From positions 1 through 50,150 of IMG/VR virus record IMGVR_UViG_3300046524_000192: a DNA stretch of 50,150 nucleotides; one strand, 5' to 3'. The stretch is from a virus. Position numbers and translations under genes: made by a program. Positions 1-50,150 of the stretch are shown in pieces. A model generated the notes under the pieces. It was given only the letters and a program-made list of their open reading frames with translations, was not told where the DNA came from and did not search any database. Within the stretch, counting starts at the first letter, position 1. The number at the start of each line of letters is the position of its first letter.

Positions 1-631
1 CATTATCTGAGAGCCAAGTGCCGGATTGGCTACCTGAGACTGTGATGGATTTTACGACGTCGGTATTGGCTTCGCCTGCGGCTATGCTAAATTCAGCCAC
101 GTAGGATCGGCTTGCGTCAGTATTTCGAATAGCCACGCTGTAGGTGCCTGCCGGTGCCTTTACGCCGAATTGAATAGTAACGGTTTTGGCTGAGGCGGTA
201 CCGAACTTGAGGTCAGCAATACGATTGCCTTCGAGGCGATGTTGGATCAGAACATATTCTGACGACCCAACAGAAGCGTCGGCGGTGATGACGGTAAAGC
301 GGATGCGGTTCGGCGATCCGGCTGGCGTGAGGGAGCCAACCTGCGCTACGGACCACGCACCTGTATTTATGATGTTTGTAGAAAACTGATCGACGGGATA
401 AGAGAGGACGCTAGTTTGAGCGACCGCGCCGTTCTCTTGCGAGATCTGCATCCCGCCGTTGATGATGTAGTTCTTCTTCTCGATGCCGAGTGTGGCCCGC
501 GCGATCGCCTTCGCGGCGTACGAAAGAAGTGTGAAGACCTTGAAATTGAGGTAGCGAACGTCTCCCGCCTCTTTGATAGCGGCCTCGCCAAGAGGAACCG
601 GAGAGCCGCCCTCGCCAGCGAAAGCACTCAT
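1..631 (-). CDS. Tail fibre-like protein, N-terminal part (runs off the window)
   Basis: The frame is open from the ATG at 631 to the window edge, giving about 210 residues of N-terminus. The start overlaps the stop of the upstream gene by ATGA. Residues about 54-68 read NYIINGGMQISQENG, a phrase typical of phage tail fibre and virion proteins of the form N-x-I-I-N-G-x-M-x-I. After it comes a beta-rich, Thr/Ser/Ala-rich region that resembles a carbohydrate-binding or jelly-roll fold. Position at the downstream end of the baseplate operon supports a host-binding fibre. The receptor-binding C-terminus is outside the window, so the full length is unknown. Confidence 0.7.
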   Translation of the reverse strand, partial: MSAFAGEGGSPVPLGEAAIKEAGDVRYLNFKVFTLLSYAAKAIARATLGIEKKNYIINGGMQISQENGAVAQTSVLSYPVDQFSTNIINTGAWSVAQVGSLTPAGSPNRIRFTVITADASVGSSEYVLIQHRLEGNRIADLKFGTASAKTVTIQFGVKAPAGTYSVAIRNTDASRSYVAEFSIAAGEANTDVVKSITVSGSQSGTWLSDN

Positions 632-969
632 TGATCCACCTCGACGAAGTTGATGATGGCGTGGAGTCCGCCCTGCGATGAATTTGCGACCATGATATCG
701 CCCGGCAGCATCACCTGTTTTCCGAGAGCGCCGACCGGGAAATGCGTTTCACCGGCAGGAATCTCGAAGTCCGGCAGGACGTAAGTGTCCACATTTCCGG
801 GCTCGCGCAGTGCGAGATTGACCGAAGTTGCCTTCCCGCTCTTGTTGCAGAGGGACACTCCGAACAAGACCCATACCTTTCCGGCCGCCGGGGTGGCACC
901 AGCACCTGCCGCGCCGATCGGCGTCAGGATGGTGCCAATGTCCCGTTGCGTGGCCTTTTTGAATGCCAT
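628..969 (-). CDS. Small virion-associated protein, unknown function
   Basis: 113 aa. The start is preceded by an AGGAA ribosome-binding site. The protein is beta-rich, with no signal peptide or membrane segment, and looks like a small beta-sandwich (for example GKVWVLFGVSLCNKSG near residues 30-45). It is coupled by a 4-nt overlap to the tail fibre-like gene downstream and lies among tail genes. A minor tail or fibre-attachment protein is inferred from context only. Confidence 0.6.
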   Translation of the reverse strand: MAFKKATQRDIGTILTPIGAAGAGATPAAGKVWVLFGVSLCNKSGKATSVNLALREPGNVDTYVLPDFEIPAGETHFPVGALGKQVMLPGDIMVANSSQGGLHAIINFVEVDQ

Positions 970-996
970 CTTGGTTTCCTTGAAATGAGAGGGCGA

Positions 997-1725
997 TTAG
1001 CCCAGGGCGATGGCCATGGCCGTCGCGAAGGAGCGACCGTCAGCAGTGACGCTCTCCAGGCCGGCAGCAGCGAGCTGCGCCGCGTTCTTGGCGGTCAGTG
1101 CGTCTTCGGCAAGCTGTGCCGTCGTCAGTCGATCCTGGGTGGTTTGCGCCGCGTTCGTGATGGTCACGTTGCGGCCAGCAAGAACTTCGTCGCGCAGAGC
1201 TTTGATCTGCGTCAGGTAGCTCATGCCCGCGATAGTGGTGCCGGCGACCGCGCCGATCCACCAGTCGGTGAATGGGCCTACGTTGCCGGATACCGACTTG
1301 ATCGTGACGATCAGGACGCCGGTGTCCTTGTCGTAGGATTTCCGAGCCGCGATGGCATAGTCGTCAGCTGACCCTTCACGGGTGATCGCCAGGAACGGCG
1401 TCGGCGTGAAGAGGTCGCGCTGCGGCCCTTCATCAATGATGAAGGTGGCATCCGTATCCTGAGCCAGCGTGATGGACGTCGAAGACGGCGCGACCAGAAA
1501 GCCAAAGGTGGCCAACTGCAAGACGCGGTCGTAGGCAGGCTGAATGGTCTGGTTCAGTCGATCCAGACCGAAGAGTCGCAGCTCGTTAACAGCTGCTTCC
1601 CAAGCGGGAGAGAACGGCTCCAGCGCCCGAAGGCGCTGGTCGATCACTTCCATGGCTTGGTTCAGTCGCTTCTCGTCGAAATCCTCATCCGCCGTGAAGA
1701 CAAGCTCAGGATAGTTGCTCGACAT
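997..1725 (-). CDS. Putative tail fibre or fibre-connector protein
   Basis: 242 aa. The N-terminal third is helical and charged (MSSNYPELVFTADEDFDEK), the middle is beta-rich, and the C-terminal 80 residues are Ala/Thr-rich and probably helical or coiled coil. That modular build is common in fibre adaptors. The first codons overlap the end of the 65-aa gene upstream by 20 nt, which implies translational coupling. No family was recognised; the structural role is inferred from the tail module around it. Confidence 0.6.
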   Translation of the reverse strand: MSSNYPELVFTADEDFDEKRLNQAMEVIDQRLRALEPFSPAWEAAVNELRLFGLDRLNQTIQPAYDRVLQLATFGFLVAPSSTSITLAQDTDATFIIDEGPQRDLFTPTPFLAITREGSADDYAIAARKSYDKDTGVLIVTIKSVSGNVGPFTDWWIGAVAGTTIAGMSYLTQIKALRDEVLAGRNVTITNAAQTTQDRLTTAQLAEDALTAKNAAQLAAAGLESVTADGRSFATAMAIALG

Positions 1726-1903
1726 ACTTGGAGACCTTTCCGGCCGCGGTCATCGCGTCGAAGATGGTCTTGTCGACCACATGATGTTGACCCGGCATGT
1801 AGTTGAACCCCTCGTAGGGGAAGACGCCGTTGAGCTGCACGTCGTAACGCACGTTCTCATCAGCCGCCGGATTGGTTCCGGCGGCCTCTTTCTTTGTTGC
1901 CAT
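1706..1903 (-). CDS. Small tail-module protein, unknown
   Basis: 65 aa, starting MATKKEAAGTNPAADENVRY. It overlaps the 242-aa gene downstream by 20 nt. The middle (NGVFPYEGFNYMPGQHHVVD) recalls the 75-aa protein at 6728-6955 in size and general style (a short acidic/basic protein with an x-P-G-x-x-x-x-V segment), so the two could be distant relatives. Function unknown. Confidence 0.55.
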   Translation of the reverse strand: MATKKEAAGTNPAADENVRYDVQLNGVFPYEGFNYMPGQHHVVDKTIFDAMTAAGKVSKYVEQLS

Positions 1904-1927
1904 TTGCTGGTTTCCTGTGATCAGCGC

Positions 1928-4213
1928 TTACTGCGCGTAGTCCTTCTGCCAGCCGACGTGGAACGTCTTCTGGGCAGTCTGCGTGCCGATCTGCGTGTCC
2001 TTGCGGAACGCGGTGACGGCGGCGCCGAGGTTGAAGATGTAGGTCTTCTCGTAGGCGCCATCGTTCGGATCGATGACAGTGGTCACGCTCGACGGGCTCG
2101 CTACGGTCGCGAAGCCGGCGCCGGTGCGGAGCTGGCAGGACGCGGTGTGATACGCCGGATCGAAGAACTCGTAGCGCTCGATGACGCGCACCTGGGTAGA
2201 TGCGGCCGGGAGCGTCCGGGTCTTCGAGATGTGTCGAGCAGCGGTTGCCGGACGCGAGACCTTGATCGTGCTGTCCGCGAGGTTCAGACACGGCATGATG
2301 TCGCCCGTACCGTTGAACACAGCGCGGAGCGGCAGAAGCGGCGGGATCACGCCACCCTGACCAAGGATGTAGATGTCCACATCGTTCAGGTTGTACCAGG
2401 TGGCGCCGACCTGCACCTCGTAGGACAGTGACGTGCCGGACGGCGAGATGGCGCCGGCCAGGATGTCGATCGCCAGGATGCCGCCAACCAGCTGCTGGGC
2501 GGCGAGGTTGATGACGGTGCGCTGGGCGCGCGGCTTGGCGCGGTAGAGCTTCATCCACAGGTCGCGCGTGGCGTCGCCCTGCGCGTAAGCACCGTCCAGG
2601 ATGTAGAAGAACGTGCCCTGCGTGAAGCCCGTACCATTGACCGTTGCCACCCAGTGGTCGGCGGCAGTCGTGAGAACGACGGCGTAGCGCTTACCGGCCT
2701 TCAGGAAGGTCGGCTGCAGCGGGACCGTGGTTTCGGCGTTGAGCTTCATGTCAACGCGCTGGATGGTGGTCTGCGCGATGGTGTCGTCGATGCTCGGCAG
2801 GCCGTACTTCGTGACTTCCACGACGGCGACGTGGCAGGTGCCGACGTCGGCCAGGCGGGTGAACATCAGGCCGACAGCGTCGAGCCACATGTCCTGACCC
2901 TGCAGCCAGGTCTCAGCAACCTGGGCGCCGGTGACGGTCACCGGGGTCGTGATGTTGTCCCAATACGGCTCAGTCACCGTGTCGGTCCAGATCTGACGCA
3001 GACGGACCATGGTGTGGAGCAGGTTATTGGCGTCGATAACCGCGATGGGCATGCCGTTCAGGTCGAAGGCGGCCTGGAACTGCTCGCCGTTGCGCGAGAA
3101 GATACCGGTCATCGGATCGAAGGTGCCGGTCTGCCAGAAGTACGAGTTGGTGCAGACGGTGAACTGTTCGCCGTACCGGATGCGCTGGCGCGACATCATC
3201 TTCTGCACCATCTGGAAGGACTGCTGCGAGAAGCTGATGATCTGCGTTTCCGCGGTGCGAGCGCCGGTCGACAGCCACGCCTCCCGGTCATAGGCCGGGA
3301 ACAGAACGCCATTCTTGATCATGGCGTACGGGTCGAGCGGGTTGAAGATCTGAAGCGCAGCGACGTTCGCCGCGGCATCCGGGAATCGGATACCCTCTTC
3401 CACCTTGACGCTCGACAGCGGATCATCCAGCTGCGACTTGTCAGTGGTGAGGAAGTAGTTGGCGTCGGAGTCGATTGCGGTGGCTGAGATGCCGACCTTA
3501 GACTCCAGCGTGGCGATCCGCAGCTGGGCACGAATCCACTGCGCCGGGGTGAGGGTCGAGCCCTGTCCGGCCTTGATGGAGGCGATGTCCGAAGTCAGCG
3601 TCTTGATCTGGAAGCCGGCGGTCTCCTCGAATAGTTCGAGGTCTTCGATCCGGTCTTCGTGGTCCTGGATGCTGACCAGATTGTTGTCCGTAACCATCGC
3701 GACATCCGACACGCCGGTCGGGGTCAGGGTCACCAGAGCGATGATCGTGTAGCCGGCGTCAACCAGCGGAGCAGTCGGGTCCGGCGCTTCGTTGCCGACC
3801 TGGACTTGCAGGTTGGCGAGGCGCGAGTGAACCATCGCGACGGCCTGCGGCTCGGCCTGGCGGGTCTCCGCATTGATCAGAAACTGGCGCGGACGGACGT
3901 CGGTATCGACCTCCGATCCCCAGGTGACGATCGCAGCGATACGCTTGCCGGCGACCGGCAGCTGCGTGATGAAATCCTTCGTCCACGCGGTCGAGCCCGA
4001 GCTGTACACCTTGCCGCCCGAATAGAGGCGGCCCGGCTGCACGGTGATCTGCGTCACCGCCGACTTCGCGGTGTCAAAGCCGGCATACTTTGCCAGCGGC
4101 GTTACCGCATCGGCGACAAGGTGGTCGATCGAAGCTTCGGCGAAGTCCTGCAAGCGAGTGAAATCGCTCGGATCATCGTCGATGTTCTCGTGAAAGATAA
4201 TCTTGTTTTCCAC
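1928..4213 (-). CDS. Large tail/baseplate structural protein (DUF4815-like layout)
   Basis: 761 aa. The N-terminal 200 residues contain a beta-rich module (QITVQPGRLYSGGKVYSSG) and a D-x-x-V-R-P region like the N-terminal domain of phage proteins that follow gpI and carry DUF4815. The middle has a helical stretch (EDRIEDLELFEETAGFQIK, about 203-221) followed by long beta-rich regions. Placed directly after the gpI-like gene, it probably builds the distal baseplate or fibre network. The DUF4815 link is from memory of the family layout and is not certain; the structural role is likely. Confidence 0.6.
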   Translation of the reverse strand: MENKIIFHENIDDDPSDFTRLQDFAEASIDHLVADAVTPLAKYAGFDTAKSAVTQITVQPGRLYSGGKVYSSGSTAWTKDFITQLPVAGKRIAAIVTWGSEVDTDVRPRQFLINAETRQAEPQAVAMVHSRLANLQVQVGNEAPDPTAPLVDAGYTIIALVTLTPTGVSDVAMVTDNNLVSIQDHEDRIEDLELFEETAGFQIKTLTSDIASIKAGQGSTLTPAQWIRAQLRIATLESKVGISATAIDSDANYFLTTDKSQLDDPLSSVKVEEGIRFPDAAANVAALQIFNPLDPYAMIKNGVLFPAYDREAWLSTGARTAETQIISFSQQSFQMVQKMMSRQRIRYGEQFTVCTNSYFWQTGTFDPMTGIFSRNGEQFQAAFDLNGMPIAVIDANNLLHTMVRLRQIWTDTVTEPYWDNITTPVTVTGAQVAETWLQGQDMWLDAVGLMFTRLADVGTCHVAVVEVTKYGLPSIDDTIAQTTIQRVDMKLNAETTVPLQPTFLKAGKRYAVVLTTAADHWVATVNGTGFTQGTFFYILDGAYAQGDATRDLWMKLYRAKPRAQRTVINLAAQQLVGGILAIDILAGAISPSGTSLSYEVQVGATWYNLNDVDIYILGQGGVIPPLLPLRAVFNGTGDIMPCLNLADSTIKVSRPATAARHISKTRTLPAASTQVRVIERYEFFDPAYHTASCQLRTGAGFATVASPSSVTTVIDPNDGAYEKTYIFNLGAAVTAFRKDTQIGTQTAQKTFHVGWQKDYAQ

Positions 4214-4231
4214 AATGGTCTCCTGGTTCGC

Positions 4232-5461
4232 TTACGCGACCTGTTTGATTTCACCGAGCTTGAATGAGCCGAGCTTTCGTCGATCCTTGAGACGGATGAC
4301 GCGGTGGGTGACGGTGTCGACGAGGACGGTGTCTCGAAGGGGCTTCGCAGCGACGATGGCGTCGCAAGCATCCCAGAGCTTCGAGTTGTCCGTGGTGGTC
4401 CGGAATCCGTTCCGGAAGCGGCCACCAAAGCCTCGTGCGTACGATCGCTTGTCTTTGATCGCGACGGTGGCCTGTGCCTGGTAGGCAGGAATGCCGTAGC
4501 GCATGTTGCCGCGGTACCACTTGGCCTGCAGGCCAGTTGGAAGGTCGCCCTTGTAGTGCAACGAGATCTTGTCGAAGATCCACTGAGGGGCGTCCGTGGG
4601 CATTCGAAAGCTCCTTCCTCGGAAGGAATTTCCAGATGCGCGGAAGTCCTGAGCTGGGCGCGCGGTGTGCGCTTCGAAGACCGGCACCGGTTTGACACTC
4701 TGCGGCGTCAGCCCTGGCGTGACCGAGATCAGATCGGAAGCGGCCTGGTTGACACGGACCGTGACGACGTTCTCCGCGGCGTCCGTGGACTCGTAGAACT
4801 TGGTGCCGCGGAAGCCGTTCGAGTGAAAGTCTCGATTCGTAGCCTTCGCGAACAGCAGGCGCTCGATCGTGGCTCCGTCGAGATCAGTCATCGCTTCGAT
4901 GCGGACAGGGACTTCCTGCCCCGCCCGCGTCAGCGTCGCGCGGCGGCCATAGATCTGCGGTCCGATCGACGGCTTGCGGAAGCCATCGTTGCGGAAGCAG
5001 TAGTCCGGCATCCTGAAATCATAGTCGGTGGCCTGCTGCCGAATGACGTAGGGATAGAGCCGAATTTGCGGCAGCCGCCCCAGCCAGGCCTGAAACTCGT
5101 CGTTCGTCATCGCCGGGATGCGGTAGCCGCGAGCCGGCGGGACGATCAGATCCTTCAGTTCGGCACCTACCAGGTCGAGGTAGGTCGAGACGCCTAGCTT
5201 GGTGCCCTTGATGCGGTGGTGATAGACGGCGTCAGCGACGACCTTGCGCTTCTTTTCATCTTCCCAGTCTGGATCCCAGATGTCGACAGACAGCGACCAT
5301 GCCAGATAAGGCAGATCGTCGATGTGACACTTGAACGGGTTCCAGAGATTCCGCAGGCGCTCGGTGTCGAGCGCGAGAAGTCGATCAACCTGTGACGCCA
5401 GAGTGCGCTCGTATAGCGTGGCGTTTGGAGCAAGGATATGCTCCATCAGGCGTTGTGCCAT
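4232..5461 (-). CDS. Phage tail protein I-like (baseplate wedge)
   Basis: 409 aa from the ATG at 5461, two bases after the stop of the J gene; a longer upstream start would overlap J and was not chosen. Residues about 1-90 (MEHILAPNATLYERTLASQ ... LPYLAWSLSVDIWD ... HRIKGTKLGV) match P2 gpI: a helical N-terminus, an L-P-x-L-A-W motif and a KGT region. The long C-terminal half is beta-rich and extends beyond classic gpI (about 180 aa), so it may carry extra fibre-docking domains. It acts in the baseplate with J and W, which lie immediately upstream. Confidence 0.8.
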   Translation of the reverse strand: MAQRLMEHILAPNATLYERTLASQVDRLLALDTERLRNLWNPFKCHIDDLPYLAWSLSVDIWDPDWEDEKKRKVVADAVYHHRIKGTKLGVSTYLDLVGAELKDLIVPPARGYRIPAMTNDEFQAWLGRLPQIRLYPYVIRQQATDYDFRMPDYCFRNDGFRKPSIGPQIYGRRATLTRAGQEVPVRIEAMTDLDGATIERLLFAKATNRDFHSNGFRGTKFYESTDAAENVVTVRVNQAASDLISVTPGLTPQSVKPVPVFEAHTARPAQDFRASGNSFRGRSFRMPTDAPQWIFDKISLHYKGDLPTGLQAKWYRGNMRYGIPAYQAQATVAIKDKRSYARGFGGRFRNGFRTTTDNSKLWDACDAIVAAKPLRDTVLVDTVTHRVIRLKDRRKLGSFKLGEIKQVA

Positions 5462-5463
5462 GG

Positions 5464-6333
5464 CTACTCCTGACGGGTGTTGGCCACGTTCACGCTGGCG
5501 GAATTGATCCACACGCATCCGCCTGTGCCGACGTTGATGTCCTGGAAGTCGGTCTCGACATTCTGGACACCCTCCTGCGTGAGGGCAGCGAGGACGGCGG
5601 AGCGTTTCAGATCTCGGCCGATGAGCGCCACGCGGTTGCGCAGGCTCGTCAGGGCCTTGTTGACGTCCGCGAGGATGATCGCGGCATCAGGGCCAGGGTA
5701 AAGCGTGATGTTAGCGACAATGTCGGTCGCGATCTTGGTGACCGGCTTGACCGAAATGTCGTCAGTGAGAGGCTTGATCCCGTTCTGCATCAGGCGGTCG
5801 TAGACCGCGTCGATCACCGTAGAGGTGGGCACCGGATCGGCGCCGTTCGTCATGATGGCGATCATCACGCGGCCGGTACCGCGCTCGGTGACCGCGGAGA
5901 CGTCGCGGACTGCGCTCGATGCGCTGAGGGCGTGATAGACGTAGGCGCCTTCCGACCCTGCGGTCGTGAAGGTCTCCATCGAAATCTGAATGCGGCGCCG
6001 GAACGGTTCGTCCAGCTCGCCGTTGAGACGGAAACATTGGAACCTGGCGCCGATGACGTCGAGATCGGAGCCGGTCGCAAACGGCAGCATGCTCGCCTTG
6101 GCCGCGGCATTGATGCGCTGGCGGACGATCTCTTCGCCGTAGGCTTCAGCCTCAAGAATGATGTTGGTTGGCGACTGCTCAAGCTGAAGCGCGGCGGCGA
6201 GCGCCGGGTTCTTGGCGAGGACTTCAGCTTTGTAGAAGTTGAGCAGCGCTTCGTAATCGATCTCCTCGATCACCTTCGGAGGAGGCAACCGGGCGAAGTC
6301 GATATAAAGGCGGGGTGACTCGAAGGAAGGCAT
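5464..6333 (-). CDS. Baseplate J-like protein
   Basis: 289 aa, close to P2 gpJ in length. The N-terminus has the conserved P-x-V-I-E-x-I-D-Y-E motif (residues about 18-30). A central helical block (EAEAYGEEIVRQRINAAAKA) is followed by G-S-D-L-D-V-I-G-A, and R-R-R-I-Q-I-S-M-E lies near 110; all are typical of Baseplate_J proteins. The gene sits between the W- and I-like genes in the order V-W-J-I found in P2- and Mu-type baseplates. The product forms the wedge of the baseplate. Confidence 0.92.
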   Translation of the reverse strand: MPSFESPRLYIDFARLPPPKVIEEIDYEALLNFYKAEVLAKNPALAAALQLEQSPTNIILEAEAYGEEIVRQRINAAAKASMLPFATGSDLDVIGARFQCFRLNGELDEPFRRRIQISMETFTTAGSEGAYVYHALSASSAVRDVSAVTERGTGRVMIAIMTNGADPVPTSTVIDAVYDRLMQNGIKPLTDDISVKPVTKIATDIVANITLYPGPDAAIILADVNKALTSLRNRVALIGRDLKRSAVLAALTQEGVQNVETDFQDINVGTGGCVWINSASVNVANTRQE

Positions 6334-6349
6334 GGGCTCGCTCCGGCAA

Positions 6350-6715
6350 TCAGAGCGAGACCGTCTGCTTGATCACCTTGATGTTGTTTTCGATTAGGTC
6401 GATGCCTTCGAGGGTGATGCGGATGACACCGTCCGGGCCGAACTCGTCGATCGAGACTCGGCGGATCTTGAACTCGGGCTCATAGGTGTTGACCGCCGAG
6501 ATGGCAGCCATCATCCCCTCCATGATCGTTTCCTCGTTGCCGGGCTTGTCCTGCATGTTGAGGAAGTCCGACCCCCACCACAGGCGCATCAGGCGCACGC
6601 GGAGGCGGGTCGTGAGGATCACGTAGATGCTCTGTTTGATCCGCTCCCAGCCGGAGATCAGCTCCCCGGTGAAACGATCGATGTCGACCATGTGCTCCGT
6701 TGAAGACGTCGCCAT
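6350..6715 (-). CDS. gp25/gpW-like baseplate wedge protein
   Basis: 121 aa, the usual size for this family. The GSDFL (about 48-52) and the internal helix after it match the gp25/W family, whose members share a lysozyme-like baseplate fold, and the C-terminus is beta-rich. Its place directly upstream of J is the standard P2/T4-type wedge order. Confidence 0.88.
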   Translation of the reverse strand: MATSSTEHMVDIDRFTGELISGWERIKQSIYVILTTRLRVRLMRLWWGSDFLNMQDKPGNEETIMEGMMAAISAVNTYEPEFKIRRVSIDEFGPDGVIRITLEGIDLIENNIKVIKQTVSL

Positions 6716-6727
6716 GGATCGCCCCGC

Positions 6728-6955
6728 TTACTTGCGGCGCTTGGAAGCAGCCGGGGTGTCGATGGCCTCTTCGTCTTCGGCCGGCACGTCGGCAGTAACC
6801 GAAACGACGTCAGCGGGCGCGGTCTCAACACCATCTTCGACGAGGGCGTGCTTGAGATACTTGGCCTCGTTGTCGGAGAGCATTAGGACGGTGCCCGGCT
6901 CGACCGGCAGGCCGTTGCGCCAGATCTCGGTCGTGGTCGTGTACTTCTTCTTCAT
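6728..6955 (-). CDS. Small baseplate-module protein, unknown
   Basis: 75 aa, starting MKKKYTTTTEIWRNGLPVEPG; the C-terminus is acidic and then basic (ASKRRK). It lies between the spike gene and the gp25-like gene, with gaps of 12-13 bases, so it is surely co-transcribed with the baseplate genes. No family recognised. A chaperone or minor baseplate component would fit the position. Confidence 0.65.
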   Translation of the reverse strand: MKKKYTTTTEIWRNGLPVEPGTVLMLSDNEAKYLKHALVEDGVETAPADVVSVTADVPAEDEEAIDTPAASKRRK

Positions 6956-6968
6956 TTTGTCCTCAGGG

Positions 6969-8024
6969 TTAGGCGATCGGGATCGGAAGGCCCGTCTGGC
7001 CGGGGCCAGGCATTACGTTCAGATGCTTGTGCGATCCGCCGATATTGTTGCCGTCGTGGCTGACCTTGCCGCCGGTCTGCTTCCAGCCTTCTCCATCGAG
7101 CGTCCAACTCGTGCCGCCGATGGTGACTTCCAGCTTTCCGTTGCTCATCTTCCAGGCAGTGCTGTCGCCCTGCTTCATCTCGATGGCGTCATCAGTGAAT
7201 TTCATCGACGACTTATTCTCGCCGAACAGCACCGTCAGGTCGGTGTCAGTCAGCTTGACATCTGCTTTCTTGTCGCCGAACTTCAGGTTCACGTACTCGT
7301 CCGTGTATTCGACCTTGGCCTTCTTTTTGCCGACCGTGGTCAGCTGGCCGTCCTTGGTCGTCTTGACCTGAACCGTCTTGTCGTCGCCGTCCGCATCGAC
7401 CTCAGGGATCTTGCGGCTCTTCTGCTTCTTCTTGCCGCCCTTCTCGTTGACACTGTCCGTGCCCGAGGCTTGCGACTGAGAGCTGCTGTCATCACCCCCG
7501 TCATCCTGCTGCTTTTTCTTCTGGATGATGAGGTGGTTGGTATCCTTGGTCTCGCGAGTCCACTTGTTGAACTTGTCGCTCTGACCTTGCTCGCCATCCT
7601 GACCGGACGACCCGCCTTCTTTCTTCTGCTCGTCCTCATCCTCGATCAGGGTGACGACTTCGTCTTCCTTACCGTGGGGCGACGGATTGTCTGGGCCGTA
7701 GTGATACGGCTCGACAACGGACAATTCGGCGTTGCCGCCGGAGGATCTGAGGACGACCGGCATCCCCTTCTTGGGAGGCTTCGAGACCTTGATGGTGCCA
7801 TGCGAGAAGCTCTGCCAGGGCTGCCAATCGCTCTTGAACGTGTCGTCGGCGCCGGCCGCTTTGGACTCCTGACCGCTTGGGGTCATGTCCTCGCCGTCGT
7901 TCATCTTGACGTACCAGCGCTGGTTCTCGAACTTGACGTCCGTGATATGTCCGTAGCGTTCCTTGTTCTCGAACTTGCGTTCAAGATCCTGGAGCCTACG
8001 CTCCATGCCCATAATTGCTCGCAC
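6969..8024 (-). CDS. Baseplate spike protein (gpV-like)
   Basis: 351 aa from a GTG at 8024 that follows AGAGG and lies two bases after the upstream stop; an ATG four codons in is the alternative. The N-terminus is a short coiled coil (MERRLQDLERKFENKER), followed by an OB-fold-like domain (YGHITDVKFENQRWYVKM). A charged D/G/S/K/Q-rich linker precedes a beta-repeat stalk. The C-terminus, IGGSHKHLNVMPGPG, has the H-x-H apex typical of metal-binding needle tips such as P2 gpV. The product punctures the outer membrane. The low-complexity linker is longer than usual. Confidence 0.87.
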   Translation of the reverse strand: MRAIMGMERRLQDLERKFENKERYGHITDVKFENQRWYVKMNDGEDMTPSGQESKAAGADDTFKSDWQPWQSFSHGTIKVSKPPKKGMPVVLRSSGGNAELSVVEPYHYGPDNPSPHGKEDEVVTLIEDEDEQKKEGGSSGQDGEQGQSDKFNKWTRETKDTNHLIIQKKKQQDDGGDDSSSQSQASGTDSVNEKGGKKKQKSRKIPEVDADGDDKTVQVKTTKDGQLTTVGKKKAKVEYTDEYVNLKFGDKKADVKLTDTDLTVLFGENKSSMKFTDDAIEMKQGDSTAWKMSNGKLEVTIGGTSWTLDGEGWKQTGGKVSHDGNNIGGSHKHLNVMPGPGQTGLPIPIA

Positions 8025-8026
8025 GT

Positions 8027-8611
8027 CTATTCCTCTGGGGTTAGATCGACGACCTCGTCGTTCTCCATCCCAGCGGCATTGTGACCGTGCCCACGGCCGG
8101 TGACGTTGCTGCGCGGCAGCTGCGTGACCTGCTGGCCGTTGTAATAGATGAACTCGCGCGCCTTCGAGCGGTTGTTGCCGATGGTGAGATCGCTCTCCCA
8201 TTCGACTACTCCGATGGAGACGCCTTCGCGTCGAAGCTCTGGCTGGCTCAGCCGGCTGAATTTCACTTTGGTGGCCGGCGCTGCATCAGGATCGCCGAAC
8301 TGGTTCAGGTTCGCCAGCACGGCGACGCGCTCGACCAGCTCCCAGGCACGAGCGTCAGCGTCGCGCTGCCGTTGGCCGTCCTGGTCGATAATGACCACCA
8401 CGACACGGAGGCAGGCATTCATCTCGCCGGTCATCTCGTGCTGCGTGGTCGTCGTCATGACGGCGACTCGCGCACAGGGAGTGTTCAGCGACCAGTCCGA
8501 GATGTCGTGCTCGTCGAACAGACCATCATACCATTCGACGTCCCGCAGTTCGGGCGCGGCTGCGGCGATGGTCTCGCAGACTCTATCGCGGAAGGCGACG
8601 ATCTTGCTCAT
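8027..8611 (-). CDS. Mu gp37-like (DUF1834-type) tail terminator candidate
   Basis: 194 aa. The N-terminal half (FRDRVCETIAAAAPELRDVEWYDG) and the central beta strands (CARVAVM, CLRVVVVI) resemble DUF1834/gp37 proteins. The gene lies beside the DUF1320-like and gpG-like genes, a common set at the Mu-type head-tail junction. These proteins are thought to cap the tail tube. Assignment rests on fold-like pattern plus context, so the name is provisional. Confidence 0.6.
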   Translation of the reverse strand: MSKIVAFRDRVCETIAAAAPELRDVEWYDGLFDEHDISDWSLNTPCARVAVMTTTTQHEMTGEMNACLRVVVVIIDQDGQRQRDADARAWELVERVAVLANLNQFGDPDAAPATKVKFSRLSQPELRREGVSIGVVEWESDLTIGNNRSKAREFIYYNGQQVTQLPRSNVTGRGHGHNAAGMENDEVVDLTPEE

Positions 8612-8626
8612 GTCGCCTCCTCAGGC

Positions 8627-9085
8627 CTATCTCTGAAGGTAATCCCGGAGCATTTTCTTGATCCGGCGCTTGTTCTCCTCGGATACGCCGAGGAACGGGC
8701 GAGCCGGCACGCGCTTCGTGCGGCCAGGGCGTCCGTGGTGTTTCCAGCCCTTCTGGTGGAAGGAGCCGTACTCGGAGTCCGACCTGATCGTGACGTTGGT
8801 GTTACTCACGTCCTCGACGGAGATGCCCTTCGCCAGATCTCCGGTCAGGAACAGGATGCTGCTGTGGCCCTTGCTGTCGATCGTGCTTTGAGCAAGCTCC
8901 GCCCACCTGTCTCCCTTCGGCGACTTCTTCTCTCGAAGGATACGGTTCTGCGTCGATCGAACCATGTACTGACCGATGTCCGCCATCAGCGGGTACAGAT
9001 TATGCGTCCGGTCGATCGTTCGCTGCAGGCTCTGGGTGATGCCGGCAGCCGACATCGGAGCGACTTTTAGGTTTACAACGCCCAT
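8627..9085 (-). CDS. Phage virion morphogenesis protein (gpG-like)
   Basis: 152 aa. The sequence SLQRTIDRTHNLYPLMADIGQ (written in part), then REKKSPKGDRWAELAQSTI and FLTGDLAKGISV, is the hallmark of Phage_tail_S/Mu gpG virion morphogenesis proteins. The K-G-W-K-H-H-G-R-P-G and R-P-F-L-G-V-S motifs near the C-terminus are also conserved. It acts in head-tail joining. It overlaps the DUF1320-like gene by one base. Confidence 0.88.
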   Translation of the reverse strand: MGVVNLKVAPMSAAGITQSLQRTIDRTHNLYPLMADIGQYMVRSTQNRILREKKSPKGDRWAELAQSTIDSKGHSSILFLTGDLAKGISVEDVSNTNVTIRSDSEYGSFHQKGWKHHGRPGRTKRVPARPFLGVSEENKRRIKKMLRDYLQR

Positions 9086-9504
9086 CAGCCTCTCCCGATA
9101 TCGAAGATCCGTCCCTTGCGCTTCTCGTTGATGTCGGTATCAGGGGTGCCGTCACCGTCCGTATCCACGGGCGGGAGACCAAGACCAACCTTGCCGGCTG
9201 AAATCTTGTCGAGCAACGCGAGTGCATCTTCGTAACGGATGCGCATTTCTTCTGTTCGGCCGCCGCGTTGCAGCGCCATCTTGTAGACGGCGATGTCTAT
9301 CGCGCAGTTCCGAACGACGCCCGGCGTGGGCACGACGGGGATGGTGTACTGAGCGGACAGATAGGCGTTGCAGATCTCGTCTGCACCCTGCAGGCCTCGC
9401 TCAATCACCTCTTCATCGGCTACGCCGTCTTTGTTGACGTCGGAGACGCGCACAAGGAGATCAGCGCCGTAAAGCTCTTCGATATCGTCCTTGGTCGCGT
9501 ACAT
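9085..9504 (-). CDS. DUF1320-like head-completion protein (Mu gp36 type)
   Basis: 139 aa. The N-terminal MYATKDDIEELYG is the classic start of DUF1320 proteins, followed by a predicted helix with ICNAYLSAQYTIPV and a second with RNCAIDIAVYKM. Length and order next to the gpG-like gene agree with the family. A C-terminal Asp/Gly segment (VDTDGDGTPDTD) looks like a calcium-binding loop and may be decorative. It probably forms the connector below the portal. Confidence 0.88.
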   Translation of the reverse strand: MYATKDDIEELYGADLLVRVSDVNKDGVADEEVIERGLQGADEICNAYLSAQYTIPVVPTPGVVRNCAIDIAVYKMALQRGGRTEEMRIRYEDALALLDKISAGKVGLGLPPVDTDGDGTPDTDINEKRKGRIFDIGRG

Positions 9505-9513
9505 GTCCGATCC

Positions 9514-9843
9514 TTACTTCGCCTTGTCGGCGGTCTTCTTGGCGGCCTTGTCGGCTGCCTTCTTCTCGGCAGCAGCCTTGTCGGCAGCAGCCTTGTCAGC
9601 AGCTTCCTTCTCAGCGGCGGCTTTGTCGGCGGCTTCCTTGTCGGCGGCAGCAACGTCAGCAACAGCCTTGTCGGCGGCGGCATCGGCACCGTCATCGACG
9701 GTAGCGACTTCGACCTCATCCGCACCCGCCTCTTTGGCGAACAGGATGGCAGCGCGCTCTGCACGCACCTCGTCAGAAACGAGCTTGCGCTTGCGACGTG
9801 CTTCCGCAGCAGCCTCGCGGGCGCGATATCCCTTGGGGATCAT
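9514..9843 (-). CDS. Ala/Lys-rich repetitive protein of the head module
   Basis: 109 aa. The N-terminal half (MIPKGYRAREAAAEARRKRK) is basic. The C-terminal half is built from AADK/AAEK repeats of 4-8 residues and should be one long charged helix. It lies directly downstream of the major capsid gene, past a motif copy and a hairpin. A capsid decoration, DNA-binding or glue role is possible, but no family is recognised. Repeat length may vary between isolates. Confidence 0.6.
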   Translation of the reverse strand: MIPKGYRAREAAAEARRKRKLVSDEVRAERAAILFAKEAGADEVEVATVDDGADAAADKAVADVAAADKEAADKAAAEKEAADKAAADKAAAEKKAADKAAKKTADKAK

Positions 9844-9865
9844 GAAACTCTCCGTTCGAACGAAT

Positions 9866-9889
9866 CCTCCCGAGCCGAAGCCCGGGAGG
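9866..9889 (-). promoter_or_regulatory. Hairpin in the leader of the Ala/Lys-rich gene
   Basis: CCTCCCG and CGGGAGG form a perfect 7-bp stem around a GC-rich loop, just upstream of the CGGAG ribosome-binding site of the gene starting at 9843. No U-tract follows, so an mRNA-stability or processing role below the capsid gene is more likely than termination. Confidence 0.5.
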
Positions 9890-9908
9890 TCCGTTTGTTT
9901 ACACGCTC

Positions 9909-9932
9909 ATCGTTTGCATTCGAGCAAACGAT
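9909..9932 (-). repeat. Dispersed palindromic element, best copy
   Basis: Arms ATCGTTTGC and GCAAACGAT (9 bp, perfect) flank TCGAAT when read on the minus strand, the coding direction here. The right arm touches the stop codon of the major capsid gene. This is the longest perfect copy of the TTTGCTCGAATGCAAA element found about 20 times in the window. Confidence 0.8.
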
Positions 9933-10918
9933 TAGGCAGCCAGCTTGTGCTTGAAGGCCACCATGCGCACGAGCTTGGGATCGTACACGCGGGTCCAGTT
10001 GGCCGCGGTCGCCAGCTCAGCGTTGGTCGGGGTCACGCCGGCCTGGGTGCCGCCGAGCCACTTCACGCCGCGTGGGTGCATGACCCACTGCTTGCGGTTC
10101 ACGATGTACTCCTGGCCCATGCCCTTCAGCGCCTGGCGCTCGACTTCCACGGGAACCTTCGGAGCCTTTTCGCCGTAGCCGATGGCGCCCTGGCCGAAGA
10201 TGTAGGTCGTGAAGATCTTGTCCGCGCCCACTCCCGACACCGGCATGCCATCATCGACGATGACAATCTTGCCCATGTAGACCGGGATGGTCAGCTTGCC
10301 TTCGCTGTCCGGGACGTAGTCGATGAGGTCAGCCTTGACCATCGCCTTCAGGGTCAGCGAATGAACCGCGACAGCCGTCAGGCCGCCGGCTTCGTCGCCG
10401 AGCAGGAAGGTCGAGTCGACGAACGAGTCTGCGTCGAACGCAGCCGCAGCTCCGGCTGCGCCCGAGATGTCGTTGACGTTGCCCGTCATGTTCGCGGCAG
10501 CCATCGCACCCGCGAGGGTGTTCAGGAGAGCCTTCTGCATGCGGATGTTCCACCAGTCCGCGAAGCGGTTGGCGATCGCGTTGATGGGGTCGGCGCCGGA
10601 CAGGTCGGCAGCCAGGTCGGTCGAGCCGAACGCCTTGGCGCGCAGCAGCTTCACGGCCACGTCCTGACCGGTGGTGATACCGCTGACCGTCAGGTCGGTG
10701 GCGTCGTCGATCACGACTTCGCCGTTGCCGTCGCTGGCATCGAGGTCGTTGAAGAACGGCATGTTGACCGTCTTGCCCTCGATCTGAGCGTCAATCACCG
10801 ACGTCAGGTCGGTGATGATTCCCGACTGGAACAGCTTCGACTTTTCAGTCGTCAGCTGCTGAACATAGGCGTTGAACTTGGTCGGGACGATCATGTTCGA
10901 AAGTGCAGTTACAGACAT
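9932..10918 (-). CDS. Major capsid protein
   Basis: 328 aa, a common length for phage coat proteins. The sequence begins MSVTALSNMIVPTKF; it then has a helix with YVQQLTTEKSKLFQSGI, an N-M-P-F-F-N-D-L strand, and the ADWWNIRMQKALLNTLAG helix that is typical of gp13-type and related HK97-fold coat proteins. The C-terminus has the K-Q-W-V-M-H-P-R-G segment seen in the same group. It lies downstream of a scaffold-like gene and between two hairpins that could set its high expression. Confidence 0.9.
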   Translation of the reverse strand: MSVTALSNMIVPTKFNAYVQQLTTEKSKLFQSGIITDLTSVIDAQIEGKTVNMPFFNDLDASDGNGEVVIDDATDLTVSGITTGQDVAVKLLRAKAFGSTDLAADLSGADPINAIANRFADWWNIRMQKALLNTLAGAMAAANMTGNVNDISGAAGAAAAFDADSFVDSTFLLGDEAGGLTAVAVHSLTLKAMVKADLIDYVPDSEGKLTIPVYMGKIVIVDDGMPVSGVGADKIFTTYIFGQGAIGYGEKAPKVPVEVERQALKGMGQEYIVNRKQWVMHPRGVKWLGGTQAGVTPTNAELATAANWTRVYDPKLVRMVAFKHKLAA

Positions 10919-10962
10919 TTCTCACTCTTGGAGTTGGTCTGGACCAGCATCTGAAACGCAAA

Positions 10963-10986
10963 ACGCCGCCCCCGAAGGAGCGGCGT
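10963..10986 (-). terminator. Hairpin between scaffold-like and capsid genes, terminator-like
   Basis: On the minus strand ACGCCGC and GCGGCGT form a 7-bp GC-rich stem followed by TTTTGCG. It looks like a partial intrinsic terminator or a processing hairpin between the scaffold-like gene and the capsid gene. A promoter or read-through must serve the capsid gene. Confidence 0.65.
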
Positions 10987-11014
10987 CTGTTGTTGTGGGT
11001 CGTGGTCGGCGTCG

Positions 11015-11923
11015 TTAGTCTTTGACGCCGGCCGCTTCCTTCATCTGCTTGGCCAGTGCGGGGTTGGTGTTTTCCAGAAGCCCCTGCTGGGTGAAATTGA
11101 ACGTCTCCTTCACCCACGGATTTGCCGTGCCGGTGTTGGAGGCGCTATCGGAGCCCGGCTTGACTCCGAAGCCGCGCTTGTCTTCAGCCTTGAAGAGCGC
11201 TGGCTTGGACACCTTGATCTCCGTGAGGAGGTCGGTGACCGTGACCGGAGTGCCGAGGTGGTCTTTGATCCGCGGGTTGCCATTGGCGTCGACGACGTCA
11301 ACTTTCACCTTGCCGTCCACCACGCTCGTTTTCACGAACTGGCCGGCGAGAAGTTCGATGGCATCCCGCGCATCGTCCAGCGGATTGAGATTTGCAAGTT
11401 CGGACTTGATGGCGTTGTCGCGCATCAGAGTCTGAAGCTGCCCCGTGAGGCCAGTGATCGTGGTGTCCTTGCCCGTGACCAGGTTGGTCAGCTCGGTTTC
11501 CCGCGCAGTGAACTGCGTGGTGAGCTGGCCGCGCAAGGTCTCGAACTTGGTGTTCGCGATCGCTTCGGCTTCCTTCTCAGGATTGAGTGCCGACAGTCGT
11601 GCAGCGGTCTCGACAGCGGTGCGAGCCGCGTCGGGGGTGATGTCGCCGAAAGCCGTGATCCGTTCGAGAGCGGTTCGAGCCGCAGTGGCGTCGAGACCCT
11701 CGTAGGGGGTGAGCTGTGCCCGGAGAACGGAAACATTGTTCCGCTCCGCACCAAGTGCGGTCTTCAGGCCGGAGACGTTATCGAGTTCGAACCCGTCGAC
11801 TGGCGTCACGTTGAGATAGAACTTCCCGTCCTTGGCAACGTAAAACCCGCGATGAGCCTCATCGATGGTGGTGATATCTGCAACAACTGCTTTGAGCATA
11901 TCCATCCCGGAAATGCGGGGCAT
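11015..11923 (-). CDS. Scaffolding-like protein
   Basis: 302 aa. The N-terminal region resembles phage scaffold/minor head proteins (DGKFYLNVTPVDGFE ... LKTALGAERNNVSVL), then a long coiled-coil-like Ala/Thr/Glu-rich stretch (about 60-180) and a C-terminal tail ending in KQMKEAAGVKD. The gene sits directly upstream of the major capsid gene, as scaffolds do. An alternative start (MDMLKAVV) lies six codons in. Role inferred from fold-like pattern and position. Confidence 0.7.
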   Translation of the reverse strand: MPRISGMDMLKAVVADITTIDEAHRGFYVAKDGKFYLNVTPVDGFELDNVSGLKTALGAERNNVSVLRAQLTPYEGLDATAARTALERITAFGDITPDAARTAVETAARLSALNPEKEAEAIANTKFETLRGQLTTQFTARETELTNLVTGKDTTITGLTGQLQTLMRDNAIKSELANLNPLDDARDAIELLAGQFVKTSVVDGKVKVDVVDANGNPRIKDHLGTPVTVTDLLTEIKVSKPALFKAEDKRGFGVKPGSDSASNTGTANPWVKETFNFTQQGLLENTNPALAKQMKEAAGVKD

Positions 11924-11945
11924 CCCGCCCCTCGTGATAAAAGAA

Positions 11946-11970
11946 AAGCCCCGGCATCCCGCCAGGGCTT
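11946..11970 (-). terminator. Intrinsic terminator 23 bp upstream of the scaffold-like gene
   Basis: On the minus strand AAGCCC-T-GGC ... GCC-G-GGGCTT forms a strong stem followed by TTTTCTTTT, a textbook intrinsic terminator. It would end transcripts from the non-coding stretch at 11971-12245 just before the scaffold-like ATG, so the capsid genes would need read-through or a promoter nearby. Confidence 0.8.
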
Positions 11971-12245
11971 CGGTGTCATCCCCGAGGATCGGGGAATAGG
12001 TTTTCGCTTCGTCGAAAAATCATCCCGATCTTTCGCTTTGCGGAAATTTCTTCGGCGGCGGCGCGGGCGTGCGGCGCGCTCTTTGATCTCTGTCCGTCTT
12101 GTGCGGGAATGCGAACTGAGACCGCCGAAATCGCGCTCCAACCGATGAAGATCGGGAGCGCGAATTTGAACGGGGCGCCGGTTCGCTACGCTGGCCCGGA
12201 CGTGGCCTCGATAGACCAGGCTGCAGAACAGCGTGGCTCAAAGAA
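11971..12245 (-). ncRNA. Candidate structured small RNA between two terminators
   Basis: No credible reading frame. The stretch lies between the terminator at 12249-12273 and the one at 11946-11970, both pointing left. It contains nested helices: 12188-12193 with 12229-12234 (ACGCTG/CAGCGT); 12132-12138 with 12156-12162 (CGCGCTC/GAGCGCG) continued by 12142-12146 with 12151-12155 (CCGAT/ATCGG) around a 4-nt loop; TTTTCG/CGAAAA near 12002-12019; and TCCCC/GGGGA at 11979-11995. Together with the U-rich terminator this fits a minus-strand sRNA of about 280 nt. No promoter was identified, and a mere leader is the alternative. Confidence 0.4.
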
Positions 12246-12248
12246 AAA

Positions 12249-12273
12249 CCCGCCCAGGAAGCTCCTGAGCGGG
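12249..12273 (-). terminator. Intrinsic terminator of the small gene at 12299-12592
   Basis: On the minus strand CCCGCTCAGGA and TCCTGGGCGGG form an 11-bp stem with one G-U pair and a 3-nt loop, followed by TTTTTCTTT. It lies 26 bases after the stop codon of the 97-aa gene. Confidence 0.9.
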
Positions 12274-12298
12274 TCTGATCGCCTATCTGTGTTATGCG

Positions 12299-12592
12299 CT
12301 ATGCTGCGCGAAGCATCTCTTTCGGATCGATGACCTCGAAATAGTCACCAAAGTTCTCGGGCTTGCAGAACTCAATCCCATCCTCGTCGTTGAGGAGCAC
12401 GATGTCGCCCGCTATACAGGACTGCACGCCCCAAGGCGTCGCCATCGTGAAACCGCCATGCGGGTTGATCTGCAGCTCACCGGATTGGATCCGGTTGATC
12501 AACCATTTGGGCGGGGTTTCGTCAGCAGCCTGACCCCAAAGGGGCATCTTGAAGTGCTGAACGAGATAGGGCTTGCGCTGGAAGGTCCGCAC
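12299..12592 (-). CDS. Small phage protein of the K-P-x-x-V type (PGDYG-like)
   Basis: 97 aa from a GTG at 12592, chosen because GGAG lies five bases upstream; a GTG two codons earlier is possible. The start VRTFQRKPYLVQHFKMPLWG and the end SCIAGDIVLLNDEDGIEFCKP ... FEVI match a widespread small phage family (R-T-F-x-K-K-P-x-x-V-E-A ... G-D-W-I-x-x-x-x-G-E-x-Y-x-C-K-P-D-I-F). Function of that family is unknown. It is preceded by a copy of the dispersed palindrome and followed by a strong terminator, so it is its own transcription unit. Confidence 0.65.
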   Translation of the reverse strand: MRTFQRKPYLVQHFKMPLWGQAADETPPKWLINRIQSGELQINPHGGFTMATPWGVQSCIAGDIVLLNDEDGIEFCKPENFGDYFEVIDPKEMLRAA

Positions 12593-12600
12593 GGTCACTC

Positions 12601-12620
12601 CATTTGCATTACAGCAAATG
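12601..12620 (-). repeat. Dispersed palindromic element upstream of the 97-aa gene
   Basis: CATTTGC and GCAAATG (7 bp, perfect) around a 6-nt centre. On the coding strand it reads CATTTGCTGTAATGCAAATG and is followed at once by GGAG and the GTG start, the usual placement of this element. Confidence 0.7.
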
Positions 12621-12656
12621 AGAAACCACAGTACCGCACTTTTGTCAACCCCTGCT

Positions 12657-12676
12657 AATGCAAATTCGAACAAACG
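12657..12676 (-). repeat. Degenerate copy of the dispersed element
   Basis: Minus strand CGTTTGTTCGAATTTGCATT keeps the TTTG-TTCGAA core but has two extra bases in the right half. It lies in the gap between the 52-aa gene and the element at 12601-12620. Confidence 0.5.
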
Positions 12677-12714
12677 CCCGCAACCACGGCTTAAACGTGG
12701 CAACTGTGTGACTT

Positions 12715-12873
12715 TTACGAGAAAAGCCACCTCATTGCCACAAGGGCAGCCACGATACTGATCGCTGGGATGTAGACCGTGGTCCACTCCTGGGTCGATC
12801 GGATTTTGCGCAGCTCGGCGACAGCGGGGTCGGCCGGCTCAGGGTTTGACAACACTGAGGGCTGGCTTTGCAT
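12715..12873 (-). CDS. Small single-pass membrane protein
   Basis: 52 aa from the ATG at 12873, preceded by AAGG; a TTG at 12909 after GGGAGAG would give 64 aa. The C-terminal half (VYIPAISIVAALVAMRWLF) is one membrane segment and the N-terminus is polar and Pro-rich. It overlaps the end of the zinc-ribbon-like gene. Lysis-related or unknown; no family recognised. Confidence 0.5.
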   Translation of the reverse strand: MQSQPSVLSNPEPADPAVAELRKIRSTQEWTTVYIPAISIVAALVAMRWLFS

Positions 12874-13123
12874 TGACCTTGGGTCGAGATTTGACAACCG
12901 TTGCGGCAACTTGCTCTCCCTTTGCCTTCCTTGGCTTCTTCACCGGGAATTTCGGATCGAAGCAGATAGGGCAGCAGTAGAACTCATCCCCGATCAGTTC
13001 GCCATTGAAGACGACCGACTTGGGGATCATTCGAACAAGTTCGCGCACGAGGGTGCCCTGCTTCTGCGTGCAAGGCTCGCAGAAGTAAGGGACTACCGAT
13101 ATCGTGAGTTCGACCTTTGCCAT
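12839..13123 (-). CDS. Small Cys-rich (zinc-ribbon-like) protein
   Basis: 94 aa from the ATG at 13123. Cys pairs C-E-P-C (about 16-19) and C-C-P-I-C (about 50-54) suggest one zinc site. The C-terminus is Lys/Pro-rich (FPVKKPRKAKGEQV), as in nucleic-acid-binding proteins. The ATG itself lies inside a copy of the dispersed palindrome and there is no Shine-Dalgarno sequence in front, so translation may be leaderless or the true start may differ. Confidence 0.6.
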   Translation of the reverse strand: MAKVELTISVVPYFCEPCTQKQGTLVRELVRMIPKSVVFNGELIGDEFYCCPICFDPKFPVKKPRKAKGEQVAATVVKSRPKVNAKPALSVVKP

Positions 13124-13132
13124 TCGAACAAG
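13115..13132 (-). repeat. Dispersed element containing a start codon
   Basis: Minus strand CTTGTTCGAATGGCAAAG. The ATG of the element is the start codon of the 94-aa gene. A second half copy, CGTTCGAATGCG on the plus strand, lies at 13142-13153. Confidence 0.6.
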
Positions 13133-13161
13133 ATTAGTATCCGTTCGAATGCGTTTCAACC

Positions 13162-14736
13162 TCAAATTTGCTTTGTGGGTCGATTTTGTCCGGCTGGGAA
13201 ATTGACCGGAGCCGCGCTGCCAGTCTTGCCTGCGCCCGTGAGGTTGGGGTCTTTTGCGGGATCGGCCTGGGTCCATCGGCCCGGCATCATTCCCTCGCCA
13301 GCTTCGGCTTCCTGATCGACAATTTGCCACAGCGCAGCCTCAGCGGCCACATCGAAATCCTCACCGAGGAAGTTGCGGTTCTTCAGCTCGGTCAGCATGA
13401 CCTCGCGCGAGATGCCGCGGCTTTCCCACATCTTGATGATAGTGGCCGCTTCCTGCAGCCGGTCCTTCGTATTCGAGAACTCAGTGTTCAGGAGCACGTT
13501 GACCTTGCTGTAGTCCTTGCCGGACCATGCCGCGGCGAACTGCACGGCGCGCTCGATGGCGTCCTGGCAGTTGATCGCCATATCGTGGACGACCGAGTGA
13601 ACCCGGGTCTCCTGGATGTCGCGCTCGTTCTGAGGCACATACTGACGGTGAGTCCCCGTGACCGGGTTGAGTGCCATCATATCCATCTGCATTTCGAGGT
13701 GTTCGAGATCCTTGAAGCCGGACTCGATCGCGGTGCCTTTGGGCTCGACATAATACCAGCGGCCATTGGCCTCCGGCGCGTAGAGCACCTTGTACGGTCC
13801 GATCGCGAAACTGGCCTCATCCTCGCCGTCGATCTGCACGCCGGAGCACGCCAGCATCGGGAAGCGGGCCGCCGCGAGGATCGAACGCTGATCCGAGGAC
13901 GAAATCCAGTGCTCGATCTGCTTGTAGGCCAGGTCGATGAAGACCGGTCGCACCAGATAATCGGCTTCCTTCTCACCCGCATAGAGGGTGACGAAAGGCA
14001 CCTCGGCCAGGTTGGTGATCGGCGTCTCGTTGACGAAGGTCCATGATCCGCCGCCGGCCGCCGCCTTCTGCTCCCAGAGCTGGACGATCCCGTTCGTGGT
14101 CCCGGGCTCGATCTCAATCACGCGGAGCTGGTTGTAGAGGACTTCCTTGAAGCCCTCCCGCGCCGTGCGCGTGCCCTTGACGCGGACGTGGAACGTCTTG
14201 ATGTCGCCGCCGGCATACTCGTCGTAGGCCGCGACGACGTCGGACGTCTTCAGCATCTTGAAGAACGGACGCGCTCCGGATGCCTGCTGAGCCGCAAGGT
14301 TCGGCATGTTGTAGGTGTCGGGATGATCCACCAGGATGTGACACATGCCGTCCAGCATGGCGTTGTTGAACACGTTATGCGCAAAGACGTGCAGGTGGTT
14401 GCCCTGCATGTCGATGTCCTTCGTCCACATATCCAGGTCGGGATCGGAGTTCTCCAGCCGGAGCAATGTGCGGAACGGCTTAGCCGATGCGGCATCAACA
14501 GCCTCGCGCAGCTTGTTCAGCGAGAATGTCGCGTTCAGACGGGTCTGATATCGAGTATCCGACTCCTTGTCGTACTGCGGCAGGAACGTCTGGTTCTGCG
14601 CTCGCATGGTCTCGGTGCCGCCATATACGGCGCGGAGCATCGAGATGCGGGTTTGCATCGTCGTGAAATTCGACGCCATTTCACCGGGATTTCCGGTCTG
14701 CGGCGACTTCACATAAACGGGGGCATTATCTGCCAT
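13162..14736 (-). CDS. Portal protein (DUF4055 type)
   Basis: 524 aa, within the usual portal range. The N-terminal VYVKSPQTGNPGEMASNFT, the LNKLREAVDAASAKPFR region (about 70-87), the H-I-L-V-D-H-P near 125 and the long C-terminal helix with NTEFSNTKDRLQEAATIIKMW (in part) match DUF4055 phage portal proteins. It forms the dodecameric ring for DNA entry. It lies 18 bases downstream of the large terminase gene, as expected for a packaging operon. Confidence 0.88.
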   Translation of the reverse strand: MADNAPVYVKSPQTGNPGEMASNFTTMQTRISMLRAVYGGTETMRAQNQTFLPQYDKESDTRYQTRLNATFSLNKLREAVDAASAKPFRTLLRLENSDPDLDMWTKDIDMQGNHLHVFAHNVFNNAMLDGMCHILVDHPDTYNMPNLAAQQASGARPFFKMLKTSDVVAAYDEYAGGDIKTFHVRVKGTRTAREGFKEVLYNQLRVIEIEPGTTNGIVQLWEQKAAAGGGSWTFVNETPITNLAEVPFVTLYAGEKEADYLVRPVFIDLAYKQIEHWISSSDQRSILAAARFPMLACSGVQIDGEDEASFAIGPYKVLYAPEANGRWYYVEPKGTAIESGFKDLEHLEMQMDMMALNPVTGTHRQYVPQNERDIQETRVHSVVHDMAINCQDAIERAVQFAAAWSGKDYSKVNVLLNTEFSNTKDRLQEAATIIKMWESRGISREVMLTELKNRNFLGEDFDVAAEAALWQIVDQEAEAGEGMMPGRWTQADPAKDPNLTGAGKTGSAAPVNFPAGQNRPTKQI

Positions 14737-14754
14737 GGATGGAGAGTCCTGACG

Positions 14755-16212
14755 TTACCAGTCAAAGACCTGCGCCCTGCGCGGACCGAGTAACTCGTTG
14801 AAGGCGTCGGAAGCGGCGTCGACCTGGTCGTCATGCGTGCCGAGCGGAAACATCTCCAGCTCGTCAGTAAATGCTTGATTCCAGCTCGCTCGCATCATCT
14901 TCACGTTGCGGCCTTCGCACTGCGCGGCGAACGCGGCAGCACGGGTGTCCTTCGGTCCGGTGGGGCGGACAGCTTTGATCTTGAAGCCGGCGAGCCGGCG
15001 GATGAAGCTCTGGGCCTGTGACTTTCCAGCCTGGCCCGGATCTTGTGGGATGATGATCTGCACAGACCGGCCGTCGTCCTTGGCGGTCTGGAAGATCTTG
15101 TTTTCGACCTGCAGCGGAGAGCCGCGGAAGCGGATGACGTTCTCGATGTAGAAGACGCCGTTGACGTCCTTCGACATCAGGACTCCTACCGTCCAGTCGC
15201 CATCAGACGATGCAGCCAGATCCCACGCCCGCACGCGGACGCGCTTGGCTGGCACCTCGGCAGGCGGAGCATCGAACCAGGAGGCCTTGAACATGCCGCC
15301 GTCAGCCGACATGGGCTGCTGCTGATACAGTGCGGAGAACGAACGCTCGCCAAGAACCTCCTGGCGATCCATCAGCGCTTCGTAGGAGAAGCGGTTCGGC
15401 GCCAGCGGCTCTTTGGGTTTGCGGCGGAGCGCGTCGAAAGGAACCGTTCCGTCATCGAGGAGGATGTCCTCCTTGGTCTCGGCGGTCTTCTTTACGATCG
15501 GGAGCGCCGGCAGCGTGAGAATGTCCCACGGCAGACCCTTGCCTTCCTTCATAAGCTCAATCAGGCGGCCGGCGATGTCGTCGTAGTGCCAGCGCGTCAG
15601 CGTGAGCACGATCGCCGCATCTTCTTCGAGACGGGTGTAAACGACGTCGCGGTACCAATCCCATTGGTCGCTGCGGAAGCCCGCGGACTCGACCTCTTTT
15701 CGATCTTTCACGGGATCGTCGATCAGGAAGAGATGCGAGCCCTTACCGGTGGTGCCCGAGCCGACGCCGACCGCGTAATACTGGCCGCCCTGATCCAGCT
15801 GCCAGTCATCTGCGGCGCGCTGGTCGGTGCGGATATTGACCTCGGGGAACAGCGTCTGAAACTGCTCGCCCTTGATGATGTCGCGAACGTTTCGGCCGAA
15901 CGAGGTCGCGAAGTCGGCGTTGTACGATGCCGAGATAACGTTGCGGTCCGGGTGCTTGGCCATGTAGTAGGCCGGGAAGCGCCGGGTCGACAGCTCACTC
16001 TTGCCGTGCCGCGGCGGCGCGAAGATCATCAGACGCTTGATCTCGCCGCGCTCGACCGCCTCCAATTTCTTCGCCACGATGTGGTGAAAGGGATCGGCGT
16101 AGTATTTCGGCAGGGTGTAGGTGGTGAAGTCGATGAGGTTGTCGCGGCCACGCCTGCGATGCAGAACCTCAGCCGCCGCCTCCTCAGGGGAGACGTCGTT
16201 GTCAAAATCCAC
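14755..16212 (-). CDS. terL: Terminase large subunit
   Basis: 485 aa from a GTG at 16212 with GAGAGAAATC before it. The open frame continues upstream, but that part crosses the tRNA-Gly and cannot be coding. Walker A is FAPPRHGKSE (about 64-73) and Walker B is LFLIDDPVKD. The nuclease domain has RVRAWDLAASSDGDWT and, at the end, THDDQVDAASDAF with paired Asp. The enzyme cuts concatemers and drives DNA packaging with the portal downstream. Confidence 0.95.
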   Translation of the reverse strand: MDFDNDVSPEEAAAEVLHRRRGRDNLIDFTTYTLPKYYADPFHHIVAKKLEAVERGEIKRLMIFAPPRHGKSELSTRRFPAYYMAKHPDRNVISASYNADFATSFGRNVRDIIKGEQFQTLFPEVNIRTDQRAADDWQLDQGGQYYAVGVGSGTTGKGSHLFLIDDPVKDRKEVESAGFRSDQWDWYRDVVYTRLEEDAAIVLTLTRWHYDDIAGRLIELMKEGKGLPWDILTLPALPIVKKTAETKEDILLDDGTVPFDALRRKPKEPLAPNRFSYEALMDRQEVLGERSFSALYQQQPMSADGGMFKASWFDAPPAEVPAKRVRVRAWDLAASSDGDWTVGVLMSKDVNGVFYIENVIRFRGSPLQVENKIFQTAKDDGRSVQIIIPQDPGQAGKSQAQSFIRRLAGFKIKAVRPTGPKDTRAAAFAAQCEGRNVKMMRASWNQAFTDELEMFPLGTHDDQVDAASDAFNELLGPRRAQVFDW

Positions 16213-16229
16213 GATTTCTCTCGGATGGT

Positions 16230-16304
16230 TGGAGCGGACGGCGAGGATCGAACTCGCGACGAACGGTTTGGAAAACCGGGGCTCTACCGCTGAGCTACGT
16301 CCGC
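16230..16304 (-). tRNA. tRNA-Gly (anticodon UCC)
   Basis: On the minus strand the 7-bp acceptor stem GCGGACG/CGTCCGC is perfect. The D-arm is GCTC-AGCGGTA-GAGC, the anticodon loop TTTCCAA, the T-arm GCGAG-TTCGATC-CTCGC. Discriminator U is followed by encoded CCA (16230-16232). One mismatch sits at the outermost anticodon-stem pair. It reads GGA codons and lies between the small and large terminase genes. Confidence 0.93.
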
Positions 16305-16434
16305 ATGTGAAAACCCCACGCCCGCTGGCCAAGCGGATCGTCCTGTCAATTCAGGACTTCTGGTGCGGTCGATCGTCACCGGGTACCGAGGTCTCCGGCT
16401 GCCACGATCGATCCCGTCAGGGGTCTTGTTTCGG

Positions 16435-16968
16435 TTAATGGGTGGTCGCCTTCGGCTTCTCTGCCGGCTTGGCGCGACCTGCGATCTCCATGAGGTCGTC
16501 CTCGGACATCTTCTTGACGTCCTTGGTGACGTTGAGGTTGGTCGTGACCTCGTCCTTCTGGGCCAGGTAGTTCTTGCCGAGGAAGATCGCGGCGGGCGCG
16601 TTGCGATCGGCGAGAGCCAATTGCTTGCGACGCAGCGACACCTTGGCGTGCTGCAAACCGTCCTCCCAGACGTCGCGCGCCTCGGGATATTCGTTGATGA
16701 AATTCTGGAATGTGCGAGTGACGCAGCCGAGAACAGCGGCGATCTCGCCCTGGGTACAGAACAGCTTGGCGAGTTCGAATATGGTGCGCAGCGTGTCCTC
16801 GTCGGGCTGCAGCATCGTCTTGCGCTTCTTCAGGGGCTCGGCCAGCTTGTCGTCGAGGAAGCTGTCCTTCTCATCCTGTTTGGCCGCGGCTTCTTGCGCC
16901 GCAAGCTCGCGGGCTGCGGCCTCTTCCTTGGTGGGGCGGCCACGCCTGCGCGGAGGCAGATCGGTCAT
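16435..16968 (-). CDS. terS: Terminase small subunit
   Basis: 177 aa. A basic N-terminus (PPRRRGRPTKEE) precedes a helix-turn-helix (IFELAKLFCTQGEIAAVLG, about 63-81, then VTRTFQNFINEYP) that should bind the packaging site. A central helical region (LRRKQLALADRNAPAAIFLGK) is seen in many small terminases before the oligomerisation part. It is upstream of the large terminase gene with only the tRNA-Gly in between. Confidence 0.88.
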   Translation of the reverse strand: MTDLPPRRRGRPTKEEAAARELAAQEAAAKQDEKDSFLDDKLAEPLKKRKTMLQPDEDTLRTIFELAKLFCTQGEIAAVLGCVTRTFQNFINEYPEARDVWEDGLQHAKVSLRRKQLALADRNAPAAIFLGKNYLAQKDEVTTNLNVTKDVKKMSEDDLMEIAGRAKPAEKPKATTH

Positions 16969-16986
16969 TTTTTTGCTCTTGTTGGG

Positions 16987-17028
16987 GTTTCAACACCTGC
17001 GGCTCGAAACGGCCCGAAGTGTTGAAAC
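16987..17028 (-). promoter_or_regulatory. 10-bp inverted repeat in the terS leader
   Basis: GTTTCAACAC (16987-16996) and GTGTTGAAAC (17019-17028) are perfect complements with a 22-nt loop containing a GGC/GCC pair. It lies between the stop of the 77-aa gene and the terS start, 19 bases from the ATG. No U-tract follows directly (a run of seven A/U lies beside the ATG), so a regulatory hairpin or operator is more likely than a terminator. Confidence 0.6.
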
Positions 17029-17037
17029 TCGTTTGTG

Positions 17038-17271
17038 TCAGTGCAGAGGTCCGATGTCCTCGATGTTGAGGTCTCGGATATCGACTCCGATGATGAGGCC
17101 CTCCGGCGGCATCGCGACCATGAGGATCACGGCGTCGCGTGGCTCGTCGACTTCCCGATGGAACGCATCCAGCATCTCGACGATCGGCGTAACGAAGCCG
17201 CCGTCCCAGTGGATGACGCCATTCTCCAGATCGACTTCCCAGCTGATGCCCTCGGGATCTTCCACTCTCAC
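17038..17271 (-). CDS. Small conserved-looking protein downstream of thioredoxin
   Basis: 77 aa from a GTG at 17271 that overlaps the thioredoxin stop (GTGA); a GTG two codons later is the alternative. Sequence features are WEVDLENGVIHWDGGFV and LMVAMPPEGLIIGVDI, acidic and beta-rich, with no Cys pair or membrane segment. Translational coupling suggests co-expression with thioredoxin. Function unknown. Confidence 0.6.
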   Translation of the reverse strand: MRVEDPEGISWEVDLENGVIHWDGGFVTPIVEMLDAFHREVDEPRDAVILMVAMPPEGLIIGVDIRDLNIEDIGPLH

Positions 17272-17585
17272 GGTATCAGCGACTTGATCCAGTCGGAGAT
17301 GCCCTGCCGGGTCATCGGCCCGATCTTGGTGCCGACCACCTCTCCCTTGTCGAACAAGATCAGCGCGGGGATCTGGCGCACGACATAGCGATTGGCGGAA
17401 ACCTGGCAGCTCTCGACGTTGGCTGAGACGAAGCTGACCTTGCCGACCATGTCGAACTCGATGTCCTTGATGACGGGCGTCATGGCCTTGCAGGGCTGGC
17501 ACCAGTTCGCTTCGAACTTGACCAGGACAGGCGATTTCGCTTCCAGAACGTCGCTCTGGAATGAGCTGTCGGTGACGGACTTCAT
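17268..17585 (-). CDS. Thioredoxin-like protein
   Basis: 105 aa, the length of ordinary thioredoxin. The active site is W-C-Q-P-C-K (Cys29, Cys32; Q-P instead of the usual G-P) and the cis-proline is in RQIPALILF (Pro73). The fold pattern VLVKFEANWC ... VSFVSANVES ... ALILFDKGEVVGTKIGP is complete, so it should be active. It could serve as a polymerase processivity factor, as in T7, or keep capsid or nucleotide enzymes reduced. It lies in the late operon, away from any replication gene seen here. Confidence 0.92.
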   Translation of the reverse strand: MKSVTDSSFQSDVLEAKSPVLVKFEANWCQPCKAMTPVIKDIEFDMVGKVSFVSANVESCQVSANRYVVRQIPALILFDKGEVVGTKIGPMTRQGISDWIKSLIP

Positions 17586-17586
17586 G

Positions 17587-17997
17587 TTACCTCGAAAAGA
17601 TCTTCTTGAGAGAGGATATGCCGGCGACGCCGCAGATGGTCAGTACGATTTGCTGCTGCATGCTGTCGTAGGGCGATGGGAGCGCGGAGATGGCCCAGCT
17701 GCCGACGACGTGGCCGAACAGCGGGATGCTGTCGAAGACGACAGCCGCGACGTGGAAGAACAGGACAGCGAATGCGACCGGCACCATCCATGCGGTAAAC
17801 CAGTGCTCACGATCGCCGTTACGCATGTCGGCCGCCATGCGGGCGACCTCGACCTTGTAGCGCAGCTCGGCGACATTCAGCGTGACGTCGCCGCCGACCG
17901 CCGTCTTGAACTTTTCAAGGTCAGCATCGGTCTTCTTGTTCAGCCACGTCAGAAATCCGGACGCGAGGCCCGGGATCAGGGAGAGAAGTGCAAACAT
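17587..17997 (-). CDS. Holin-like membrane protein (3TM gene-transfer-release type)
   Basis: 136 aa from MFALLSLIPG at 17997; the longer frame would run into the tRNA-Trp. Three hydrophobic segments are seen: residues about 1-18, 68-86 (WMVPVAFAVLFFHVAAVVF) and 110-125. R-x-G-D-R-E-H-W-F-T-A-W before the second resembles the W-W-T-A-R motif of GTA-type 3TM holins. It probably permeabilises the inner membrane at lysis. No endolysin gene was found next to it. Confidence 0.75.
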   Translation of the reverse strand: MFALLSLIPGLASGFLTWLNKKTDADLEKFKTAVGGDVTLNVAELRYKVEVARMAADMRNGDREHWFTAWMVPVAFAVLFFHVAAVVFDSIPLFGHVVGSWAISALPSPYDSMQQQIVLTICGVAGISSLKKIFSR

Positions 17998-18012
17998 GAT
18001 GCTGCCTGAATC

Positions 18013-18084
18013 TGGCACCGGCGTATGGTATCGAACCATCTGACCGAGGTTTTGGAGACCTGGCCGCGACCTACGCTCGCCGAT
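18013..18084 (-). tRNA. tRNA-Trp (anticodon CCA), reduced D-arm
   Basis: On the minus strand the acceptor stem ATCGGCG/CGCCGGT pairs over 7 bp with one G-U. The anticodon arm AGGT-CTCCAAA-ACCT is the classic tRNA-Trp arm. The T-arm has loop TTCGATA with a 4-bp stem, and GCCA is encoded at the 3' end. The D-arm is short, GCG-TAGGT-CGC with GG in the loop, so the tRNA is four bases shorter than normal in that part. It may be functional or decaying. Confidence 0.75.
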
Positions 18085-18186
18085 GTGTTGATGAATTGCG
18101 CCGAGCTATCGGAGAGGAGCGCCATACTCAGACGCCTGTCTCCGGAGCCTATTACTCCCCACCCTCGGCCGGCGAACCGGCGGGAC

Positions 18187-18272
18187 GGCGCAAAATGAAT
18201 TGAACCCCAGCCCGATTTCTTCAAGCGACGGTTAGACCAGTCGTCGGGACGCGATGGGGGTATGCGTGCGCC
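18187..18272 (-). ncRNA. 86-nt rod-like inverted repeat upstream of tRNA-Trp
   Basis: Four collinear helices: GGCGCA/TGCGCC (18187-18192 with 18267-18272), CCCCA/TGGGG (18205-18209 with 18255-18259), CCC/GGG (18211-18213 with 18246-18248 region) and CGACG/CGTCG (18226-18230 with 18242-18246). The size is tRNA-like, but T-arm and anticodon arm do not fit. The gap also has a GCCGG-CGAA-CCGGC hairpin (about 18168-18181). The strand is assumed from flanking genes. Confidence 0.35.
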
Positions 18273-18313
18273 TTACGGCTTATGGTTTCTGAAGACGAGA
18301 GCAACCCGTCTAT

Positions 18314-18487
18314 TCAGATATCGTATTCTTTGTCCCAGTCGTGCCAGCTGTCGTGGATGACTTCTGTGTCGGGCTTCAGCTCCTGCTCGACGAGCTTGGC
18401 TTCAAACTGAGCATTGACTTTATCTCGGATCACCGTGGTGCAAAGTGCGCAGTCGCACTTCCACCGGCCCCGCGCCCTGCGTCCCAT
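18314..18487 (-). CDS. Small Cys-containing protein
   Basis: 57 aa, coupled to the DUF7338-like gene by a TGATG overlap. The N-terminus MGRRARGRWKCDCALCTTV has a C-x-C-x-x-C cluster that could bind metal; the rest is acidic and ends in WHDWDKEYDI. It appears only as the tail of a longer frame that overlaps the neighbouring gene, so the ATG at 18487 decides it. Function unknown. Confidence 0.6.
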   Translation of the reverse strand: MGRRARGRWKCDCALCTTVIRDKVNAQFEAKLVEQELKPDTEVIHDSWHDWDKEYDI

Positions 18488-19059
18488 CAGCCCGGGACGA
18501 CGAACTTGAGGCCGAAGCCGCCGGACGCCGGCCGCCATCCGAGATAGAACTCGACAGTGCCGTTCCAGAAGGCGACGAACGGCATGATGCCGATGCCCTT
18601 GAATAGCGCGAACGCGGCAATCAAGGTGAGTGGCCACGCTCCGACGAGCAGCCAGGGGAATTTGCCGAAGGCCGGCAAGAACCAGGCGCCGAGTGCGGCG
18701 ATGGCGAACACCAGGAACGCTGGCAAGCTGATGCCGGAGACGATCACCGACCACTTCCACCCTGTCATGGGCGGAGAGACGTCGCGCAGCGTAGTGGCGA
18801 GCACCGGAGCGGAGCCGTAGACCGTGTAATTCTTGTCCTCGGCACCCATGATGAACCCGACGAAGTTCATCAGCGGGTTGCGGCAGAAAAACCAGTAGAA
18901 GATCCGCAGCGCCTGGTTGGTCACCTCGGGCAGATACGGCTCGCCGTTGTTGATCGTGGGGACGGTCCAGCCATCGGGGCCGACGAGCCACCACAGCGGG
19001 TTCAGCTTGGTGAGAAACGGCACCGCAACGCGGTCCGTCATCGTGACAGAGTCGATCAT
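18487..19059 (-). CDS. Phage membrane protein, DUF7338-like
   Basis: 190 aa from the ATG at 19059 with GAGG four bases upstream. N-terminal motif FLTKLNPLWWLVGPDGW, then NDGEP-like NNGEPYLPEVTNQALR and FFCRNPLMNFVGFIMG, which are the signatures of phage proteins now grouped as DUF7338. Two or three membrane segments occupy residues about 105-165. Function unknown; such genes often lie in late or lysis regions, as here. Confidence 0.7.
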   Translation of the reverse strand: MIDSVTMTDRVAVPFLTKLNPLWWLVGPDGWTVPTINNGEPYLPEVTNQALRIFYWFFCRNPLMNFVGFIMGAEDKNYTVYGSAPVLATTLRDVSPPMTGWKWSVIVSGISLPAFLVFAIAALGAWFLPAFGKFPWLLVGAWPLTLIAAFALFKGIGIMPFVAFWNGTVEFYLGWRPASGGFGLKFVVPG

Positions 19060-19082
19060 GCAACCTCGGATGTGAAAAGGAA

Positions 19083-19170
19083 ATGCCCGAGGTTTTGCAG
19101 CAGAGCTGATTTGTTCTCGGACGCCGGCGCGAGGTAAAGGAGGAGAAACCCTCGCGCGGTTGCCGGGCAT
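19083..19170 (-). ncRNA. 88-nt nested inverted repeat, no ORF
   Basis: ATGCCCG (19083-19089) pairs with CGGGCAT (19164-19170), and inside it GCGCGAGG (19127-19134) pairs with CCTCGCGC (19150-19157). A CAGC/GCTG triloop lies near 19100-19110. It lies between the DUF7338-like gene and the 46-aa gene. It could be a processed RNA or a leader structure of the DUF7338-like mRNA. Confidence 0.35.
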
Positions 19171-19219
19171 CACAGACGGTCGACGCTTGTTGCGCCGCTC
19201 CCTGTTAAGCTCCGGGAAA

Positions 19220-19360
19220 TCAGGAAGAGCTTGGCTCTTCTGTTTTTGTCGCGCTGCTCTGCGCTTCGGCAGCCTTCTGCGCCTCGTGGAGGCGACGCAG
19301 TTTCTGCCGATGATCCTGACGCCGAAGCGCGGAGAGGATCTTGATCAGTTTGGCTTTCAT
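19220..19360 (-). CDS. Short basic helical peptide, 46 aa
   Basis: The ATG overlaps the upstream stop (TGATG). The peptide begins MKAKLIKILSALRRQDHRQK and continues with LRRLHEAQKAAEAQ; it should be one amphipathic basic helix with a Ser/Thr/Glu tail. Too short to place in a family. The spacing and coupling are those of a real gene. Confidence 0.5.
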   Translation of the reverse strand: MKAKLIKILSALRRQDHRQKLRRLHEAQKAAEAQSSATKTEEPSSS

Positions 19361-19629
19361 CAGGCGACTTGCTCCTGTGGGATTGACCAGTTGCGGGGCA
19401 AGGTTGAGACGTGCCCGTGCATGGCGACGTGCGGCACCAGCCGCTCCAGCACCCAGTCGGTGTGTGCTTGCAGGACGCCGCTCGCCGGGCGCACCAGCTT
19501 GGCGTGCTCGTAGATCTCGGTCAGCTTGTCGCCATACGCGACGGCCTGCCAGCGATCAGCCGGCAGTTTCAGCCAGGCGATCATGGCCTGGGCGTGCCGC
19601 TTGGAGTCGGCAACAACTATGCTTTTCAT
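19360..19629 (-). CDS. Small hypothetical protein, 89 aa
   Basis: Begins MKSIVVADSKRHAQAMIAWL. The first residues (SIVVAD-S) and the helix that follows look like a Rossmann-type beta-alpha unit, and W-x-A-V-A-Y-G-D-K-L is a second strand. This is too short for a full enzyme. It overlaps the next gene downstream (TGATG) and follows the HExxH gene. Function unknown. Confidence 0.6.
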   Translation of the reverse strand: MKSIVVADSKRHAQAMIAWLKLPADRWQAVAYGDKLTEIYEHAKLVRPASGVLQAHTDWVLERLVPHVAMHGHVSTLPRNWSIPQEQVA

Positions 19630-19633
19630 GGGG

Positions 19634-19984
19634 TCAGGCTTTCGCCATGACGCTGTCGATCCAGGCGTAGAGGTCTGGATTATCGCGACGCGCCATCATC
19701 AGGATGGGAGTGAGGAGAGAAACCACGCGCTCTTCGCCGGCCCGGGACTTGAGCCCTGAGGCATCCCAGCAGGCGTGCATGATTTCGTGTTCGAGGGTCT
19801 CGGCGAATGACTCGTCGGTGATGTCGGTGCGGACCCGGATGATCTTGGCGAACCGATCGCAGTTGCCGTAGCAGCCCTGCTGCTCCGCTTCGAGCGGATC
19901 CCAATGTTCGAGGGCGTACCGAAACACGCCGATGCGTATCGTCGCCGGCAGATTGTCTCGCTTCAGCGGCTTGCGTCTGCTCAT
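19634..19984 (-). CDS. Putative zinc metalloprotease-like protein (HExxH)
   Basis: 116 aa from the ATG at 19984, which overlaps the upstream stop by ATGA. The helix SFAETLEHEIMHACWDASG (residues about 60-78) has the H-E-x-x-H zinc motif plus a downstream acidic helix. Size and layout resemble small phage SprT/ImmA-like metallopeptidase domains. A catalytic role is possible; the third zinc ligand cannot be fixed by eye. Confidence 0.6.
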   Translation of the reverse strand: MSRRKPLKRDNLPATIRIGVFRYALEHWDPLEAEQQGCYGNCDRFAKIIRVRTDITDESFAETLEHEIMHACWDASGLKSRAGEERVVSLLTPILMMARRDNPDLYAWIDSVMAKA

Positions 19985-20472
19985 GGCACTTCGGCCGCGT
20001 TGCATTCGCGGATCATCGCCTTCAGCTCGTCGCCGCCGATGAAGACGACGTTCGGGTGTGGCACGTTCGGCTTGTTGCCGTCCCAGCCGACAGACTTGAG
20101 CTTCTCGCGGACCTTGCCGGGATATAGGCTCCACATCAGCTCGGAATATTCTGGTGCGTGCCGCGTGGTCGGCTTCTTGTTGGTGCCAAGGTAGTAGGTC
20201 GTCACGGATGCCGAGTGAAAGCCCATCGAAGCGTCATCGGTGACGCAGTATCTTTCCGGCGGCAGGATGCCGAGGAACAGGGTGCAGGCGGAGACGCAAG
20301 GGCCGGCGAGGACGATCTTCGTGCCAGCATCACGCATGTCGGAATACATGCGGACGTAGTCGTTGATGACGCCGCCGCGATCTTCCTTGATCTTCAGCGT
20401 GGCAGCGCCGGCCGGCGCCAGGGCAGCCGTCAGCAACCCACCCAGTAGGGTGAGGGTTTTCAGGAACTTCAT
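19981..20472 (-). CDS. Secreted ClpP/crotonase-fold-like protein
   Basis: 163 aa. A signal peptide (MKFLKTLTLLGGLLTAALAP-AGA) precedes the mature protein. G-P-C-V-S-A-C-T-L-F-L-G (about 58-69) looks like the nucleophile loop of ClpP/SppA-type proteins, and M-G-F-H-S-A (about 85) supplies a possible His. This arrangement (small periplasmic protein with C-x-S-A-C and G-x-H) is common in Bradyrhizobium hypotheticals. It may be a host-derived gene that acts in the periplasm during lysis. Confidence 0.6.
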   Translation of the reverse strand: MKFLKTLTLLGGLLTAALAPAGAATLKIKEDRGGVINDYVRMYSDMRDAGTKIVLAGPCVSACTLFLGILPPERYCVTDDASMGFHSASVTTYYLGTNKKPTTRHAPEYSELMWSLYPGKVREKLKSVGWDGNKPNVPHPNVVFIGGDELKAMIRECNAAEVP

Positions 20473-20495
20473 GAGCGTGCTCAGGGGTGGCGCGG

Positions 20496-20600
20496 TCAGC
20501 CGAAGATCCGGGCCAGGACGTGCATCAGCACGACCAGCGCGAGGACCAGGAGGACGGGCGCGAGGACAACAATGCGATCGAATGCTCGGAGCACGCTCAT
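20496..20600 (-). CDS. 34-aa single-pass membrane peptide
   Basis: ATG at 20600. MSVLRAFDRIVVLAPVLLVL leads into VVLMHVLARIFG; nearly the whole peptide is hydrophobic with one short cytoplasmic head. It lies in a run of small membrane genes. Its short length lowers certainty; placement between coupled genes supports it. Confidence 0.5.
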   Translation of the reverse strand: MSVLRAFDRIVVLAPVLLVLALVVLMHVLARIFG

Positions 20601-20605
20601 GGCGG

Positions 20606-20800
20606 CTATCCGAAGAGGAACCGGCAGATGAAGTAAATCAGCCAGGTCACCAGCGTCAGCACGACGGTGACGGCGGTGCGAAACAGAGCCGAGAACAGCG
20701 GGCCGAAATCGAAGTCGCTGTTCATGCGCGGCAGCGGCTGCGCCAGATAGGCGATCACGAGGATGACGTTGAGGGCGAGCAGGACGAACCAGGCCTGCAT
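20606..20800 (-). CDS. 64-aa membrane protein, two segments
   Basis: Starts MQAWFVLLALNVILVIAYL, then a short polar loop (NSDFDFGPLFSAL) and a second segment (TAVTVVLTLVTWLIYFICRF). The start overlaps the upstream stop (TGATG). Size and topology would suit a class II holin or spanin partner, but no motif proves it. Confidence 0.6.
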   Translation of the reverse strand: MQAWFVLLALNVILVIAYLAQPLPRMNSDFDFGPLFSALFRTAVTVVLTLVTWLIYFICRFLFG

Positions 20801-21054
20801 CACACGATCCTCGGCTGGACGCCCGGCGTCGAGATGCGCAGCTTGGCGCGTTGGATTAGATCTTCGAAGGCGTCCATTTCCTTCATCGTCGGCAACCAAT
20901 GCGGGCGCAGGATCACGATGTGATCGTACCGCCTGCCGAGCAGCTGGCTGTCGTAGTTCAGGATGTCCCAGCTCTCATCGAGCTTGAAGGACACTTGGTA
21001 GGCAGCGCCGACGCAATGGTTGGGCGCGATCAGGGCATTCGAAGGGGTGGTCAT
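20800..21054 (-). CDS. Small hypothetical protein, 84 aa
   Basis: ATG at 21054; the longer frame upstream is not coding. Contains LDESWDILNYDSQLLGRRYD and IVILRPHWLPTMKEMDAFED, soluble, mixed alpha/beta. Coupled by TGATG to the two-segment membrane protein. Function unknown. Confidence 0.55.
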   Translation of the reverse strand: MTTPSNALIAPNHCVGAAYQVSFKLDESWDILNYDSQLLGRRYDHIVILRPHWLPTMKEMDAFEDLIQRAKLRISTPGVQPRIV

Positions 21055-21116
21055 GGCGCATCCTTCGCGGCCGGCGGCCGGCGCGCTGCTGTTGATTCTG
21101 GGGCGCAGCCCCGCGG

Positions 21117-21260
21117 CTATTTCGTCAGGAAGAGTACGCCTCCGATGATGATCACCGTCATCACGGCGATCAGCGAGGCGATCGTGAAGGCCTCGATGTC
21201 GATGCCGCGTCGGCCTTTTCGGCTGTGGTCGAGCAACATCAGCATCATCATCACGGGCAT
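21117..21260 (-). CDS. 47-aa single-pass membrane peptide
   Basis: ATG at 21260, overlapping the upstream gene by 10 nt. MPVMMMLMLLDHSRKGRRG, then one membrane segment FTIASLIAVMTVIIIGGVLF and TK. The gene ends in TAG. No family known. Confidence 0.5.
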   Translation of the reverse strand: MPVMMMLMLLDHSRKGRRGIDIEAFTIASLIAVMTVIIIGGVLFLTK

Positions 21261-21514
21261 AGTCGATCCAGTGGCGGCAGGAAGGGTTCTTTGAACAGGC
21301 CCTTCTCCATCGCGACCTGCCTGATCGCATTCTGGAGTTCGGCGGACCTCTTCGCCTTGATGGCGGTGATCGGCGTGTCGCCGCCGAGCATCTCGTTGCC
21401 CTGCATCATGAACATCTGCGCCTCGATCGGGCCGATGAGCTTGTCCAAGGTCTGCATCAGCTGCAGCGCGACCGCCGCGAGCGGGCTTGTGGTGATGCTC
21501 TCACTCCGGGCCAT
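21251..21514 (-). CDS. Small helical protein next to the peptidase gene
   Basis: 87 aa. MARSESITTSPLAAVALQLM, then helices with MQTLDKLIGPIEAQMFMMQG and KRSAELQNAIRQVAMEKG. It overlaps the HslV-like gene by 14 nt, so the two are translationally coupled and the protein could be its partner or regulator. No family recognised. Confidence 0.6.
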   Translation of the reverse strand: MARSESITTSPLAAVALQLMQTLDKLIGPIEAQMFMMQGNEMLGGDTPITAIKAKRSAELQNAIRQVAMEKGLFKEPFLPPLDRLCP

Positions 21515-21926
21515 GTTCGAACTCTTCGACGAGGCCGCCGGAACCGGGATCTAGGCGGCACGCGATCTCGACCGCCTGCATGGCAGTGGCGCCCGCGAAC
21601 ATTGCGCCGAGCGCCAACTCTTTGCCGGATCCCATGGCGAAGCACTGCGGCTTGACTTTGAACCGGCCAGCGTCTTCGAACACCTCGATCGTGCCATCCG
21701 GCGAGATCACGATGCCCTTATCGTATTCGCCGCGCTTCGGTGGCGCGAAGCCGTTGCCCGCCTTGAACCAGGCAAGGAACTCCTGCGCGAACGCCGCGCT
21801 GCCGCACGCGCCCGCCAGCAGCCGATCGCGCTTGGCGATCTTAGTCATGCTGGCGACGATGATGTTGCCGCCGATCACCCGGCTGTCGGCGGAGATCTGG
21901 CCGTATTTATAGGCGACCGTGGTCAT
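21501..21926 (-). CDS. HslV/proteasome beta-like peptidase
   Basis: 141 aa, close to HslV (about 175) but shorter. The start MTTVAYKYGQISADSR places Thr2/Thr3 as the nucleophile after Met removal, with Asp14 and then T-K-I-A-K for the Lys of the Ntn-hydrolase site. LLAGACGSAAFAQEFLAWF parallels the HslV VIAGFAGG-x-ADAF helix, and CFAMGSGKELALGAM parallels A-I-G-S-G-G-x-Y-A. No phage HslU-like ATPase is in the window. It may cleave phage or host proteins late in infection. Confidence 0.85.
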   Translation of the reverse strand: MTTVAYKYGQISADSRVIGGNIIVASMTKIAKRDRLLAGACGSAAFAQEFLAWFKAGNGFAPPKRGEYDKGIVISPDGTIEVFEDAGRFKVKPQCFAMGSGKELALGAMFAGATAMQAVEIACRLDPGSGGLVEEFEHGPE

Positions 21927-22276
21927 GCGACCTCCATCTCCCGATCGGGAGTGCGCCGCAGATCGACCAGGAAAGCCGTCTGGCGCGGTGCGCCGTTCAT
22001 GGCCAACAGGCTGTCGAGGCGCGTCAGATCGTCCCAGTGCTCACCGCTGTGAGCCTGCACCCCGTTCTGGCCTTCGAGGCAGCTCAGAAACGTGTAGCCG
22101 CCGACCGCGGTGTGCCAGACCACCTGTCCGTTACGACGCATGGCGATCAGGTAGCAGTCCATATCGTCCTCGCCATAGCCGATGACGCGGCAAACGTCGA
22201 AGCCGAGTAGGACCGGCTCGTTGAGGTGCGCAAAGCACTCGTTGTAGAACTCGGGATGGCCGATTGTACCGCGCAT
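21923..22276 (-). CDS. Small hypothetical protein, 117 aa
   Basis: Begins MRGTIGHPEFYNECFAHLNE. Beta-rich middle (CRVIGYGEDDMDCYLIAM, VVWHTAVGGYTFL), with no membrane segment. It overlaps the peptidase gene by ATGA and the tiny membrane gene upstream by one base, so it belongs to the same coupled unit. Not recognised. Confidence 0.65.
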   Translation of the reverse strand: MRGTIGHPEFYNECFAHLNEPVLLGFDVCRVIGYGEDDMDCYLIAMRRNGQVVWHTAVGGYTFLSCLEGQNGVQAHSGEHWDDLTRLDSLLAMNGAPRQTAFLVDLRRTPDREMEVA

Positions 22277-22413
22277 CAGTGCCCCCGCAGAAACATCAGA
22301 TAGGCGATCACGATGAGCCCAAGCATTGCGCCGCTCATCTCGACCATCTTCCGGCGCTGGTAGCGCCGCTGGAAATCAGCGACCGCACGTCGCCGGGCTT
22401 CATCTTTCGTCAT
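22276..22413 (-). CDS. 45-aa single-pass membrane peptide
   Basis: MTKDEARRRAVADFQRRYQR is a basic cytoplasmic helix followed by MVEMSGAMLGLIVIAYLMFL and RGH. The stop overlaps the next ATG by one base. A basic head plus one membrane segment resembles pinholin-like or regulatory peptides; unproven. Confidence 0.55.
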   Translation of the reverse strand: MTKDEARRRAVADFQRRYQRRKMVEMSGAMLGLIVIAYLMFLRGH

Positions 22414-22470
22414 GACGTCCTCAGGTTCGGCAGCCTCCCGCACAGGAAACCGGCCTTTTAGAAATTTCGC

Positions 22471-22788
22471 TCAGGCAACCGCCTGGTCTTGGGTGGGGTC
22501 TTTCGTTTCGACCCGGTCGACCACCATCTCGATGGCCTTCTTGATCGCGACGTAGCGGATGAAGGCGTTCACCTCGTTGTCCGGCAGGTCGTAGAAGCTG
22601 ACGGTCGATTCCGGGATGACCTCGGCAGGACCGATCGGATCGGCCAACGTCAGGAAGCGCATGATCCGGGTGACCGGCGGCATTCCCGGCCGATTGTGGG
22701 GCGACGGGATGCGTCGCCAGGCGTTCAGCTCGTTGTCGATCGCGTCGAGCGCCTCGTCGATCAGTGCCTCCTTTTGCTGTGCCTGCAT
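22471..22788 (-). CDS. Small hypothetical protein, 105 aa
   Basis: MQAQQKEALIDEALDAIDNE begins a helix; the middle (RPGMPPVTRIMRFLTLADP) is linker-like and the end (ALKKAIEMVV-like IAIKKAIEMVVDRVE) is helical. Soluble, acidic. A gap of 57 bases separates it from the membrane peptide downstream. Not recognised. Confidence 0.6.
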   Translation of the reverse strand: MQAQQKEALIDEALDAIDNELNAWRRIPSPHNRPGMPPVTRIMRFLTLADPIGPAEVIPESTVSFYDLPDNEVNAFIRYVAIKKAIEMVVDRVETKDPTQDQAVA

Positions 22789-22790
22789 GC

Positions 22791-22937
22791 TCAGAACCCG
22801 TGCTTGGCCACGTAGGCCAGCGAGTAGCCCAGCATCGCGCCGACCGCCCCGACCGCCCCGATCAGGGCGACCCAGAAGCAGACGGCGAATATCACGCCTT
22901 CACGAGCTGGAGAGGTCAGCGGCATCAGCATCCTCAT
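22791..22937 (-). CDS. 48-aa membrane peptide, Gly/Ala-rich segment
   Basis: ATG at 22937 with an in-frame second ATG. MRMLMPLTSPAREG is followed by VIFAVCFWVALIGAVGAVGA and MLGYSLAYVAKHGF. The N-terminal codons overlap the end of the Cys-containing gene upstream by 38 nt. Function unknown. Confidence 0.5.
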   Translation of the reverse strand: MRMLMPLTSPAREGVIFAVCFWVALIGAVGAVGAMLGYSLAYVAKHGF

Positions 22938-23139
22938 TGGTGGACCCGTGCTGCGCTCGGCAGGCAGCGGGTGTTGAAACTTTGTCGCGGAGCGACTGGC
23001 TAGACTCGCCGAAGTCGTAGACGTTGAGCGGCACCCGAGGTCGCGATGTCGATCGGTAGTGGACGCACCACGTCGAATGCGGGCTCAAACCGTGGGGGTG
23101 CTCCGGCGGCGCGTTGCACCAGCTGCAGCGCTCAGCCAT
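22900..23139 (-). CDS. Small Cys/His-containing protein
   Basis: 79 aa from the ATG at 23139. MAERCSWCNAPPEHPHGLSP has a C-S-W-C pair with His residues; C-V-H and C-R-A-Q-H follow, so one zinc site is possible. The C-terminus is acidic Ser/Asp-rich. It overlaps the 56-aa gene by 8 nt. Confidence 0.5.
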   Translation of the reverse strand: MAERCSWCNAPPEHPHGLSPHSTWCVHYRSTSRPRVPLNVYDFGESSQSLRDKVSTPAACRAQHGSTNEDADAADLSSS

Positions 23140-23302
23140 GCTGGACCTCATTGCGATAGAGCCGCGCGACCTCGATGCGGTCCTTGAGGTTGGCGGTGGT
23201 CGAGAGGACGAAATCCAGCTCGTCGATGTCGGCAATGCCGAACCGTTCAAACACCGCGCGGACCGCCAGCGGCGTCGGTGTGTTCGACTCGCGCGCCGAC
23301 AT
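23132..23302 (-). CDS. 56-aa hypothetical protein
   Basis: MSARESNTPTPLAVRAVFER, then FGIADIDELDFVLSTTANLK and DRIEVARLYRNEVQHG; helical, soluble, acidic/basic mix. Its stop overlaps the next start by 8 nt and its ATG overlaps the upstream stop by one base. Unrecognised. Confidence 0.6.
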   Translation of the reverse strand: MSARESNTPTPLAVRAVFERFGIADIDELDFVLSTTANLKDRIEVARLYRNEVQHG

Positions 23303-23433
23303 CAGTCGTCGCTCCGCAGGATGTTGGCTCCGACGATCAGCACCGTGCCGATCAGGAGCGCGCCGCCGGTCAGCGCCACCAGTCTGATGGTGAGCGCGCC
23401 AAAGGCAGCGATAAATTCGAGGTCATGCAGCAC
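23302..23433 (-). CDS. 43-aa membrane peptide, first of the coupled minus run
   Basis: GTG at 23433 with ACGGAG five bases upstream. VLHDLEFIAAFGALTIRLVA leads into LTGGALLIGTVLIVGANILR, two short hydrophobic segments. A copy of the dispersed palindrome (23442-23459) directly precedes the ribosome-binding site. Confidence 0.55.
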   Translation of the reverse strand: MLHDLEFIAAFGALTIRLVALTGGALLIGTVLIVGANILRSDD

Positions 23434-23441
23434 GCTTGCTC

Positions 23442-23459
23442 CGTTTGCATTCGATCAAG
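23442..23459 (-). repeat. Dispersed palindromic element before the minus-strand run
   Basis: Coding strand reads CTTGATCGAATGCAAACG and runs straight into the GGAG of the 43-aa gene. Confidence 0.7.
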
Positions 23460-23585
23460 CCGTCGATCACGCCGAACTCCTATCGCGTTGCCGCAGGGAC
23501 GGGTCTGCGGTTAGGGGTTAGTGGGTCCGGGAACCGCCCAATGTCCCGGTTGATGGCCGGGCCGTGATCGTCGGGGCTGTTTTGA

Positions 23586-23601
23586 TTTGCACGAATGCTA
23601 A
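23586..23601. repeat. Dispersed palindromic element just downstream of a minus promoter
   Basis: Plus strand TTTGCACGAATGCTAA. It begins a few bases past the expected start of transcription of the promoter at 23612-23640, a position where a bound protein would block elongation or initiation. Confidence 0.6.
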
Positions 23602-23611
23602 TCTACAAAAA

Positions 23612-23640
23612 CAAATACAGGGGTGGGGCCGTTTTGTCAA
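23612..23640 (-). promoter_or_regulatory. Candidate sigma70-type promoter for the minus cluster
   Basis: On the minus strand TTGACA (23640-23635), a 17-bp spacer, then TATTTG (23617-23612). The -35 is perfect and the -10 weak (3 of 6). It faces the coupled small genes and the structural operon. Confidence 0.45.
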
Positions 23641-23853
23641 ATCCGGCCCAGCCCGCCGCCGGCCTGGGATCCAGATCAGGGCGAAGCCCTCGCCGGCCAT
23701 GGCGATCAGGATGATGATCGAGGTGGCCGTTTTGATCACGATCCTGATCAGGATGCCGGTCCGCAGCGCAGCGTCGCGCGTGCGTAAAGCATGGTAGTTC
23801 TCTATCTGGCAGTTCTATCTGGTAGTTAGGCGGCACCAGGTGCCTATGCGAAT

Positions 23854-23916
23854 GTCGTGACGTGCCGCTGCGGTGTCGTGAGGTGCCGCTGCCAGGTCGT
23901 GAGGTGCCGCTGCGAA
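23854..23916. repeat. Three 21-bp tandem repeats
   Basis: Units starting GTCGTGA at 23854, 23875 and 23896, each with core GTGCCGCTGC and 1-4 differences. Perfect period of 21 bp, two turns of helix, so a bound protein would see each unit on the same face. It borders the end of the 94-aa gene. Confidence 0.75.
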
Positions 23917-23917
23917 A

Positions 23918-24202
23918 TTACCTGTCGCGGGCCGGTTTTGAACGTCTCCAGACCGGATCTTTCGACCGCGCGTGATAGACCGGTTCCAGCGGGTGGAGCG
24001 CCTGCATCAGCCCGATCCTGGCGAAGTCAATTGGTCCACCATCAGCAGCCAGCAGCAGAGCCTCAGCGGCGGTCTGCCAGACAACCTTCGCCTGTTCTGC
24101 CTTGGGTAGCTTCAGGATGTAGGCCCGGGCATCGCTCAGCGTCCTCAGGGTGCCACCCTTCGGCAGCGGCACGGGTTCATGGAAGGACGCGGACCAGGAC
24201 AT
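23918..24202 (-). CDS. Rhizobial-type small hypothetical protein
   Basis: 94 aa from the ATG at 24202. MSWSASFHEPVPLPKGGTLR, then LSDARAYILKLPKAEQ and WQTAAEALLLAADGGPIDFA, RIGLMQALH. This W-S-A-S-F-x-E-P-V-P-L-P-K-G pattern is familiar from short Bradyrhizobium and relatives' chromosomal hypotheticals and suggests acquisition from, or exchange with, the host. No function is known. It is the most upstream gene of the minus half. Confidence 0.65.
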   Translation of the reverse strand: MSWSASFHEPVPLPKGGTLRTLSDARAYILKLPKAEQAKVVWQTAAEALLLAADGGPIDFARIGLMQALHPLEPVYHARSKDPVWRRSKPARDR

Positions 24203-24352
24203 GCGGCAACGATACCAGCCGGCCGTCACCCGCGCGAGTCTATCTCAGGGCGAAGCCCTCGCCGCTCCCGATGATCCGTAAACAGATCAAGATGGCACCT
24301 TATGATCCCCTTATGGATCATTTGGTCACCTGATGATGCCGCGCGCCGCACT

Positions 24353-24405
24353 CACCAGGCCACAGCCTGGTTTTCAGCACGACGAAACCAGGCTGTGACC
24401 TGGTG
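24353..24405. repeat. Long inverted repeat, 21-bp arms with 11-nt loop
   Basis: Arms 24353-24373 and 24385-24405 are complementary at 20 of 21 positions. The one mismatch is C-A on a plus-strand RNA but G-U on a minus-strand RNA, so a minus transcript would fold it completely. No U-tract follows on either strand. Confidence 0.85.
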
Positions 24406-24412
24406 CGATGAA

Positions 24413-24438
24413 CCTCCCGAACAGGAGGGGGTCTTTTA
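24413..24438 (+). terminator. Terminator-like hairpin
   Basis: CCTCC and GGAGG (5 bp, 24413-24417 and 24424-24428) with CGAACA loop, followed by GGGGTCTTTTATT. Short stem, so weak. Confidence 0.35.
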
Positions 24439-24449
24439 TTGCTGGGGTA

Positions 24450-24490
24450 CCCTTGAAGGCACATTAAGCCGGATAAGGTGCTTTCAAGGG
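24450..24490 (+). repeat. 13-bp hairpin in the divergent region
   Basis: CCCTTGAAGGCAC (24450-24462) pairs with GTGCTTTCAAGGG (24478-24490), with one G-U pair when transcribed on the plus strand (C-A on the other). Loop 15 nt. Confidence 0.7.
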
Positions 24491-24632
24491 CGCATTCGCG
24501 GGCCGCAACGAATGGCACACCACCACAGCCAGTCAGAGCTGCAGGATGGGAACGGTATCCCAGCACAGGCGGAAATGGCCTTTTAGGGATGGGAAATATG
24601 AGGATGGGGCCCCCCAAGGGGTGGTGGGGGTC

Positions 24633-24706
24633 TAGGAAAAAAAACTCGCTCACTCCTAGGACTGCAGTCTCATTTTCAAAAGGAGTATGTTCCTAGCGTC
24701 TAGGAA
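24633..24706. promoter_or_regulatory. CTAGG dyads and palindromes
   Basis: CTAGGA at about 24632, TCCTAGGA around 24655, GACTGCAGTC (24660-24669, perfect palindrome) and TTCCTAG-CGT-CTAGGAA (24690-24706). Clustered dyads of this kind look like operator or origin-protein sites. Confidence 0.5.
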
Positions 24707-24770
24707 TATGATCCAAGCTGATAGTTTTCCTACACTGTGGCAGGATGTCGCAGCTGCAAACTTTCTTGGC

Positions 24771-24811
24771 TTGGGACGTCGTTTGCATTGCTTCTAAAAT
24801 TCGAATGCAAA
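24771..24811 (+). promoter_or_regulatory. Candidate plus promoter overlapped by the dispersed palindrome
   Basis: TTGGGA (24771-24776), 18-bp spacer, TAAAAT (24795-24800). A wide copy of the element, TTTGCATT (24782-24789) and AATGCAAA (24804-24811), straddles the spacer, the -10 and the expected start. A protein bound there would repress the promoter. It would drive the structured RNA region and the plus genes. Confidence 0.45.
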
Positions 24812-24823
24812 GACTCACTCGCT

Positions 24824-24916
24824 ATGCTTCTAAGTCATTGATTTTGTTTGTATTTTCTTGTGCGACTGAGACTTACAAACTGTGTCTTTGATGCTTGTAA
24901 GCTATTGATTTTGTTG
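24824..24916. repeat. AT-rich direct repeat pair
   Basis: ATGCTTCTAAG...ATTGATTTTGTT at 24824-24849 and ATGCTTGTAAG...ATTGATTTTGTT at 24891-24916 agree at 22 of 26 positions, spaced 67 bp apart. The tract 24780-24965 is much more AT-rich than its surroundings, as in a duplex-unwinding element. Confidence 0.65.
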
Positions 24917-24965
24917 AGTTTTATTTTCATGTTTTCAACCGTGGTTTAACTGTTATTGTTTGTTT

Positions 24966-25836
24966 GTGAGCAACGCGGTTGTGTTGCTCGCGGGCAGGAC
25001 AAGGCCCGGGCAGACAAGGCCCTTCTTGTTCCCCTCTTTCCAAGAGGGTTGGAGCTAGACAAAGGAGACTGATTTTCACGGGGTTGCTACCCTAGTACCT
25101 GTAGCGATAGCCCTGCATTCTAGGCCCTTCGTGGCGTTGCCGTATGGCAGATTGCAGAGTGTGTAGTGAGGGAACGGACATAGGCAACCATGGCGCAACG
25201 TAGCACCCTAAGGCGGGATTGCCCTTGCATCATGGTTCGCGAGCCCCGGCCTTGAATGGCCAGTGATATCAGCGGATTTTGTACCGGCTATTGGACTAGG
25301 CCGACGACGAGTCGGAAAAATAGCATCGGAGAGCCCTATTCAGTTAGGTATACCGTTGCCTGCTAGTATCGGAAATTATGGCTGCAACCTTGTACGGGTT
25401 TAAGCTTTGCGGTGGATAAGGCCCCTTTGGGCGTTGTCGGACGACTATCAATTGCAAAGCTTTCACTTCCAAGCTTCTACAGCGCGCCTTCACTCAGTGT
25501 TGGCTAGGCCTCTGCAGTCATGGTTTACCGGCTTCTGGACCCTCTCCCTATACGGCAATGGCATGCTTTGGGACGGCCAGAAGCGGCGGGCATAACCTTG
25601 CGACCATAGCGCTAGGCACTAGCCGGATAGGCGCGACGCGCAACCTTTGCAGCGTTTCCAGTCCGGCCGAATTGCGAGTAGCAAACTAGGCGCGATCGTT
25701 ACCCCGCCTGACAAAACCCCCATCCAAACCACGACGAGTCCGAGTGTCATCTCAACCGGCGCTCGGACTCTGTCTGGTGTTTGCTTATCCGGCAAGCATC
25801 TCAAGGGTGCTTACCCGATAGGCGCAACGTCTATCG
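24966..25836 (+). ncRNA. Candidate large structured non-coding RNA (about 870 nt)
   Basis: No ORF with coding character. Strong helices in order: 24966-24974 with 24983-24991; 25032-25038 with 25042-25048; 25086-25090 with 25101-25105; 25186-25192 with 25231-25237; 25284-25292 with 25319-25329 enclosing 25301-25305 with 25311-25315; 25402-25410 with 25454-25462 (9 bp) enclosing 25415-25418 with 25446-25449 and two hairpins (25421-25432, 25433-25445); 25531-25538 with 25577-25584; 25611-25623; 25631-25641; 25688-25692 with 25705-25709; 25728-25744 with 25762-25778 (16 bp, two bulges); 25794-25798 with 25808-25812; 25816-25821 with 25831-25836. G-U pairs in the first and in the 25433-25445 helix favour the plus strand. 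It could be a free ornate RNA or the leader of the gene at 25870. Confidence 0.55.
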
Positions 25837-25869
25837 CATTCGTCCCCCATGTCAAACAGGAGTCCAACT

Positions 25870-26529
25870 ATGTCGAAGACCACTGCCGTTAAGGAAGCCA
25901 AGGCCGCAACCTTCACTCTCATTACCGGCACTGCCGATATTGAGAAGGCCCTCGCGTCGATCAAGACTCGAGGTGCGGCCCTGCAACAGGACATTCACAA
26001 GGCCGGGTGCTCCGTGCTGGCGCATGTCGGCAAGCACAAGGATATCCGCCTCGTCACCAAACTGCTGGACGCCATGCCCGACATGGCCCGCAAGAATGCC
26101 ATCAAGGCATGGTTCGAGTCGTTCGGTCCGGTCATCTTCGCGGAAGATGGCAAGATCGCCTATCACCCCGCCACCTCTCTGCGCCTTGGCGACGCCATGG
26201 CCATGCCGTTCTGGCGCTTCAAGCCTGAGCAGGCCTACGTCCCGATGAACGTCGGGCAGGCGCTGGACCAGCTCATCAAGAAGCTGGAAAAGGACCACAA
26301 GGAGACCGGCAACAGCCATCTGGCGATCGTCGCTGGCCTCTCCAAGCTGCGCGAGCAGTGCCCGGAAGAGGGTGACGTCCGCGCTGCCGCCAATGCCAAG
26401 GTCGCAGCAGCCGTGACCGCTGCCCCCGCGCCCAAGGCCACCCGCAAGGCCAAGGACGCCACCACTGCGCCCGTCGCCGACGTCGTCGCAACCGACGCCA
26501 CCACTGCGCCGGAAGCGATCGCCGCCTAA
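25870..26529 (+). CDS. Conserved phage early-type protein, unknown function
   Basis: 219 aa from the ATG at 25870 with AGGAG seven bases upstream; an earlier frame start was not used. HKAGCSVLAHVGKHKDIRLV (about 41-60), then DAMPDMARKNAIKAWFESFG and FWRFKPEQAYVPM, form a pattern I associate with a protein common in podo- and siphophage early or replication-adjacent regions. The C-terminal 45 residues are Ala/Thr/Lys-rich and low complexity. It is the first plus-strand gene after the structured region, so it may be its regulated target. Confidence 0.65.
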   Translation: MSKTTAVKEAKAATFTLITGTADIEKALASIKTRGAALQQDIHKAGCSVLAHVGKHKDIRLVTKLLDAMPDMARKNAIKAWFESFGPVIFAEDGKIAYHPATSLRLGDAMAMPFWRFKPEQAYVPMNVGQALDQLIKKLEKDHKETGNSHLAIVAGLSKLREQCPEEGDVRAAANAKVAAAVTAAPAPKATRKAKDATTAPVADVVATDATTAPEAIAA

Positions 26530-26625
26530 TCCACCCCGTAACCCGCCCTACCCCTCGCGGTTTGCGCCCTGTGCCGGATCTCCCCCGTCCCCGGCACAGT
26601 GGCAAGCCACGCTAGAGGTCCGCCT

Positions 26626-26865
26626 ATGCCCCACCTGTCGAAACGCAAGGTGGGCGGCATCTGGTTCATCCGGGTGTTCCGCCTGCGCTTGTCCGTCTGC
26701 CTCGCATCCCCCGCCCGGAGTCCGTCCCATGCCGATGCCCCTCGCCGTAAATCTGCAGCTGCACCACGACGGATCGTGGACGACCTTCCGCGACGCCAAA
26801 GGCAAGCCCGTCGTCTACCCGCTGACACGCGCCACCCTGAAGGCTGGTCTCACGCAGACGTGTAA
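26626..26865 (+). CDS. Short phage protein K-V-G-G-I-x-F-I-R-V type, overlapping frame
   Basis: 79 aa from the ATG at 26626 with AGAGGT upstream. N-terminus MPHLSKRKVGGIWFIRVFRL matches small alpha-phage proteins (about 35-45 aa). Here no stop follows and the frame overlaps the next gene by 137 nt, so the C-terminal half is probably not conserved or a stop has been lost. Low to moderate certainty. Confidence 0.4.
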   Translation: MPHLSKRKVGGIWFIRVFRLRLSVCLASPARSPSHADAPRRKSAAAPRRIVDDLPRRQRQARRLPADTRHPEGWSHADV

Positions 26866-27082
26866 CTGGCGGCTGGTCTACGTCACCGATGGTGCAACCG
26901 CCGTCACGAAGCTGTCCGCCGAGGCCATGCTGCACATCGGCATCCCCGCCACCCGCGACAAGCCTGCGCGCCCCGTGCGCCCCGTCATTCGCAAGCCCTC
27001 CGTTGGCCTCCTCGCCCGCGTCGGCAAGGTCGACCGATCCGCCCACGTCCAGAGCTGGTTCAGCAAGGTCGTACGAGCCTAA
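26729..27082 (+). CDS. Hypothetical protein, 117 aa
   Basis: ATG at 26729 after GGAG. MPMPLAVNLQLHHDGSWTTF begins a beta-rich domain (GKPVVYPLTRATLK, CNWRLVYVTDGATAV); a basic linker with KPARPVRPVIRKPSVG precedes the C-terminus. No family recognised. Lies in a run of small early-type genes. Confidence 0.55.
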   Translation: MPMPLAVNLQLHHDGSWTTFRDAKGKPVVYPLTRATLKAGLTQTCNWRLVYVTDGATAVTKLSAEAMLHIGIPATRDKPARPVRPVIRKPSVGLLARVGKVDRSAHVQSWFSKVVRA

Positions 27083-27201
27083 CCCCATCCCCTCACGGTG
27101 AAGCGCCTGCCTTGCATCACACGGGATGCCGCACATGCGGGCACCGTGAGGGTACCCATCCCGCCAACAGCATCGACTCTCCCAACGCCACAGGTGCGCC
27201 C

Positions 27202-27441
27202 ATGATGACCCAGACCGAAGCCCGCCAACGTCTCAACGTCCACCGCATGACGCTGCGCCGTACCGCGGCCGGAGACTACCGGGTCGCCTTCGCGGATCGG
27301 TCCGACAACGAGGCCTCCGCCTACTACACCGACGACCTCGACGACGCCGTCCTAACCGGCGCCCTGATGCGCAATCCCCGCCCGAAATCCGTCCTCCAAC
27401 CCGATCGAATGCAAACGAAAGCCAACCATGTCCAATCGTGA
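27202..27441 (+). CDS. Hypothetical protein, 79 aa
   Basis: ATG at 27202 (ATGATG), AGGTG in front. MMTQTEARQRLNVHRMTLRR has a possible HTH-like helix start (ARQRLNVHRMTL), then YRVAFADRSDNEASAYYTDD and DLDDAVLTGALM. The gene ends 14 nt inside the next small gene and carries a motif copy in its last codons. Could be a small DNA-binding protein. Confidence 0.55.
   Translation: MMTQTEARQRLNVHRMTLRRTAAGDYRVAFADRSDNEASAYYTDDLDDAVLTGALMRNPRPKSVLQPDRMQTKANHVQS
27403..27417 (+). repeat. Dispersed element inside the end of the 79-aa gene
   Basis: GATCGAATGCAAACG, ten bases before the ATG of the 39-aa gene. This copy lies in coding sequence, one of few that do. Confidence 0.55.
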
Positions 27442-27547
27442 GTTCCTGTCCACCCTCTGGCGCGCCGTCCCCCTCGACATGCGCATCGCCTTCCCCTTGG
27501 CCTTCGCCGGCACCTTCGTGGTGCTGTGCCTCGCCACCCTGAACTGA
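27428..27547 (+). CDS. 39-aa membrane peptide
   Basis: MSNREFLSTLWRAVPLDMRI, then AFPLAFAGTFVVLCLATLN. One membrane segment; start overlaps the previous gene. Preceded by the motif copy, so it may be separately expressed. Confidence 0.5.
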   Translation: MSNREFLSTLWRAVPLDMRIAFPLAFAGTFVVLCLATLN

Positions 27548-27557
27548 GGGCCAGGCC

Positions 27558-27713
27558 ATGGGCATCCACATCGAGACCTTCCGCGACCCCGGCATCGCCT
27601 ACCGCTTCGCCCGCCGCCTTGAGAAGATGGGCCTGCACCCCCTTGTCCTCGACGGCTCGCCCGACAAGTATGGCCGCATCACCCATGACGTAATATGGAC
27701 CGGCGTCCGATGA
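27558..27713 (+). CDS. 51-aa hypothetical protein
   Basis: MGIHIETFRDPGIAYRFARR, then LEKMGLHPLVLDGSPDKYGR and ITHDVIWTGVR. Alpha/beta, soluble. Overlaps the next start by ATGA. Unrecognised. Confidence 0.5.
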   Translation: MGIHIETFRDPGIAYRFARRLEKMGLHPLVLDGSPDKYGRITHDVIWTGVR

Positions 27714-27946
27714 CCGATATCGAACCGCTCATACGATTGGCCAGCGCGACAGCCCTGGCCTTCACCCGCCACGAACGATCCTACGACGTCATCACGGCCA
27801 TGACCGGCATCCAGCGAATCCGGTCAACGCACAAGCGCATGTTTTACTACGAGCGGCTCTGTCGCGACGTCGATTTCATGCTCGATACGCCCGAAATGCA
27901 ACTGCGAGTTGGTACAAACCCCGTGTCTAGGGCCACTCGACGCTGA
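27710..27946 (+). CDS. 78-aa hypothetical protein
   Basis: ATG at 27710 (ATGA overlap with upstream stop). MTDIEPLIRLASATALAFTR, then HERSYDVITAMTGIQ and a basic region KRMFYYERLCRDVDF. Helical, no motif. It closes this small operon. Confidence 0.5.
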   Translation: MTDIEPLIRLASATALAFTRHERSYDVITAMTGIQRIRSTHKRMFYYERLCRDVDFMLDTPEMQLRVGTNPVSRATRR

Positions 27947-28542
27947 AATTGCGCGTAAAACGTGCATAAATGGTGTGATTTGGGGGATTTCACCCCATTT
28001 CAGGGTGATCTGAGCCCGAAATTCGAATTGCGCTTTTAAGGAGAGCGAAAGGAGCGTTGGACAGCCCCTGTGGTGTTCTTCGTGTTCTCGCTTGGTTTAG
28101 GCCCTGTATGGCCCGCAAACGTGGCTCTCAGTGCGTCCAGCTGCGGGTGACACCAAACCATCTCCAGCTCTCTACCGGCTATGTCTCCCTCTCCTGTGAT
28201 CCCTCTGTTGTCTGCTAGGGCTTGAGGGTGTGCTTGTTCGGCGGCCCACGAAATTTGGGCCCGTCTCTGTCCTGAATTTGTATGCAGATTTCGGACAATT
28301 ACTGTCCCCTGTTGCCGATCTTTCTTCCCCTTGGGAAGCGGCAATCGTTCCGGCGGCCCGCGATGGGCGAACGCCCCGAAACCCTTACACAGCAGCGCTT
28401 TGAGCGCTCCGGTATCCGGCAATGGAAGCGGCAATCTGCCTGCGTCCCGGGTGCCGTCTGACCCTCATTCTGCCGATCCACCCTGCCGATCTTTCGGCAT
28501 TGGGTCCGGCTCGGTTTCAACCCCGCAATGGAGCTGAACGCG
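27947..28542. other. Intergenic stretch of about 600 bp without a clear gene
   Basis: Frames on both strands are short and lack coding character; a TTG-start frame of 53 codons at 28055 after AAAGGAG and an antisense frame at 28036-28434 were not accepted. GGGGGATTTCACCCC and two GAAGCGGCAATC copies (near 28334 and 28426) are present. A degenerate motif half (ATTCGAATTGCG) is at about 28020-28033. Confidence 0.5.
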
Positions 28543-28719
28543 ATGCTTGACCACCTCTCCCTGCTTACCCGTGAGTGCGCCAATCGGTGTCCTCGGTCCC
28601 CTAATCAGGTGGCTGCCTTGATGGCAGCTCGCACGATCCTGGGCGGTGTCGGTATCCCGGCTGAGCGGGTCCGGCAGGCGATTGTTGACCTCGAAGCGGC
28701 CTTCAATCTGGCGGTCTGA
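28543..28719 (+). CDS. 58-aa hypothetical protein
   Basis: ATG at 28543, GGAG eight bases upstream; an ATG at 28528 is less likely. MLDHLSLLTRECANRCPRSP, then helix QVAALMAARTILGGVGIPAE and VRQAIVDLEAAFNL. Looks like a compact helical protein; not recognised. Confidence 0.45.
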   Translation: MLDHLSLLTRECANRCPRSPNQVAALMAARTILGGVGIPAERVRQAIVDLEAAFNLAV

Positions 28720-28744
28720 AAATCCCCAATCGGGAATTATTCGA

Positions 28745-28763
28745 GCCCCTTCGGGCATTTATT
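28745..28763 (+). terminator. Terminator-like hairpin after the 58-aa gene
   Basis: GCCC-CTTC-GGGC with ATTTATT after it, 26 bases downstream of the stop; a second CGGGATTTATTTCCG hairpin follows. Confidence 0.5.
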
Positions 28764-28887
28764 CGGGATTTATTTCCGAATTATTCGGCGGACCGATCGC
28801 GCCCGCCGTAGGTATCCCAGAACCGCTGATCAGGCCGTTCCGAGGCTGTCAATGTCTCATGAAAATGCGGCGCTGTGATGACGAATT

Positions 28888-28919
28888 TGCTTGCATTGGC
28901 ATTCGATCTAATGCAAATG
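28888..28919 (+). repeat. Dispersed element, double copy
   Basis: TTGCATTGGCATTCGATC continues into TAATGCAAATGA, with arms GCATT/AATGC around CGATCT. A half copy, GCGAATGCAAAAGG, lies at 28927-28940, next to the AAGGA of the DUF6197-like gene. Confidence 0.6.
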
Positions 28920-28948
28920 ACACCCGCGAATGCAAAAGGACGCCCGCG

Positions 28949-29311
28949 ATGACCGACCACAAACAGCTGATCCTGAAAGCCCTCGACACCATCCGCTCAC
29001 TGGTCGCCGATCCCGCAACGTGGACCACGGGCACGATGGCCCGTGACGCGCAAGGGAAGAGCGTTGAGCCTCACAATCCATCCGCCGTCTGCTTCTGCAC
29101 GTTCGGCGCCGTCCACAAGGCATCGCCGCGCCACCTGCGCACCGCCATCTGGTGCAAGATGGGCGAGGTGTCCTCCCGCCTGTATGGCTGCTCCAGCGTC
29201 ATCGACGTCAATGACGGCCTCTTCCCCATCGCCGATGTCGAGCCGCGCCTCGCCGCGCTGGCCGTGATCGACGGCACCATCGCGGAAGCGAACGCCGCGG
29301 AGTGTCTGTGA
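28949..29311 (+). CDS. DUF6197-like protein
   Basis: 120 aa from the ATG at 28949 with AGGA upstream. LILKALDTIRSLVADPATWT, then ARDAQGKSVEPHNPSAVCFC, TFGAVHKAS; W-x-x-G-x-x-A-x-D-x-x-G and A-x-x-F-C-x-x-G-A are the DUF6197 signatures. The same domain occurs in bacterial and phage genomes with unknown role. It overlaps the next gene by one base. Confidence 0.75.
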   Translation: MTDHKQLILKALDTIRSLVADPATWTTGTMARDAQGKSVEPHNPSAVCFCTFGAVHKASPRHLRTAIWCKMGEVSSRLYGCSSVIDVNDGLFPIADVEPRLAALAVIDGTIAEANAAECL

Positions 29312-29565
29312 TGTCGCAGGACATGACCGACGAAGCCATTCAGGGCTTCCTGTGGCTGAACGGCGAGGGCAATCGCTCCGACCGCAATCCCTACATCCCG
29401 ACCTCTTCGAGCTGGGAAGCGTGGCAGATCGGCCGCTGGCTCGATGTCACTGGTCGGCCGAAGCCTGATCCGAAGGAAGTCCGCACCTCGCGCGGATCGA
29501 CCTACCACGTCCGCGACATGAAGGTCCGCGTCCACGCCAATGGCGAAGTAACCCGCCTCACCTGA
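29311..29565 (+). CDS. 84-aa hypothetical protein
   Basis: ATG at 29311 (TGATG with the upstream stop); a GTG at 29302 is possible. MSQDMTDEAIQGFLWLNGEG, then WEAWQIGRWLDVTGRPKPD. The N-terminus has an aromatic G-E-G and W-x-x-W pattern. Unrecognised. Confidence 0.6.
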   Translation: MSQDMTDEAIQGFLWLNGEGNRSDRNPYIPTSSSWEAWQIGRWLDVTGRPKPDPKEVRTSRGSTYHVRDMKVRVHANGEVTRLT

Positions 29566-29607
29566 GGCAATTGCAGCGAGCGCTTCGCGCTTCCAGAGGA
29601 AACACCA

Positions 29608-30081
29608 ATGACCCCGCATGTGTTCGACCACACCCCGACGCGACAGGAAGTCTTCGACGAGGCCTGCAACTTCTTTGCCACGAGCGCCGGCCCGTCCATC
29701 AACAGCGAGAACGACAGAAACAAAGCCGGTTGCCTCTATCGTGGGCCGGAAGGTCGCGCCTGTGTCGCTGGCTACTTCATCCCGGATGACGCCTACGACT
29801 CCAAGATGGAGAGCGGCGACAACATCAACTCGGGCAGCGGCATCAGCAATATCTGGAAGCGCTACCCCGACCGGCTGCCGGCATGGATCGGCGACAACCT
29901 GTCCCTGCTGACCGAACTGCAGGGAACGCACGATAACGATGACTGCCGGTCCGCAACCAAGGCCGCCCATGGTCTGCCCGGTTGGCATCATCCCGAGCTG
30001 CGCCGGTTGCTGAAAATCGTCGCCGACCTGTTCAATCTCAACGCCACGGCGATCGAGCGCATCGGGGCAACCAATGCCTAA
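29608..30081 (+). CDS. 157-aa hypothetical protein
   Basis: ATG at 29608 after AGAGGAAA. Helix TRQEVFDEACNFFATS, then GCLYRGPEGRACVAGYFIPD, a C-x-Y-R-G-P-x-G-R-x-C-V-A-G segment like phage proteins related to DUF6197. C-terminal helix LRRLLKIVADLFNLNATAIE. It overlaps the next gene by 8 nt. Confidence 0.6.
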   Translation: MTPHVFDHTPTRQEVFDEACNFFATSAGPSINSENDRNKAGCLYRGPEGRACVAGYFIPDDAYDSKMESGDNINSGSGISNIWKRYPDRLPAWIGDNLSLLTELQGTHDNDDCRSATKAAHGLPGWHHPELRRLLKIVADLFNLNATAIERIGATNA

Positions 30082-30517
30082 AGTCTTCATCGTCCAAGGG
30101 GACCACTTCCACGTCCCCGGCCGGGCCATGTCTGCCCACGTTACGCCGGAAAGCGCCGCCCGTGCCGCCGCCAGCCTCGTCGATGGCTTGTTCGCATGGA
30201 TCGAAGAGCCAGAGGACGCCAAACCCGAGACTTGGGAGGCCGATCTGCTCCGAGCGCGGAACGCCCGTGCTGTCCAAATGGGCTGCAAACTCGTCGATCT
30301 CGGCGACGACGACGGAGACGTCTGGATCACCGAGCTTGAATGCGAAGGCATCGGCGAGCCGGTCGGCTGGGTGTACGAGCTGGCCGGTGCCATCAACCCG
30401 GAAACCCGCGAATATCTCAGCTGGTCTCCGAGATTGCAGTTCAGCATGCCCAATGTGCCGAGTGGCGCGGTTCGCAAGTTGCGTCCGCTTTATGCTGGCG
30501 AGGAGATGAAGTCATGA
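30074..30517 (+). CDS. 147-aa hypothetical protein
   Basis: MPKVFIVQGDHFHVPGRAMS begins a mixed alpha/beta protein with an Ala-rich helix (AARAAASLVDGLFAWI) and a beta-rich end (GWVYELAGAINPETREYLSW). No motif. It shares ATGA with the next gene. Confidence 0.6.
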   Translation: MPKVFIVQGDHFHVPGRAMSAHVTPESAARAAASLVDGLFAWIEEPEDAKPETWEADLLRARNARAVQMGCKLVDLGDDDGDVWITELECEGIGEPVGWVYELAGAINPETREYLSWSPRLQFSMPNVPSGAVRKLRPLYAGEEMKS

Positions 30518-30771
30518 CGGAAAAACTGGTCAGCGTCGCCATCAAGCGAAATGGCGAGACCCACTCGCGTGGCTTCAAGTCTCATTCCGACCTGCGCGCT
30601 GCTCTGGGCGATCCCGATCCCTATCGCAAGAACATGGGCGACGACGAAGGCTTCCTGACATCGGAAGGCAGGTTCGTCGGCCGGTGGGAAGCGGGAGACA
30701 TCGCGGCACTGGCCGGACAGATCCGCAGCCCTATGGGTCGCGAGCTGCTGTCCTCCGACATCAACTGGTGA
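30514..30771 (+). CDS. 85-aa hypothetical protein
   Basis: ATG at 30514 (ATGA overlap). MTEKLVSVAIKRNGETHSRG, then SHSDLRAALGDPDPYRKNMG and GRFVGRWEAGDIAALAGQI. Soluble, small. Not recognised. Confidence 0.55.
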   Translation: MTEKLVSVAIKRNGETHSRGFKSHSDLRAALGDPDPYRKNMGDDEGFLTSEGRFVGRWEAGDIAALAGQIRSPMGRELLSSDINW

Positions 30772-30775
30772 AGCC

Positions 30776-31057
30776 ATGCGACCGATTACATTCGAGAACG
30801 CCAAGCGCCAGTATGTCCACCGCTACACGATGGAGCATGTACCGGCTTGGTCGCGGCATCCGCTGCCGCCACGGACGGACGGCACCCCGCGGCATTATGC
30901 GCCGCAATATCGCACCGACCGCGAATGGTACGACAAGACGCTCTTCCCGGGTGAAGGGCATGTCGGCCGCCGTGAAACGCACTGCTACTCCGACGGCCAC
31001 ACCTTTCCGATCGGCCTGTTCCTCACTGAGCCGTACCGCATGGGATTGCACCGATGA
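30776..31057 (+). CDS. Widespread small phage protein (E-H-V-P-x-W type)
   Basis: 93 aa. YVHRYTMEHVPAWSRHPLPP, then YAPQYRTDREWYDKTLFPGE and HCYSDGHTFPIGLFLTEPYR are a conserved set in many phage genomes of unrelated hosts (M-E-H-V-P-x-W, P-Q-Y-x-T-D-R-E-W-Y, L-F-P-G-E, T-F-P-x-G). Function unknown. It overlaps the next gene by ATGA-like spacing. Confidence 0.7.
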   Translation: MRPITFENAKRQYVHRYTMEHVPAWSRHPLPPRTDGTPRHYAPQYRTDREWYDKTLFPGEGHVGRRETHCYSDGHTFPIGLFLTEPYRMGLHR

Positions 31058-31596
31058 ACGTCTACAGCGTCGACATCAAGATCTGCGCTACCGCCTACAT
31101 CAAGGCGGAGAGCGAAGAGAAGGCGATAGAAATTGCCAATCGCGAGTTCGCCAAGAACAGCGGCATGGAGCTGCCGGACAATCTCGGATGGCTGGAAATG
31201 CCGATCACCGGACTCTCCTACGACAGCCCTGATCTGCCAGACGTCTCGCTCTCCCCCGCTATGACCTTCTACGGGCCATTCAACGGCGACGAAGAAGCGG
31301 CCTCACTGGTCGAGATGGACGTCCCGGCCGAGAAAGAGCCCCGCAAGCTGATGTGCATGGTCTCCTCGCAGGGTACAGCATGTCCGGAAACCGTGCTCCT
31401 GGTCGATACGCCGGAGGAGCGTGCGGACCGGGAGGCGCGTCACTGCCGCGGCGGCCCCGACGATCCTGTCCCCGGATCCTGGATCGACGCTTCGGACAAC
31501 GAAGCGGTCATCGATTACGTCACCGACACCTACGAGGACGAAGGCCAGGACCGCGAGAGCTATTCTGACAATCAGGATCGGGAGAGCTATTCGTGA
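31054..31596 (+). CDS. 180-aa acidic protein with C-terminal duplication
   Basis: MNVYSVDIKICATAYIKAES begins a beta-alpha unit of the kind found in DpnD/PcfM-like domains (x-A-E-S-E-E-K-A-I-E-I-A). The acidic C-terminus ends in a duplicated DNQDRESYS / GQDRESYS. Not assigned. Overlaps the next start (GTG). Confidence 0.55.
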   Translation: MNVYSVDIKICATAYIKAESEEKAIEIANREFAKNSGMELPDNLGWLEMPITGLSYDSPDLPDVSLSPAMTFYGPFNGDEEAASLVEMDVPAEKEPRKLMCMVSSQGTACPETVLLVDTPEERADREARHCRGGPDDPVPGSWIDASDNEAVIDYVTDTYEDEGQDRESYSDNQDRESYS

Positions 31597-31790
31597 GAGC
31601 CAGTAAGGCAGAGGTTCTGATCCTCAGGAACCAGGTGCAAATCATGACCGCACTATCGCTGCTGATGCAGCGGCAGAATGCGCAGCTCCGAGAGCGCGGC
31701 ATCTCCACAGGAGGTGAGCATGCGCAGCTGACCGGCGCCATCAGCGAGACGCTGCGTGAGGTCACTGAGGCGCGGACCTGGCAGGAGTGA
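31593..31790 (+). CDS. 65-aa helical protein
   Basis: GTG at 31593 overlapping the upstream stop (GTGA). A long helix, KAEVLILRNQVQIMTALSLL, then MQRQNAQLRERG and TGAISETLREVTEARTW; likely a coiled coil. Unrecognised. Confidence 0.5.
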   Translation: MRASKAEVLILRNQVQIMTALSLLMQRQNAQLRERGISTGGEHAQLTGAISETLREVTEARTWQE

Positions 31791-31862
31791 TCGAGGCTCC
31801 CACCCCGGACTAACTGAAGCCACGCGGGGAGCGGGAAAAGGCGACGGTCCTCAGAGACGCCC

Positions 31863-31895
31863 TAGCTACAGGCACGTTGACCGTGTGCCTGGCTA
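31863..31895 (+). repeat. Hairpin in the 31.8-32.05 kb gap
   Basis: CAGGCAC (31869-31875) pairs with GTGCCTG (31885-31891), and TAGC/GCTA extends it outside a 2-nt bulge. No gene lies in the gap. Confidence 0.5.
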
Positions 31896-32054
31896 AGATG
31901 GGCACCATAAGCATGATGGACGTTTGCGCGGATGAAAAGCCCCGCGCTCATTGAGAAAGGTTCGGCGCACCAAAAGTCGCCGCGCTCAGCTGCCAGCAAT
32001 GGACAGCGACGGCCGGGAGCATATCCGGCCACCCTATCAATCAGCGAGGCCACT

Positions 32055-32222
32055 ATGCCGAAATACAAAGTAACCGTTACCGAAGAGATCCAATACCAGG
32101 TCGAGGTCGATGCGGATGACGAGGATGCAGCGATCGAGGATGCGGTCGAGGTGATAGTCCACGCTGAAGATCGTGACAAATACTTCGTCGCCTGCACGGA
32201 ACGGTACGGATCAATCCCTTAA
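32055..32222 (+). CDS. 55-aa DpnD/PcfM-like protein
   Basis: ATG at 32055 with CGAGG upstream. MPKYKVTVTEEIQYQVEVDA, then DDEDAAIEDAVEVIVHAE; a short beta-strand/helix unit rich in acidic residues like DpnD/PcfM C-terminal domains. An in-frame extension upstream to 31932 is thought non-coding because it crosses the hairpin region. Confidence 0.55.
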   Translation: MPKYKVTVTEEIQYQVEVDADDEDAAIEDAVEVIVHAEDRDKYFVACTERYGSIP

Positions 32223-32273
32223 AATACTGACCTACTGAGGCCGGCAGCATATTCGGCCACCCTGCTCATTGCC

Positions 32274-32306
32274 CAGCACATGTGACCAGCTCGGCTGGAT
32301 GTGCTG
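32274..32306 (+). repeat. Strong hairpin between small genes
   Basis: CAGCACAT (32274-32281) with ATGTGCTG (32299-32306) enclosing CCAGC-TCG-GCTGG; a 13-bp stem with a GTGA bulge. It is preceded by GGCCGGCAGCATATTCGGCC, which repeats (two base differences) at 32013-32032 before the gene at 32055. ACGGAG and a three-codon ORF (ATG AAG AAG TAA, 32332-32343) follow it. Confidence 0.6.
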
Positions 32307-32480
32307 TGCCTGTGAGCAACGGAGAACGACCATGAAGAAGTAATCGGCCCCCACTGAGAACCGACAACAGACTGGACTACTGAGACCGGTGAAGCCGGGA
32401 GCGACCGGACCCATTGCGCGACCAGCGGCGCGCCAACAATTCCGCTGGAGCTATTTCCGGGCACAGCCATGGCTGGCTGG

Positions 32481-32500
32481 TTGCTCGAATGAAAACGGAG
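32481..32500 (+). repeat. Dispersed element before the 99-aa gene
   Basis: TTGCTCGAATGAAAACGGAG, 12 bases before the ATG. It is part of a 31-bp direct repeat (32461-32491 and 32831-32861, two differences) that precedes two successive genes. Confidence 0.75.
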
Positions 32501-32511
32501 TGAGGAACAAA

Positions 32512-32811
32512 ATGAACAGCACTCAGGTCGGACTTATCCTCGTTAAGTTCGAAGAATACATGGAGGGTTCCACCTACGGCATTCTCATCACCACGAAGTC
32601 TGGGCGGATGATTGCCGGGGACGTTCGTGGAGTTGGTGGCGCCATCGCCCCATTCGATGTCCTCAGCATCACCCCCTATCAATCGGTTGATCCGATGATA
32701 CCGACAACACAGGGCAGCTACCCGGTCGCGATGGTCGATTGCGATAGCATCGAGTGCATCACGCTTATCGACCAGCTTGAGGTCTGGAAAAACAAAGAGC
32801 CGTCGACCTAG
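32512..32811 (+). CDS. 99-aa hypothetical protein
   Basis: ATG at 32512; a longer frame upstream crosses the repeated leader and was not used. MNSTQVGLILVKFEEYMEGS, then TTKSGRMIAGDVRGVGGAIA, PFDVLSITPYQSV; a beta-rich protein with an Sm- or OB-like feel, unproven. Own leader with a motif copy. Confidence 0.6.
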   Translation: MNSTQVGLILVKFEEYMEGSTYGILITTKSGRMIAGDVRGVGGAIAPFDVLSITPYQSVDPMIPTTQGSYPVAMVDCDSIECITLIDQLEVWKNKEPST

Positions 32812-32850
32812 CGGGCGGCAATCACCAAACGCACAGCCGTGTCTGGCTGG

Positions 32851-32870
32851 TTGCTCGAATGCAAAGAGGG
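32851..32870 (+). repeat. Dispersed element before the DUF7007-like gene
   Basis: TTGCTCGAATGCAAAGAGGG, eight bases before the ATG. Second member of the 31-bp leader repeat. Confidence 0.75.
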
Positions 32871-32877
32871 ATCGCAA

Positions 32878-33423
32878 ATGAAAGCGCCAACGTCGTCCCC
32901 ATGGGGACAAGTCCAGAACTGCAGGGAGCTTGCTCCTGGCATCTGGAAAGTCGACACCGCGCGCCACGGCGGCCTCAAGCTATCGGCAACACGTAACCGT
33001 CAGGTGCCGGCCTACATGCGCCAGCCCGGCGGCTGGTACGAGGAAGACTGCGAATGGGCGATCGTCGCCACCGTCTTCGAGGCCAAATTGCCGCCCGGAC
33101 TCACGGCCGATGCGCGACGCACGCTGCGCAACTACTTCCCGGATGCGTTCGAGGAGTGGACCGGTGTGAAGCTGGTTGAAGGCGAGTCCTTCAAGCGCGA
33201 CGAGCATAACTTCGCGATCGACAACGAGAACAACTTCGTTGTTCGCTCCGCGAGCGGGGATTGGGCTGATTGGGTGCCGGCCGGCATGGTCGGATGCACC
33301 GCCAAGCGCGGCATCGACGATGTGACCAAGAGCTTCTTCGTCCCCGCCGACGAATACGCAGCACGAGGCTCGCACGGCTTCGTCATCGACCTCACCCGTC
33401 ACAAGGAAGTCAAAGATGTTTAA
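32878..33423 (+). CDS. DUF7007-like protein
   Basis: 181 aa from the ATG at 32878. SPWGQVQNCRELAPGIWKVD, then TARHGGLKLSATRNRQVPAY, GGWYEEDCEWAIVATVFEA; S-P-W-G-x-V-Q, T-A-x-H-G-G-x-K-L-S and G-G-W-Y-E-E-D-C-x-W are the DUF7007 hallmarks in phage and plasmid proteins. Role unknown. It overlaps the next gene by 8 nt. Confidence 0.8.
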   Translation: MKAPTSSPWGQVQNCRELAPGIWKVDTARHGGLKLSATRNRQVPAYMRQPGGWYEEDCEWAIVATVFEAKLPPGLTADARRTLRNYFPDAFEEWTGVKLVEGESFKRDEHNFAIDNENNFVVRSASGDWADWVPAGMVGCTAKRGIDDVTKSFFVPADEYAARGSHGFVIDLTRHKEVKDV

Positions 33424-34099
33424 GCGCGCCTATATCAACATGACCTTCGCTGCCGATCTTGACGCGGTGCCAGGCCTCTTCCATCAGGAGAGCGACTGGG
33501 TCGATCTGATCAAGCAGCGGCTGACGCTCGGCAACAGCTACAAGCCGAAGATCGACTTCCATTCCGTCGAGGTGACGAACAACACCTGCATCGACGGCAT
33601 CGGCTGGGCGCCGCGCCCGCCGGTAAAGCCGGAGTCTATTTCCACCAACTATCTGGTCATAGAAACCGCGCTCACCGTCTATTCGATCCTCGAAGACCAC
33701 CTGCTGGAGGATCGCGCCACCCTCCCTGACGGCCACGTCGATAAGGAGCGGGAAAACGAGATCATTGCGTGGTGCGCGCAAGAGGGCGCCGCCGGCCGCC
33801 GCCGCGCTTCCTGGGATATCGCGCCATTCATCGAAAAGGTCTGGCGTGAGGCGTCGCAGAAAGACCGCGAGGGCTTCATCACCTGGGATTGGGAGTTCAT
33901 TCCGGAACTTCTGATGTGGTGCTTTACCTACGAAAGCGACGTTCCGCAGCCGATATCGAATGATCCGACAGCCATGATGCAGGCCTATTACGCCTGCGTT
34001 GCTTTCCGCGAGAGCCAGAAGAGTGGAAGGCCCAGCATCGACCACATGCACGAGAGCAACGACGACCGCTTCGACGACGTCAGCGCACAAACGTGGTGA
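33416..34099 (+). CDS. 227-aa hypothetical protein
   Basis: MFKRAYINMTFAADLDAVPG begins a mixed alpha/beta protein with YKPKIDFHSVEVTNNTCIDG and helices around WEFIPELLMWCFTY. No motif; beta-rich front third (pattern like P-x-x-D-F-H-S-V-E-V). It shares GTGA with the next gene. Confidence 0.6.
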   Translation: MFKRAYINMTFAADLDAVPGLFHQESDWVDLIKQRLTLGNSYKPKIDFHSVEVTNNTCIDGIGWAPRPPVKPESISTNYLVIETALTVYSILEDHLLEDRATLPDGHVDKERENEIIAWCAQEGAAGRRRASWDIAPFIEKVWREASQKDREGFITWDWEFIPELLMWCFTYESDVPQPISNDPTAMMQAYYACVAFRESQKSGRPSIDHMHESNDDRFDDVSAQTW

Positions 34100-34413
34100 C
34101 GACTGTGCCTGCCAACCTCAACTGCCACAGCTCAGACGAGGTCAATGATCTTATCATTTGGCTCGACGATCACCCTGAGCCAGGTGATTTTGACGGCGAT
34201 GCGACAGAGAACGAACTGCTCTACGGGCACATCACCCGCAGGGCAGCTCAGGACTGGCTGGTCGCCATCTTCGAAATGCGGTCGAGCTATCCGACGTCGT
34301 TCCCCGTGCCTAACGCCATCGTGAAGGTGATCGAGGCTGTCATCGCGGACTGGTGCGAAGTGGTGTTCGCGCACCGCGATGAATTTCTCACAAAATTGGA
34401 TCGAGCAGCATGA
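34096..34413 (+). CDS. 105-aa hypothetical protein
   Basis: GTG at 34096 overlapping the stop (GTGA); a GTG three bases earlier is possible. Helical: SSDEVNDLIIWLDDHPEPGD, AAQDWLVAIFEMRSS, VIEAVIADWCEVVFAHRDEF. Not recognised. Confidence 0.5.
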   Translation: MTTVPANLNCHSSDEVNDLIIWLDDHPEPGDFDGDATENELLYGHITRRAAQDWLVAIFEMRSSYPTSFPVPNAIVKVIEAVIADWCEVVFAHRDEFLTKLDRAA

Positions 34414-34859
34414 CCAGATTATCCCCTCGCCTCAAGGTCCACCCAAACGGTTTGGCGACTCTATCCGGCATCCCGGCTACAGACCTTGTGTCGATCTTCA
34501 CTGCCGCCTCGATCCACCACTACGAGACGGAGAAGAATCACGAAGACAAGGCCGAGGCGGTAGCCGCCGAGATTGCGGAAAACAAATATGGTCTCGGCTG
34601 GTGCGTCGAACGCAACTATCACGACGACGGCGTGTGGATGCGCCGCATGCGCATGCTGATCGACAGCATCAGCAAGTCGAAACCTTACGATCATGGCTAC
34701 GACAATGTGCCGGTGCTCAGGCTCGATGGGATCGGTCGATGGTGTCGACTGCGCGCCGTTCGCGAGGAGCGCAAGGGTCGTCTGCGGATCGACGCGATCA
34801 TGAAGTCAATTCACGAGAAGTGGGAGGCCCAACGTGGGAACCAATTACTACGTCGATAA
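34410..34859 (+). CDS. 149-aa hypothetical protein
   Basis: MTRLSPRLKVHPNGLATLSG, helices HHYETEKNHEDKAEAVAAEI and DDGVWMRRMRMLIDSISK, basic C-terminus. It overlaps the M-G-T-N-Y-Y gene by 26 nt in another frame, so the end is partly shared. Unrecognised. Confidence 0.5.
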   Translation: MTRLSPRLKVHPNGLATLSGIPATDLVSIFTAASIHHYETEKNHEDKAEAVAAEIAENKYGLGWCVERNYHDDGVWMRRMRMLIDSISKSKPYDHGYDNVPVLRLDGIGRWCRLRAVREERKGRLRIDAIMKSIHEKWEAQRGNQLLRR

Positions 34860-35151
34860 GACGCCAAAGTGCATGTGGTGCGGCCACGAGCGCAGCGTGC
34901 TGCACATCGGTAAAAGCAGCGGTGGATGGCGTTTCGTCTTCCGCGCTCACCCCGAGCTGGGCTTGAACAGCGCCAAGGAATGGTACGCCTACCTCGAAGG
35001 CAAGCGCATCATCGACGAATACGGCGCCGAGGTCGATCTCAACTGGCTCAAGGGCTACATCGAAACCAAGATGGATGGCCGCATCCACCACACCGACAAC
35101 AAGATCCTCGATCCCGAGGGTCATCCGATCGCCAACTACGAGTTCTCTTAA
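34834..35151 (+). CDS. M-G-T-N-Y-Y zinc-ribbon family protein
   Basis: 105 aa from a GTG at 34834. MGTNYYVDKTPKCMWCGHER, then VLHIGKSSGGWRFVFRAHPE; M-G-T-N-Y-Y, C-x-x-C-G, H-I-G-K-S-S-x-G-W-x-F and H-P are the invariant features of a family found in many bacteria and phages. Cys pair and His suggest a zinc site. Function unknown; a binding module for nucleic acid or nucleotides is a guess. Confidence 0.8.
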   Translation: MGTNYYVDKTPKCMWCGHERSVLHIGKSSGGWRFVFRAHPELGLNSAKEWYAYLEGKRIIDEYGAEVDLNWLKGYIETKMDGRIHHTDNKILDPEGHPIANYEFS

Positions 35152-35176
35152 CTCACAATCGCCTGAAAGGAAGGCA

Positions 35177-35767
35177 ATGAAAATATCTGTGAAGCGCGCA
35201 CTCAAGTTGCGCAAAGAGCTGGAAGCAATGCTGACCAAGGTCGAGTTCCCGATCCAAGGTCGCCTGTCGCTGCTGGTGCCGAACAACATCTCCAGCCCCA
35301 TGCGGGAGATCATGAAGGCAACCGCCTCACTGGCTGATCGGCTCAAGGAATACGAGGATCTGTCGGCCATGCTCGCCACGATCCGCATCGCCATCGCCAA
35401 GGCGAACGTCGACCGCGTAGAAACCATCCTCGCGACCATGGCGCACATCGATCGCCGCGTGGTGATGCTGAAGAAGATCGCATCGGCCGCACCGACTCCA
35501 CCTGAGGAGGAGTTGAAGGCGAACGTCGACTATCACGCCAACCAGCTGCGTGCCGTCGATGGCCGGTCCTACGGTGGCTCTGCCGGACAGACCCTTACAT
35601 TCAGTGCCATCTCGCCCCAGATGGTGAATGATGCTACGGAGGAATTGATCAGGTTGAAGCGCGAACGCGCCGACCTGGAAGACACCCGCGCTGGTGCGAA
35701 TGCATCAACGCAGATCGAGATCGACGATGATCGCGGCGAACTTCTCCGGAAGCTCGGCATGATCTAG
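35177..35767 (+). CDS. 196-aa helical protein
   Basis: ATG at 35177 with AAAGGAAGG upstream; the frame start farther upstream was rejected because it overlaps the previous gene and lacks SD. Long helices (ALKLRKELEAMLTKVEF, ADRLKEYEDLSAMLATIRIA, ATEELIRLKRERADLED) suggest coiled coil; a Gly/Ser loop GGSAGQTLTFS interrupts. Function unknown. Confidence 0.6.
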   Translation: MKISVKRALKLRKELEAMLTKVEFPIQGRLSLLVPNNISSPMREIMKATASLADRLKEYEDLSAMLATIRIAIAKANVDRVETILATMAHIDRRVVMLKKIASAAPTPPEEELKANVDYHANQLRAVDGRSYGGSAGQTLTFSAISPQMVNDATEELIRLKRERADLEDTRAGANASTQIEIDDDRGELLRKLGMI

Positions 35768-36130
35768 TCGGTGGGATGGGAGACTGAGCTGACGCACACC
35801 CGCTGCTTTTGCAGCACCAGCAACAGCCCTTGATGGCACAAGCTCTTCGTTACCCGGTTAAACACGGCACCTATGAGGGTGCCTTCGTCGATCGTCCCCG
35901 GGCCTATGAGCAGTCGTGTTTCGTCCGTCGTCTGTTGTTCGTTGTCTGTTGTCCGTGCCGATGATCAGTCTCCCATTTCCGCAATGAGCGTGCTGGCCCG
36001 AATCCCTAGATGGTCAAGACCTGCACGTAATAGTCCGGTGGTACCTGCCAGCAATGGCATCAGATATCCGTGCGCTCACGGAGCAAACCCGGCTGGTGGG
36101 GTGGAAAGCCCCGCCATTTTTTTGCCCTAG
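35768..36130 (+). other. Gap ending in an intrinsic terminator
   Basis: About 360 bases without a gene after the 196-aa gene. It contains a GGCACC/GGTGCC hairpin (35866-35883), a repeated GTCTGTTGT (about 35927-35951) and the terminator at 36095-36123. No function is clear. Confidence 0.5.
36095..36123 (+). terminator. Intrinsic terminator
   Basis: GGTGGGG (36095-36101) pairs with CCCCGCC (36109-36115, one G-U), loop TGGAAAG, followed by ATTTTTTT. Confidence 0.88.
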
Positions 36131-36131
36131 T

Positions 36132-36150
36132 ATTTGCTTGAATTGTAACG
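36132..36150 (+). repeat. Dispersed element, degenerate copy before the 66-aa gene
   Basis: TTTGCTTGAATTGTAACGC after the terminator, with GCAAATG again at 36168. Placement fits a new transcription unit from here. Confidence 0.5.
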
Positions 36151-36190
36151 CAAGATCATGCAAATGCTAAAGCCAACGGAGGATGAAGCG

Positions 36191-36391
36191 ATGGTCGCTT
36201 TCAGAATTGGAAACTATCGGCTGCCGGTGAAGACCATTCAGGTCGGCGCCTTTGCCCAGACGATGAAGCTGCACGACAGCGAGCAGAACCCCTACACGCT
36301 GGACATGGTGATCGAGTTTCACCGCCCGTGGTGCGTCATGAACCGCCCTGTCGCCATGAACGACAACGCCGTTCTATCGTGTGGAGCATAG
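36191..36391 (+). CDS. 66-aa hypothetical protein
   Basis: ATG at 36191 with ACGGAGG nine bases upstream; an in-frame ATG at 36158 would add 11 residues but has no SD. MVAFRIGNYRLPVKTIQVGA, then LHDSEQNPYTLDMVIEFHRP; a short beta-rich protein. Not recognised. Confidence 0.5.
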   Translation: MVAFRIGNYRLPVKTIQVGAFAQTMKLHDSEQNPYTLDMVIEFHRPWCVMNRPVAMNDNAVLSCGA

Positions 36392-36393
36392 CC

Positions 36394-36954
36394 ATGGGGA
36401 TTTTCGACGGAGCTTTGGAGTTCGCTAAGCGGGCTCACGGCAAGCAGGTGCGCAAGTATACGCACGATCCCTATTGGGTCCACCTCGTTGAGGTGGCTCA
36501 GTTCTGCCAATCGGTCGGCGAGAGCGACGACGTGGTCAATGCAGCCTATCTGCACGACACCATCGAAGACACGCCCACCAAATATGCGCACATCGCCGCG
36601 GAGTTCGGCGAGCGCGTGGCTCACCTCGTGATGCAGGTCACCGACGTCAGCCGGCCGGAGATCGGCAATCGAGCGCTCCGCAAGGCTGTCGATCGGCAGT
36701 ACCTGGCCGGCGCAAGCGATGACGCCAAGTCGATCAAGCTGGCCGACATGATCAGCAACACCAAGTCGGTGGTAGAGGGCGATATCGGCTTCGCCAAGAT
36801 CTACCTGCCGGAGAAGCGCCTGCTGCTGCGCGTCCTTGGCGGCGGCAACCGCACGCTGATGAACCTCGCATCAGAGACATTGCTGAAAGCTGAAATCGCT
36901 TTGGCTGAAGCCTTCGACACTCCCCCTTACGCCATCGAAAGGAACGACGGATGA
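36394..36954 (+). CDS. HD-domain hydrolase (RelA/SpoT-like or dNTPase-like)
   Basis: 186 aa from the ATG at 36394. ALEFAKRAHGKQVRKYTHDP, Y-W-V-H-L-V-E-V-A, then AAYLHDTIEDTPTKY with the H-D pair, and KLADMISNTKSVVEG with the last metal ligand Asp. Order H...HD...D matches small HD hydrolases of the SpoT/MESH type. Substrate could be (p)ppGpp or another nucleotide. It overlaps the ProQ-like gene by ATGA. Confidence 0.85.
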   Translation: MGIFDGALEFAKRAHGKQVRKYTHDPYWVHLVEVAQFCQSVGESDDVVNAAYLHDTIEDTPTKYAHIAAEFGERVAHLVMQVTDVSRPEIGNRALRKAVDRQYLAGASDDAKSIKLADMISNTKSVVEGDIGFAKIYLPEKRLLLRVLGGGNRTLMNLASETLLKAEIALAEAFDTPPYAIERNDG

Positions 36955-37307
36955 CCAGCAGACAAGAGAACATCGCCAACACCCGTCGCATCCTGGCTGA
37001 ACGCTTCCCCGGCGCCTTCATGGGCAAGGGCAAGTGGAAGCGGCCACTGGCGATCGGCATTCACCAGCAAGTTTTCGAAGCAGCGCCTGACCTGACCAAG
37101 ACTCAGATCAGGAGAGCCATCGGCGATTACTGCAACGGTCCGATGTATCAGCGCAACCTGAAGAGCGGCGCCCAGCGCGTCGACATCGCAGGCACTGGCG
37201 TCGACGTCGTGACCCCCGAGCAGGCGCAACTGGCTCGCCAGTTGATGCACAAGCGAGGCTGGAACAAGTACAAGCAGCGCCCCGTACCACTGAAGCGGGC
37301 AGCCTGA
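36951..37307 (+). CDS. ProQ/FinO-domain RNA chaperone
   Basis: 118 aa, about one FinO domain. RRILAERFPGAFMGKGKWKR, then PLAIGIHQQVFEAA, LTKTQIRRAIGDYCNG and PMYQRNLKSGAQRVDIAG; F-P-x-A-F, K-R-P-L-A-I-G-I, R-x-A-I-x-x-Y and Y-x-x-x-L-x-x-G-A-x-R-V-D are the family motifs. It binds structured RNA 3' ends and small RNAs in known members. Coupled to the HD gene; its targets could be phage or host RNAs, including the structured RNA region upstream. Confidence 0.9.
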   Translation: MTSRQENIANTRRILAERFPGAFMGKGKWKRPLAIGIHQQVFEAAPDLTKTQIRRAIGDYCNGPMYQRNLKSGAQRVDIAGTGVDVVTPEQAQLARQLMHKRGWNKYKQRPVPLKRAA

Positions 37308-37308
37308 G

Positions 37309-37551
37309 GTGACCCCGTCCAACGCCATTGCGATCCCTGCGGTCGCCGGTCGTTTCCGTGAGTACCACGCCAAACACGCGGCATGGGGATCACTCCACAT
37401 CGTCCTCGACGATCTCAACGTCAACGATGCGAACGTTTGGTTCTGCATCGAGAACGCACGAGAGAAAGAGGACATCGAGGGCGAGGAGCTGGGCTTTCTG
37501 CTGCTCAACATGAGCAAGACCCAGCGCAAAAAGATCGCTCAGACCTGCTGA
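37309..37551 (+). CDS. 80-aa hypothetical protein
   Basis: GTG at 37309, one base after the ProQ-like stop. HAAWGSLHIVLDDLNVNDAN, then C-I-E-N-A-R-E-K-E-D-I-E-G and GFLLLNMSKTQRKKIAQTC. The W-x-S-L-H-I-V-L-D-D-x-N pattern with the C-I-x-x-A occurs in small phage proteins of unknown role. Confidence 0.55.
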   Translation: MTPSNAIAIPAVAGRFREYHAKHAAWGSLHIVLDDLNVNDANVWFCIENAREKEDIEGEELGFLLLNMSKTQRKKIAQTC

Positions 37552-37570
37552 AAATCAATCGGAGACTACA

Positions 37571-38191
37571 ATGATCTGGCTTATCCTCCTGCTCAATGCA
37601 GGCATCTCCTACTGGAACGCTTACGTGTGCGGCAAGTCCTGGGCAGAAGCCAAGGCGCTCGGCGGTCCCGTGCAATTCCTGGTCTGGTGCGGCGCGATCC
37701 AAAGCGCGATCGGCTTCAGCTCAGTCATCGCGCTGCCGCTGATGTATCTGGTCCACGCGGTGCTGCCGGGCTACTTCACCGACGTCTACTTCAAAGGCGC
37801 AATCAGCCTCTGGTATCTGTCGATCATCTTCCCTGCCCTCGGCACCGGATTCGCCATCATGATCGAGAGCTGGGTCGCAGCGTACCGCGAGCGCAGCCTG
37901 CTCAACATGAGCGCCGCGGCGTGGAACACCTACGCTCAGATCCACAACACCATGAGTGCTTTTTCGAACATCGGCAGCGCATTCAGCGCGGTTGCGGATG
38001 CCATCGGCAATCTGATCCCCGGCAACGATGACGACGACAGCGAAGCTTTCGGCCTGGCTGTGATCGGAGTCGCCATCATGATCATCACGGTCTCGGTTTC
38101 GCTGCTCGGCGGTGCCTTCCTGACCTACATGATCATCCAGAAATATGCCGGGACAGTGCCGATGCCGAGCCGCGATTTGGCGCGAGCCTGA
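37571..38191 (+). CDS. Polytopic phage membrane protein
   Basis: 206 aa. Hydrophobic segments near 1-13, 33-60, 75-95 and 165-190 (VIGVAIMIITVSVSLLGGAF). SYWNAYVCGKSWAEAKALGG and VWCGAIQSAIGFSSV resemble membrane proteins of several alpha- and gammaproteobacterial phages. A role in superinfection exclusion or membrane remodelling is possible; unknown. Confidence 0.7.
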   Translation: MIWLILLLNAGISYWNAYVCGKSWAEAKALGGPVQFLVWCGAIQSAIGFSSVIALPLMYLVHAVLPGYFTDVYFKGAISLWYLSIIFPALGTGFAIMIESWVAAYRERSLLNMSAAAWNTYAQIHNTMSAFSNIGSAFSAVADAIGNLIPGNDDDDSEAFGLAVIGVAIMIITVSVSLLGGAFLTYMIIQKYAGTVPMPSRDLARA

Positions 38192-38192
38192 C

Positions 38193-38357
38193 GTGGGCTG
38201 GAAGGAACGAAAGGCGGAGCGCATCGAGGCATTCTCGAAGCGCTTCGGAAAGAAGATGGTTACCTGCAGCGCCTGCTCAGGGTCTGGCTATTACGACAAC
38301 GACGGATCTCCTCCGTGCAGATGCTGCGGCGGCACTGGCAAGGAAATGGAACGCTGA
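38193..38357 (+). CDS. DnaJ-like zinc-finger peptide
   Basis: 54 aa from a GTG at 38193, one base after the upstream stop. KMVTCSACSGSGYYDNDG and CRCCGGTGKE give two C-x-x-C-x-G-x-G knuckles, as in the DnaJ zinc domain. Small proteins of this kind are common in phages. It overlaps the next gene by one base. Confidence 0.65.
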   Translation: MGWKERKAERIEAFSKRFGKKMVTCSACSGSGYYDNDGSPPCRCCGGTGKEMER

Positions 38358-38560
38358 TGCTCAAGGCAAAGCAAATACCTGACCGTTGCCGGTCGTGTCG
38401 GCATCTCTGGACCGGTGGCATTAAGAACGGAAAGTTTGATCGCTGGTGCAGTCGTCACTCATCGCCGGCACCGAAGGTTGAGCCGCACTGCCGCAATGTC
38501 GGCGGCTACGCTGACAAGGACGCTAAGACCTCATCGCAGCTTCGATCCTGCTCTTCCTAA
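38357..38560 (+). CDS. 67-aa Cys-rich protein
   Basis: ATG at 38357 (TGATG). MLKAKQIPDRCRSCRHLWTG, then KFDRWCSRHSSPAPKVEPHC; C-R-S-C, C-S-R-H and H-C form a likely zinc site. Its end overlaps the convergent minus gene by 38 nt. Confidence 0.5.
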   Translation: MLKAKQIPDRCRSCRHLWTGGIKNGKFDRWCSRHSSPAPKVEPHCRNVGGYADKDAKTSSQLRSCSS

Positions 38561-38966
38561 TCGCCCTCACCTTCTGAAGCATCTCAGCGTGGGTGAATGT
38601 CGGAATGCCCATCTTTGTGCCGGCAACGGAGATGGCCTGCTGCGCCAGCTCCGGCGTGACATCGAACCAGTCACCGAAGAGGCGGCGCTTGCCCTTATCG
38701 AGCAGGTCCGCCGCTTCTCCAAACAGGCGCGTTGCGAGCATGTCGCCCGCCGTCCAGACGACGTCGTGAAGAGTCAGCTCTTTCCAGCTGCCGAGCTGGA
38801 TGGCCTTCATGCGATCCTTCAGCTGACGTGCCCAGCCAATTCGTAGCGGCCGACCCCCTGAGGGACCGGCCGCGTAGACGCAGGCGAACTGAAGTTCATC
38901 AAAAATAGCGCGTTCCGGCTTTGAAGAAAGCCAGGGAACTCCGCACACAATCTCAGCTCTCTGCAT
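38523..38966 (-). CDS. GIY-YIG/T5orf172-like protein, minus strand inside the plus cluster
   Basis: 147 aa from the ATG at 38966. CVYAAGPSGGRPLRIGWARQ (about 28-47), then MKAIQLGSWKELTLHDVVW and RLFGDWFDVTPE; the V-Y-x-x-G-P-x-G-G-x-x-x-I-G-x-A-R and I-Q-x-G-x-W pattern is the GIY-YIG-like T5orf172 domain. It may act on nucleic acid or be a domesticated homing-type protein. It has its own consensus promoter and is transcribed against its neighbours, so it looks like a moron or regulatory gene. Confidence 0.7.
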   Translation of the reverse strand: MQRAEIVCGVPWLSSKPERAIFDELQFACVYAAGPSGGRPLRIGWARQLKDRMKAIQLGSWKELTLHDVVWTAGDMLATRLFGEAADLLDKGKRRLFGDWFDVTPELAQQAISVAGTKMGIPTFTHAEMLQKVRAIRKSRIEAAMRS

Positions 38967-38975
38967 GACGCCAGC

Positions 38976-39004
38976 ATTATAGCGTGGTGTTTGCTCGAAT
39001 GCAA
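38976..39004 (-). promoter_or_regulatory. Consensus promoter overlapping the dispersed element
   Basis: On the minus strand TTGCAT (39004-38999), 17-bp spacer, TATAAT (38981-38976, perfect). The -35 lies in the element at 38990-39005. The expected start is about 38969, giving a leader of only about three bases before the ATG at 38966, so the mRNA would be almost leaderless. Confidence 0.75.
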
Positions 39005-39005
39005 A
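38990..39005 (+). repeat. Dispersed element, consensus copy
   Basis: Plus strand TTTGCTCGAATGCAAA, exact consensus. It lies between the minus GIY-YIG-like gene and the plus gene at 39063, covering the minus promoter. A second partial copy with TTACCGAATGCAAATCAG is at 39034-39051, next to the GGAG of the plus gene. Confidence 0.85.
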
Positions 39006-39062
39006 TAGCGCTTGCGTCGCCCGCAAATTCGAATTACCGAATGCAAATCAGATGGAGCCCCC

Positions 39063-39542
39063 ATGACCGACACGAGATTGATCCTTTCCGCCGCTGCCCT
39101 TCGCATCACGTCAGACGAACTCGCTGCGCTGCTCCGGCTGCAGGCTGAGATCAAGGCTGGCCTGATCGTCCACAATCCGACCGAGAAGAAAGACTGTCGG
39201 GCCGGCATCAACATGAACGCGATCCTCAACGAGGCATCGTGCGGCACCACTGGCTGCATCGGCGGCTGGATGTACCACTTCATCTTCGAGGCGACCGGCC
39301 ACACACCCGCTACCACGGCGTTCCGCTATGTGCAGGAACACCACAGCAAGCCGCTCAAGGCGCTTTTCTTCCCCTTCACCGATCACAACGAGAAGCCGGT
39401 CCTCGACAGCTACGGCGACGAGATCGACTTCCCGTATGAGCTGATCGACACCGACACAGTCCTGCTCGCGATCGAGAACTTTCTCGCGAACGGCTACCCC
39501 GATTACCAGGGCATCCTCGCTTCCGAACTGGAAGAAGTTTGA
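39063..39542 (+). CDS. 159-aa hypothetical protein
   Basis: ATG at 39063, GGAG six bases upstream. Helical N-terminus LSAAALRITSDELAALLRLQ, then NEASCGTTGCIGGWMYHFIF with a C-G-T-T-G-C-I-G-G motif and KALFFPFTDHNEKPV; C-G-T-x-x-C-I-x-G recurs in small phage proteins related to DUF6197. One base shared with the next gene. Confidence 0.6.
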   Translation: MTDTRLILSAAALRITSDELAALLRLQAEIKAGLIVHNPTEKKDCRAGINMNAILNEASCGTTGCIGGWMYHFIFEATGHTPATTAFRYVQEHHSKPLKALFFPFTDHNEKPVLDSYGDEIDFPYELIDTDTVLLAIENFLANGYPDYQGILASELEEV

Positions 39543-40402
39543 TGCCCGACTACCAACACCTCCGCGATCAACTTCGAGCAGACCTCCATGCGGGGGCCAG
39601 AAAACGTCTGCTCAACATCATAAGGAGACGAACCATGGATCCCTCGCACGGTGAAATGACTGCAACCACTCTCGAAACCCCGCTCAATGGCGAGGTTCTT
39701 CCGCCGGAAGCTTCGGCGGCTTCTGAAGCCCCGGCAACGAACTACCCGATCGGCAAGATCGACTTCAACAAGCCCATCATGGTTTTCGATCGCCATGGCG
39801 ACGAGATCGGTCCCGGCACCGTCGTCCTCGTGCTTCGCTCGGCCTCATATCCGGTCGTCGTGAAGTTCGACGAGCACGGCGTCGATACCATCGACCAGTT
39901 CGACACGGACGGCGACGGAAGCACTGGCGACTACGAAATCCAGCAGACCTGGGACGAGACGCCCGGCGTGGTCTGGGGTGCCCTGCTCGACGACGATGGC
40001 GAACTGGTCTTCAGCGAAGACGGTCCGTTCAAGTCCGAGGAGCAAGCCAAGCACATGACCAGTGACGACAACGTCATCCTGATCTTCCCGCTGACGCTGC
40101 CCGAGCGTTCCCCGGCTGTTGCTGCGGCGCCGGCAGAAGACGAGGAAGGCGACGATGACGCATCGGACAGCTCCGCCACGCTGGCGCCGGCTGATCCTGA
40201 TGCTCCGGTGCTGGAGCTGTACGTCGGCGGACGAACCCGCCGCGTCGGCGAGCAGGTCAACGCCTACCGCAACAACTACGGCACCCGCCCCTGCGAGATC
40301 CTCAAGATCCGCCGCGTGCCGAGCCACAAGTCGCTCTTCATCGATCCGAAGGACGGCAACAATCCGTACTGGGCGCTGAACAAGAACATCCGCACCTGGT
40401 GA
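39542..40402 (+). CDS. 286-aa acidic hypothetical protein
   Basis: ATG at 39542 overlaps the upstream stop (TGATG). A strong AAGGAG precedes an in-frame ATG at 39635, so the shorter 255-aa form may be the main product. MPDYQHLRDQLRADLHAG leads to a beta-rich middle (VVLVLRSASYPVVVKFDEHG), an acidic low-complexity linker (EDEEGDDDASDSS) and a basic end. Function unknown. A terminator follows. Confidence 0.55.
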   Translation: MPDYQHLRDQLRADLHAGARKRLLNIIRRRTMDPSHGEMTATTLETPLNGEVLPPEASAASEAPATNYPIGKIDFNKPIMVFDRHGDEIGPGTVVLVLRSASYPVVVKFDEHGVDTIDQFDTDGDGSTGDYEIQQTWDETPGVVWGALLDDDGELVFSEDGPFKSEEQAKHMTSDDNVILIFPLTLPERSPAVAAAPAEDEEGDDDASDSSATLAPADPDAPVLELYVGGRTRRVGEQVNAYRNNYGTRPCEILKIRRVPSHKSLFIDPKDGNNPYWALNKNIRTW

Positions 40403-40412
40403 TCTGAAACAC

Positions 40413-40445
40413 AAGGCCTGCTCCTCACGGGGCGGGCCTTATTTT
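40413..40445 (+). terminator. Intrinsic terminator
   Basis: AAGGCC ... GGCCTT (40413-40418 and 40435-40440), with GC pairs inside, followed by ATTTT. Confidence 0.75.
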
Positions 40446-40457
40446 CGAGAAGCTCCC

Positions 40458-40838
40458 ATGCTCCCGACACGCATCGTATCCGAGTCCGAATTTACCGATC
40501 GCATTCGCGCCATTCTGATGACCGAGAACCTCGATCACATCGGCGCAGTTACAGGGCCTGGCCGGTCCGGCGCAGTCGCCGCGGTCTACGCCTCCCACAT
40601 CCTTGGCATCCCGTTCATTCCATACGGCTCGCTCTGCCCCGACAAATTCAAGCTGCTGATCATCGACACGGCGCGCGAAAGCGGCCGGACGCTGCGCAAG
40701 GCAGCCAAGCGCTACGAATACGCCGACCCCACGGTCATCGTCTGCTTCGAAGAGCCGCCGCGGGTGGCCTTCTGGTACGAAGCCCGCAAGCCGCAACGCT
40801 TCCGCCATGAGAAGCCGATCGAGCGGGTGGCGGCATGA
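40458..40838 (+). CDS. Phosphoribosyltransferase-like protein
   Basis: 126 aa. An N-terminal part (AVTGPGRSGAVAAVYASHIL) leads to IPFIPYG and then KLLIIDTARESGRTLRKAAK; the acidic L-L-I-I-D-T-A-R-x-S-G-R-T-L block parallels the PRPP loop of type I PRTases (V-x-x-x-D-D-x-x-x-S/T-G-x-T-L). Shorter than most, so substrate range is unknown. It may serve nucleotide salvage. Overlaps the lipoprotein gene by ATGA. Confidence 0.75.
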   Translation: MLPTRIVSESEFTDRIRAILMTENLDHIGAVTGPGRSGAVAAVYASHILGIPFIPYGSLCPDKFKLLIIDTARESGRTLRKAAKRYEYADPTVIVCFEEPPRVAFWYEARKPQRFRHEKPIERVAA

Positions 40839-41119
40839 AGCGCATCATCATCATCGCCGCGCTGTTGCTGGCCGGCTGTAGCGACAATCCACCCGAACCG
40901 CGCTCGGTCTGCACTCAGGTCACAGGCGTCTATGCCTGCGGTAAAGGCGGAACATGCAAGCAGTGCGGCAATTGGGAGATCGGATGCCCGAAGCCGCTGG
41001 AATTGAGAGAGAGGGCTGACGGCAGCGGTCAATTGATCTGCCGGATAAAGCGCAAGTCTGACACCTGCCTCCTCACGACTGACAAAGAAAATCCGGACCG
41101 ATGCGATGGAAGTAAATAA
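40835..41119 (+). CDS. Small phage lipoprotein
   Basis: 94 aa. MKRIIIIAALLLAGC is a signal peptide with lipobox L-L-A-G-C (Cys15). Mature part is Cys-rich (CTQVTGVYACGKGGTCKQC) and should be disulfide-bonded in the periplasm. Candidate for superinfection exclusion or Rz1-like role, unproven. It overlaps the HTH gene by 14 nt. Confidence 0.75.
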   Translation: MKRIIIIAALLLAGCSDNPPEPRSVCTQVTGVYACGKGGTCKQCGNWEIGCPKPLELRERADGSGQLICRIKRKSDTCLLTTDKENPDRCDGSK

Positions 41120-41660
41120 CCCGAAAGGGACGCGCTGGTCGGACGCAGAAATGCAGATTCTGCGCGGCCACCCGAGAGCGCCTGCCTCTGACCTCGCAAG
41201 GCTGCTGCCTAAGCGAAGCGTCAAGGCCATCATGAACAAGCGAGCGGATACAGGCACGAACGCCAACCATTGGTCAGGCGCAGAGCTTGTGATCCTGCAC
41301 AAAAACCGCACACTTCCGTCATTCGACCTGATGCCTCTCCTGCCCGGTCGCAGCGAGAAGTCGATCAGCAACCGGCGCGAACGCTCTGGCCTGCATTTCA
41401 AGGCTTGGTCCACATCCGACATCGTAAAGATGATGGAGCTTGCTCCACGTCATACAGTATCGGAAGCGGCGCGCATCCTGGGCATCTCGACCCATCGCAT
41501 CAAAATCAAAGCCAAGGAACTGTCTGTCGAATTTCGAGCCAGACCAGCACCGAAGCTCCGACTCACCGTCGATCCGCTCGTCGAAGCGATCAGACATCAA
41601 GCCTACGGACACCCACATGGGACAACCCAACACCACCAACGAACGCCGGACTCAAAATGA
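41106..41660 (+). CDS. Three-module HTH (Myb/SANT-like) DNA-binding protein
   Basis: 184 aa. Three homologous modules: RWSDAEMQILRGHPRAPASD ... LLPKRSVKAIMNKRADTG (about 10-50), HWSGAELVILHKN ... LLPGRSEKSISNRRERSG (about 55-95) and AWSTSDIVKMMELA ... ILGISTHRIKIKAKELSV (about 97-140). Each has a W-S-x-x-x-L/I helix, then a turn and a recognition helix ending R. It should bind DNA and is the best candidate in this window for a phage transcription regulator. The C-terminus is His/Thr-rich. Confidence 0.7.
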   Translation: MEVNNPKGTRWSDAEMQILRGHPRAPASDLARLLPKRSVKAIMNKRADTGTNANHWSGAELVILHKNRTLPSFDLMPLLPGRSEKSISNRRERSGLHFKAWSTSDIVKMMELAPRHTVSEAARILGISTHRIKIKAKELSVEFRARPAPKLRLTVDPLVEAIRHQAYGHPHGTTQHHQRTPDSK

Positions 41661-41793
41661 GCGGCGCAGCTATCGGCTCACCGGACTCGAAGCATACGAC
41701 CAGGCCGACCAGCTTCTCGAAGACAGCATCACGCTCGCTGGTCTTCGGGATGCGCTGGAGTCTGGCAACGGCGTGCGAAGTCTCCGCTTCTGA
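41617..41793 (+). CDS. 58-aa hypothetical protein
   Basis: ATG at 41617, overlapping the HTH gene by 44 nt. MGQPNTTNERRTQNERRSYR, then LTGLEAYDQADQLLEDSITL and AGLRDALESGNGVRSLRF. Basic front, helical rest. Short and overlapped, hence modest confidence. Confidence 0.45.
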   Translation: MGQPNTTNERRTQNERRSYRLTGLEAYDQADQLLEDSITLAGLRDALESGNGVRSLRF

Positions 41794-42174
41794 GCCTACC
41801 GATCTAACAAAAAAGCACAGAGCCTTCGAAAACGAGGGCCGTCCACACCTGCGGAGACATCGGGGGATGAGCAGATGCAACTTAAATAAAAAGAACCAGC
41901 GTAAAACAGGGAACAGCGTCAGTGAGTATCAGAACGTTCACCGGGTTCACGAAGTGGATCCGGACCAGTAACCCCCGAGACAGACCACGACTGGAAGTAT
42001 TTCTACTTCCGTTTGAATATTGACTTGCTTTTTGATTTGATCGAATGCAAATGATAAACGCCATCGGCGGCGGGTGCGGGACATTTCCCCGCTCCCGCTG
42101 CCAACCAAGGGCCGAACCATGCCCACTCGCTTGCTCGAATTGGAATTTGAATTGAAATTCAAACGGAGAAATCG
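41794..42174 (+). other. Leader region with hairpin and motif copies
   Basis: No gene in about 380 bases. Holds a GGAAGTA-TTTC-TACTTCC hairpin (41993-42010), the element at 42036-42052 (TTTGATCGAATGCAAAT) and a variant at 42131-42164 where TTGCTCGAATTGG runs into TTTGAATTGAAATTCAAA and then CGGAG before the ATG at 42175. Confidence 0.6.
42036..42052 (+). repeat. Dispersed element upstream of the 514-aa gene
   Basis: TTTGATCGAATGCAAAT. A possible TTGAAT-N17-TTTGAT promoter (42013-42041) would place its -10 in this element. Confidence 0.65.
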
Positions 42175-43719
42175 ATGTCGTTCTACCTCGTGAAGCTTGA
42201 ACGTGATGGCAACAACGTTCTGATCGAGACCACTCTGTCCGGCTACGGCCCCTACGAGAAGGGTGCGGAGGCTGCTGCAGAAGCCAAGACTCTCGCCAAC
42301 ATCCTTGGCGTCAAAGTGATGCCCCGCCGCATCAGCCAGGCCAACGTGGACTGGCGCGCTCGGCAGGTCGAGCGCATCGCCAACGGTACACTGAAGGCCC
42401 TGCCAGAAGGCTGGAATTTGGCGCCGATCGCGGATCACTTCGCTCATCACTATGAGCTGGATCATGCGCTGATCGCTTTCACCGAGAACGAAGAGCTGGC
42501 GATAATCGACCGCGTCACCGCCTTGACAGCAGGTCGCTACATCACCCGCTTCTATCCTCATGTGGACGATGCCGAGCGCCGCCGTCTGATCGCTCTCATC
42601 GATCCGAGCAATTACATCTTCTACGCCACGACGCCGGAAGACATCACGATGGTTTACAAGGAAGGCCCGTCATCCTGCATGGATGCGCGGCACAGCTTCA
42701 ACCATCTGCCGGTATGGCCGACGTCAGTCTACGGCGCCGGCGATCTGGCTGTCGCTTATACCCGCAACGCACGCGGTGCTATTCAGTCGCGTTCGCTGTG
42801 CTGGCCGGAGAAGAAGCTTTTCGGTCGCTGCTACGGCGATGAAGCCCGCATGCGCAAGGCAATGGAGTCCGAGGGCTTCGAATATCTCGACTACGACGAA
42901 GACGAGAATTTCGAAGGCGCCCGCCTGCTCAAGATCCAGCGCACCGACGATAAGGGCTATGTGCTGCCCTACTTCGACAACATAGCGCTCGCCATCGATA
43001 AGGGCGATCACTTCATATGCTCGAACAAGCACAATCCTGGCGATGTTGTCCTGCATTCTGGCGGCACTGGCGGATACGCTTATCCGCAAAAGCACTGCCC
43101 GAAGCGCGGCACGCTGGAGCATTTGGACTCCTTCAAGTTCGTCCACGGCGCGAACGAAGAATGGTCCCGCGATGCCCGGACCCGCTTCAGCTTTACCTGC
43201 GACGGGACGGGTGAGATCTGGGCCATCGAATATCGGGTTCGCCTCGGTAATGGTTTGGTGTGGTGCCAGAAGCACGCTGACGAGCATGCCGGCAAGTGCG
43301 AACTGACAGGCAAGTTCTACCCGAAGGATGAGCTGATCGAGCACGAAGGCAAGACGATCCACGAGAGCATGCTGCCGAGCAACATGTCGCTCAAGCCTTC
43401 CGACGTGATCAACTCGATCACCATCACGGTCGATCAGGATAACAATCGCTGGTTTTCAGCATCTGTCGACCAATTGACTTCCGTGCAGGAGATGCTCGGT
43501 CGTCAGATGGATCGCGAATATCGGCGGCAGTTCCTGGGCAGCTGGCCTGCAGTTGCTCCCGACGAAATGCCTCGTTGGCGAGCGATCAACACCATGGATG
43601 GCCGCACCGTGTTCGCTCAGGACTCGGGTGATCAGGTCAACCCGATCCGCAACGGAAGCATCTCCGGCCACGGCATCGAGATGGTCATCATCGACGATCC
43701 AATCAACAACGCAGCTTAA
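42175..43719 (+). CDS. Large conserved phage protein, unknown function
   Basis: 514 aa with CGGAG upstream. The central part (GPSSCMDARHSFNHLPVWPT ... VYGAGDLAVAYTRNARGAIQ, S-R-S-L-C-W-P-E-K-K-L-F-G-R-C-Y-G-D) resembles phage proteins of several families with S-C-M-x(n)-H-P-T-x-V-Y, A-V-A-Y and K-K-x-F-x-R-V-Y-G. A Cys-containing zinc-like region lies near 355-380 (WCQKHADEHAGKCELTG). No catalytic motif. It heads the operon of the peptidase, rIIA-like and rIIB-like genes. Confidence 0.65.
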   Translation: MSFYLVKLERDGNNVLIETTLSGYGPYEKGAEAAAEAKTLANILGVKVMPRRISQANVDWRARQVERIANGTLKALPEGWNLAPIADHFAHHYELDHALIAFTENEELAIIDRVTALTAGRYITRFYPHVDDAERRRLIALIDPSNYIFYATTPEDITMVYKEGPSSCMDARHSFNHLPVWPTSVYGAGDLAVAYTRNARGAIQSRSLCWPEKKLFGRCYGDEARMRKAMESEGFEYLDYDEDENFEGARLLKIQRTDDKGYVLPYFDNIALAIDKGDHFICSNKHNPGDVVLHSGGTGGYAYPQKHCPKRGTLEHLDSFKFVHGANEEWSRDARTRFSFTCDGTGEIWAIEYRVRLGNGLVWCQKHADEHAGKCELTGKFYPKDELIEHEGKTIHESMLPSNMSLKPSDVINSITITVDQDNNRWFSASVDQLTSVQEMLGRQMDREYRRQFLGSWPAVAPDEMPRWRAINTMDGRTVFAQDSGDQVNPIRNGSISGHGIEMVIIDDPINNAA

Positions 43720-43733
43720 CGAAAGTAATCATC

Positions 43734-44687
43734 ATGTCTGAAGACCTCGCAATGATCCGCGAGATGCTTACCTATCGGCGCCCCTCCGGCTCACTGTCGG
43801 AGCGGGCGTTCATCGAGCGGTTCATCAAGCCGCTCGGTGTCACCGAGGACGCGCATCGCAACTATTACAAGATCGTCGGCGACGAACCGCCGACCATCAT
43901 GTGGTCGTCGCATACTGACAGCGTCCATCAGGCGAATGGCCGGCAGAGCGTCCATCTCGACCAGACGGGCTTCCTGCGGCTGCCGAAGAAGTCCAAGTCG
44001 GATTGTCTCGGCGCCGACTGTGCGGCCGGCATGTGGATTATGATCGAAATGATCAAGGCCAACGTGCCAGGGCTCTACATCTTCCATCACGCGGAAGAAA
44101 TTGGTTGCAAAGGCTCGATCGGCATCGCCGATAAGTCGCCGGAGTTCATCAAGGACATCAAGGCCGCCGTCGCCTTCGACCGTCGCAACATCAACGAGGT
44201 GATCACGCATCAGCGCAGTCGCACCGCGTCCGATGCATTTGCCCGTTCGATCGCTCAGCAGCTGCCGGAGCGGTTCGAGCCGAGCGATAAGGGCTTCCTG
44301 ACCGACACCAAGATGTACATGCACCTCATTCCGGAGTGCAGCAACATCTCGGTCGGATACTTCGACGAGCACACGCCGCAGGAGCGGCTCTACGTGCCGC
44401 ATCTGATCCAGCTGCGCGACCACATGATCAAGATCGATCAGTCGAAGTTCGTCATCGAACGGGAGCCGGCTTATGCGCCGATCAAGCCGAAGAAGCCGAA
44501 GCTGTTCCCTCAGGCAACGAGCTTCGGTCACAACAATCCCAAGGTGAACTACCTGGAGCCGAAGACGCTCTACGACCTTCTCTGGCTCTATCCCGAAGAG
44601 TCCGCAGAGGCGCTCCAGGAAATGGGCATCACCTTCGACAACATCAGCGAGGCCGTGCTTCAGCGCAGCTTCAAGTTCTCAGCCTGA
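43734..44687 (+). CDS. M28/M20-type zinc peptidase-like protein
   Basis: 317 aa. TIMWSSHTDSVHQANG supplies the first His/Asp, LGADCAAGMWIMIEMIK the bridging Asp, YIFHHAEEIGCKGSIGIADK the Glu pair, A-F-D-R-R the next Asp and ECSNISVGYFDEHTPQERL a late motif like the V-G-Y-x-x-x-H final ligand. The arrangement is that of M28/M20/M42 metallo-aminopeptidases, as found in several large phages. Could trim host or phage proteins or act on small N-acyl substrates. Confidence 0.8.
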   Translation: MSEDLAMIREMLTYRRPSGSLSERAFIERFIKPLGVTEDAHRNYYKIVGDEPPTIMWSSHTDSVHQANGRQSVHLDQTGFLRLPKKSKSDCLGADCAAGMWIMIEMIKANVPGLYIFHHAEEIGCKGSIGIADKSPEFIKDIKAAVAFDRRNINEVITHQRSRTASDAFARSIAQQLPERFEPSDKGFLTDTKMYMHLIPECSNISVGYFDEHTPQERLYVPHLIQLRDHMIKIDQSKFVIEREPAYAPIKPKKPKLFPQATSFGHNNPKVNYLEPKTLYDLLWLYPEESAEALQEMGITFDNISEAVLQRSFKFSA

Positions 44688-44715
44688 CCCCATCGCACAA
44701 GACAAGGATACGACC

Positions 44716-46884
44716 ATGAAGCTCGGAATGCAGGAACACACCGACGTCTCCAGCGGCGTCCAGAACGAAATCGCGATCGCCTTCGAGGCGAACGCCGTCG
44801 CCTTCTACGCTCAGATCTCCGGCCTCGCCAAGGACAAGATCGGCTACCCGATCCGCGAGCTTGCGACCAACGCCTGGGATGCGTCCCGAGGCCGGTTCGA
44901 AATCTTCCTGCCGACCCCGCTATCGCCGTTCTACCGCGTCCGTGATTACGGCCCGGGCATGTCGGCCGACACCATGCGCGACGTCTACGCCCGGCTCTAT
45001 GCCTCGACCAAGCGCGGTTCCAACGACGAGGTCGGCGGCTGGGGTCTGGGTTCCAAGAGCCCGTTCGCCTACCTGATCGGCGACGGCGGCGCTGGCTCCT
45101 ACACCGTGATCTCCTACAACGGCGGCATGGCTCGCACCTACGTGCTGTCGCTGTCGCAGACCGGCGCTCCGGTGATGCGCATGCTGGCGGAAATCCCCTC
45201 CGACGAGCCGTCCGGCATGGACGTGTCTTTCCCGGTCAAGCGGGAGGACATCCGAACCTTCCACGACCGCGCCAAGTCGATCCTGTGGTCGTTCCAGCCG
45301 CGTCCGACGATCACCCCTGCGATTGCCTGGGCCGAGCCGATCGTGCTCGCCTCGGGTGAGGGATGGGCGAAATACGCCTTCGGCAAGGTTCCGTTCTACG
45401 GCCCGCAGGTGCGCATGGGCTGCGTGATGTATCCGCTCGATCTAAGCCAGCTTAAGACCACTGGCTTCCTGACCGAAGAGGATCACATCGTGTTCGACGC
45501 GCCGATCGGCTCGCTGAAGGTCACGCTGTCCCGCGAGGAGCTGGCCTACGACGACCGCACCAAGGCGACGCTGTCGGCTCTGGTGAAGGCTTACGAGGAC
45601 AACGTCGTCAGCCAGGTCAGCGCCAAGGTCAACGAGGCGACGGACTATTTCAAGGCTTGCCAGCTGTTCGAGGAAGCGACCAACGACCTCGGCATCCATC
45701 GCCAGGGCAAGCTGCGCGAGATCGTTCGCTGGAATGGCCGGGAAATCAACATCTGGATCTGCGAAAGCAAGGAGCTGTTCAAGACCATGTTCCTGCGGCA
45801 GGGCTGGTTGACTTTCGACAAGTTCGACCATCATGCGGTTCGCACCTCGATCTGCGACGAGGCCAAGATCGTCCTGGAGCACAATCCGCTCTATTCGCTG
45901 GCTCGCATGCAGGCTGCTGGTATGCTGGGCCAGAAGCTGCTCTGGGTTCGCTGCAAGCGCTACAATCGCGATGCCGTACTGACCGCTCTCGGTAATCCAG
46001 AGGTCGTCGATCTGGACAGCTTCAAGGTCCAGGTCGATCGCACGGCTCGGTCCAAGACCACGAAGCGCCGCAAGGTGCTTTCGCTCACCCCGGCGGGTGG
46101 CGTTCATCGTTCGGTCGAGGACGTCGATATGTCCGAGGGCGGCTACTACGCGGTGCAGACCGGGACTGGTCGGCGCCGACGCAGCGAGACGTATTACCTC
46201 AGCGATACGATGTACAGCATCAACGGCGATGCGCTCGACGACGCTCTGGAAACAGCCATCTCTTTGGGTGCGCTCGATCCGATCGATATCCTTCTCAAGA
46301 AGGATACTGACGTGCTCGGCGACAACTGGCTTCCGATCGGTCCCGAGCTGGTGTCCGCGCTGACATCGAAGCTGGATGTGTCCGAGTTCACCGGACTCCA
46401 CAAGAAGAACATCCATAGCCTCAACAGCCGCGTCCGCGTGCTTGCTGAGACGATGGATCTGACTGGCGCTCCGGCTGATCTGCTGGAGTTCCGGGCCGAA
46501 GCGAAAGCTTTGGCTGTGGCGCTGCGTGCCCAGGGTGAAGGCAAGGTCTCGAATAGCGACCGCGCTCACTCCGCTCTTCAGAAGCTCGGTCAAAAGGTCG
46601 ATCTGCCATCCGTCTCCGATCCGCTCGCCGCAATCGAGCGTCGGTACGAAACGCTGGCCGAGAACACCTACCCGTTGCTGGCTCTCATCATGACGAATGC
46701 CGGCAATTACTACCATCGAAGCTCGGATGTTCAGCGCAACCTGAACGAATACTTCAAGCTTCTGGCACGCGTACCTCTTGTCTCGGAAGTGCCGACACCT
46801 GTCGCTGCAAACGATTACGAGTTCGAAGGCGACGTCGAGGTGGACGATGACGAGTTCGAAGGCGACATCGACGTCGCCGCATAA
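44716..46884 (+). CDS. rIIA-like GHKL ATPase
   Basis: 722 aa, close to T4 rIIA (725). GHKL ATP site: YPIRELATNAWDASRG (N-box E and N, about 44-58), RVRDYGPGMSADTM (G1) and EVGGWGLGSKSPFAYLIGDG (G2 lid). Later parts are helical with a charged C-terminus (DYEFEGDVEVDDDEFEGDID). In T4, rIIA with rIIB protects against host exclusion. Adjacent rIIB-like gene supports the pairing. Start preceded by AAGGATACG. Confidence 0.85.
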   Translation: MKLGMQEHTDVSSGVQNEIAIAFEANAVAFYAQISGLAKDKIGYPIRELATNAWDASRGRFEIFLPTPLSPFYRVRDYGPGMSADTMRDVYARLYASTKRGSNDEVGGWGLGSKSPFAYLIGDGGAGSYTVISYNGGMARTYVLSLSQTGAPVMRMLAEIPSDEPSGMDVSFPVKREDIRTFHDRAKSILWSFQPRPTITPAIAWAEPIVLASGEGWAKYAFGKVPFYGPQVRMGCVMYPLDLSQLKTTGFLTEEDHIVFDAPIGSLKVTLSREELAYDDRTKATLSALVKAYEDNVVSQVSAKVNEATDYFKACQLFEEATNDLGIHRQGKLREIVRWNGREINIWICESKELFKTMFLRQGWLTFDKFDHHAVRTSICDEAKIVLEHNPLYSLARMQAAGMLGQKLLWVRCKRYNRDAVLTALGNPEVVDLDSFKVQVDRTARSKTTKRRKVLSLTPAGGVHRSVEDVDMSEGGYYAVQTGTGRRRRSETYYLSDTMYSINGDALDDALETAISLGALDPIDILLKKDTDVLGDNWLPIGPELVSALTSKLDVSEFTGLHKKNIHSLNSRVRVLAETMDLTGAPADLLEFRAEAKALAVALRAQGEGKVSNSDRAHSALQKLGQKVDLPSVSDPLAAIERRYETLAENTYPLLALIMTNAGNYYHRSSDVQRNLNEYFKLLARVPLVSEVPTPVAANDYEFEGDVEVDDDEFEGDIDVAA

Positions 46885-46898
46885 TCAACGAGGAAATC

Positions 46899-47363
46899 AT
46901 GATCACCAGCGTCATCAGCGACACGTCGATCACGTTCTTTGCCAGGGGTCGTCCGTGGACCCTGGCATCGGACCACCCGGCTTTCGACACCATCAAGTCC
47001 CTCCTTGCAAGTAATACCGATGATGAAGACGAGCTGGTTCGGCTGACTGACGTCCGGGTAGGCGTGACCGAAGCAACAGAGGGACGGGCCGTCCTCACCG
47101 ACGACGGCCTGTTCCTCGACGGCGAGCAGCTCTCAACCAGCTGGGAAATGAAGGCAGCTTCTGAACCTACGGCAATGAAGGTGCTGCTGGTCAGCGCGGG
47201 CGACAAGGTCCGCGTTGAAGGCGACGAGGATGCACCGGACGGCATCTACGTGGTCGGTGAAGTCGACAACCAGGACGTTGACAAGCGTGTCTACGTCGAA
47301 AGCGACGAGGACTTCTTTGGCTTCGTTGCCAACACCTCGATCAAGGAAATCATCAGGGACTGA
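46899..47363 (+). CDS. rIIB-like protein (N-terminal domain only)
   Basis: 154 aa. MITSVISDTSITFFARGRPW, T-L-A-S-D-H-P-A-F-D-T-I-K-S-L-L matches the front of phage rIIB-like proteins (V-T-I/V-...-F-x-x-G-x-x-x-T-...-H-P-x-F). The middle and end are beta-rich and acidic. Much shorter than T4 rIIB (about 312); the larger partner role may be split with the next gene. Placement directly after rIIA is the main support. Confidence 0.65.
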   Translation: MITSVISDTSITFFARGRPWTLASDHPAFDTIKSLLASNTDDEDELVRLTDVRVGVTEATEGRAVLTDDGLFLDGEQLSTSWEMKAASEPTAMKVLLVSAGDKVRVEGDEDAPDGIYVVGEVDNQDVDKRVYVESDEDFFGFVANTSIKEIIRD

Positions 47364-47393
47364 TTGATCGGCCCTGATCAAACGGAGATTGAA

Positions 47394-49406
47394 ATGGACT
47401 TCCTGAAATTCAAGAACGCGGTGGCCAAGCAGTTCGACACGCTTAGCAAGAACCAGCTGTTCTGCACCGCGGTCGAGAAGGATGACCTCTGGGCCACCTA
47501 TATCGAAAGCTTCCCGGCCGGTACCAACCCAATCTTCCGGGAGCGTACCGAGCATGACTGCAGCTGTTGCCGCCAGTTCATCCGGGCGATCGGCAACGTC
47601 GTTGCCATCGTGGACGGCAAGCCCGTCAGCATCTGGGACACAGTGATCGCCGAACCGGCCTACCAGACGGTGGCCGATGCCATGGCCAAGCTCGTGAAGA
47701 GCAAGCCGATCTCGGACGAGTTCCTCAGCTCCGAGCGCAAGGCCGGTACCGACAAGACCTACGAGGACATCGTCGACAAGGTTCAGACCTGGTCGCACTT
47801 CTTCGTCAACATCCCGGCGGTCAACTTCTGCACCGGAAAGGACATCGCCACCAAGCTGTCAGATACCCGGTCGACGCACGACGTGTTCCTGCGCGGACTT
47901 ACCGAACTGACGCTCGACTCAGTGGATACCGTCCTGGAGCTGATCGCCCAAAACTCGCTCTACCGGGGTTCGGAATACAAGAACACGCTGCACACGTTCC
48001 GCAACCTGAAGTTCGAGTTCGAAAAGCTGCCGGTCGCCGACCGCGATGCCTATGTCTGGTCCAAGACCAAGATGACGCATGGCGCGATTGCCCGTGTCCG
48101 CAACACCTCGATCGGCACCATGCTGATCGACCTATCAGCCGGTGTTGATCTCGAAGATGCTGTCCGCAAGTTCGAGACATCGATCATGGCGCCGTCGAAT
48201 TACAAGCGGCCGACCGCCCTCGTCAGCAAGGCGATGGTGGAGAAGGCAAAGGCGACCATCGCCGAGCTGGGACTGACGTCGGCGCTCGATCGCCGCTTCG
48301 CCACGCTGACGGACATCAGCATCGAGAACATCCTGTTTGCCGATCGGGATGCCCGTAAGGTCATGACGGGCGACGTTTTCGACGCCATCAAGACCAAGGC
48401 ATCGAGCCGCAAGCTGGACAAGGTCGAGGAAATCCCGATCGATAAGTTCATCGCTGAGGTTCTTCCGAAAGCCGAGTCGATCGAGGTCATGTTCGAAGGC
48501 CGGCACCAGAACAACCTGGTCAGCCTGATCGCCCCTGTCGATCCGGTCGCGCTGCCGCTGCTGAAGTGGGACAACAACTTCTCGTGGTCCTACAACGGCG
48601 ACATGGCGGACTCCATCAAGGAGCGCGTCAAGAAGGCCGGCGGCAACGTCAGCGGCGACCTGTGCTGCCGACTCGCCTGGAGCAACCTCGACGACCTCGA
48701 TTTCCACATGCGAGGGCCATCCCACGAGCACATCTACTACGGCGCCAAGCAGGCCCCGCGGACTCTTGGTCGGTTGGACGTGGACATGAATGCCGGCATG
48801 GGCAAGACCCGCGAGCCCGTCGAGAACATCTTCTACGGGGATCGCCGGCTGATGCGGGAGGGCGAGTATCGCCTCCAGGTGAACCAGTTCACACGCCGCG
48901 AGAACACCAACATCGGCTTCGAGGTCGAGATCGACTTCATGGGGACGATCTGGAAGTTCGCCTACGACAAGCCGATGAAGACCGGCGAAACCGTGACCGT
49001 GGCGACGTTCCGTTACAGCCATGCCAATGGCGTTCAGATGATCGACTCGCTGCCGGCAACGACGGCGTCCAAGACCATCTGGAGCATCCCGACGCAGGAG
49101 TTCCACAGGATCAACCTGATGATGCTGTCGCCCAACTTCTGGAACGACCGCGGCATCGGCAACAAGCACTACTTCTTCATGCTCGACGACTGCCTCAACG
49201 ACGGCTCGGCGCGTGGCTTCTTCAACGAGTTCCTCCGGGATGAGCTGACGCCGCATCGCAAGGTCATCGAGATCGTCGGCTCGAAGATGAAGACCGAGCA
49301 GTCGATCAACCAGCTCTCTGGTCTCGGCTTCTCAAGCACTCAACGCAATGACCTCATGGTGCGGGTCAAGAGCAACTTCAACCGGACCGTCAAGGTCGTA
49401 TTCTAA
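47394..49406 (+). CDS. Large protein with DUF2135/YfaP-like C-terminal domain
   Basis: 670 aa from the ATG at 47394 with ACGGAG upstream; the earlier in-frame ATG at 47364 lacks an SD. The N-terminal 400 residues are helical and unrecognised. The C-terminal part, RLAWSNLDDLDFHMRGPSHE ... IYYGAKQAP ... LDVDMNAGMG ... GEYRLQVNQFTRREN, fits the L-x-W-x-x-x-x-D-L-D-x-H-x-x-x-P ... G-x-Y-x-V-x-V-x-x-F pattern of DUF2135 (YfaP) domains. It may be a surface-active or assembly factor that works with rIIA/rIIB-like proteins. Confidence 0.7.
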   Translation: MDFLKFKNAVAKQFDTLSKNQLFCTAVEKDDLWATYIESFPAGTNPIFRERTEHDCSCCRQFIRAIGNVVAIVDGKPVSIWDTVIAEPAYQTVADAMAKLVKSKPISDEFLSSERKAGTDKTYEDIVDKVQTWSHFFVNIPAVNFCTGKDIATKLSDTRSTHDVFLRGLTELTLDSVDTVLELIAQNSLYRGSEYKNTLHTFRNLKFEFEKLPVADRDAYVWSKTKMTHGAIARVRNTSIGTMLIDLSAGVDLEDAVRKFETSIMAPSNYKRPTALVSKAMVEKAKATIAELGLTSALDRRFATLTDISIENILFADRDARKVMTGDVFDAIKTKASSRKLDKVEEIPIDKFIAEVLPKAESIEVMFEGRHQNNLVSLIAPVDPVALPLLKWDNNFSWSYNGDMADSIKERVKKAGGNVSGDLCCRLAWSNLDDLDFHMRGPSHEHIYYGAKQAPRTLGRLDVDMNAGMGKTREPVENIFYGDRRLMREGEYRLQVNQFTRRENTNIGFEVEIDFMGTIWKFAYDKPMKTGETVTVATFRYSHANGVQMIDSLPATTASKTIWSIPTQEFHRINLMMLSPNFWNDRGIGNKHYFFMLDDCLNDGSARGFFNEFLRDELTPHRKVIEIVGSKMKTEQSINQLSGLGFSSTQRNDLMVRVKSNFNRTVKVVF

Positions 49407-49417
49407 AGGAGAACTAC

Positions 49418-49816
49418 ATGTTCGAAAAAGCTTCCCGCCTGAAACTCCGCTTTGACTCGCCGGTCAGCGCGTCGCTGTTGGTCGAGGATCTCTGGGGTCT
49501 GCCGCTCACGTCCACCAAAACCCGGCCGGTCGCCAATCTGGACGACATCGCAGTCGCCCTGCACAAGCAGCTGAAGAATGACAGCGACGTGTCGTTCGTC
49601 GTCAAGTCCCGCAAGTCGGACGAGACGATCCAGCTGAAGTTCGACATCGTCAAGCACATCATCGAGGTTCGCGTCGCCGAAGCCGATGTTGCTGCCGAGA
49701 AGAAATCGAACAGCGACAAGAAGCAGAAGATCCTCGCACTGATCGCCGACAAGGAAGACGACGCCCTCGCCGGCAAGTCGGTCGACGAGCTGCGAGCACT
49801 GGCCGAAAGCCTCTAA
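49418..49816 (+). CDS. Conserved small phage protein (M-F-E-K-A-S-R-x-K-L-R-F type)
   Basis: 132 aa with AAGGAG upstream. MFEKASRLKLRFDSPVSASL, then VEDLWGLPLTS, LDDIAVALHKQLKND and QLKFDIVKHIIEVRVAEADV, A-E-K-K-S, K-Q-K-I-L-A-L-I-A-D-K match a family common beside rII-like or replication genes in phages of many hosts. Function unknown; N-terminus possibly beta, rest helical. Confidence 0.8.
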   Translation: MFEKASRLKLRFDSPVSASLLVEDLWGLPLTSTKTRPVANLDDIAVALHKQLKNDSDVSFVVKSRKSDETIQLKFDIVKHIIEVRVAEADVAAEKKSNSDKKQKILALIADKEDDALAGKSVDELRALAESL

Positions 49817-49824
49817 TCGCATCC

Positions 49825-49850
49825 GGGCGGATGGCTTCGGCTGTCCGCCC
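49825..49850 (+). promoter_or_regulatory. Hairpin after the 132-aa gene
   Basis: GGGCGGA (49825-49831) pairs with TCCGCCC (49844-49850), no U-tract. It is followed at once by a motif copy TTGCTCGAATTGG at 49853, leading to the ATG at 49874. Confidence 0.6.
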
Positions 49851-49852
49851 AC

Positions 49853-49872
49853 TTGCTCGAATTGGAATGTGA
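49853..49872 (+). repeat. Dispersed element before the last gene
   Basis: TTGCTCGAATTGGAATGTGA, next to the GAG and ATG of the gene at 49874. Same variant as at 42131. Confidence 0.65.
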
Positions 49873-49873
49873 G

Positions 49874-50150
49874 ATGACCGAAAGTGAAATGGAATGCTTG
49901 CGCAAGCTCGTCGTGCCAGAGAAGGTGCCGCTGATCGGAGCCTGTCCCGGCCCTGACCGCACGCTGCTCTACGGATACGACGTCGATCGCCGCACCTGGC
50001 ATGTCTACCAGAACGCCGGCCGCATCCGTCGCCTGATTTATCAGGGAGAGCACACGCCCTTCATCGACAACATCGTCGACGAGAAGCTCGATGCACGCCT
50101 CTTGGTGCCGAACAAGCGCCTCTATCCAGACGCCTGCGACTTCGCCTTCT
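49874..50150 (+). CDS. Partial protein at the right edge
   Basis: The first 92 codons are present and the frame is still open at the window edge. MTESEMECLRKLVVPEKVPL begins a helix, then IGACPGPDRTLLYGYDVDRR and WHVYQNAGRIRRLIYQGE. Mixed alpha/beta, no family recognised. It is headed by a motif copy and a hairpin. Confidence 0.6.
   Translation, partial: MTESEMECLRKLVVPEKVPLIGACPGPDRTLLYGYDVDRRTWHVYQNAGRIRRLIYQGEHTPFIDNIVDEKLDARLLVPNKRLYPDACDFAF

Follow-up and report, generated by a model that had tools for sequence, protein, structure and literature searches.

Dispersed, directional repressor sites have been well studied in the Cluster A actinophages, with phages P1 and SPbeta offering looser parallels. 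In mycobacteriophage L5 and its relatives, 20-30 such sites are scattered in one direction relative to transcription, both at promoters and in short intergenic spaces (PMC9283540, PMC6550527). The L5 site is a 13-bp asymmetric sequence, and its repressor, 183 aa long, is monomeric and contains two DNA-binding domains (PMC9283540). Cluster A relatives have similar but distinct consensus sequences, and a site is found at the repressor promoter (PMC9283540, PMC6550527). The C1 operators of P1 comprise 22 dispersed 17-bp asymmetric sites with the consensus ATTGCTCTAATAAATTT (PMC8546580; NC_005856 annotation). In SPbeta, the repeated intergenic element SPBRE is bound by the master repressor MrpR, a protein with a tyrosine-recombinase fold that recognizes a 15-bp motif and binds about ten promoter regions (PMC10516654).

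A dispersed repeat is also carried by the viral DNA analyzed here, a stretch of 50,150 nucleotides (the window). On sequence similarity, the window represents 50 kb of a larger phage, from a family of ~120 kb temperate myophages of Bradyrhizobium, of which BDU-MI-1 is the named relative. Bradyrhizobium phage BDU-MI-1, which is 121 kb long and has tail sheath genes, encodes a capsid 79% identical to that of the window, and similar capsids occur in many IMG/VR contigs, the longest of about 100-128 kb. A near-identity search of a phage collection for relatives returned no match. The window also encodes a tRNA-Gly(TCC) on the minus strand (16230-16304) within the first-start ORF of the terminase (14755-16332), and so the terminase probably begins at a start codon internal to this ORF.

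The repeat in the window is genuine and far above chance. Matches with up to three mismatches were found 11 times, against a mean of 0.46 in shuffled sequence. When a weight matrix built from 198 non-redundant sites of nine relatives, with the window excluded from training, was applied, 11 places reached at least 12 bits, compared with 0.58 when dinucleotides were shuffled and 0.33 when the matrix columns were permuted, and 17 places reached at least 8 bits, compared with 2.3 and 1.4, respectively. An earlier note on this DNA had proposed about 20 copies of a palindrome, 18 of them with positions. Ten of these 18 score at least 12 bits by the relatives-only matrix and are sure, four (13117, 24782, 42130, and 49852) are weak, at 8-10 bits and close to noise, and four (12657, 13142, 27403, and 39034) stay under 8 bits and represent only half-sites (for example, AATGCAAA). 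The palindrome holds for the arms, TTTGC and GCAAA, which are inverted repeats, but not for the centre, GAAT, which is asymmetric and fixed, making the element directional. No earlier description of the element sequence was found in a literature search.

Two copies in the window are exact (TTTGCTCGAATGCAAA, 28.9 bits each). The one at 9913-9928 (-) sits between two leftward genes, the capsid gene (9932-10918) and 9514-9843, and the one at 38990-39005 (+) lies in a divergent gap 57 nt ahead of gene 39063, an equivalent site being present 57-63 nt from the gene in six genomes. Further minus-strand copies are TTTGCTGTAATGCAAA at 12603-12618 (22.4 bits), 10 nt ahead of the start of gene 12299-12592 (-), and CTTGATCGAATGCAAA at 23444-23459 (18.7 bits), 10 nt ahead of the first gene of a leftward operon. 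Upstream of the former, a TTGACA is present at 12643-12648, accompanied by a –10 element that is weak in the window and reads TTATACA in relatives. The copy TTTGCACGAATGCTAA at 23586-23601 (+; 24.7 bits) is placed just downstream of, and in the opposite orientation to, a leftward σ70-type promoter read from the sequence as TTGACA-N17-TATTTG (23612-23640, minus strand; TTGACA at 23635-23640 and TATTTG at 23612-23617). The GCTAA variant that this copy carries was also found at the equivalent place in most relatives, and the equivalent promoters there carry TTGACA or TTGACT. The region 23640-25850 (~2.2 kb) has a lower G+C content (0.54 for 24001-26000), and a simple gene caller gave no convincing gene in it.

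The remaining copies of at least 12 bits in this series are on the plus strand: TTCGATCTAATGCAAA at 28902-28917 (12.8 bits), overlapping an opposed weaker match (28896-28911, minus strand); GTTGCTCGAATGAAAA at 32480-32495 (14.2 bits) and GTTGCTCGAATGCAAA at 32850-32865 (22.5 bits), each immediately 5′ of a ribosome-binding site (RBS); TTTGCTTGAATTGTAA at 36133-36148 (15.9 bits); and TTTGATCGAATGCAAA at 42036-42051 (20.6 bits). The copies at 32480 and 32850 have upstream sequence in common (CACAGCC.TG.CTGGCTGGTTGCTCGAATG, within 32440-32495 and 32810-32865), and so the leader region seems duplicated. The copy at 42036 lies 123 nt ahead of gene 42175, the first of a gene group ending in an rIIA-like gene, and an equivalent site occurs at about 97-123 nt from the gene in six genomes. 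The weak variant CTTGCTCGAATTGGAA is found at 42130-42145 (+; 9.2 bits), 29 nt ahead of gene 42175, where relatives have a better copy ~10 nt ahead of the orthologue, and again at 49852-49867 (+; 9.2 bits), where it is close to noise taken alone; the two share an identical off-consensus form, each ahead of a gene. The match CTTGTTCGAATGGCAA at 13117-13132 (-; 9.3 bits) is doubtful. The rIIA-like protein and a 680-aa protein (phrog_1735), encoded at 44716-46884 and 47364-49406, are common to very different large phages and are up to 56% identical to those of Caulobacter phiCbK-type phages.

In the context of the family, the pattern given in the earlier note matched in all 14 records tested, and its reversed form in none. 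Ten relatives carry 10-40 copies each, with the family consensus [CT]TTGC[TA][TC]GAATGCAAA, and the matrix from the sites of nine relatives defines a 16-bp core, [CT]TTGCWYGAATGCAAA. Nine of 11 records contain 21-40 sites, the other two being the window fragment with nine and G012, which has a different consensus, with ten. A scan of viral contigs with TTGCTTGAATGCAAA mixed family members with unclassified contigs and was left out of the results. Placement was evaluated for 291 sites of at least 14 bits in these 11 records, using genes from our own simple caller, on which the counts depend. Only 18 sites (6%) were in coding sequence, although ~84% of the genomes is coding. Between tandem genes (n = 216), 194 sites were co-directional with transcription and 22 opposed, and a further 50 sites were between divergent genes. 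The earlier observations that the copies lie between genes, point at the gene they precede, and end just before the RBS, as at 32480 and 32850, were thus borne out across the family.

Moreover, orthologous genes are preceded by a site in 6-9 genomes, often with identical spacing. For example, the gene for a single-stranded-DNA-binding protein has a site at 34-41 nt in nine genomes, a 95-aa gene (BDU-MI-1 76627, corresponding to window 12299) has one at exactly 10 nt in eight genomes, and the capsid gene carries one in eight genomes. Conservation extends beyond the core to T-9 G-8 Y C, C-1 G0, and Y17 R18, the upstream bases being strongest in the 57 sites that end no more than 24 nt from a start codon. 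In the distant relative G014, the capsid of which is 59% identical, a low-threshold scan detected 31 sites of a divergent form, [CT]TTGCGCGATT[GT]CAA[AG], with an additional GCAAA at 23-27. The centre is changed there, and the half-sites and placement are as in the rest of the family. Centres reading GCATGCAAA or GAATTCAAA occur in other relatives. The half-sites persist while the centre drifts among relatives. Both conditions that the earlier note had named as refuting the motif, an equal density in coding or shuffled sequence and a lack of conservation among relatives, were checked, and the motif withstood them.

The family is temperate, as observed in Bradyrhizobium hipponense aSej3, in which an integrated prophage occupies a tRNA-Met gene. 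This 122 kb prophage is bounded by a 48-52 bp direct repeat corresponding to the 3′ part of the tRNA gene (att repeats at C262:2737-2788 and 124751-124802), a Phage_integrase gene (C262:2928-4127) adjoins the left repeat, and phage similarity on the contig stops at the right one. The corresponding IMG/VR prophage record (L137; G015:C262; 118,885 bp) begins ~2.1 kb outside the left repeat and ends ~5.2 kb before the right repeat. In the 8.8 Mb lysogen genome, all 21 motif matches with up to one mismatch were on the prophage contig, with ~0.1 chance matches expected in the remainder under a simple base-composition model, and therefore the element belongs to the phage and not to the host. In both BDU-MI-1 and the B. 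hipponense prophage, the integrase gene lacks a nearby site, which fits a gene for which silencing in the lysogen is unnecessary. Another relative, G005 (L143-L149), was not assembled as an integrated prophage; the first 10.3 kb of its 127.6 kb contig are repeated at the contig end, indicating a circularly redundant genome of 117.3 kb.

A CI-like protein of ~220-280 aa is encoded in all 12 near-full-length relatives, including G014, and the four records without the gene, the window among them, are partial (50-76 kb). The protein is predicted to consist of a Cro/C1-type helix-turn-helix (HTH), a flexible linker, and a LexA/S24-like C-terminal domain. The HTH was over the cut-off (HTH_26, 4.5e-6), and for the C-terminal domain PF00717 passed the cut-off in G012 and otherwise gave weak matches in G008 and G011 alone. 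In a Foldseek search with the structure model (mean pLDDT 70, with a low-confidence linker), the LexA C-domain was the top match (E 5e-3), and lambda repressor was also matched. In an alignment by eye, the position of the S24-dyad Ser is S, T, or A among members and the Lys is not conserved; since the Ser is not maintained, self-cleavage is unlikely. Extra partial CI-related copies are present at G013:C1:25142-25537, with the C-terminal domain only, and at G003:C1:18911-19159, where the HTH is fused to another conserved phage protein.

In BDU-MI-1, a RuvC-like gene precedes the CI-like gene (15009-15698, minus strand), and the genes for a replication initiator and a primase are transcribed divergently from the CI-like gene. 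In this phage and in relatives, the TTGACC-N17-TATTTG promoter of the CI-like operon is overlain by a site from about –10 to +6. In six genomes, two opposed off-consensus sites ~36 bp apart are found upstream of the CI-like gene, the second site in one of the six (G005) having been read by eye only. In total, 12 sites of at least 12 bits were counted in 4.5 kb against 1.8 expected, counts that are not independent because the genomes are related and share sites by descent. A conserved GAACAAAAAA tract is located just upstream of the opposed pair in several relatives. Between BDU-MI-1 and G014, the centre of the site changes, but neither the HTH recognition helix (APSTILR) nor the half-sites TTTGC/GCAAA do.

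The copies are best explained, with somewhat better than even probability, as dispersed immunity-repressor sites, for which the CI-like protein is the likeliest repressor; binding, repression, and the arrest of elongation are what we infer. The prophage repressor would occupy some 10-40 sites and silence the integrated virus gene by gene. At sites on σ70-type promoters, such as window 23586 and the CI-like operon promoter, it could block initiation or early elongation, and at the majority of sites, in short gaps just 5′ of an RBS within operons, it might block elongating RNA polymerase. Direction, which was observed to follow transcription in nine of ten cases, could matter for such a block to read-through, and the copies in the control region of the CI-like gene itself may serve autoregulation. 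Most sites have no recognizable adjoining σ70 promoter, and for this reason their proposed operator role rests on the stoperator analogy. Moreover, the conserved T-9 G-8, C-1 G0, and Y17 R18, like the third GCAAA at 23-27 in G014, exceed what one HTH dimer needs, and neither the fixed direction nor the asymmetric centre is easily accounted for by a symmetric CI-like dimer, all of which counts against this explanation.

It is here that the main and strongest rival, a phage-specific promoter, gains its attraction, although it seems unlikely overall. It supposes a directional, self-contained promoter, TGYCY-N4-CG-[CT]TTGCWYGAATGCAAA (or TGYCY-N4-CG-YTTGCWYGAATGCAAA), present in tens of copies per genome and read by host RNA polymerase reprogrammed by a phage protein, perhaps with the CI-like repressor also acting, so that position 17/18, adjoining the RBS, would be the transcript start. 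The initiator-like Y17 (157 of 198 sites) and R18 (160 of 198) would fit such a start, as would a TGC-TTGAAT readable as an extended –10, the strong T-9 G-8 Y C near start codons (G-8 in 50 and C-6 in 43 of 57), the strict direction, and the position just upstream of RBSs; in addition, 22 of 198 sites come immediately after a strong hairpin, resembling a terminator followed by a promoter. The same geometry, however, implies that leaders are very short and carry the RBS at their 5′ terminus, and often a transcript would begin with the RBS. Some 50 sites occupy gaps between divergent genes, and copy 23586 opposes the strong promoter there. At the CI-like gene the clustered copies are in the opposed orientation, and a promoter serving that gene would leave this unaccounted for. 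None of 11 records yielded a σ region-4 domain above the cut-off, which led a phage σ factor to be rejected; a search for a single-subunit phage RNA polymerase also found none, but its control was silent, so it shows little. Dispersed phage promoters were the second comparison drawn in the earlier note, and they carry this same low probability. Among described promoter types, a σ70 promoter at one fixed offset was rejected because it fits only a minority of sites, and a σ54 promoter because, despite the fitting TG-N9-TTGCW spacing, the second G of the GG is C or T.

A middle- or late-transcription activator box that acts with a downstream –10, like that of T4 MotA, is very improbable. The T4 MotA box resembles TTTGCTTTA, and a subset of sites carries TGCTA at position 22 (10 against 0.22 expected), producing GCTAAT/GATAAT at 23-28. 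Sites that adjoin an RBS, however, leave no room for a downstream –10 and start, and regardless of the location of the RBS, positions 23-27 in G014 read GCAAA, which is another half-site. Repressor sites with another phage binder are equally hard to credit. The earlier note had suggested the 41106 protein, which contains tandem repeats of the Myb/HTH-like type and weakly matches D5-like regulators, and several proteins of unassigned function are conserved in all relatives. As the general binder, 41106 was rejected, since no homologue was found in G008, G011, G013, and G014, all of which bear the motif, and among the proteins tested the CI-like one alone is universal, has a recognized DNA-binding domain, and has the motif at its own promoters. 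An RNA hairpin or nut-like antitermination site was also rejected: paired counts equalled the independent expectation at all six stem pairs, with no compensatory changes, and the site therefore acts at the DNA level.

With the immunity-repressor reading preferred, the element can be set beside the known systems. The earlier likening to L5 stoperators stands for the number of sites, their dispersal ahead of genes, direction, placement on promoters and in short gaps, consensus drift, the site at the promoter of the probable repressor, and the temperate lifestyle. It fails for the sequence, here a 16-bp pseudo-palindrome that differs from the 13-bp asymmetric L5 site. The candidate repressor, with its HTH plus LexA/S24-like layout, has an architecture unlike the one that PMC9283540 describes for the L5 repressor gp71; the phages here are also larger myophages of an alphaproteobacterium. 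The P1 C1 operators are as close an analogy, with dispersal, sites at the repressor's own promoters, and TTGCTC-AAT in common with the window form. Nevertheless, only 10 of 16 letters align by eye, the GCAAA arm is absent in P1, annotated P1 sites are mostly on σ70 promoters (NC_005856), and P1 is a plasmid prophage, whereas integration here is in a tRNA gene. The CI-like protein has no significant similarity to P1 C1 (283 aa), and, of the proteins scanned, P1 C1 was the only one matched by the NCBIfam C1 model. On account of the dissimilar repressors and different site consensus, the element was rejected as a member of the P1 system.

The SPbeta prophage is more than 100 kb long and likewise has an intergenic repeat across a large prophage, but MrpR has a tyrosine-recombinase fold and the candidate here is of CI/LexA type. 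The HTH plus S24-like layout, the paired operators upstream of the repressor gene, and a CI-like gene opposite a replication-initiator gene, as for lambda cI and O, recall lambda CI and LexA, although lambda has few, clustered operators and here there are tens of dispersed sites. By analogy, the element appears to work like a stoperator system yet belongs to none of the tested families, and its repressor is most likely unrelated to those of the two known phage systems it resembles.

This family of large temperate phages of nitrogen-fixing Bradyrhizobium seems to have arrived at the same solution with a CI/LexA-type protein. If this is true, silencing of the stoperator kind evolved on more than one occasion and does not depend on the fold of the L5 repressor. 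The analysis provides a testable regulon together with a probable immunity repressor, and the diverged relatives, with changed centres and kept half-sites, offer material for studying the co-evolution of repressor and site.

Follow-up and report, generated by a model that had tools for sequence, protein, structure and literature searches.

A conserved large RNA, almost certainly of a new family, upstream of a phrog_1448 gene in temperate phages of Bradyrhizobium-type hosts

To our knowledge, very few bacterial or phage RNAs have the size and intricacy of the one described here, and no phage one has a settled function. The OLE RNA adjoins the oapA gene. The put RNA of phage HK022, which is about 70 nt long and consists of two hairpins, is located just downstream of the early promoters and acts in antitermination. 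GOLLD is a large phage and prophage RNA with a more conserved 3′ part, a looser 5′ part, and no known function, and GOLLD, ROOL, and OLE all form RNA-only assemblies (PMC12286853). In phage ICP1, an ∼800-nt RNA from an ∼1-kb ORF-less gap is the most abundant transcript (PMC7567579).

We analyzed a 50,150-nt stretch of viral DNA (IMG/VR record IMGVR_UViG_3300046524_000192; the window). Its left arm, on the minus strand, encodes the portal, terminase, major head, and baseplate proteins, and its right arm is on the plus strand. Several records with related head proteins (78 to 82% identical) are 108 to 128 kb long, which makes the window a piece of a larger, myovirus-like phage. A gene-free stretch of ∼870 nt separates the two divergent arms, and a first-pass annotation had read it (positions 24966 to 25836) as a large ornate RNA. 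This reading was borne out by the plus-strand fold and by covarying helices found in three relatives. The limits held less well: the last hairpin ends near 25821, and the 5′ end of the RNA probably lies somewhat before 24966. The features of the region are as follows.

24573 to 24640, no strand assigned: block AAATGGCCTTTTAGG ... AAAAAAAA, left edge of the gene-free region
24828 to 24848, plus strand: promoter-like motif, copy 1, TTCTAAGTCATTGATTTTGTT (exact motif count)
24895 to 24915, plus strand: promoter-like motif, copy 2, TTGTAAGCTATTGATTTTGTT (exact motif count)
24940 to 25830, plus strand: structured RNA, both ends approximate, the 5′ end being placed from where the motif lies and the 3′ end from the last hairpin
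25084 to 25107, plus strand: hairpin HB of the 5′ domain, TTGCTAC/GTAGCGA, with hand-registered equivalents in the relatives
25113 to 25157, plus strand: helix HA of the 5′ domain, CTGCA/TGCAG, registered by hand
25248 to 25261, plus strand: hairpin H1, GGCC-UUGAAU-GGCC (GCCC/GGGC in G007)
25295 to 25367, plus strand: three-way junction closed by helix J (25295–25299/25363–25367) and enclosing H2, H3, and H4
25301 to 25315, plus strand: H2, with loop GACGA in three of the four sequences
25323 to 25359, plus strand: H3, in junction J
25335 to 25348, plus strand: H4, CCUA-UUNAGU-UAGG, in junction J
25374 to 25386, plus strand: 5′ strand of the 13-bp helix H5, with eight double-sided changes
25402 to 25462, plus strand: 9-bp helix and junction named in the first-pass annotation, in the variable insert of H5; not itself conserved
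25513 to 25525, plus strand: 3′ strand of H5, pairing with 25374 to 25386
25531 to 25584, plus strand: hairpin H6, with a variable base of 7 to 9 bp and a nearly invariant loop, GCAAUGGCAUGCUUUG, at 25555 to 25570
25585 to 25708, plus strand: H7 domain (25585–25590/25703–25708) with an inner arm; UAG...CUA at the base is conserved
25736 to 25770, plus strand: stem H10, 11 bp, paired in all four sequences, with a conserved CUGUCUG after it
25785 to 25821, plus strand: hairpin H11, the last before the gene, with no U-run after it
25870 to 26529, plus strand: first early gene, a phrog_1448 family member of unknown function that immediately follows the RNA in all four phages

The RNA shares some traits with each of the described systems and differs from each in others. 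Like GOLLD, it is a large phage or prophage RNA with a better conserved 3′ part and a looser 5′ part. However, GOLLD is often near tRNA genes (a frequent, not a strict, feature), whereas the nearest and sole tRNA of the window is 8.7 kb away; in addition, the RNA is at the head of the early operon, and the GOLLD covariance model does not match it. It resembles ROOL in being phage borne, several hundred nucleotides long, and rich in stems, but it has no match to the ROOL model and its genomic context differs. As with OLE, a large RNA lies beside one particular protein gene, here phrog_1448. The carrier, however, is a phage rather than a Gram-positive extremophile, and the OLE model does not match. 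By description, the ICP1 RNA is similar in size and also comes from an ORF-less phage gap of ∼1 kb with no tRNA nearby, but it adjoins the lysis cluster of a Vibrio phage. The put RNA is likewise a structured RNA just downstream of early promoters (here, a promoter-like motif), but the present RNA is more than 10 times larger. The tRNA of the window is a tRNA-Gly(TCC) on the minus strand (16230 to 16304), and the 5′ end of the terminase ORF as listed (14755 to 16332) overlaps it; the true start of the terminase is therefore probably further downstream.

The first-pass annotation had recognized no GOLLD or ROOL consensus, and the covariance search that it proposed against GOLLD, ROOL, OLE, and other families agreed with this. 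With Rfam 15, the stretch had no match at the gathering score, and nothing meaningful was obtained for the window at an E value of ≤10 or for the relatives at an E value of ≤5. Searches by name for GOLLD (RF02032), ROOL (RF03087), and OLE (RF01071) gave no match; no control genome matched in the ROOL and OLE searches, for which the Rfam covariance scan is the stronger test. The absence of an Rfam match points to a new RNA family, and no published description of it was found in the literature within reach, mostly nonsubscription papers. Separately, four relatives carry a skipping-rope RNA (RF02924) beside a tRNA match (G008, G009, G011, and G012; L159 14435 to 14553, L160 14839 to 14957, L161 15100 to 15218, and L162 15883 to 15997), and the window has no match to this family at the gathering score.

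DNA searches gave clear matches in 3 of 29 related records (G007, G017, and G003), and in each the RNA homologue sits upstream of a phrog_1448 gene. The four RNAs are about 840 to 920 nt long and strongly diverged overall, with near-invariant islands: CCTATTNAGTTAGGTA, CGGANATTA, ACCYTGTACG, GCAATGNCANGCTTTG, GAACTAG, and CGCTCGGASTSTGYCTG. The family comparison thus rests on four independent sequences, those of the window, G003, G007, and G017. The G003 region is also present in Bradyrhizobium hipponense NZ_VSTH01000051 and the G007 region in an 8.3-Mb contig of a Bradyrhizobium-genus genome; the carriers are temperate phages of Bradyrhizobium-type soil hosts. A nucleotide search of GenBank phages and plasmids found no homologue. 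Two weak matches from a search of the genus Bradyrhizobium (G127 and G233) were due to chance, since the model did not extend into them. Two motif scans of viral contigs returned only known members and chance matches, the three best scoring of which looked like coding sequence on reading, and a covariance model, R1, found only known members in 392 genomes of the family around the Bradyrhizobium assembly and 25 phage records.

The strongest evidence for an RNA came from compensatory changes. Covariation was scanned in a sequence-only alignment, considering gap-free stems and requiring pairing in all four sequences. H5, a gap-free 13-bp helix (25374–25386/25513–25525), was paired in every sequence and had 8 double-sided changes, and the 11-bp helix H10 (25736–25746/25760–25770) was likewise paired in all four, with two double-sided changes. 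By comparison, none of 60 column shuffles gave a stem of at least 6 bp with two double-sided positions. The annotation had taken G-U pairs to mark the plus strand as the RNA; when the minus strand was read as RNA, with C-A in place of G-U, no conserved covarying helix was left. Of the helices that it had named, the long stem at 25728 to 25778 exists, and the 11-bp core of this stem is the H10 helix paired in the four homologues. The 9-bp helix at 25402–25410/25454–25462 also exists but falls in the least conserved insert, with no covariation support of its own. The best-supported helix, H5, was absent from those named.

Compensatory changes were also seen in J, H2, H6, H7, HA, and HB when these were registered by hand, a procedure biased toward finding pairs, so that these helices are supportive and not decisive. 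For example, helix J reads CTAG/CTAG, CGCG/CGCG, and CTCTC/GAGAG in the relatives, and the HA equivalents are GCGTTC/GAACGT, GTCATG/CATGAC, and CGATCTAG/CTAGATCG. In a shuffle control, H6 gave P values of 0.03, 0.11, 0.0008, and 0.005 for the four sequences. A kissing-loop or palindromic role for the H6 loop (GCAUGC in three sequences, AAGCUU in G017) was considered and dropped; the palindromes are out of register. Constrained folds gave a common plan of H1, the three-way junction J with H2 and H3/H4, H5 around a variable insert, H6, H7, H10, and H11. For three of the four sequences, the constrained core fold came to within about 2 kcal/mol of the free minimum; for G017, it lay 7 kcal/mol above.

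Folding energy pointed the same way with less weight. The plus strand of 24966 to 25836 folded at −355.7 kcal/mol, compared to −316.8 ± 7.1 kcal/mol for dinucleotide shuffles (z = −5.47), the minus strand gave a z of −2.20, and the three homologues gave −3.3, −3.2, and −5.1. However, a control stretch of the same window (23600 to 24470) also folded unusually well (z = −4.2). Energy alone is therefore weak evidence, and the comparative evidence decides. The annotation's claim that the stretch lacks a coding frame stood: there is no gene-like ORF from 24590 to 25849, and the window ORFs of at least 50 amino acids inside the stretch had no tblastn match in any relative. No conserved protein frame was found, the longest stop-free runs (60 to 101 codons) varying in strand and length among the four sequences. 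Two of the outcomes that the annotation had named as refuting it, relatives lacking compensatory changes and a reading frame conserved through the stretch, were thus looked for and not seen.

Repeats were also noted in and near the control stretch. A unit of ∼20 nt (GTCGTGAGGTGCCGCTGC) occurs three times in tandem at 23855 to 23915, and a long inverted repeat, CACCAGGCCACAGCCTGGTTTT...AAACCAGGCTGTGACCTGGTG, lies at 24350 to 24410, to the left of the gene-free region. A dispersed palindromic element, CAGGGCGAAGCCCTCGC, is found at 23678 and 24248 and in L158 and L228, in gene-poor stretches of the window and its relatives. Elsewhere, 47364 to 49406 encodes a 680-amino-acid phrog_1735 protein of unknown function that is 50 to 56% identical to proteins of giant Caulobacter phages and about 50% identical to those of Serratia phages of about 160 kb.

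Upstream of the RNA is a tandem promoter-like motif, and downstream is phrog_1448, the first early gene. The 21-nt motif TTSTAAGNNATTGATTTNNTT has exactly two copies in the window (24828 and 24895), both directed toward the RNA, against 0.00 expected. Looser copies occur upstream of the RNA in G003 and G017, a pair lies upstream of the early gene of the RNA-less G001, and G007 has no clear copy. The tandem motif looks like the early promoter region, though it does not form a canonical sigma-70 site. No terminator was found between the RNA and the phrog_1448 gene, and no U-run follows the last hairpin; the RNA and the gene are therefore probably on one transcript. In all, we consider it likely that the RNA heads the early transcript.

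The phrog_1448 proteins of G007, G017, and G003 are 54 to 60% identical to that of the window. The protein has no Pfam domain, and its predicted fold (mean pLDDT, 67) had no PDB match at an E value of ≤0.001 and matched only unnamed phage proteins, which gives no hint of RNA binding. In the set of 29 related records, the RNA and phrog_1448 co-occur in the same three, as in the window, and neither occurs alone. Farther afield, some Autographiviridae phages have phrog_1448 homologues although no copy of the RNA could be detected in them, and the 1.2- to 1.6-kb gaps upstream of phrog_1448 in Rhizobium Autographiviridae held no RNA homologue. The RNA phages are scattered on a head-protein tree (four changes), a patchy distribution that is suggestive, the tree being weakly supported with one starred branch. 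Recognizable versions of the block at 24573 to 24640 lie ahead of the early region both in RNA-bearing and in RNA-less relatives. Another gene family is found in this neighborhood in eight records that lack the RNA (G001, G006, G008, G009, G011, G012, G013, and G016), and a search of stretches of the four RNA phages did not find it there. In two of the eight, G001 and G006, comparable blocks lie upstream, and after them come a short leader of simple hairpins and then a gene of this other family. Since RNA-less phages have a different gene near this place, the RNA and phrog_1448 appear to be swapped together, as one unit, at the start of the early operon; the next early gene (27112 to 27441) occurs in some RNA phages and some RNA-less ones. 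The G001/G006 leaders (L163 2175 to 2500, minus strand, and L228 3240 to 3498, plus strand), which come just after the early promoter region, have hairpins CTCTGGAACCAAGTGTTCCCAGAG versus CTTTGAAGCCAAGCGGTTTCAAAG, in which compensatory changes seem to maintain the pairing; they may possibly be put-like or other early leader RNAs.

Together, these data make it nearly certain that the stretch encodes a conserved structured RNA, read from the plus strand, that belongs to a new family. The control stretch that folds well too would speak for a G+C-rich spacer folding by chance. This is scarcely credible, however, because no shuffle matched the compensatory changes of the four phages and because the alignment at the 13-bp helix has no gaps. 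Action as DNA, as a replication origin or a regulator-binding region, would fit the divergent arms, the turn of the GC skew between them, and the AT-rich repeats at 24790 to 24960. These repeats, however, are upstream of the RNA, and a DNA function leaves unexplained why the conserved pairing depends on the G-U pairs of one strand; we regard it as improbable. A diverged self-splicing intron or ribozyme, to which the size and multidomain fold might point, is slightly less probable still, given that no Rfam family, group I and group II introns included, matched at the above E values and that the element lies between genes and not inside one.

How the RNA works is a closer question. An autonomous structural RNA, which we give about an even chance, is favored by the size, the many domains, the conserved loops, and the analogy to GOLLD, ROOL, OLE, and the ICP1 transcript, so that any GOLLD- or ROOL-like function is argued by likeness. 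Against it, with no terminator before the gene, the RNA may never be a separate molecule. It may instead stay in the early mRNA as a cis-acting leader controlling antitermination, translation, or stability, a possible though less probable reading. Such a leader fits the position at least as well as an autonomous RNA does: the RNA keeps a fixed place, after the promoter-like motif and before the first early gene, no terminator-like U-run precedes the gene, the pairing with phrog_1448 is constant, and the short leaders with hairpins that occupy the corresponding site in the RNA-less G001 and G006 suggest a leader role. On the other hand, known leaders of this kind come nowhere near the ∼870 nt, the many domains, and the conserved loops of this RNA, and the Shine-Dalgarno region of phrog_1448 falls outside the conserved core. 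On our favored account, transcription would start at the tandem motif (24828 to 24915) immediately upon induction or infection, and the RNA would form the head of an early transcript that also carries phrog_1448, the two traveling together as one exchangeable module. The RNA would fold on its own and might serve a particle-like structural use in the manner of GOLLD, ROOL, or OLE; it could be cut from the early mRNA, and the phrog_1448 protein or a host protein may be its partner.

This RNA family is absent from Rfam, occupies an unusual place at the head of an early operon, and is tied to one protein gene. Natural phages exist both with and without it, and two of the four that carry it also occur in Bradyrhizobium genome assemblies, so lysogens may exist in culture and the role of the RNA would be directly testable. 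More speculatively, and in our view rather doubtfully, the RNA could join with the phrog_1448 protein in an immediate-early phage ribonucleoprotein, or could form a multimeric particle by itself, and temperate Bradyrhizobium phages would swap the module against another early gene. If so, this would be a new class of phage takeover machinery built around a large RNA.
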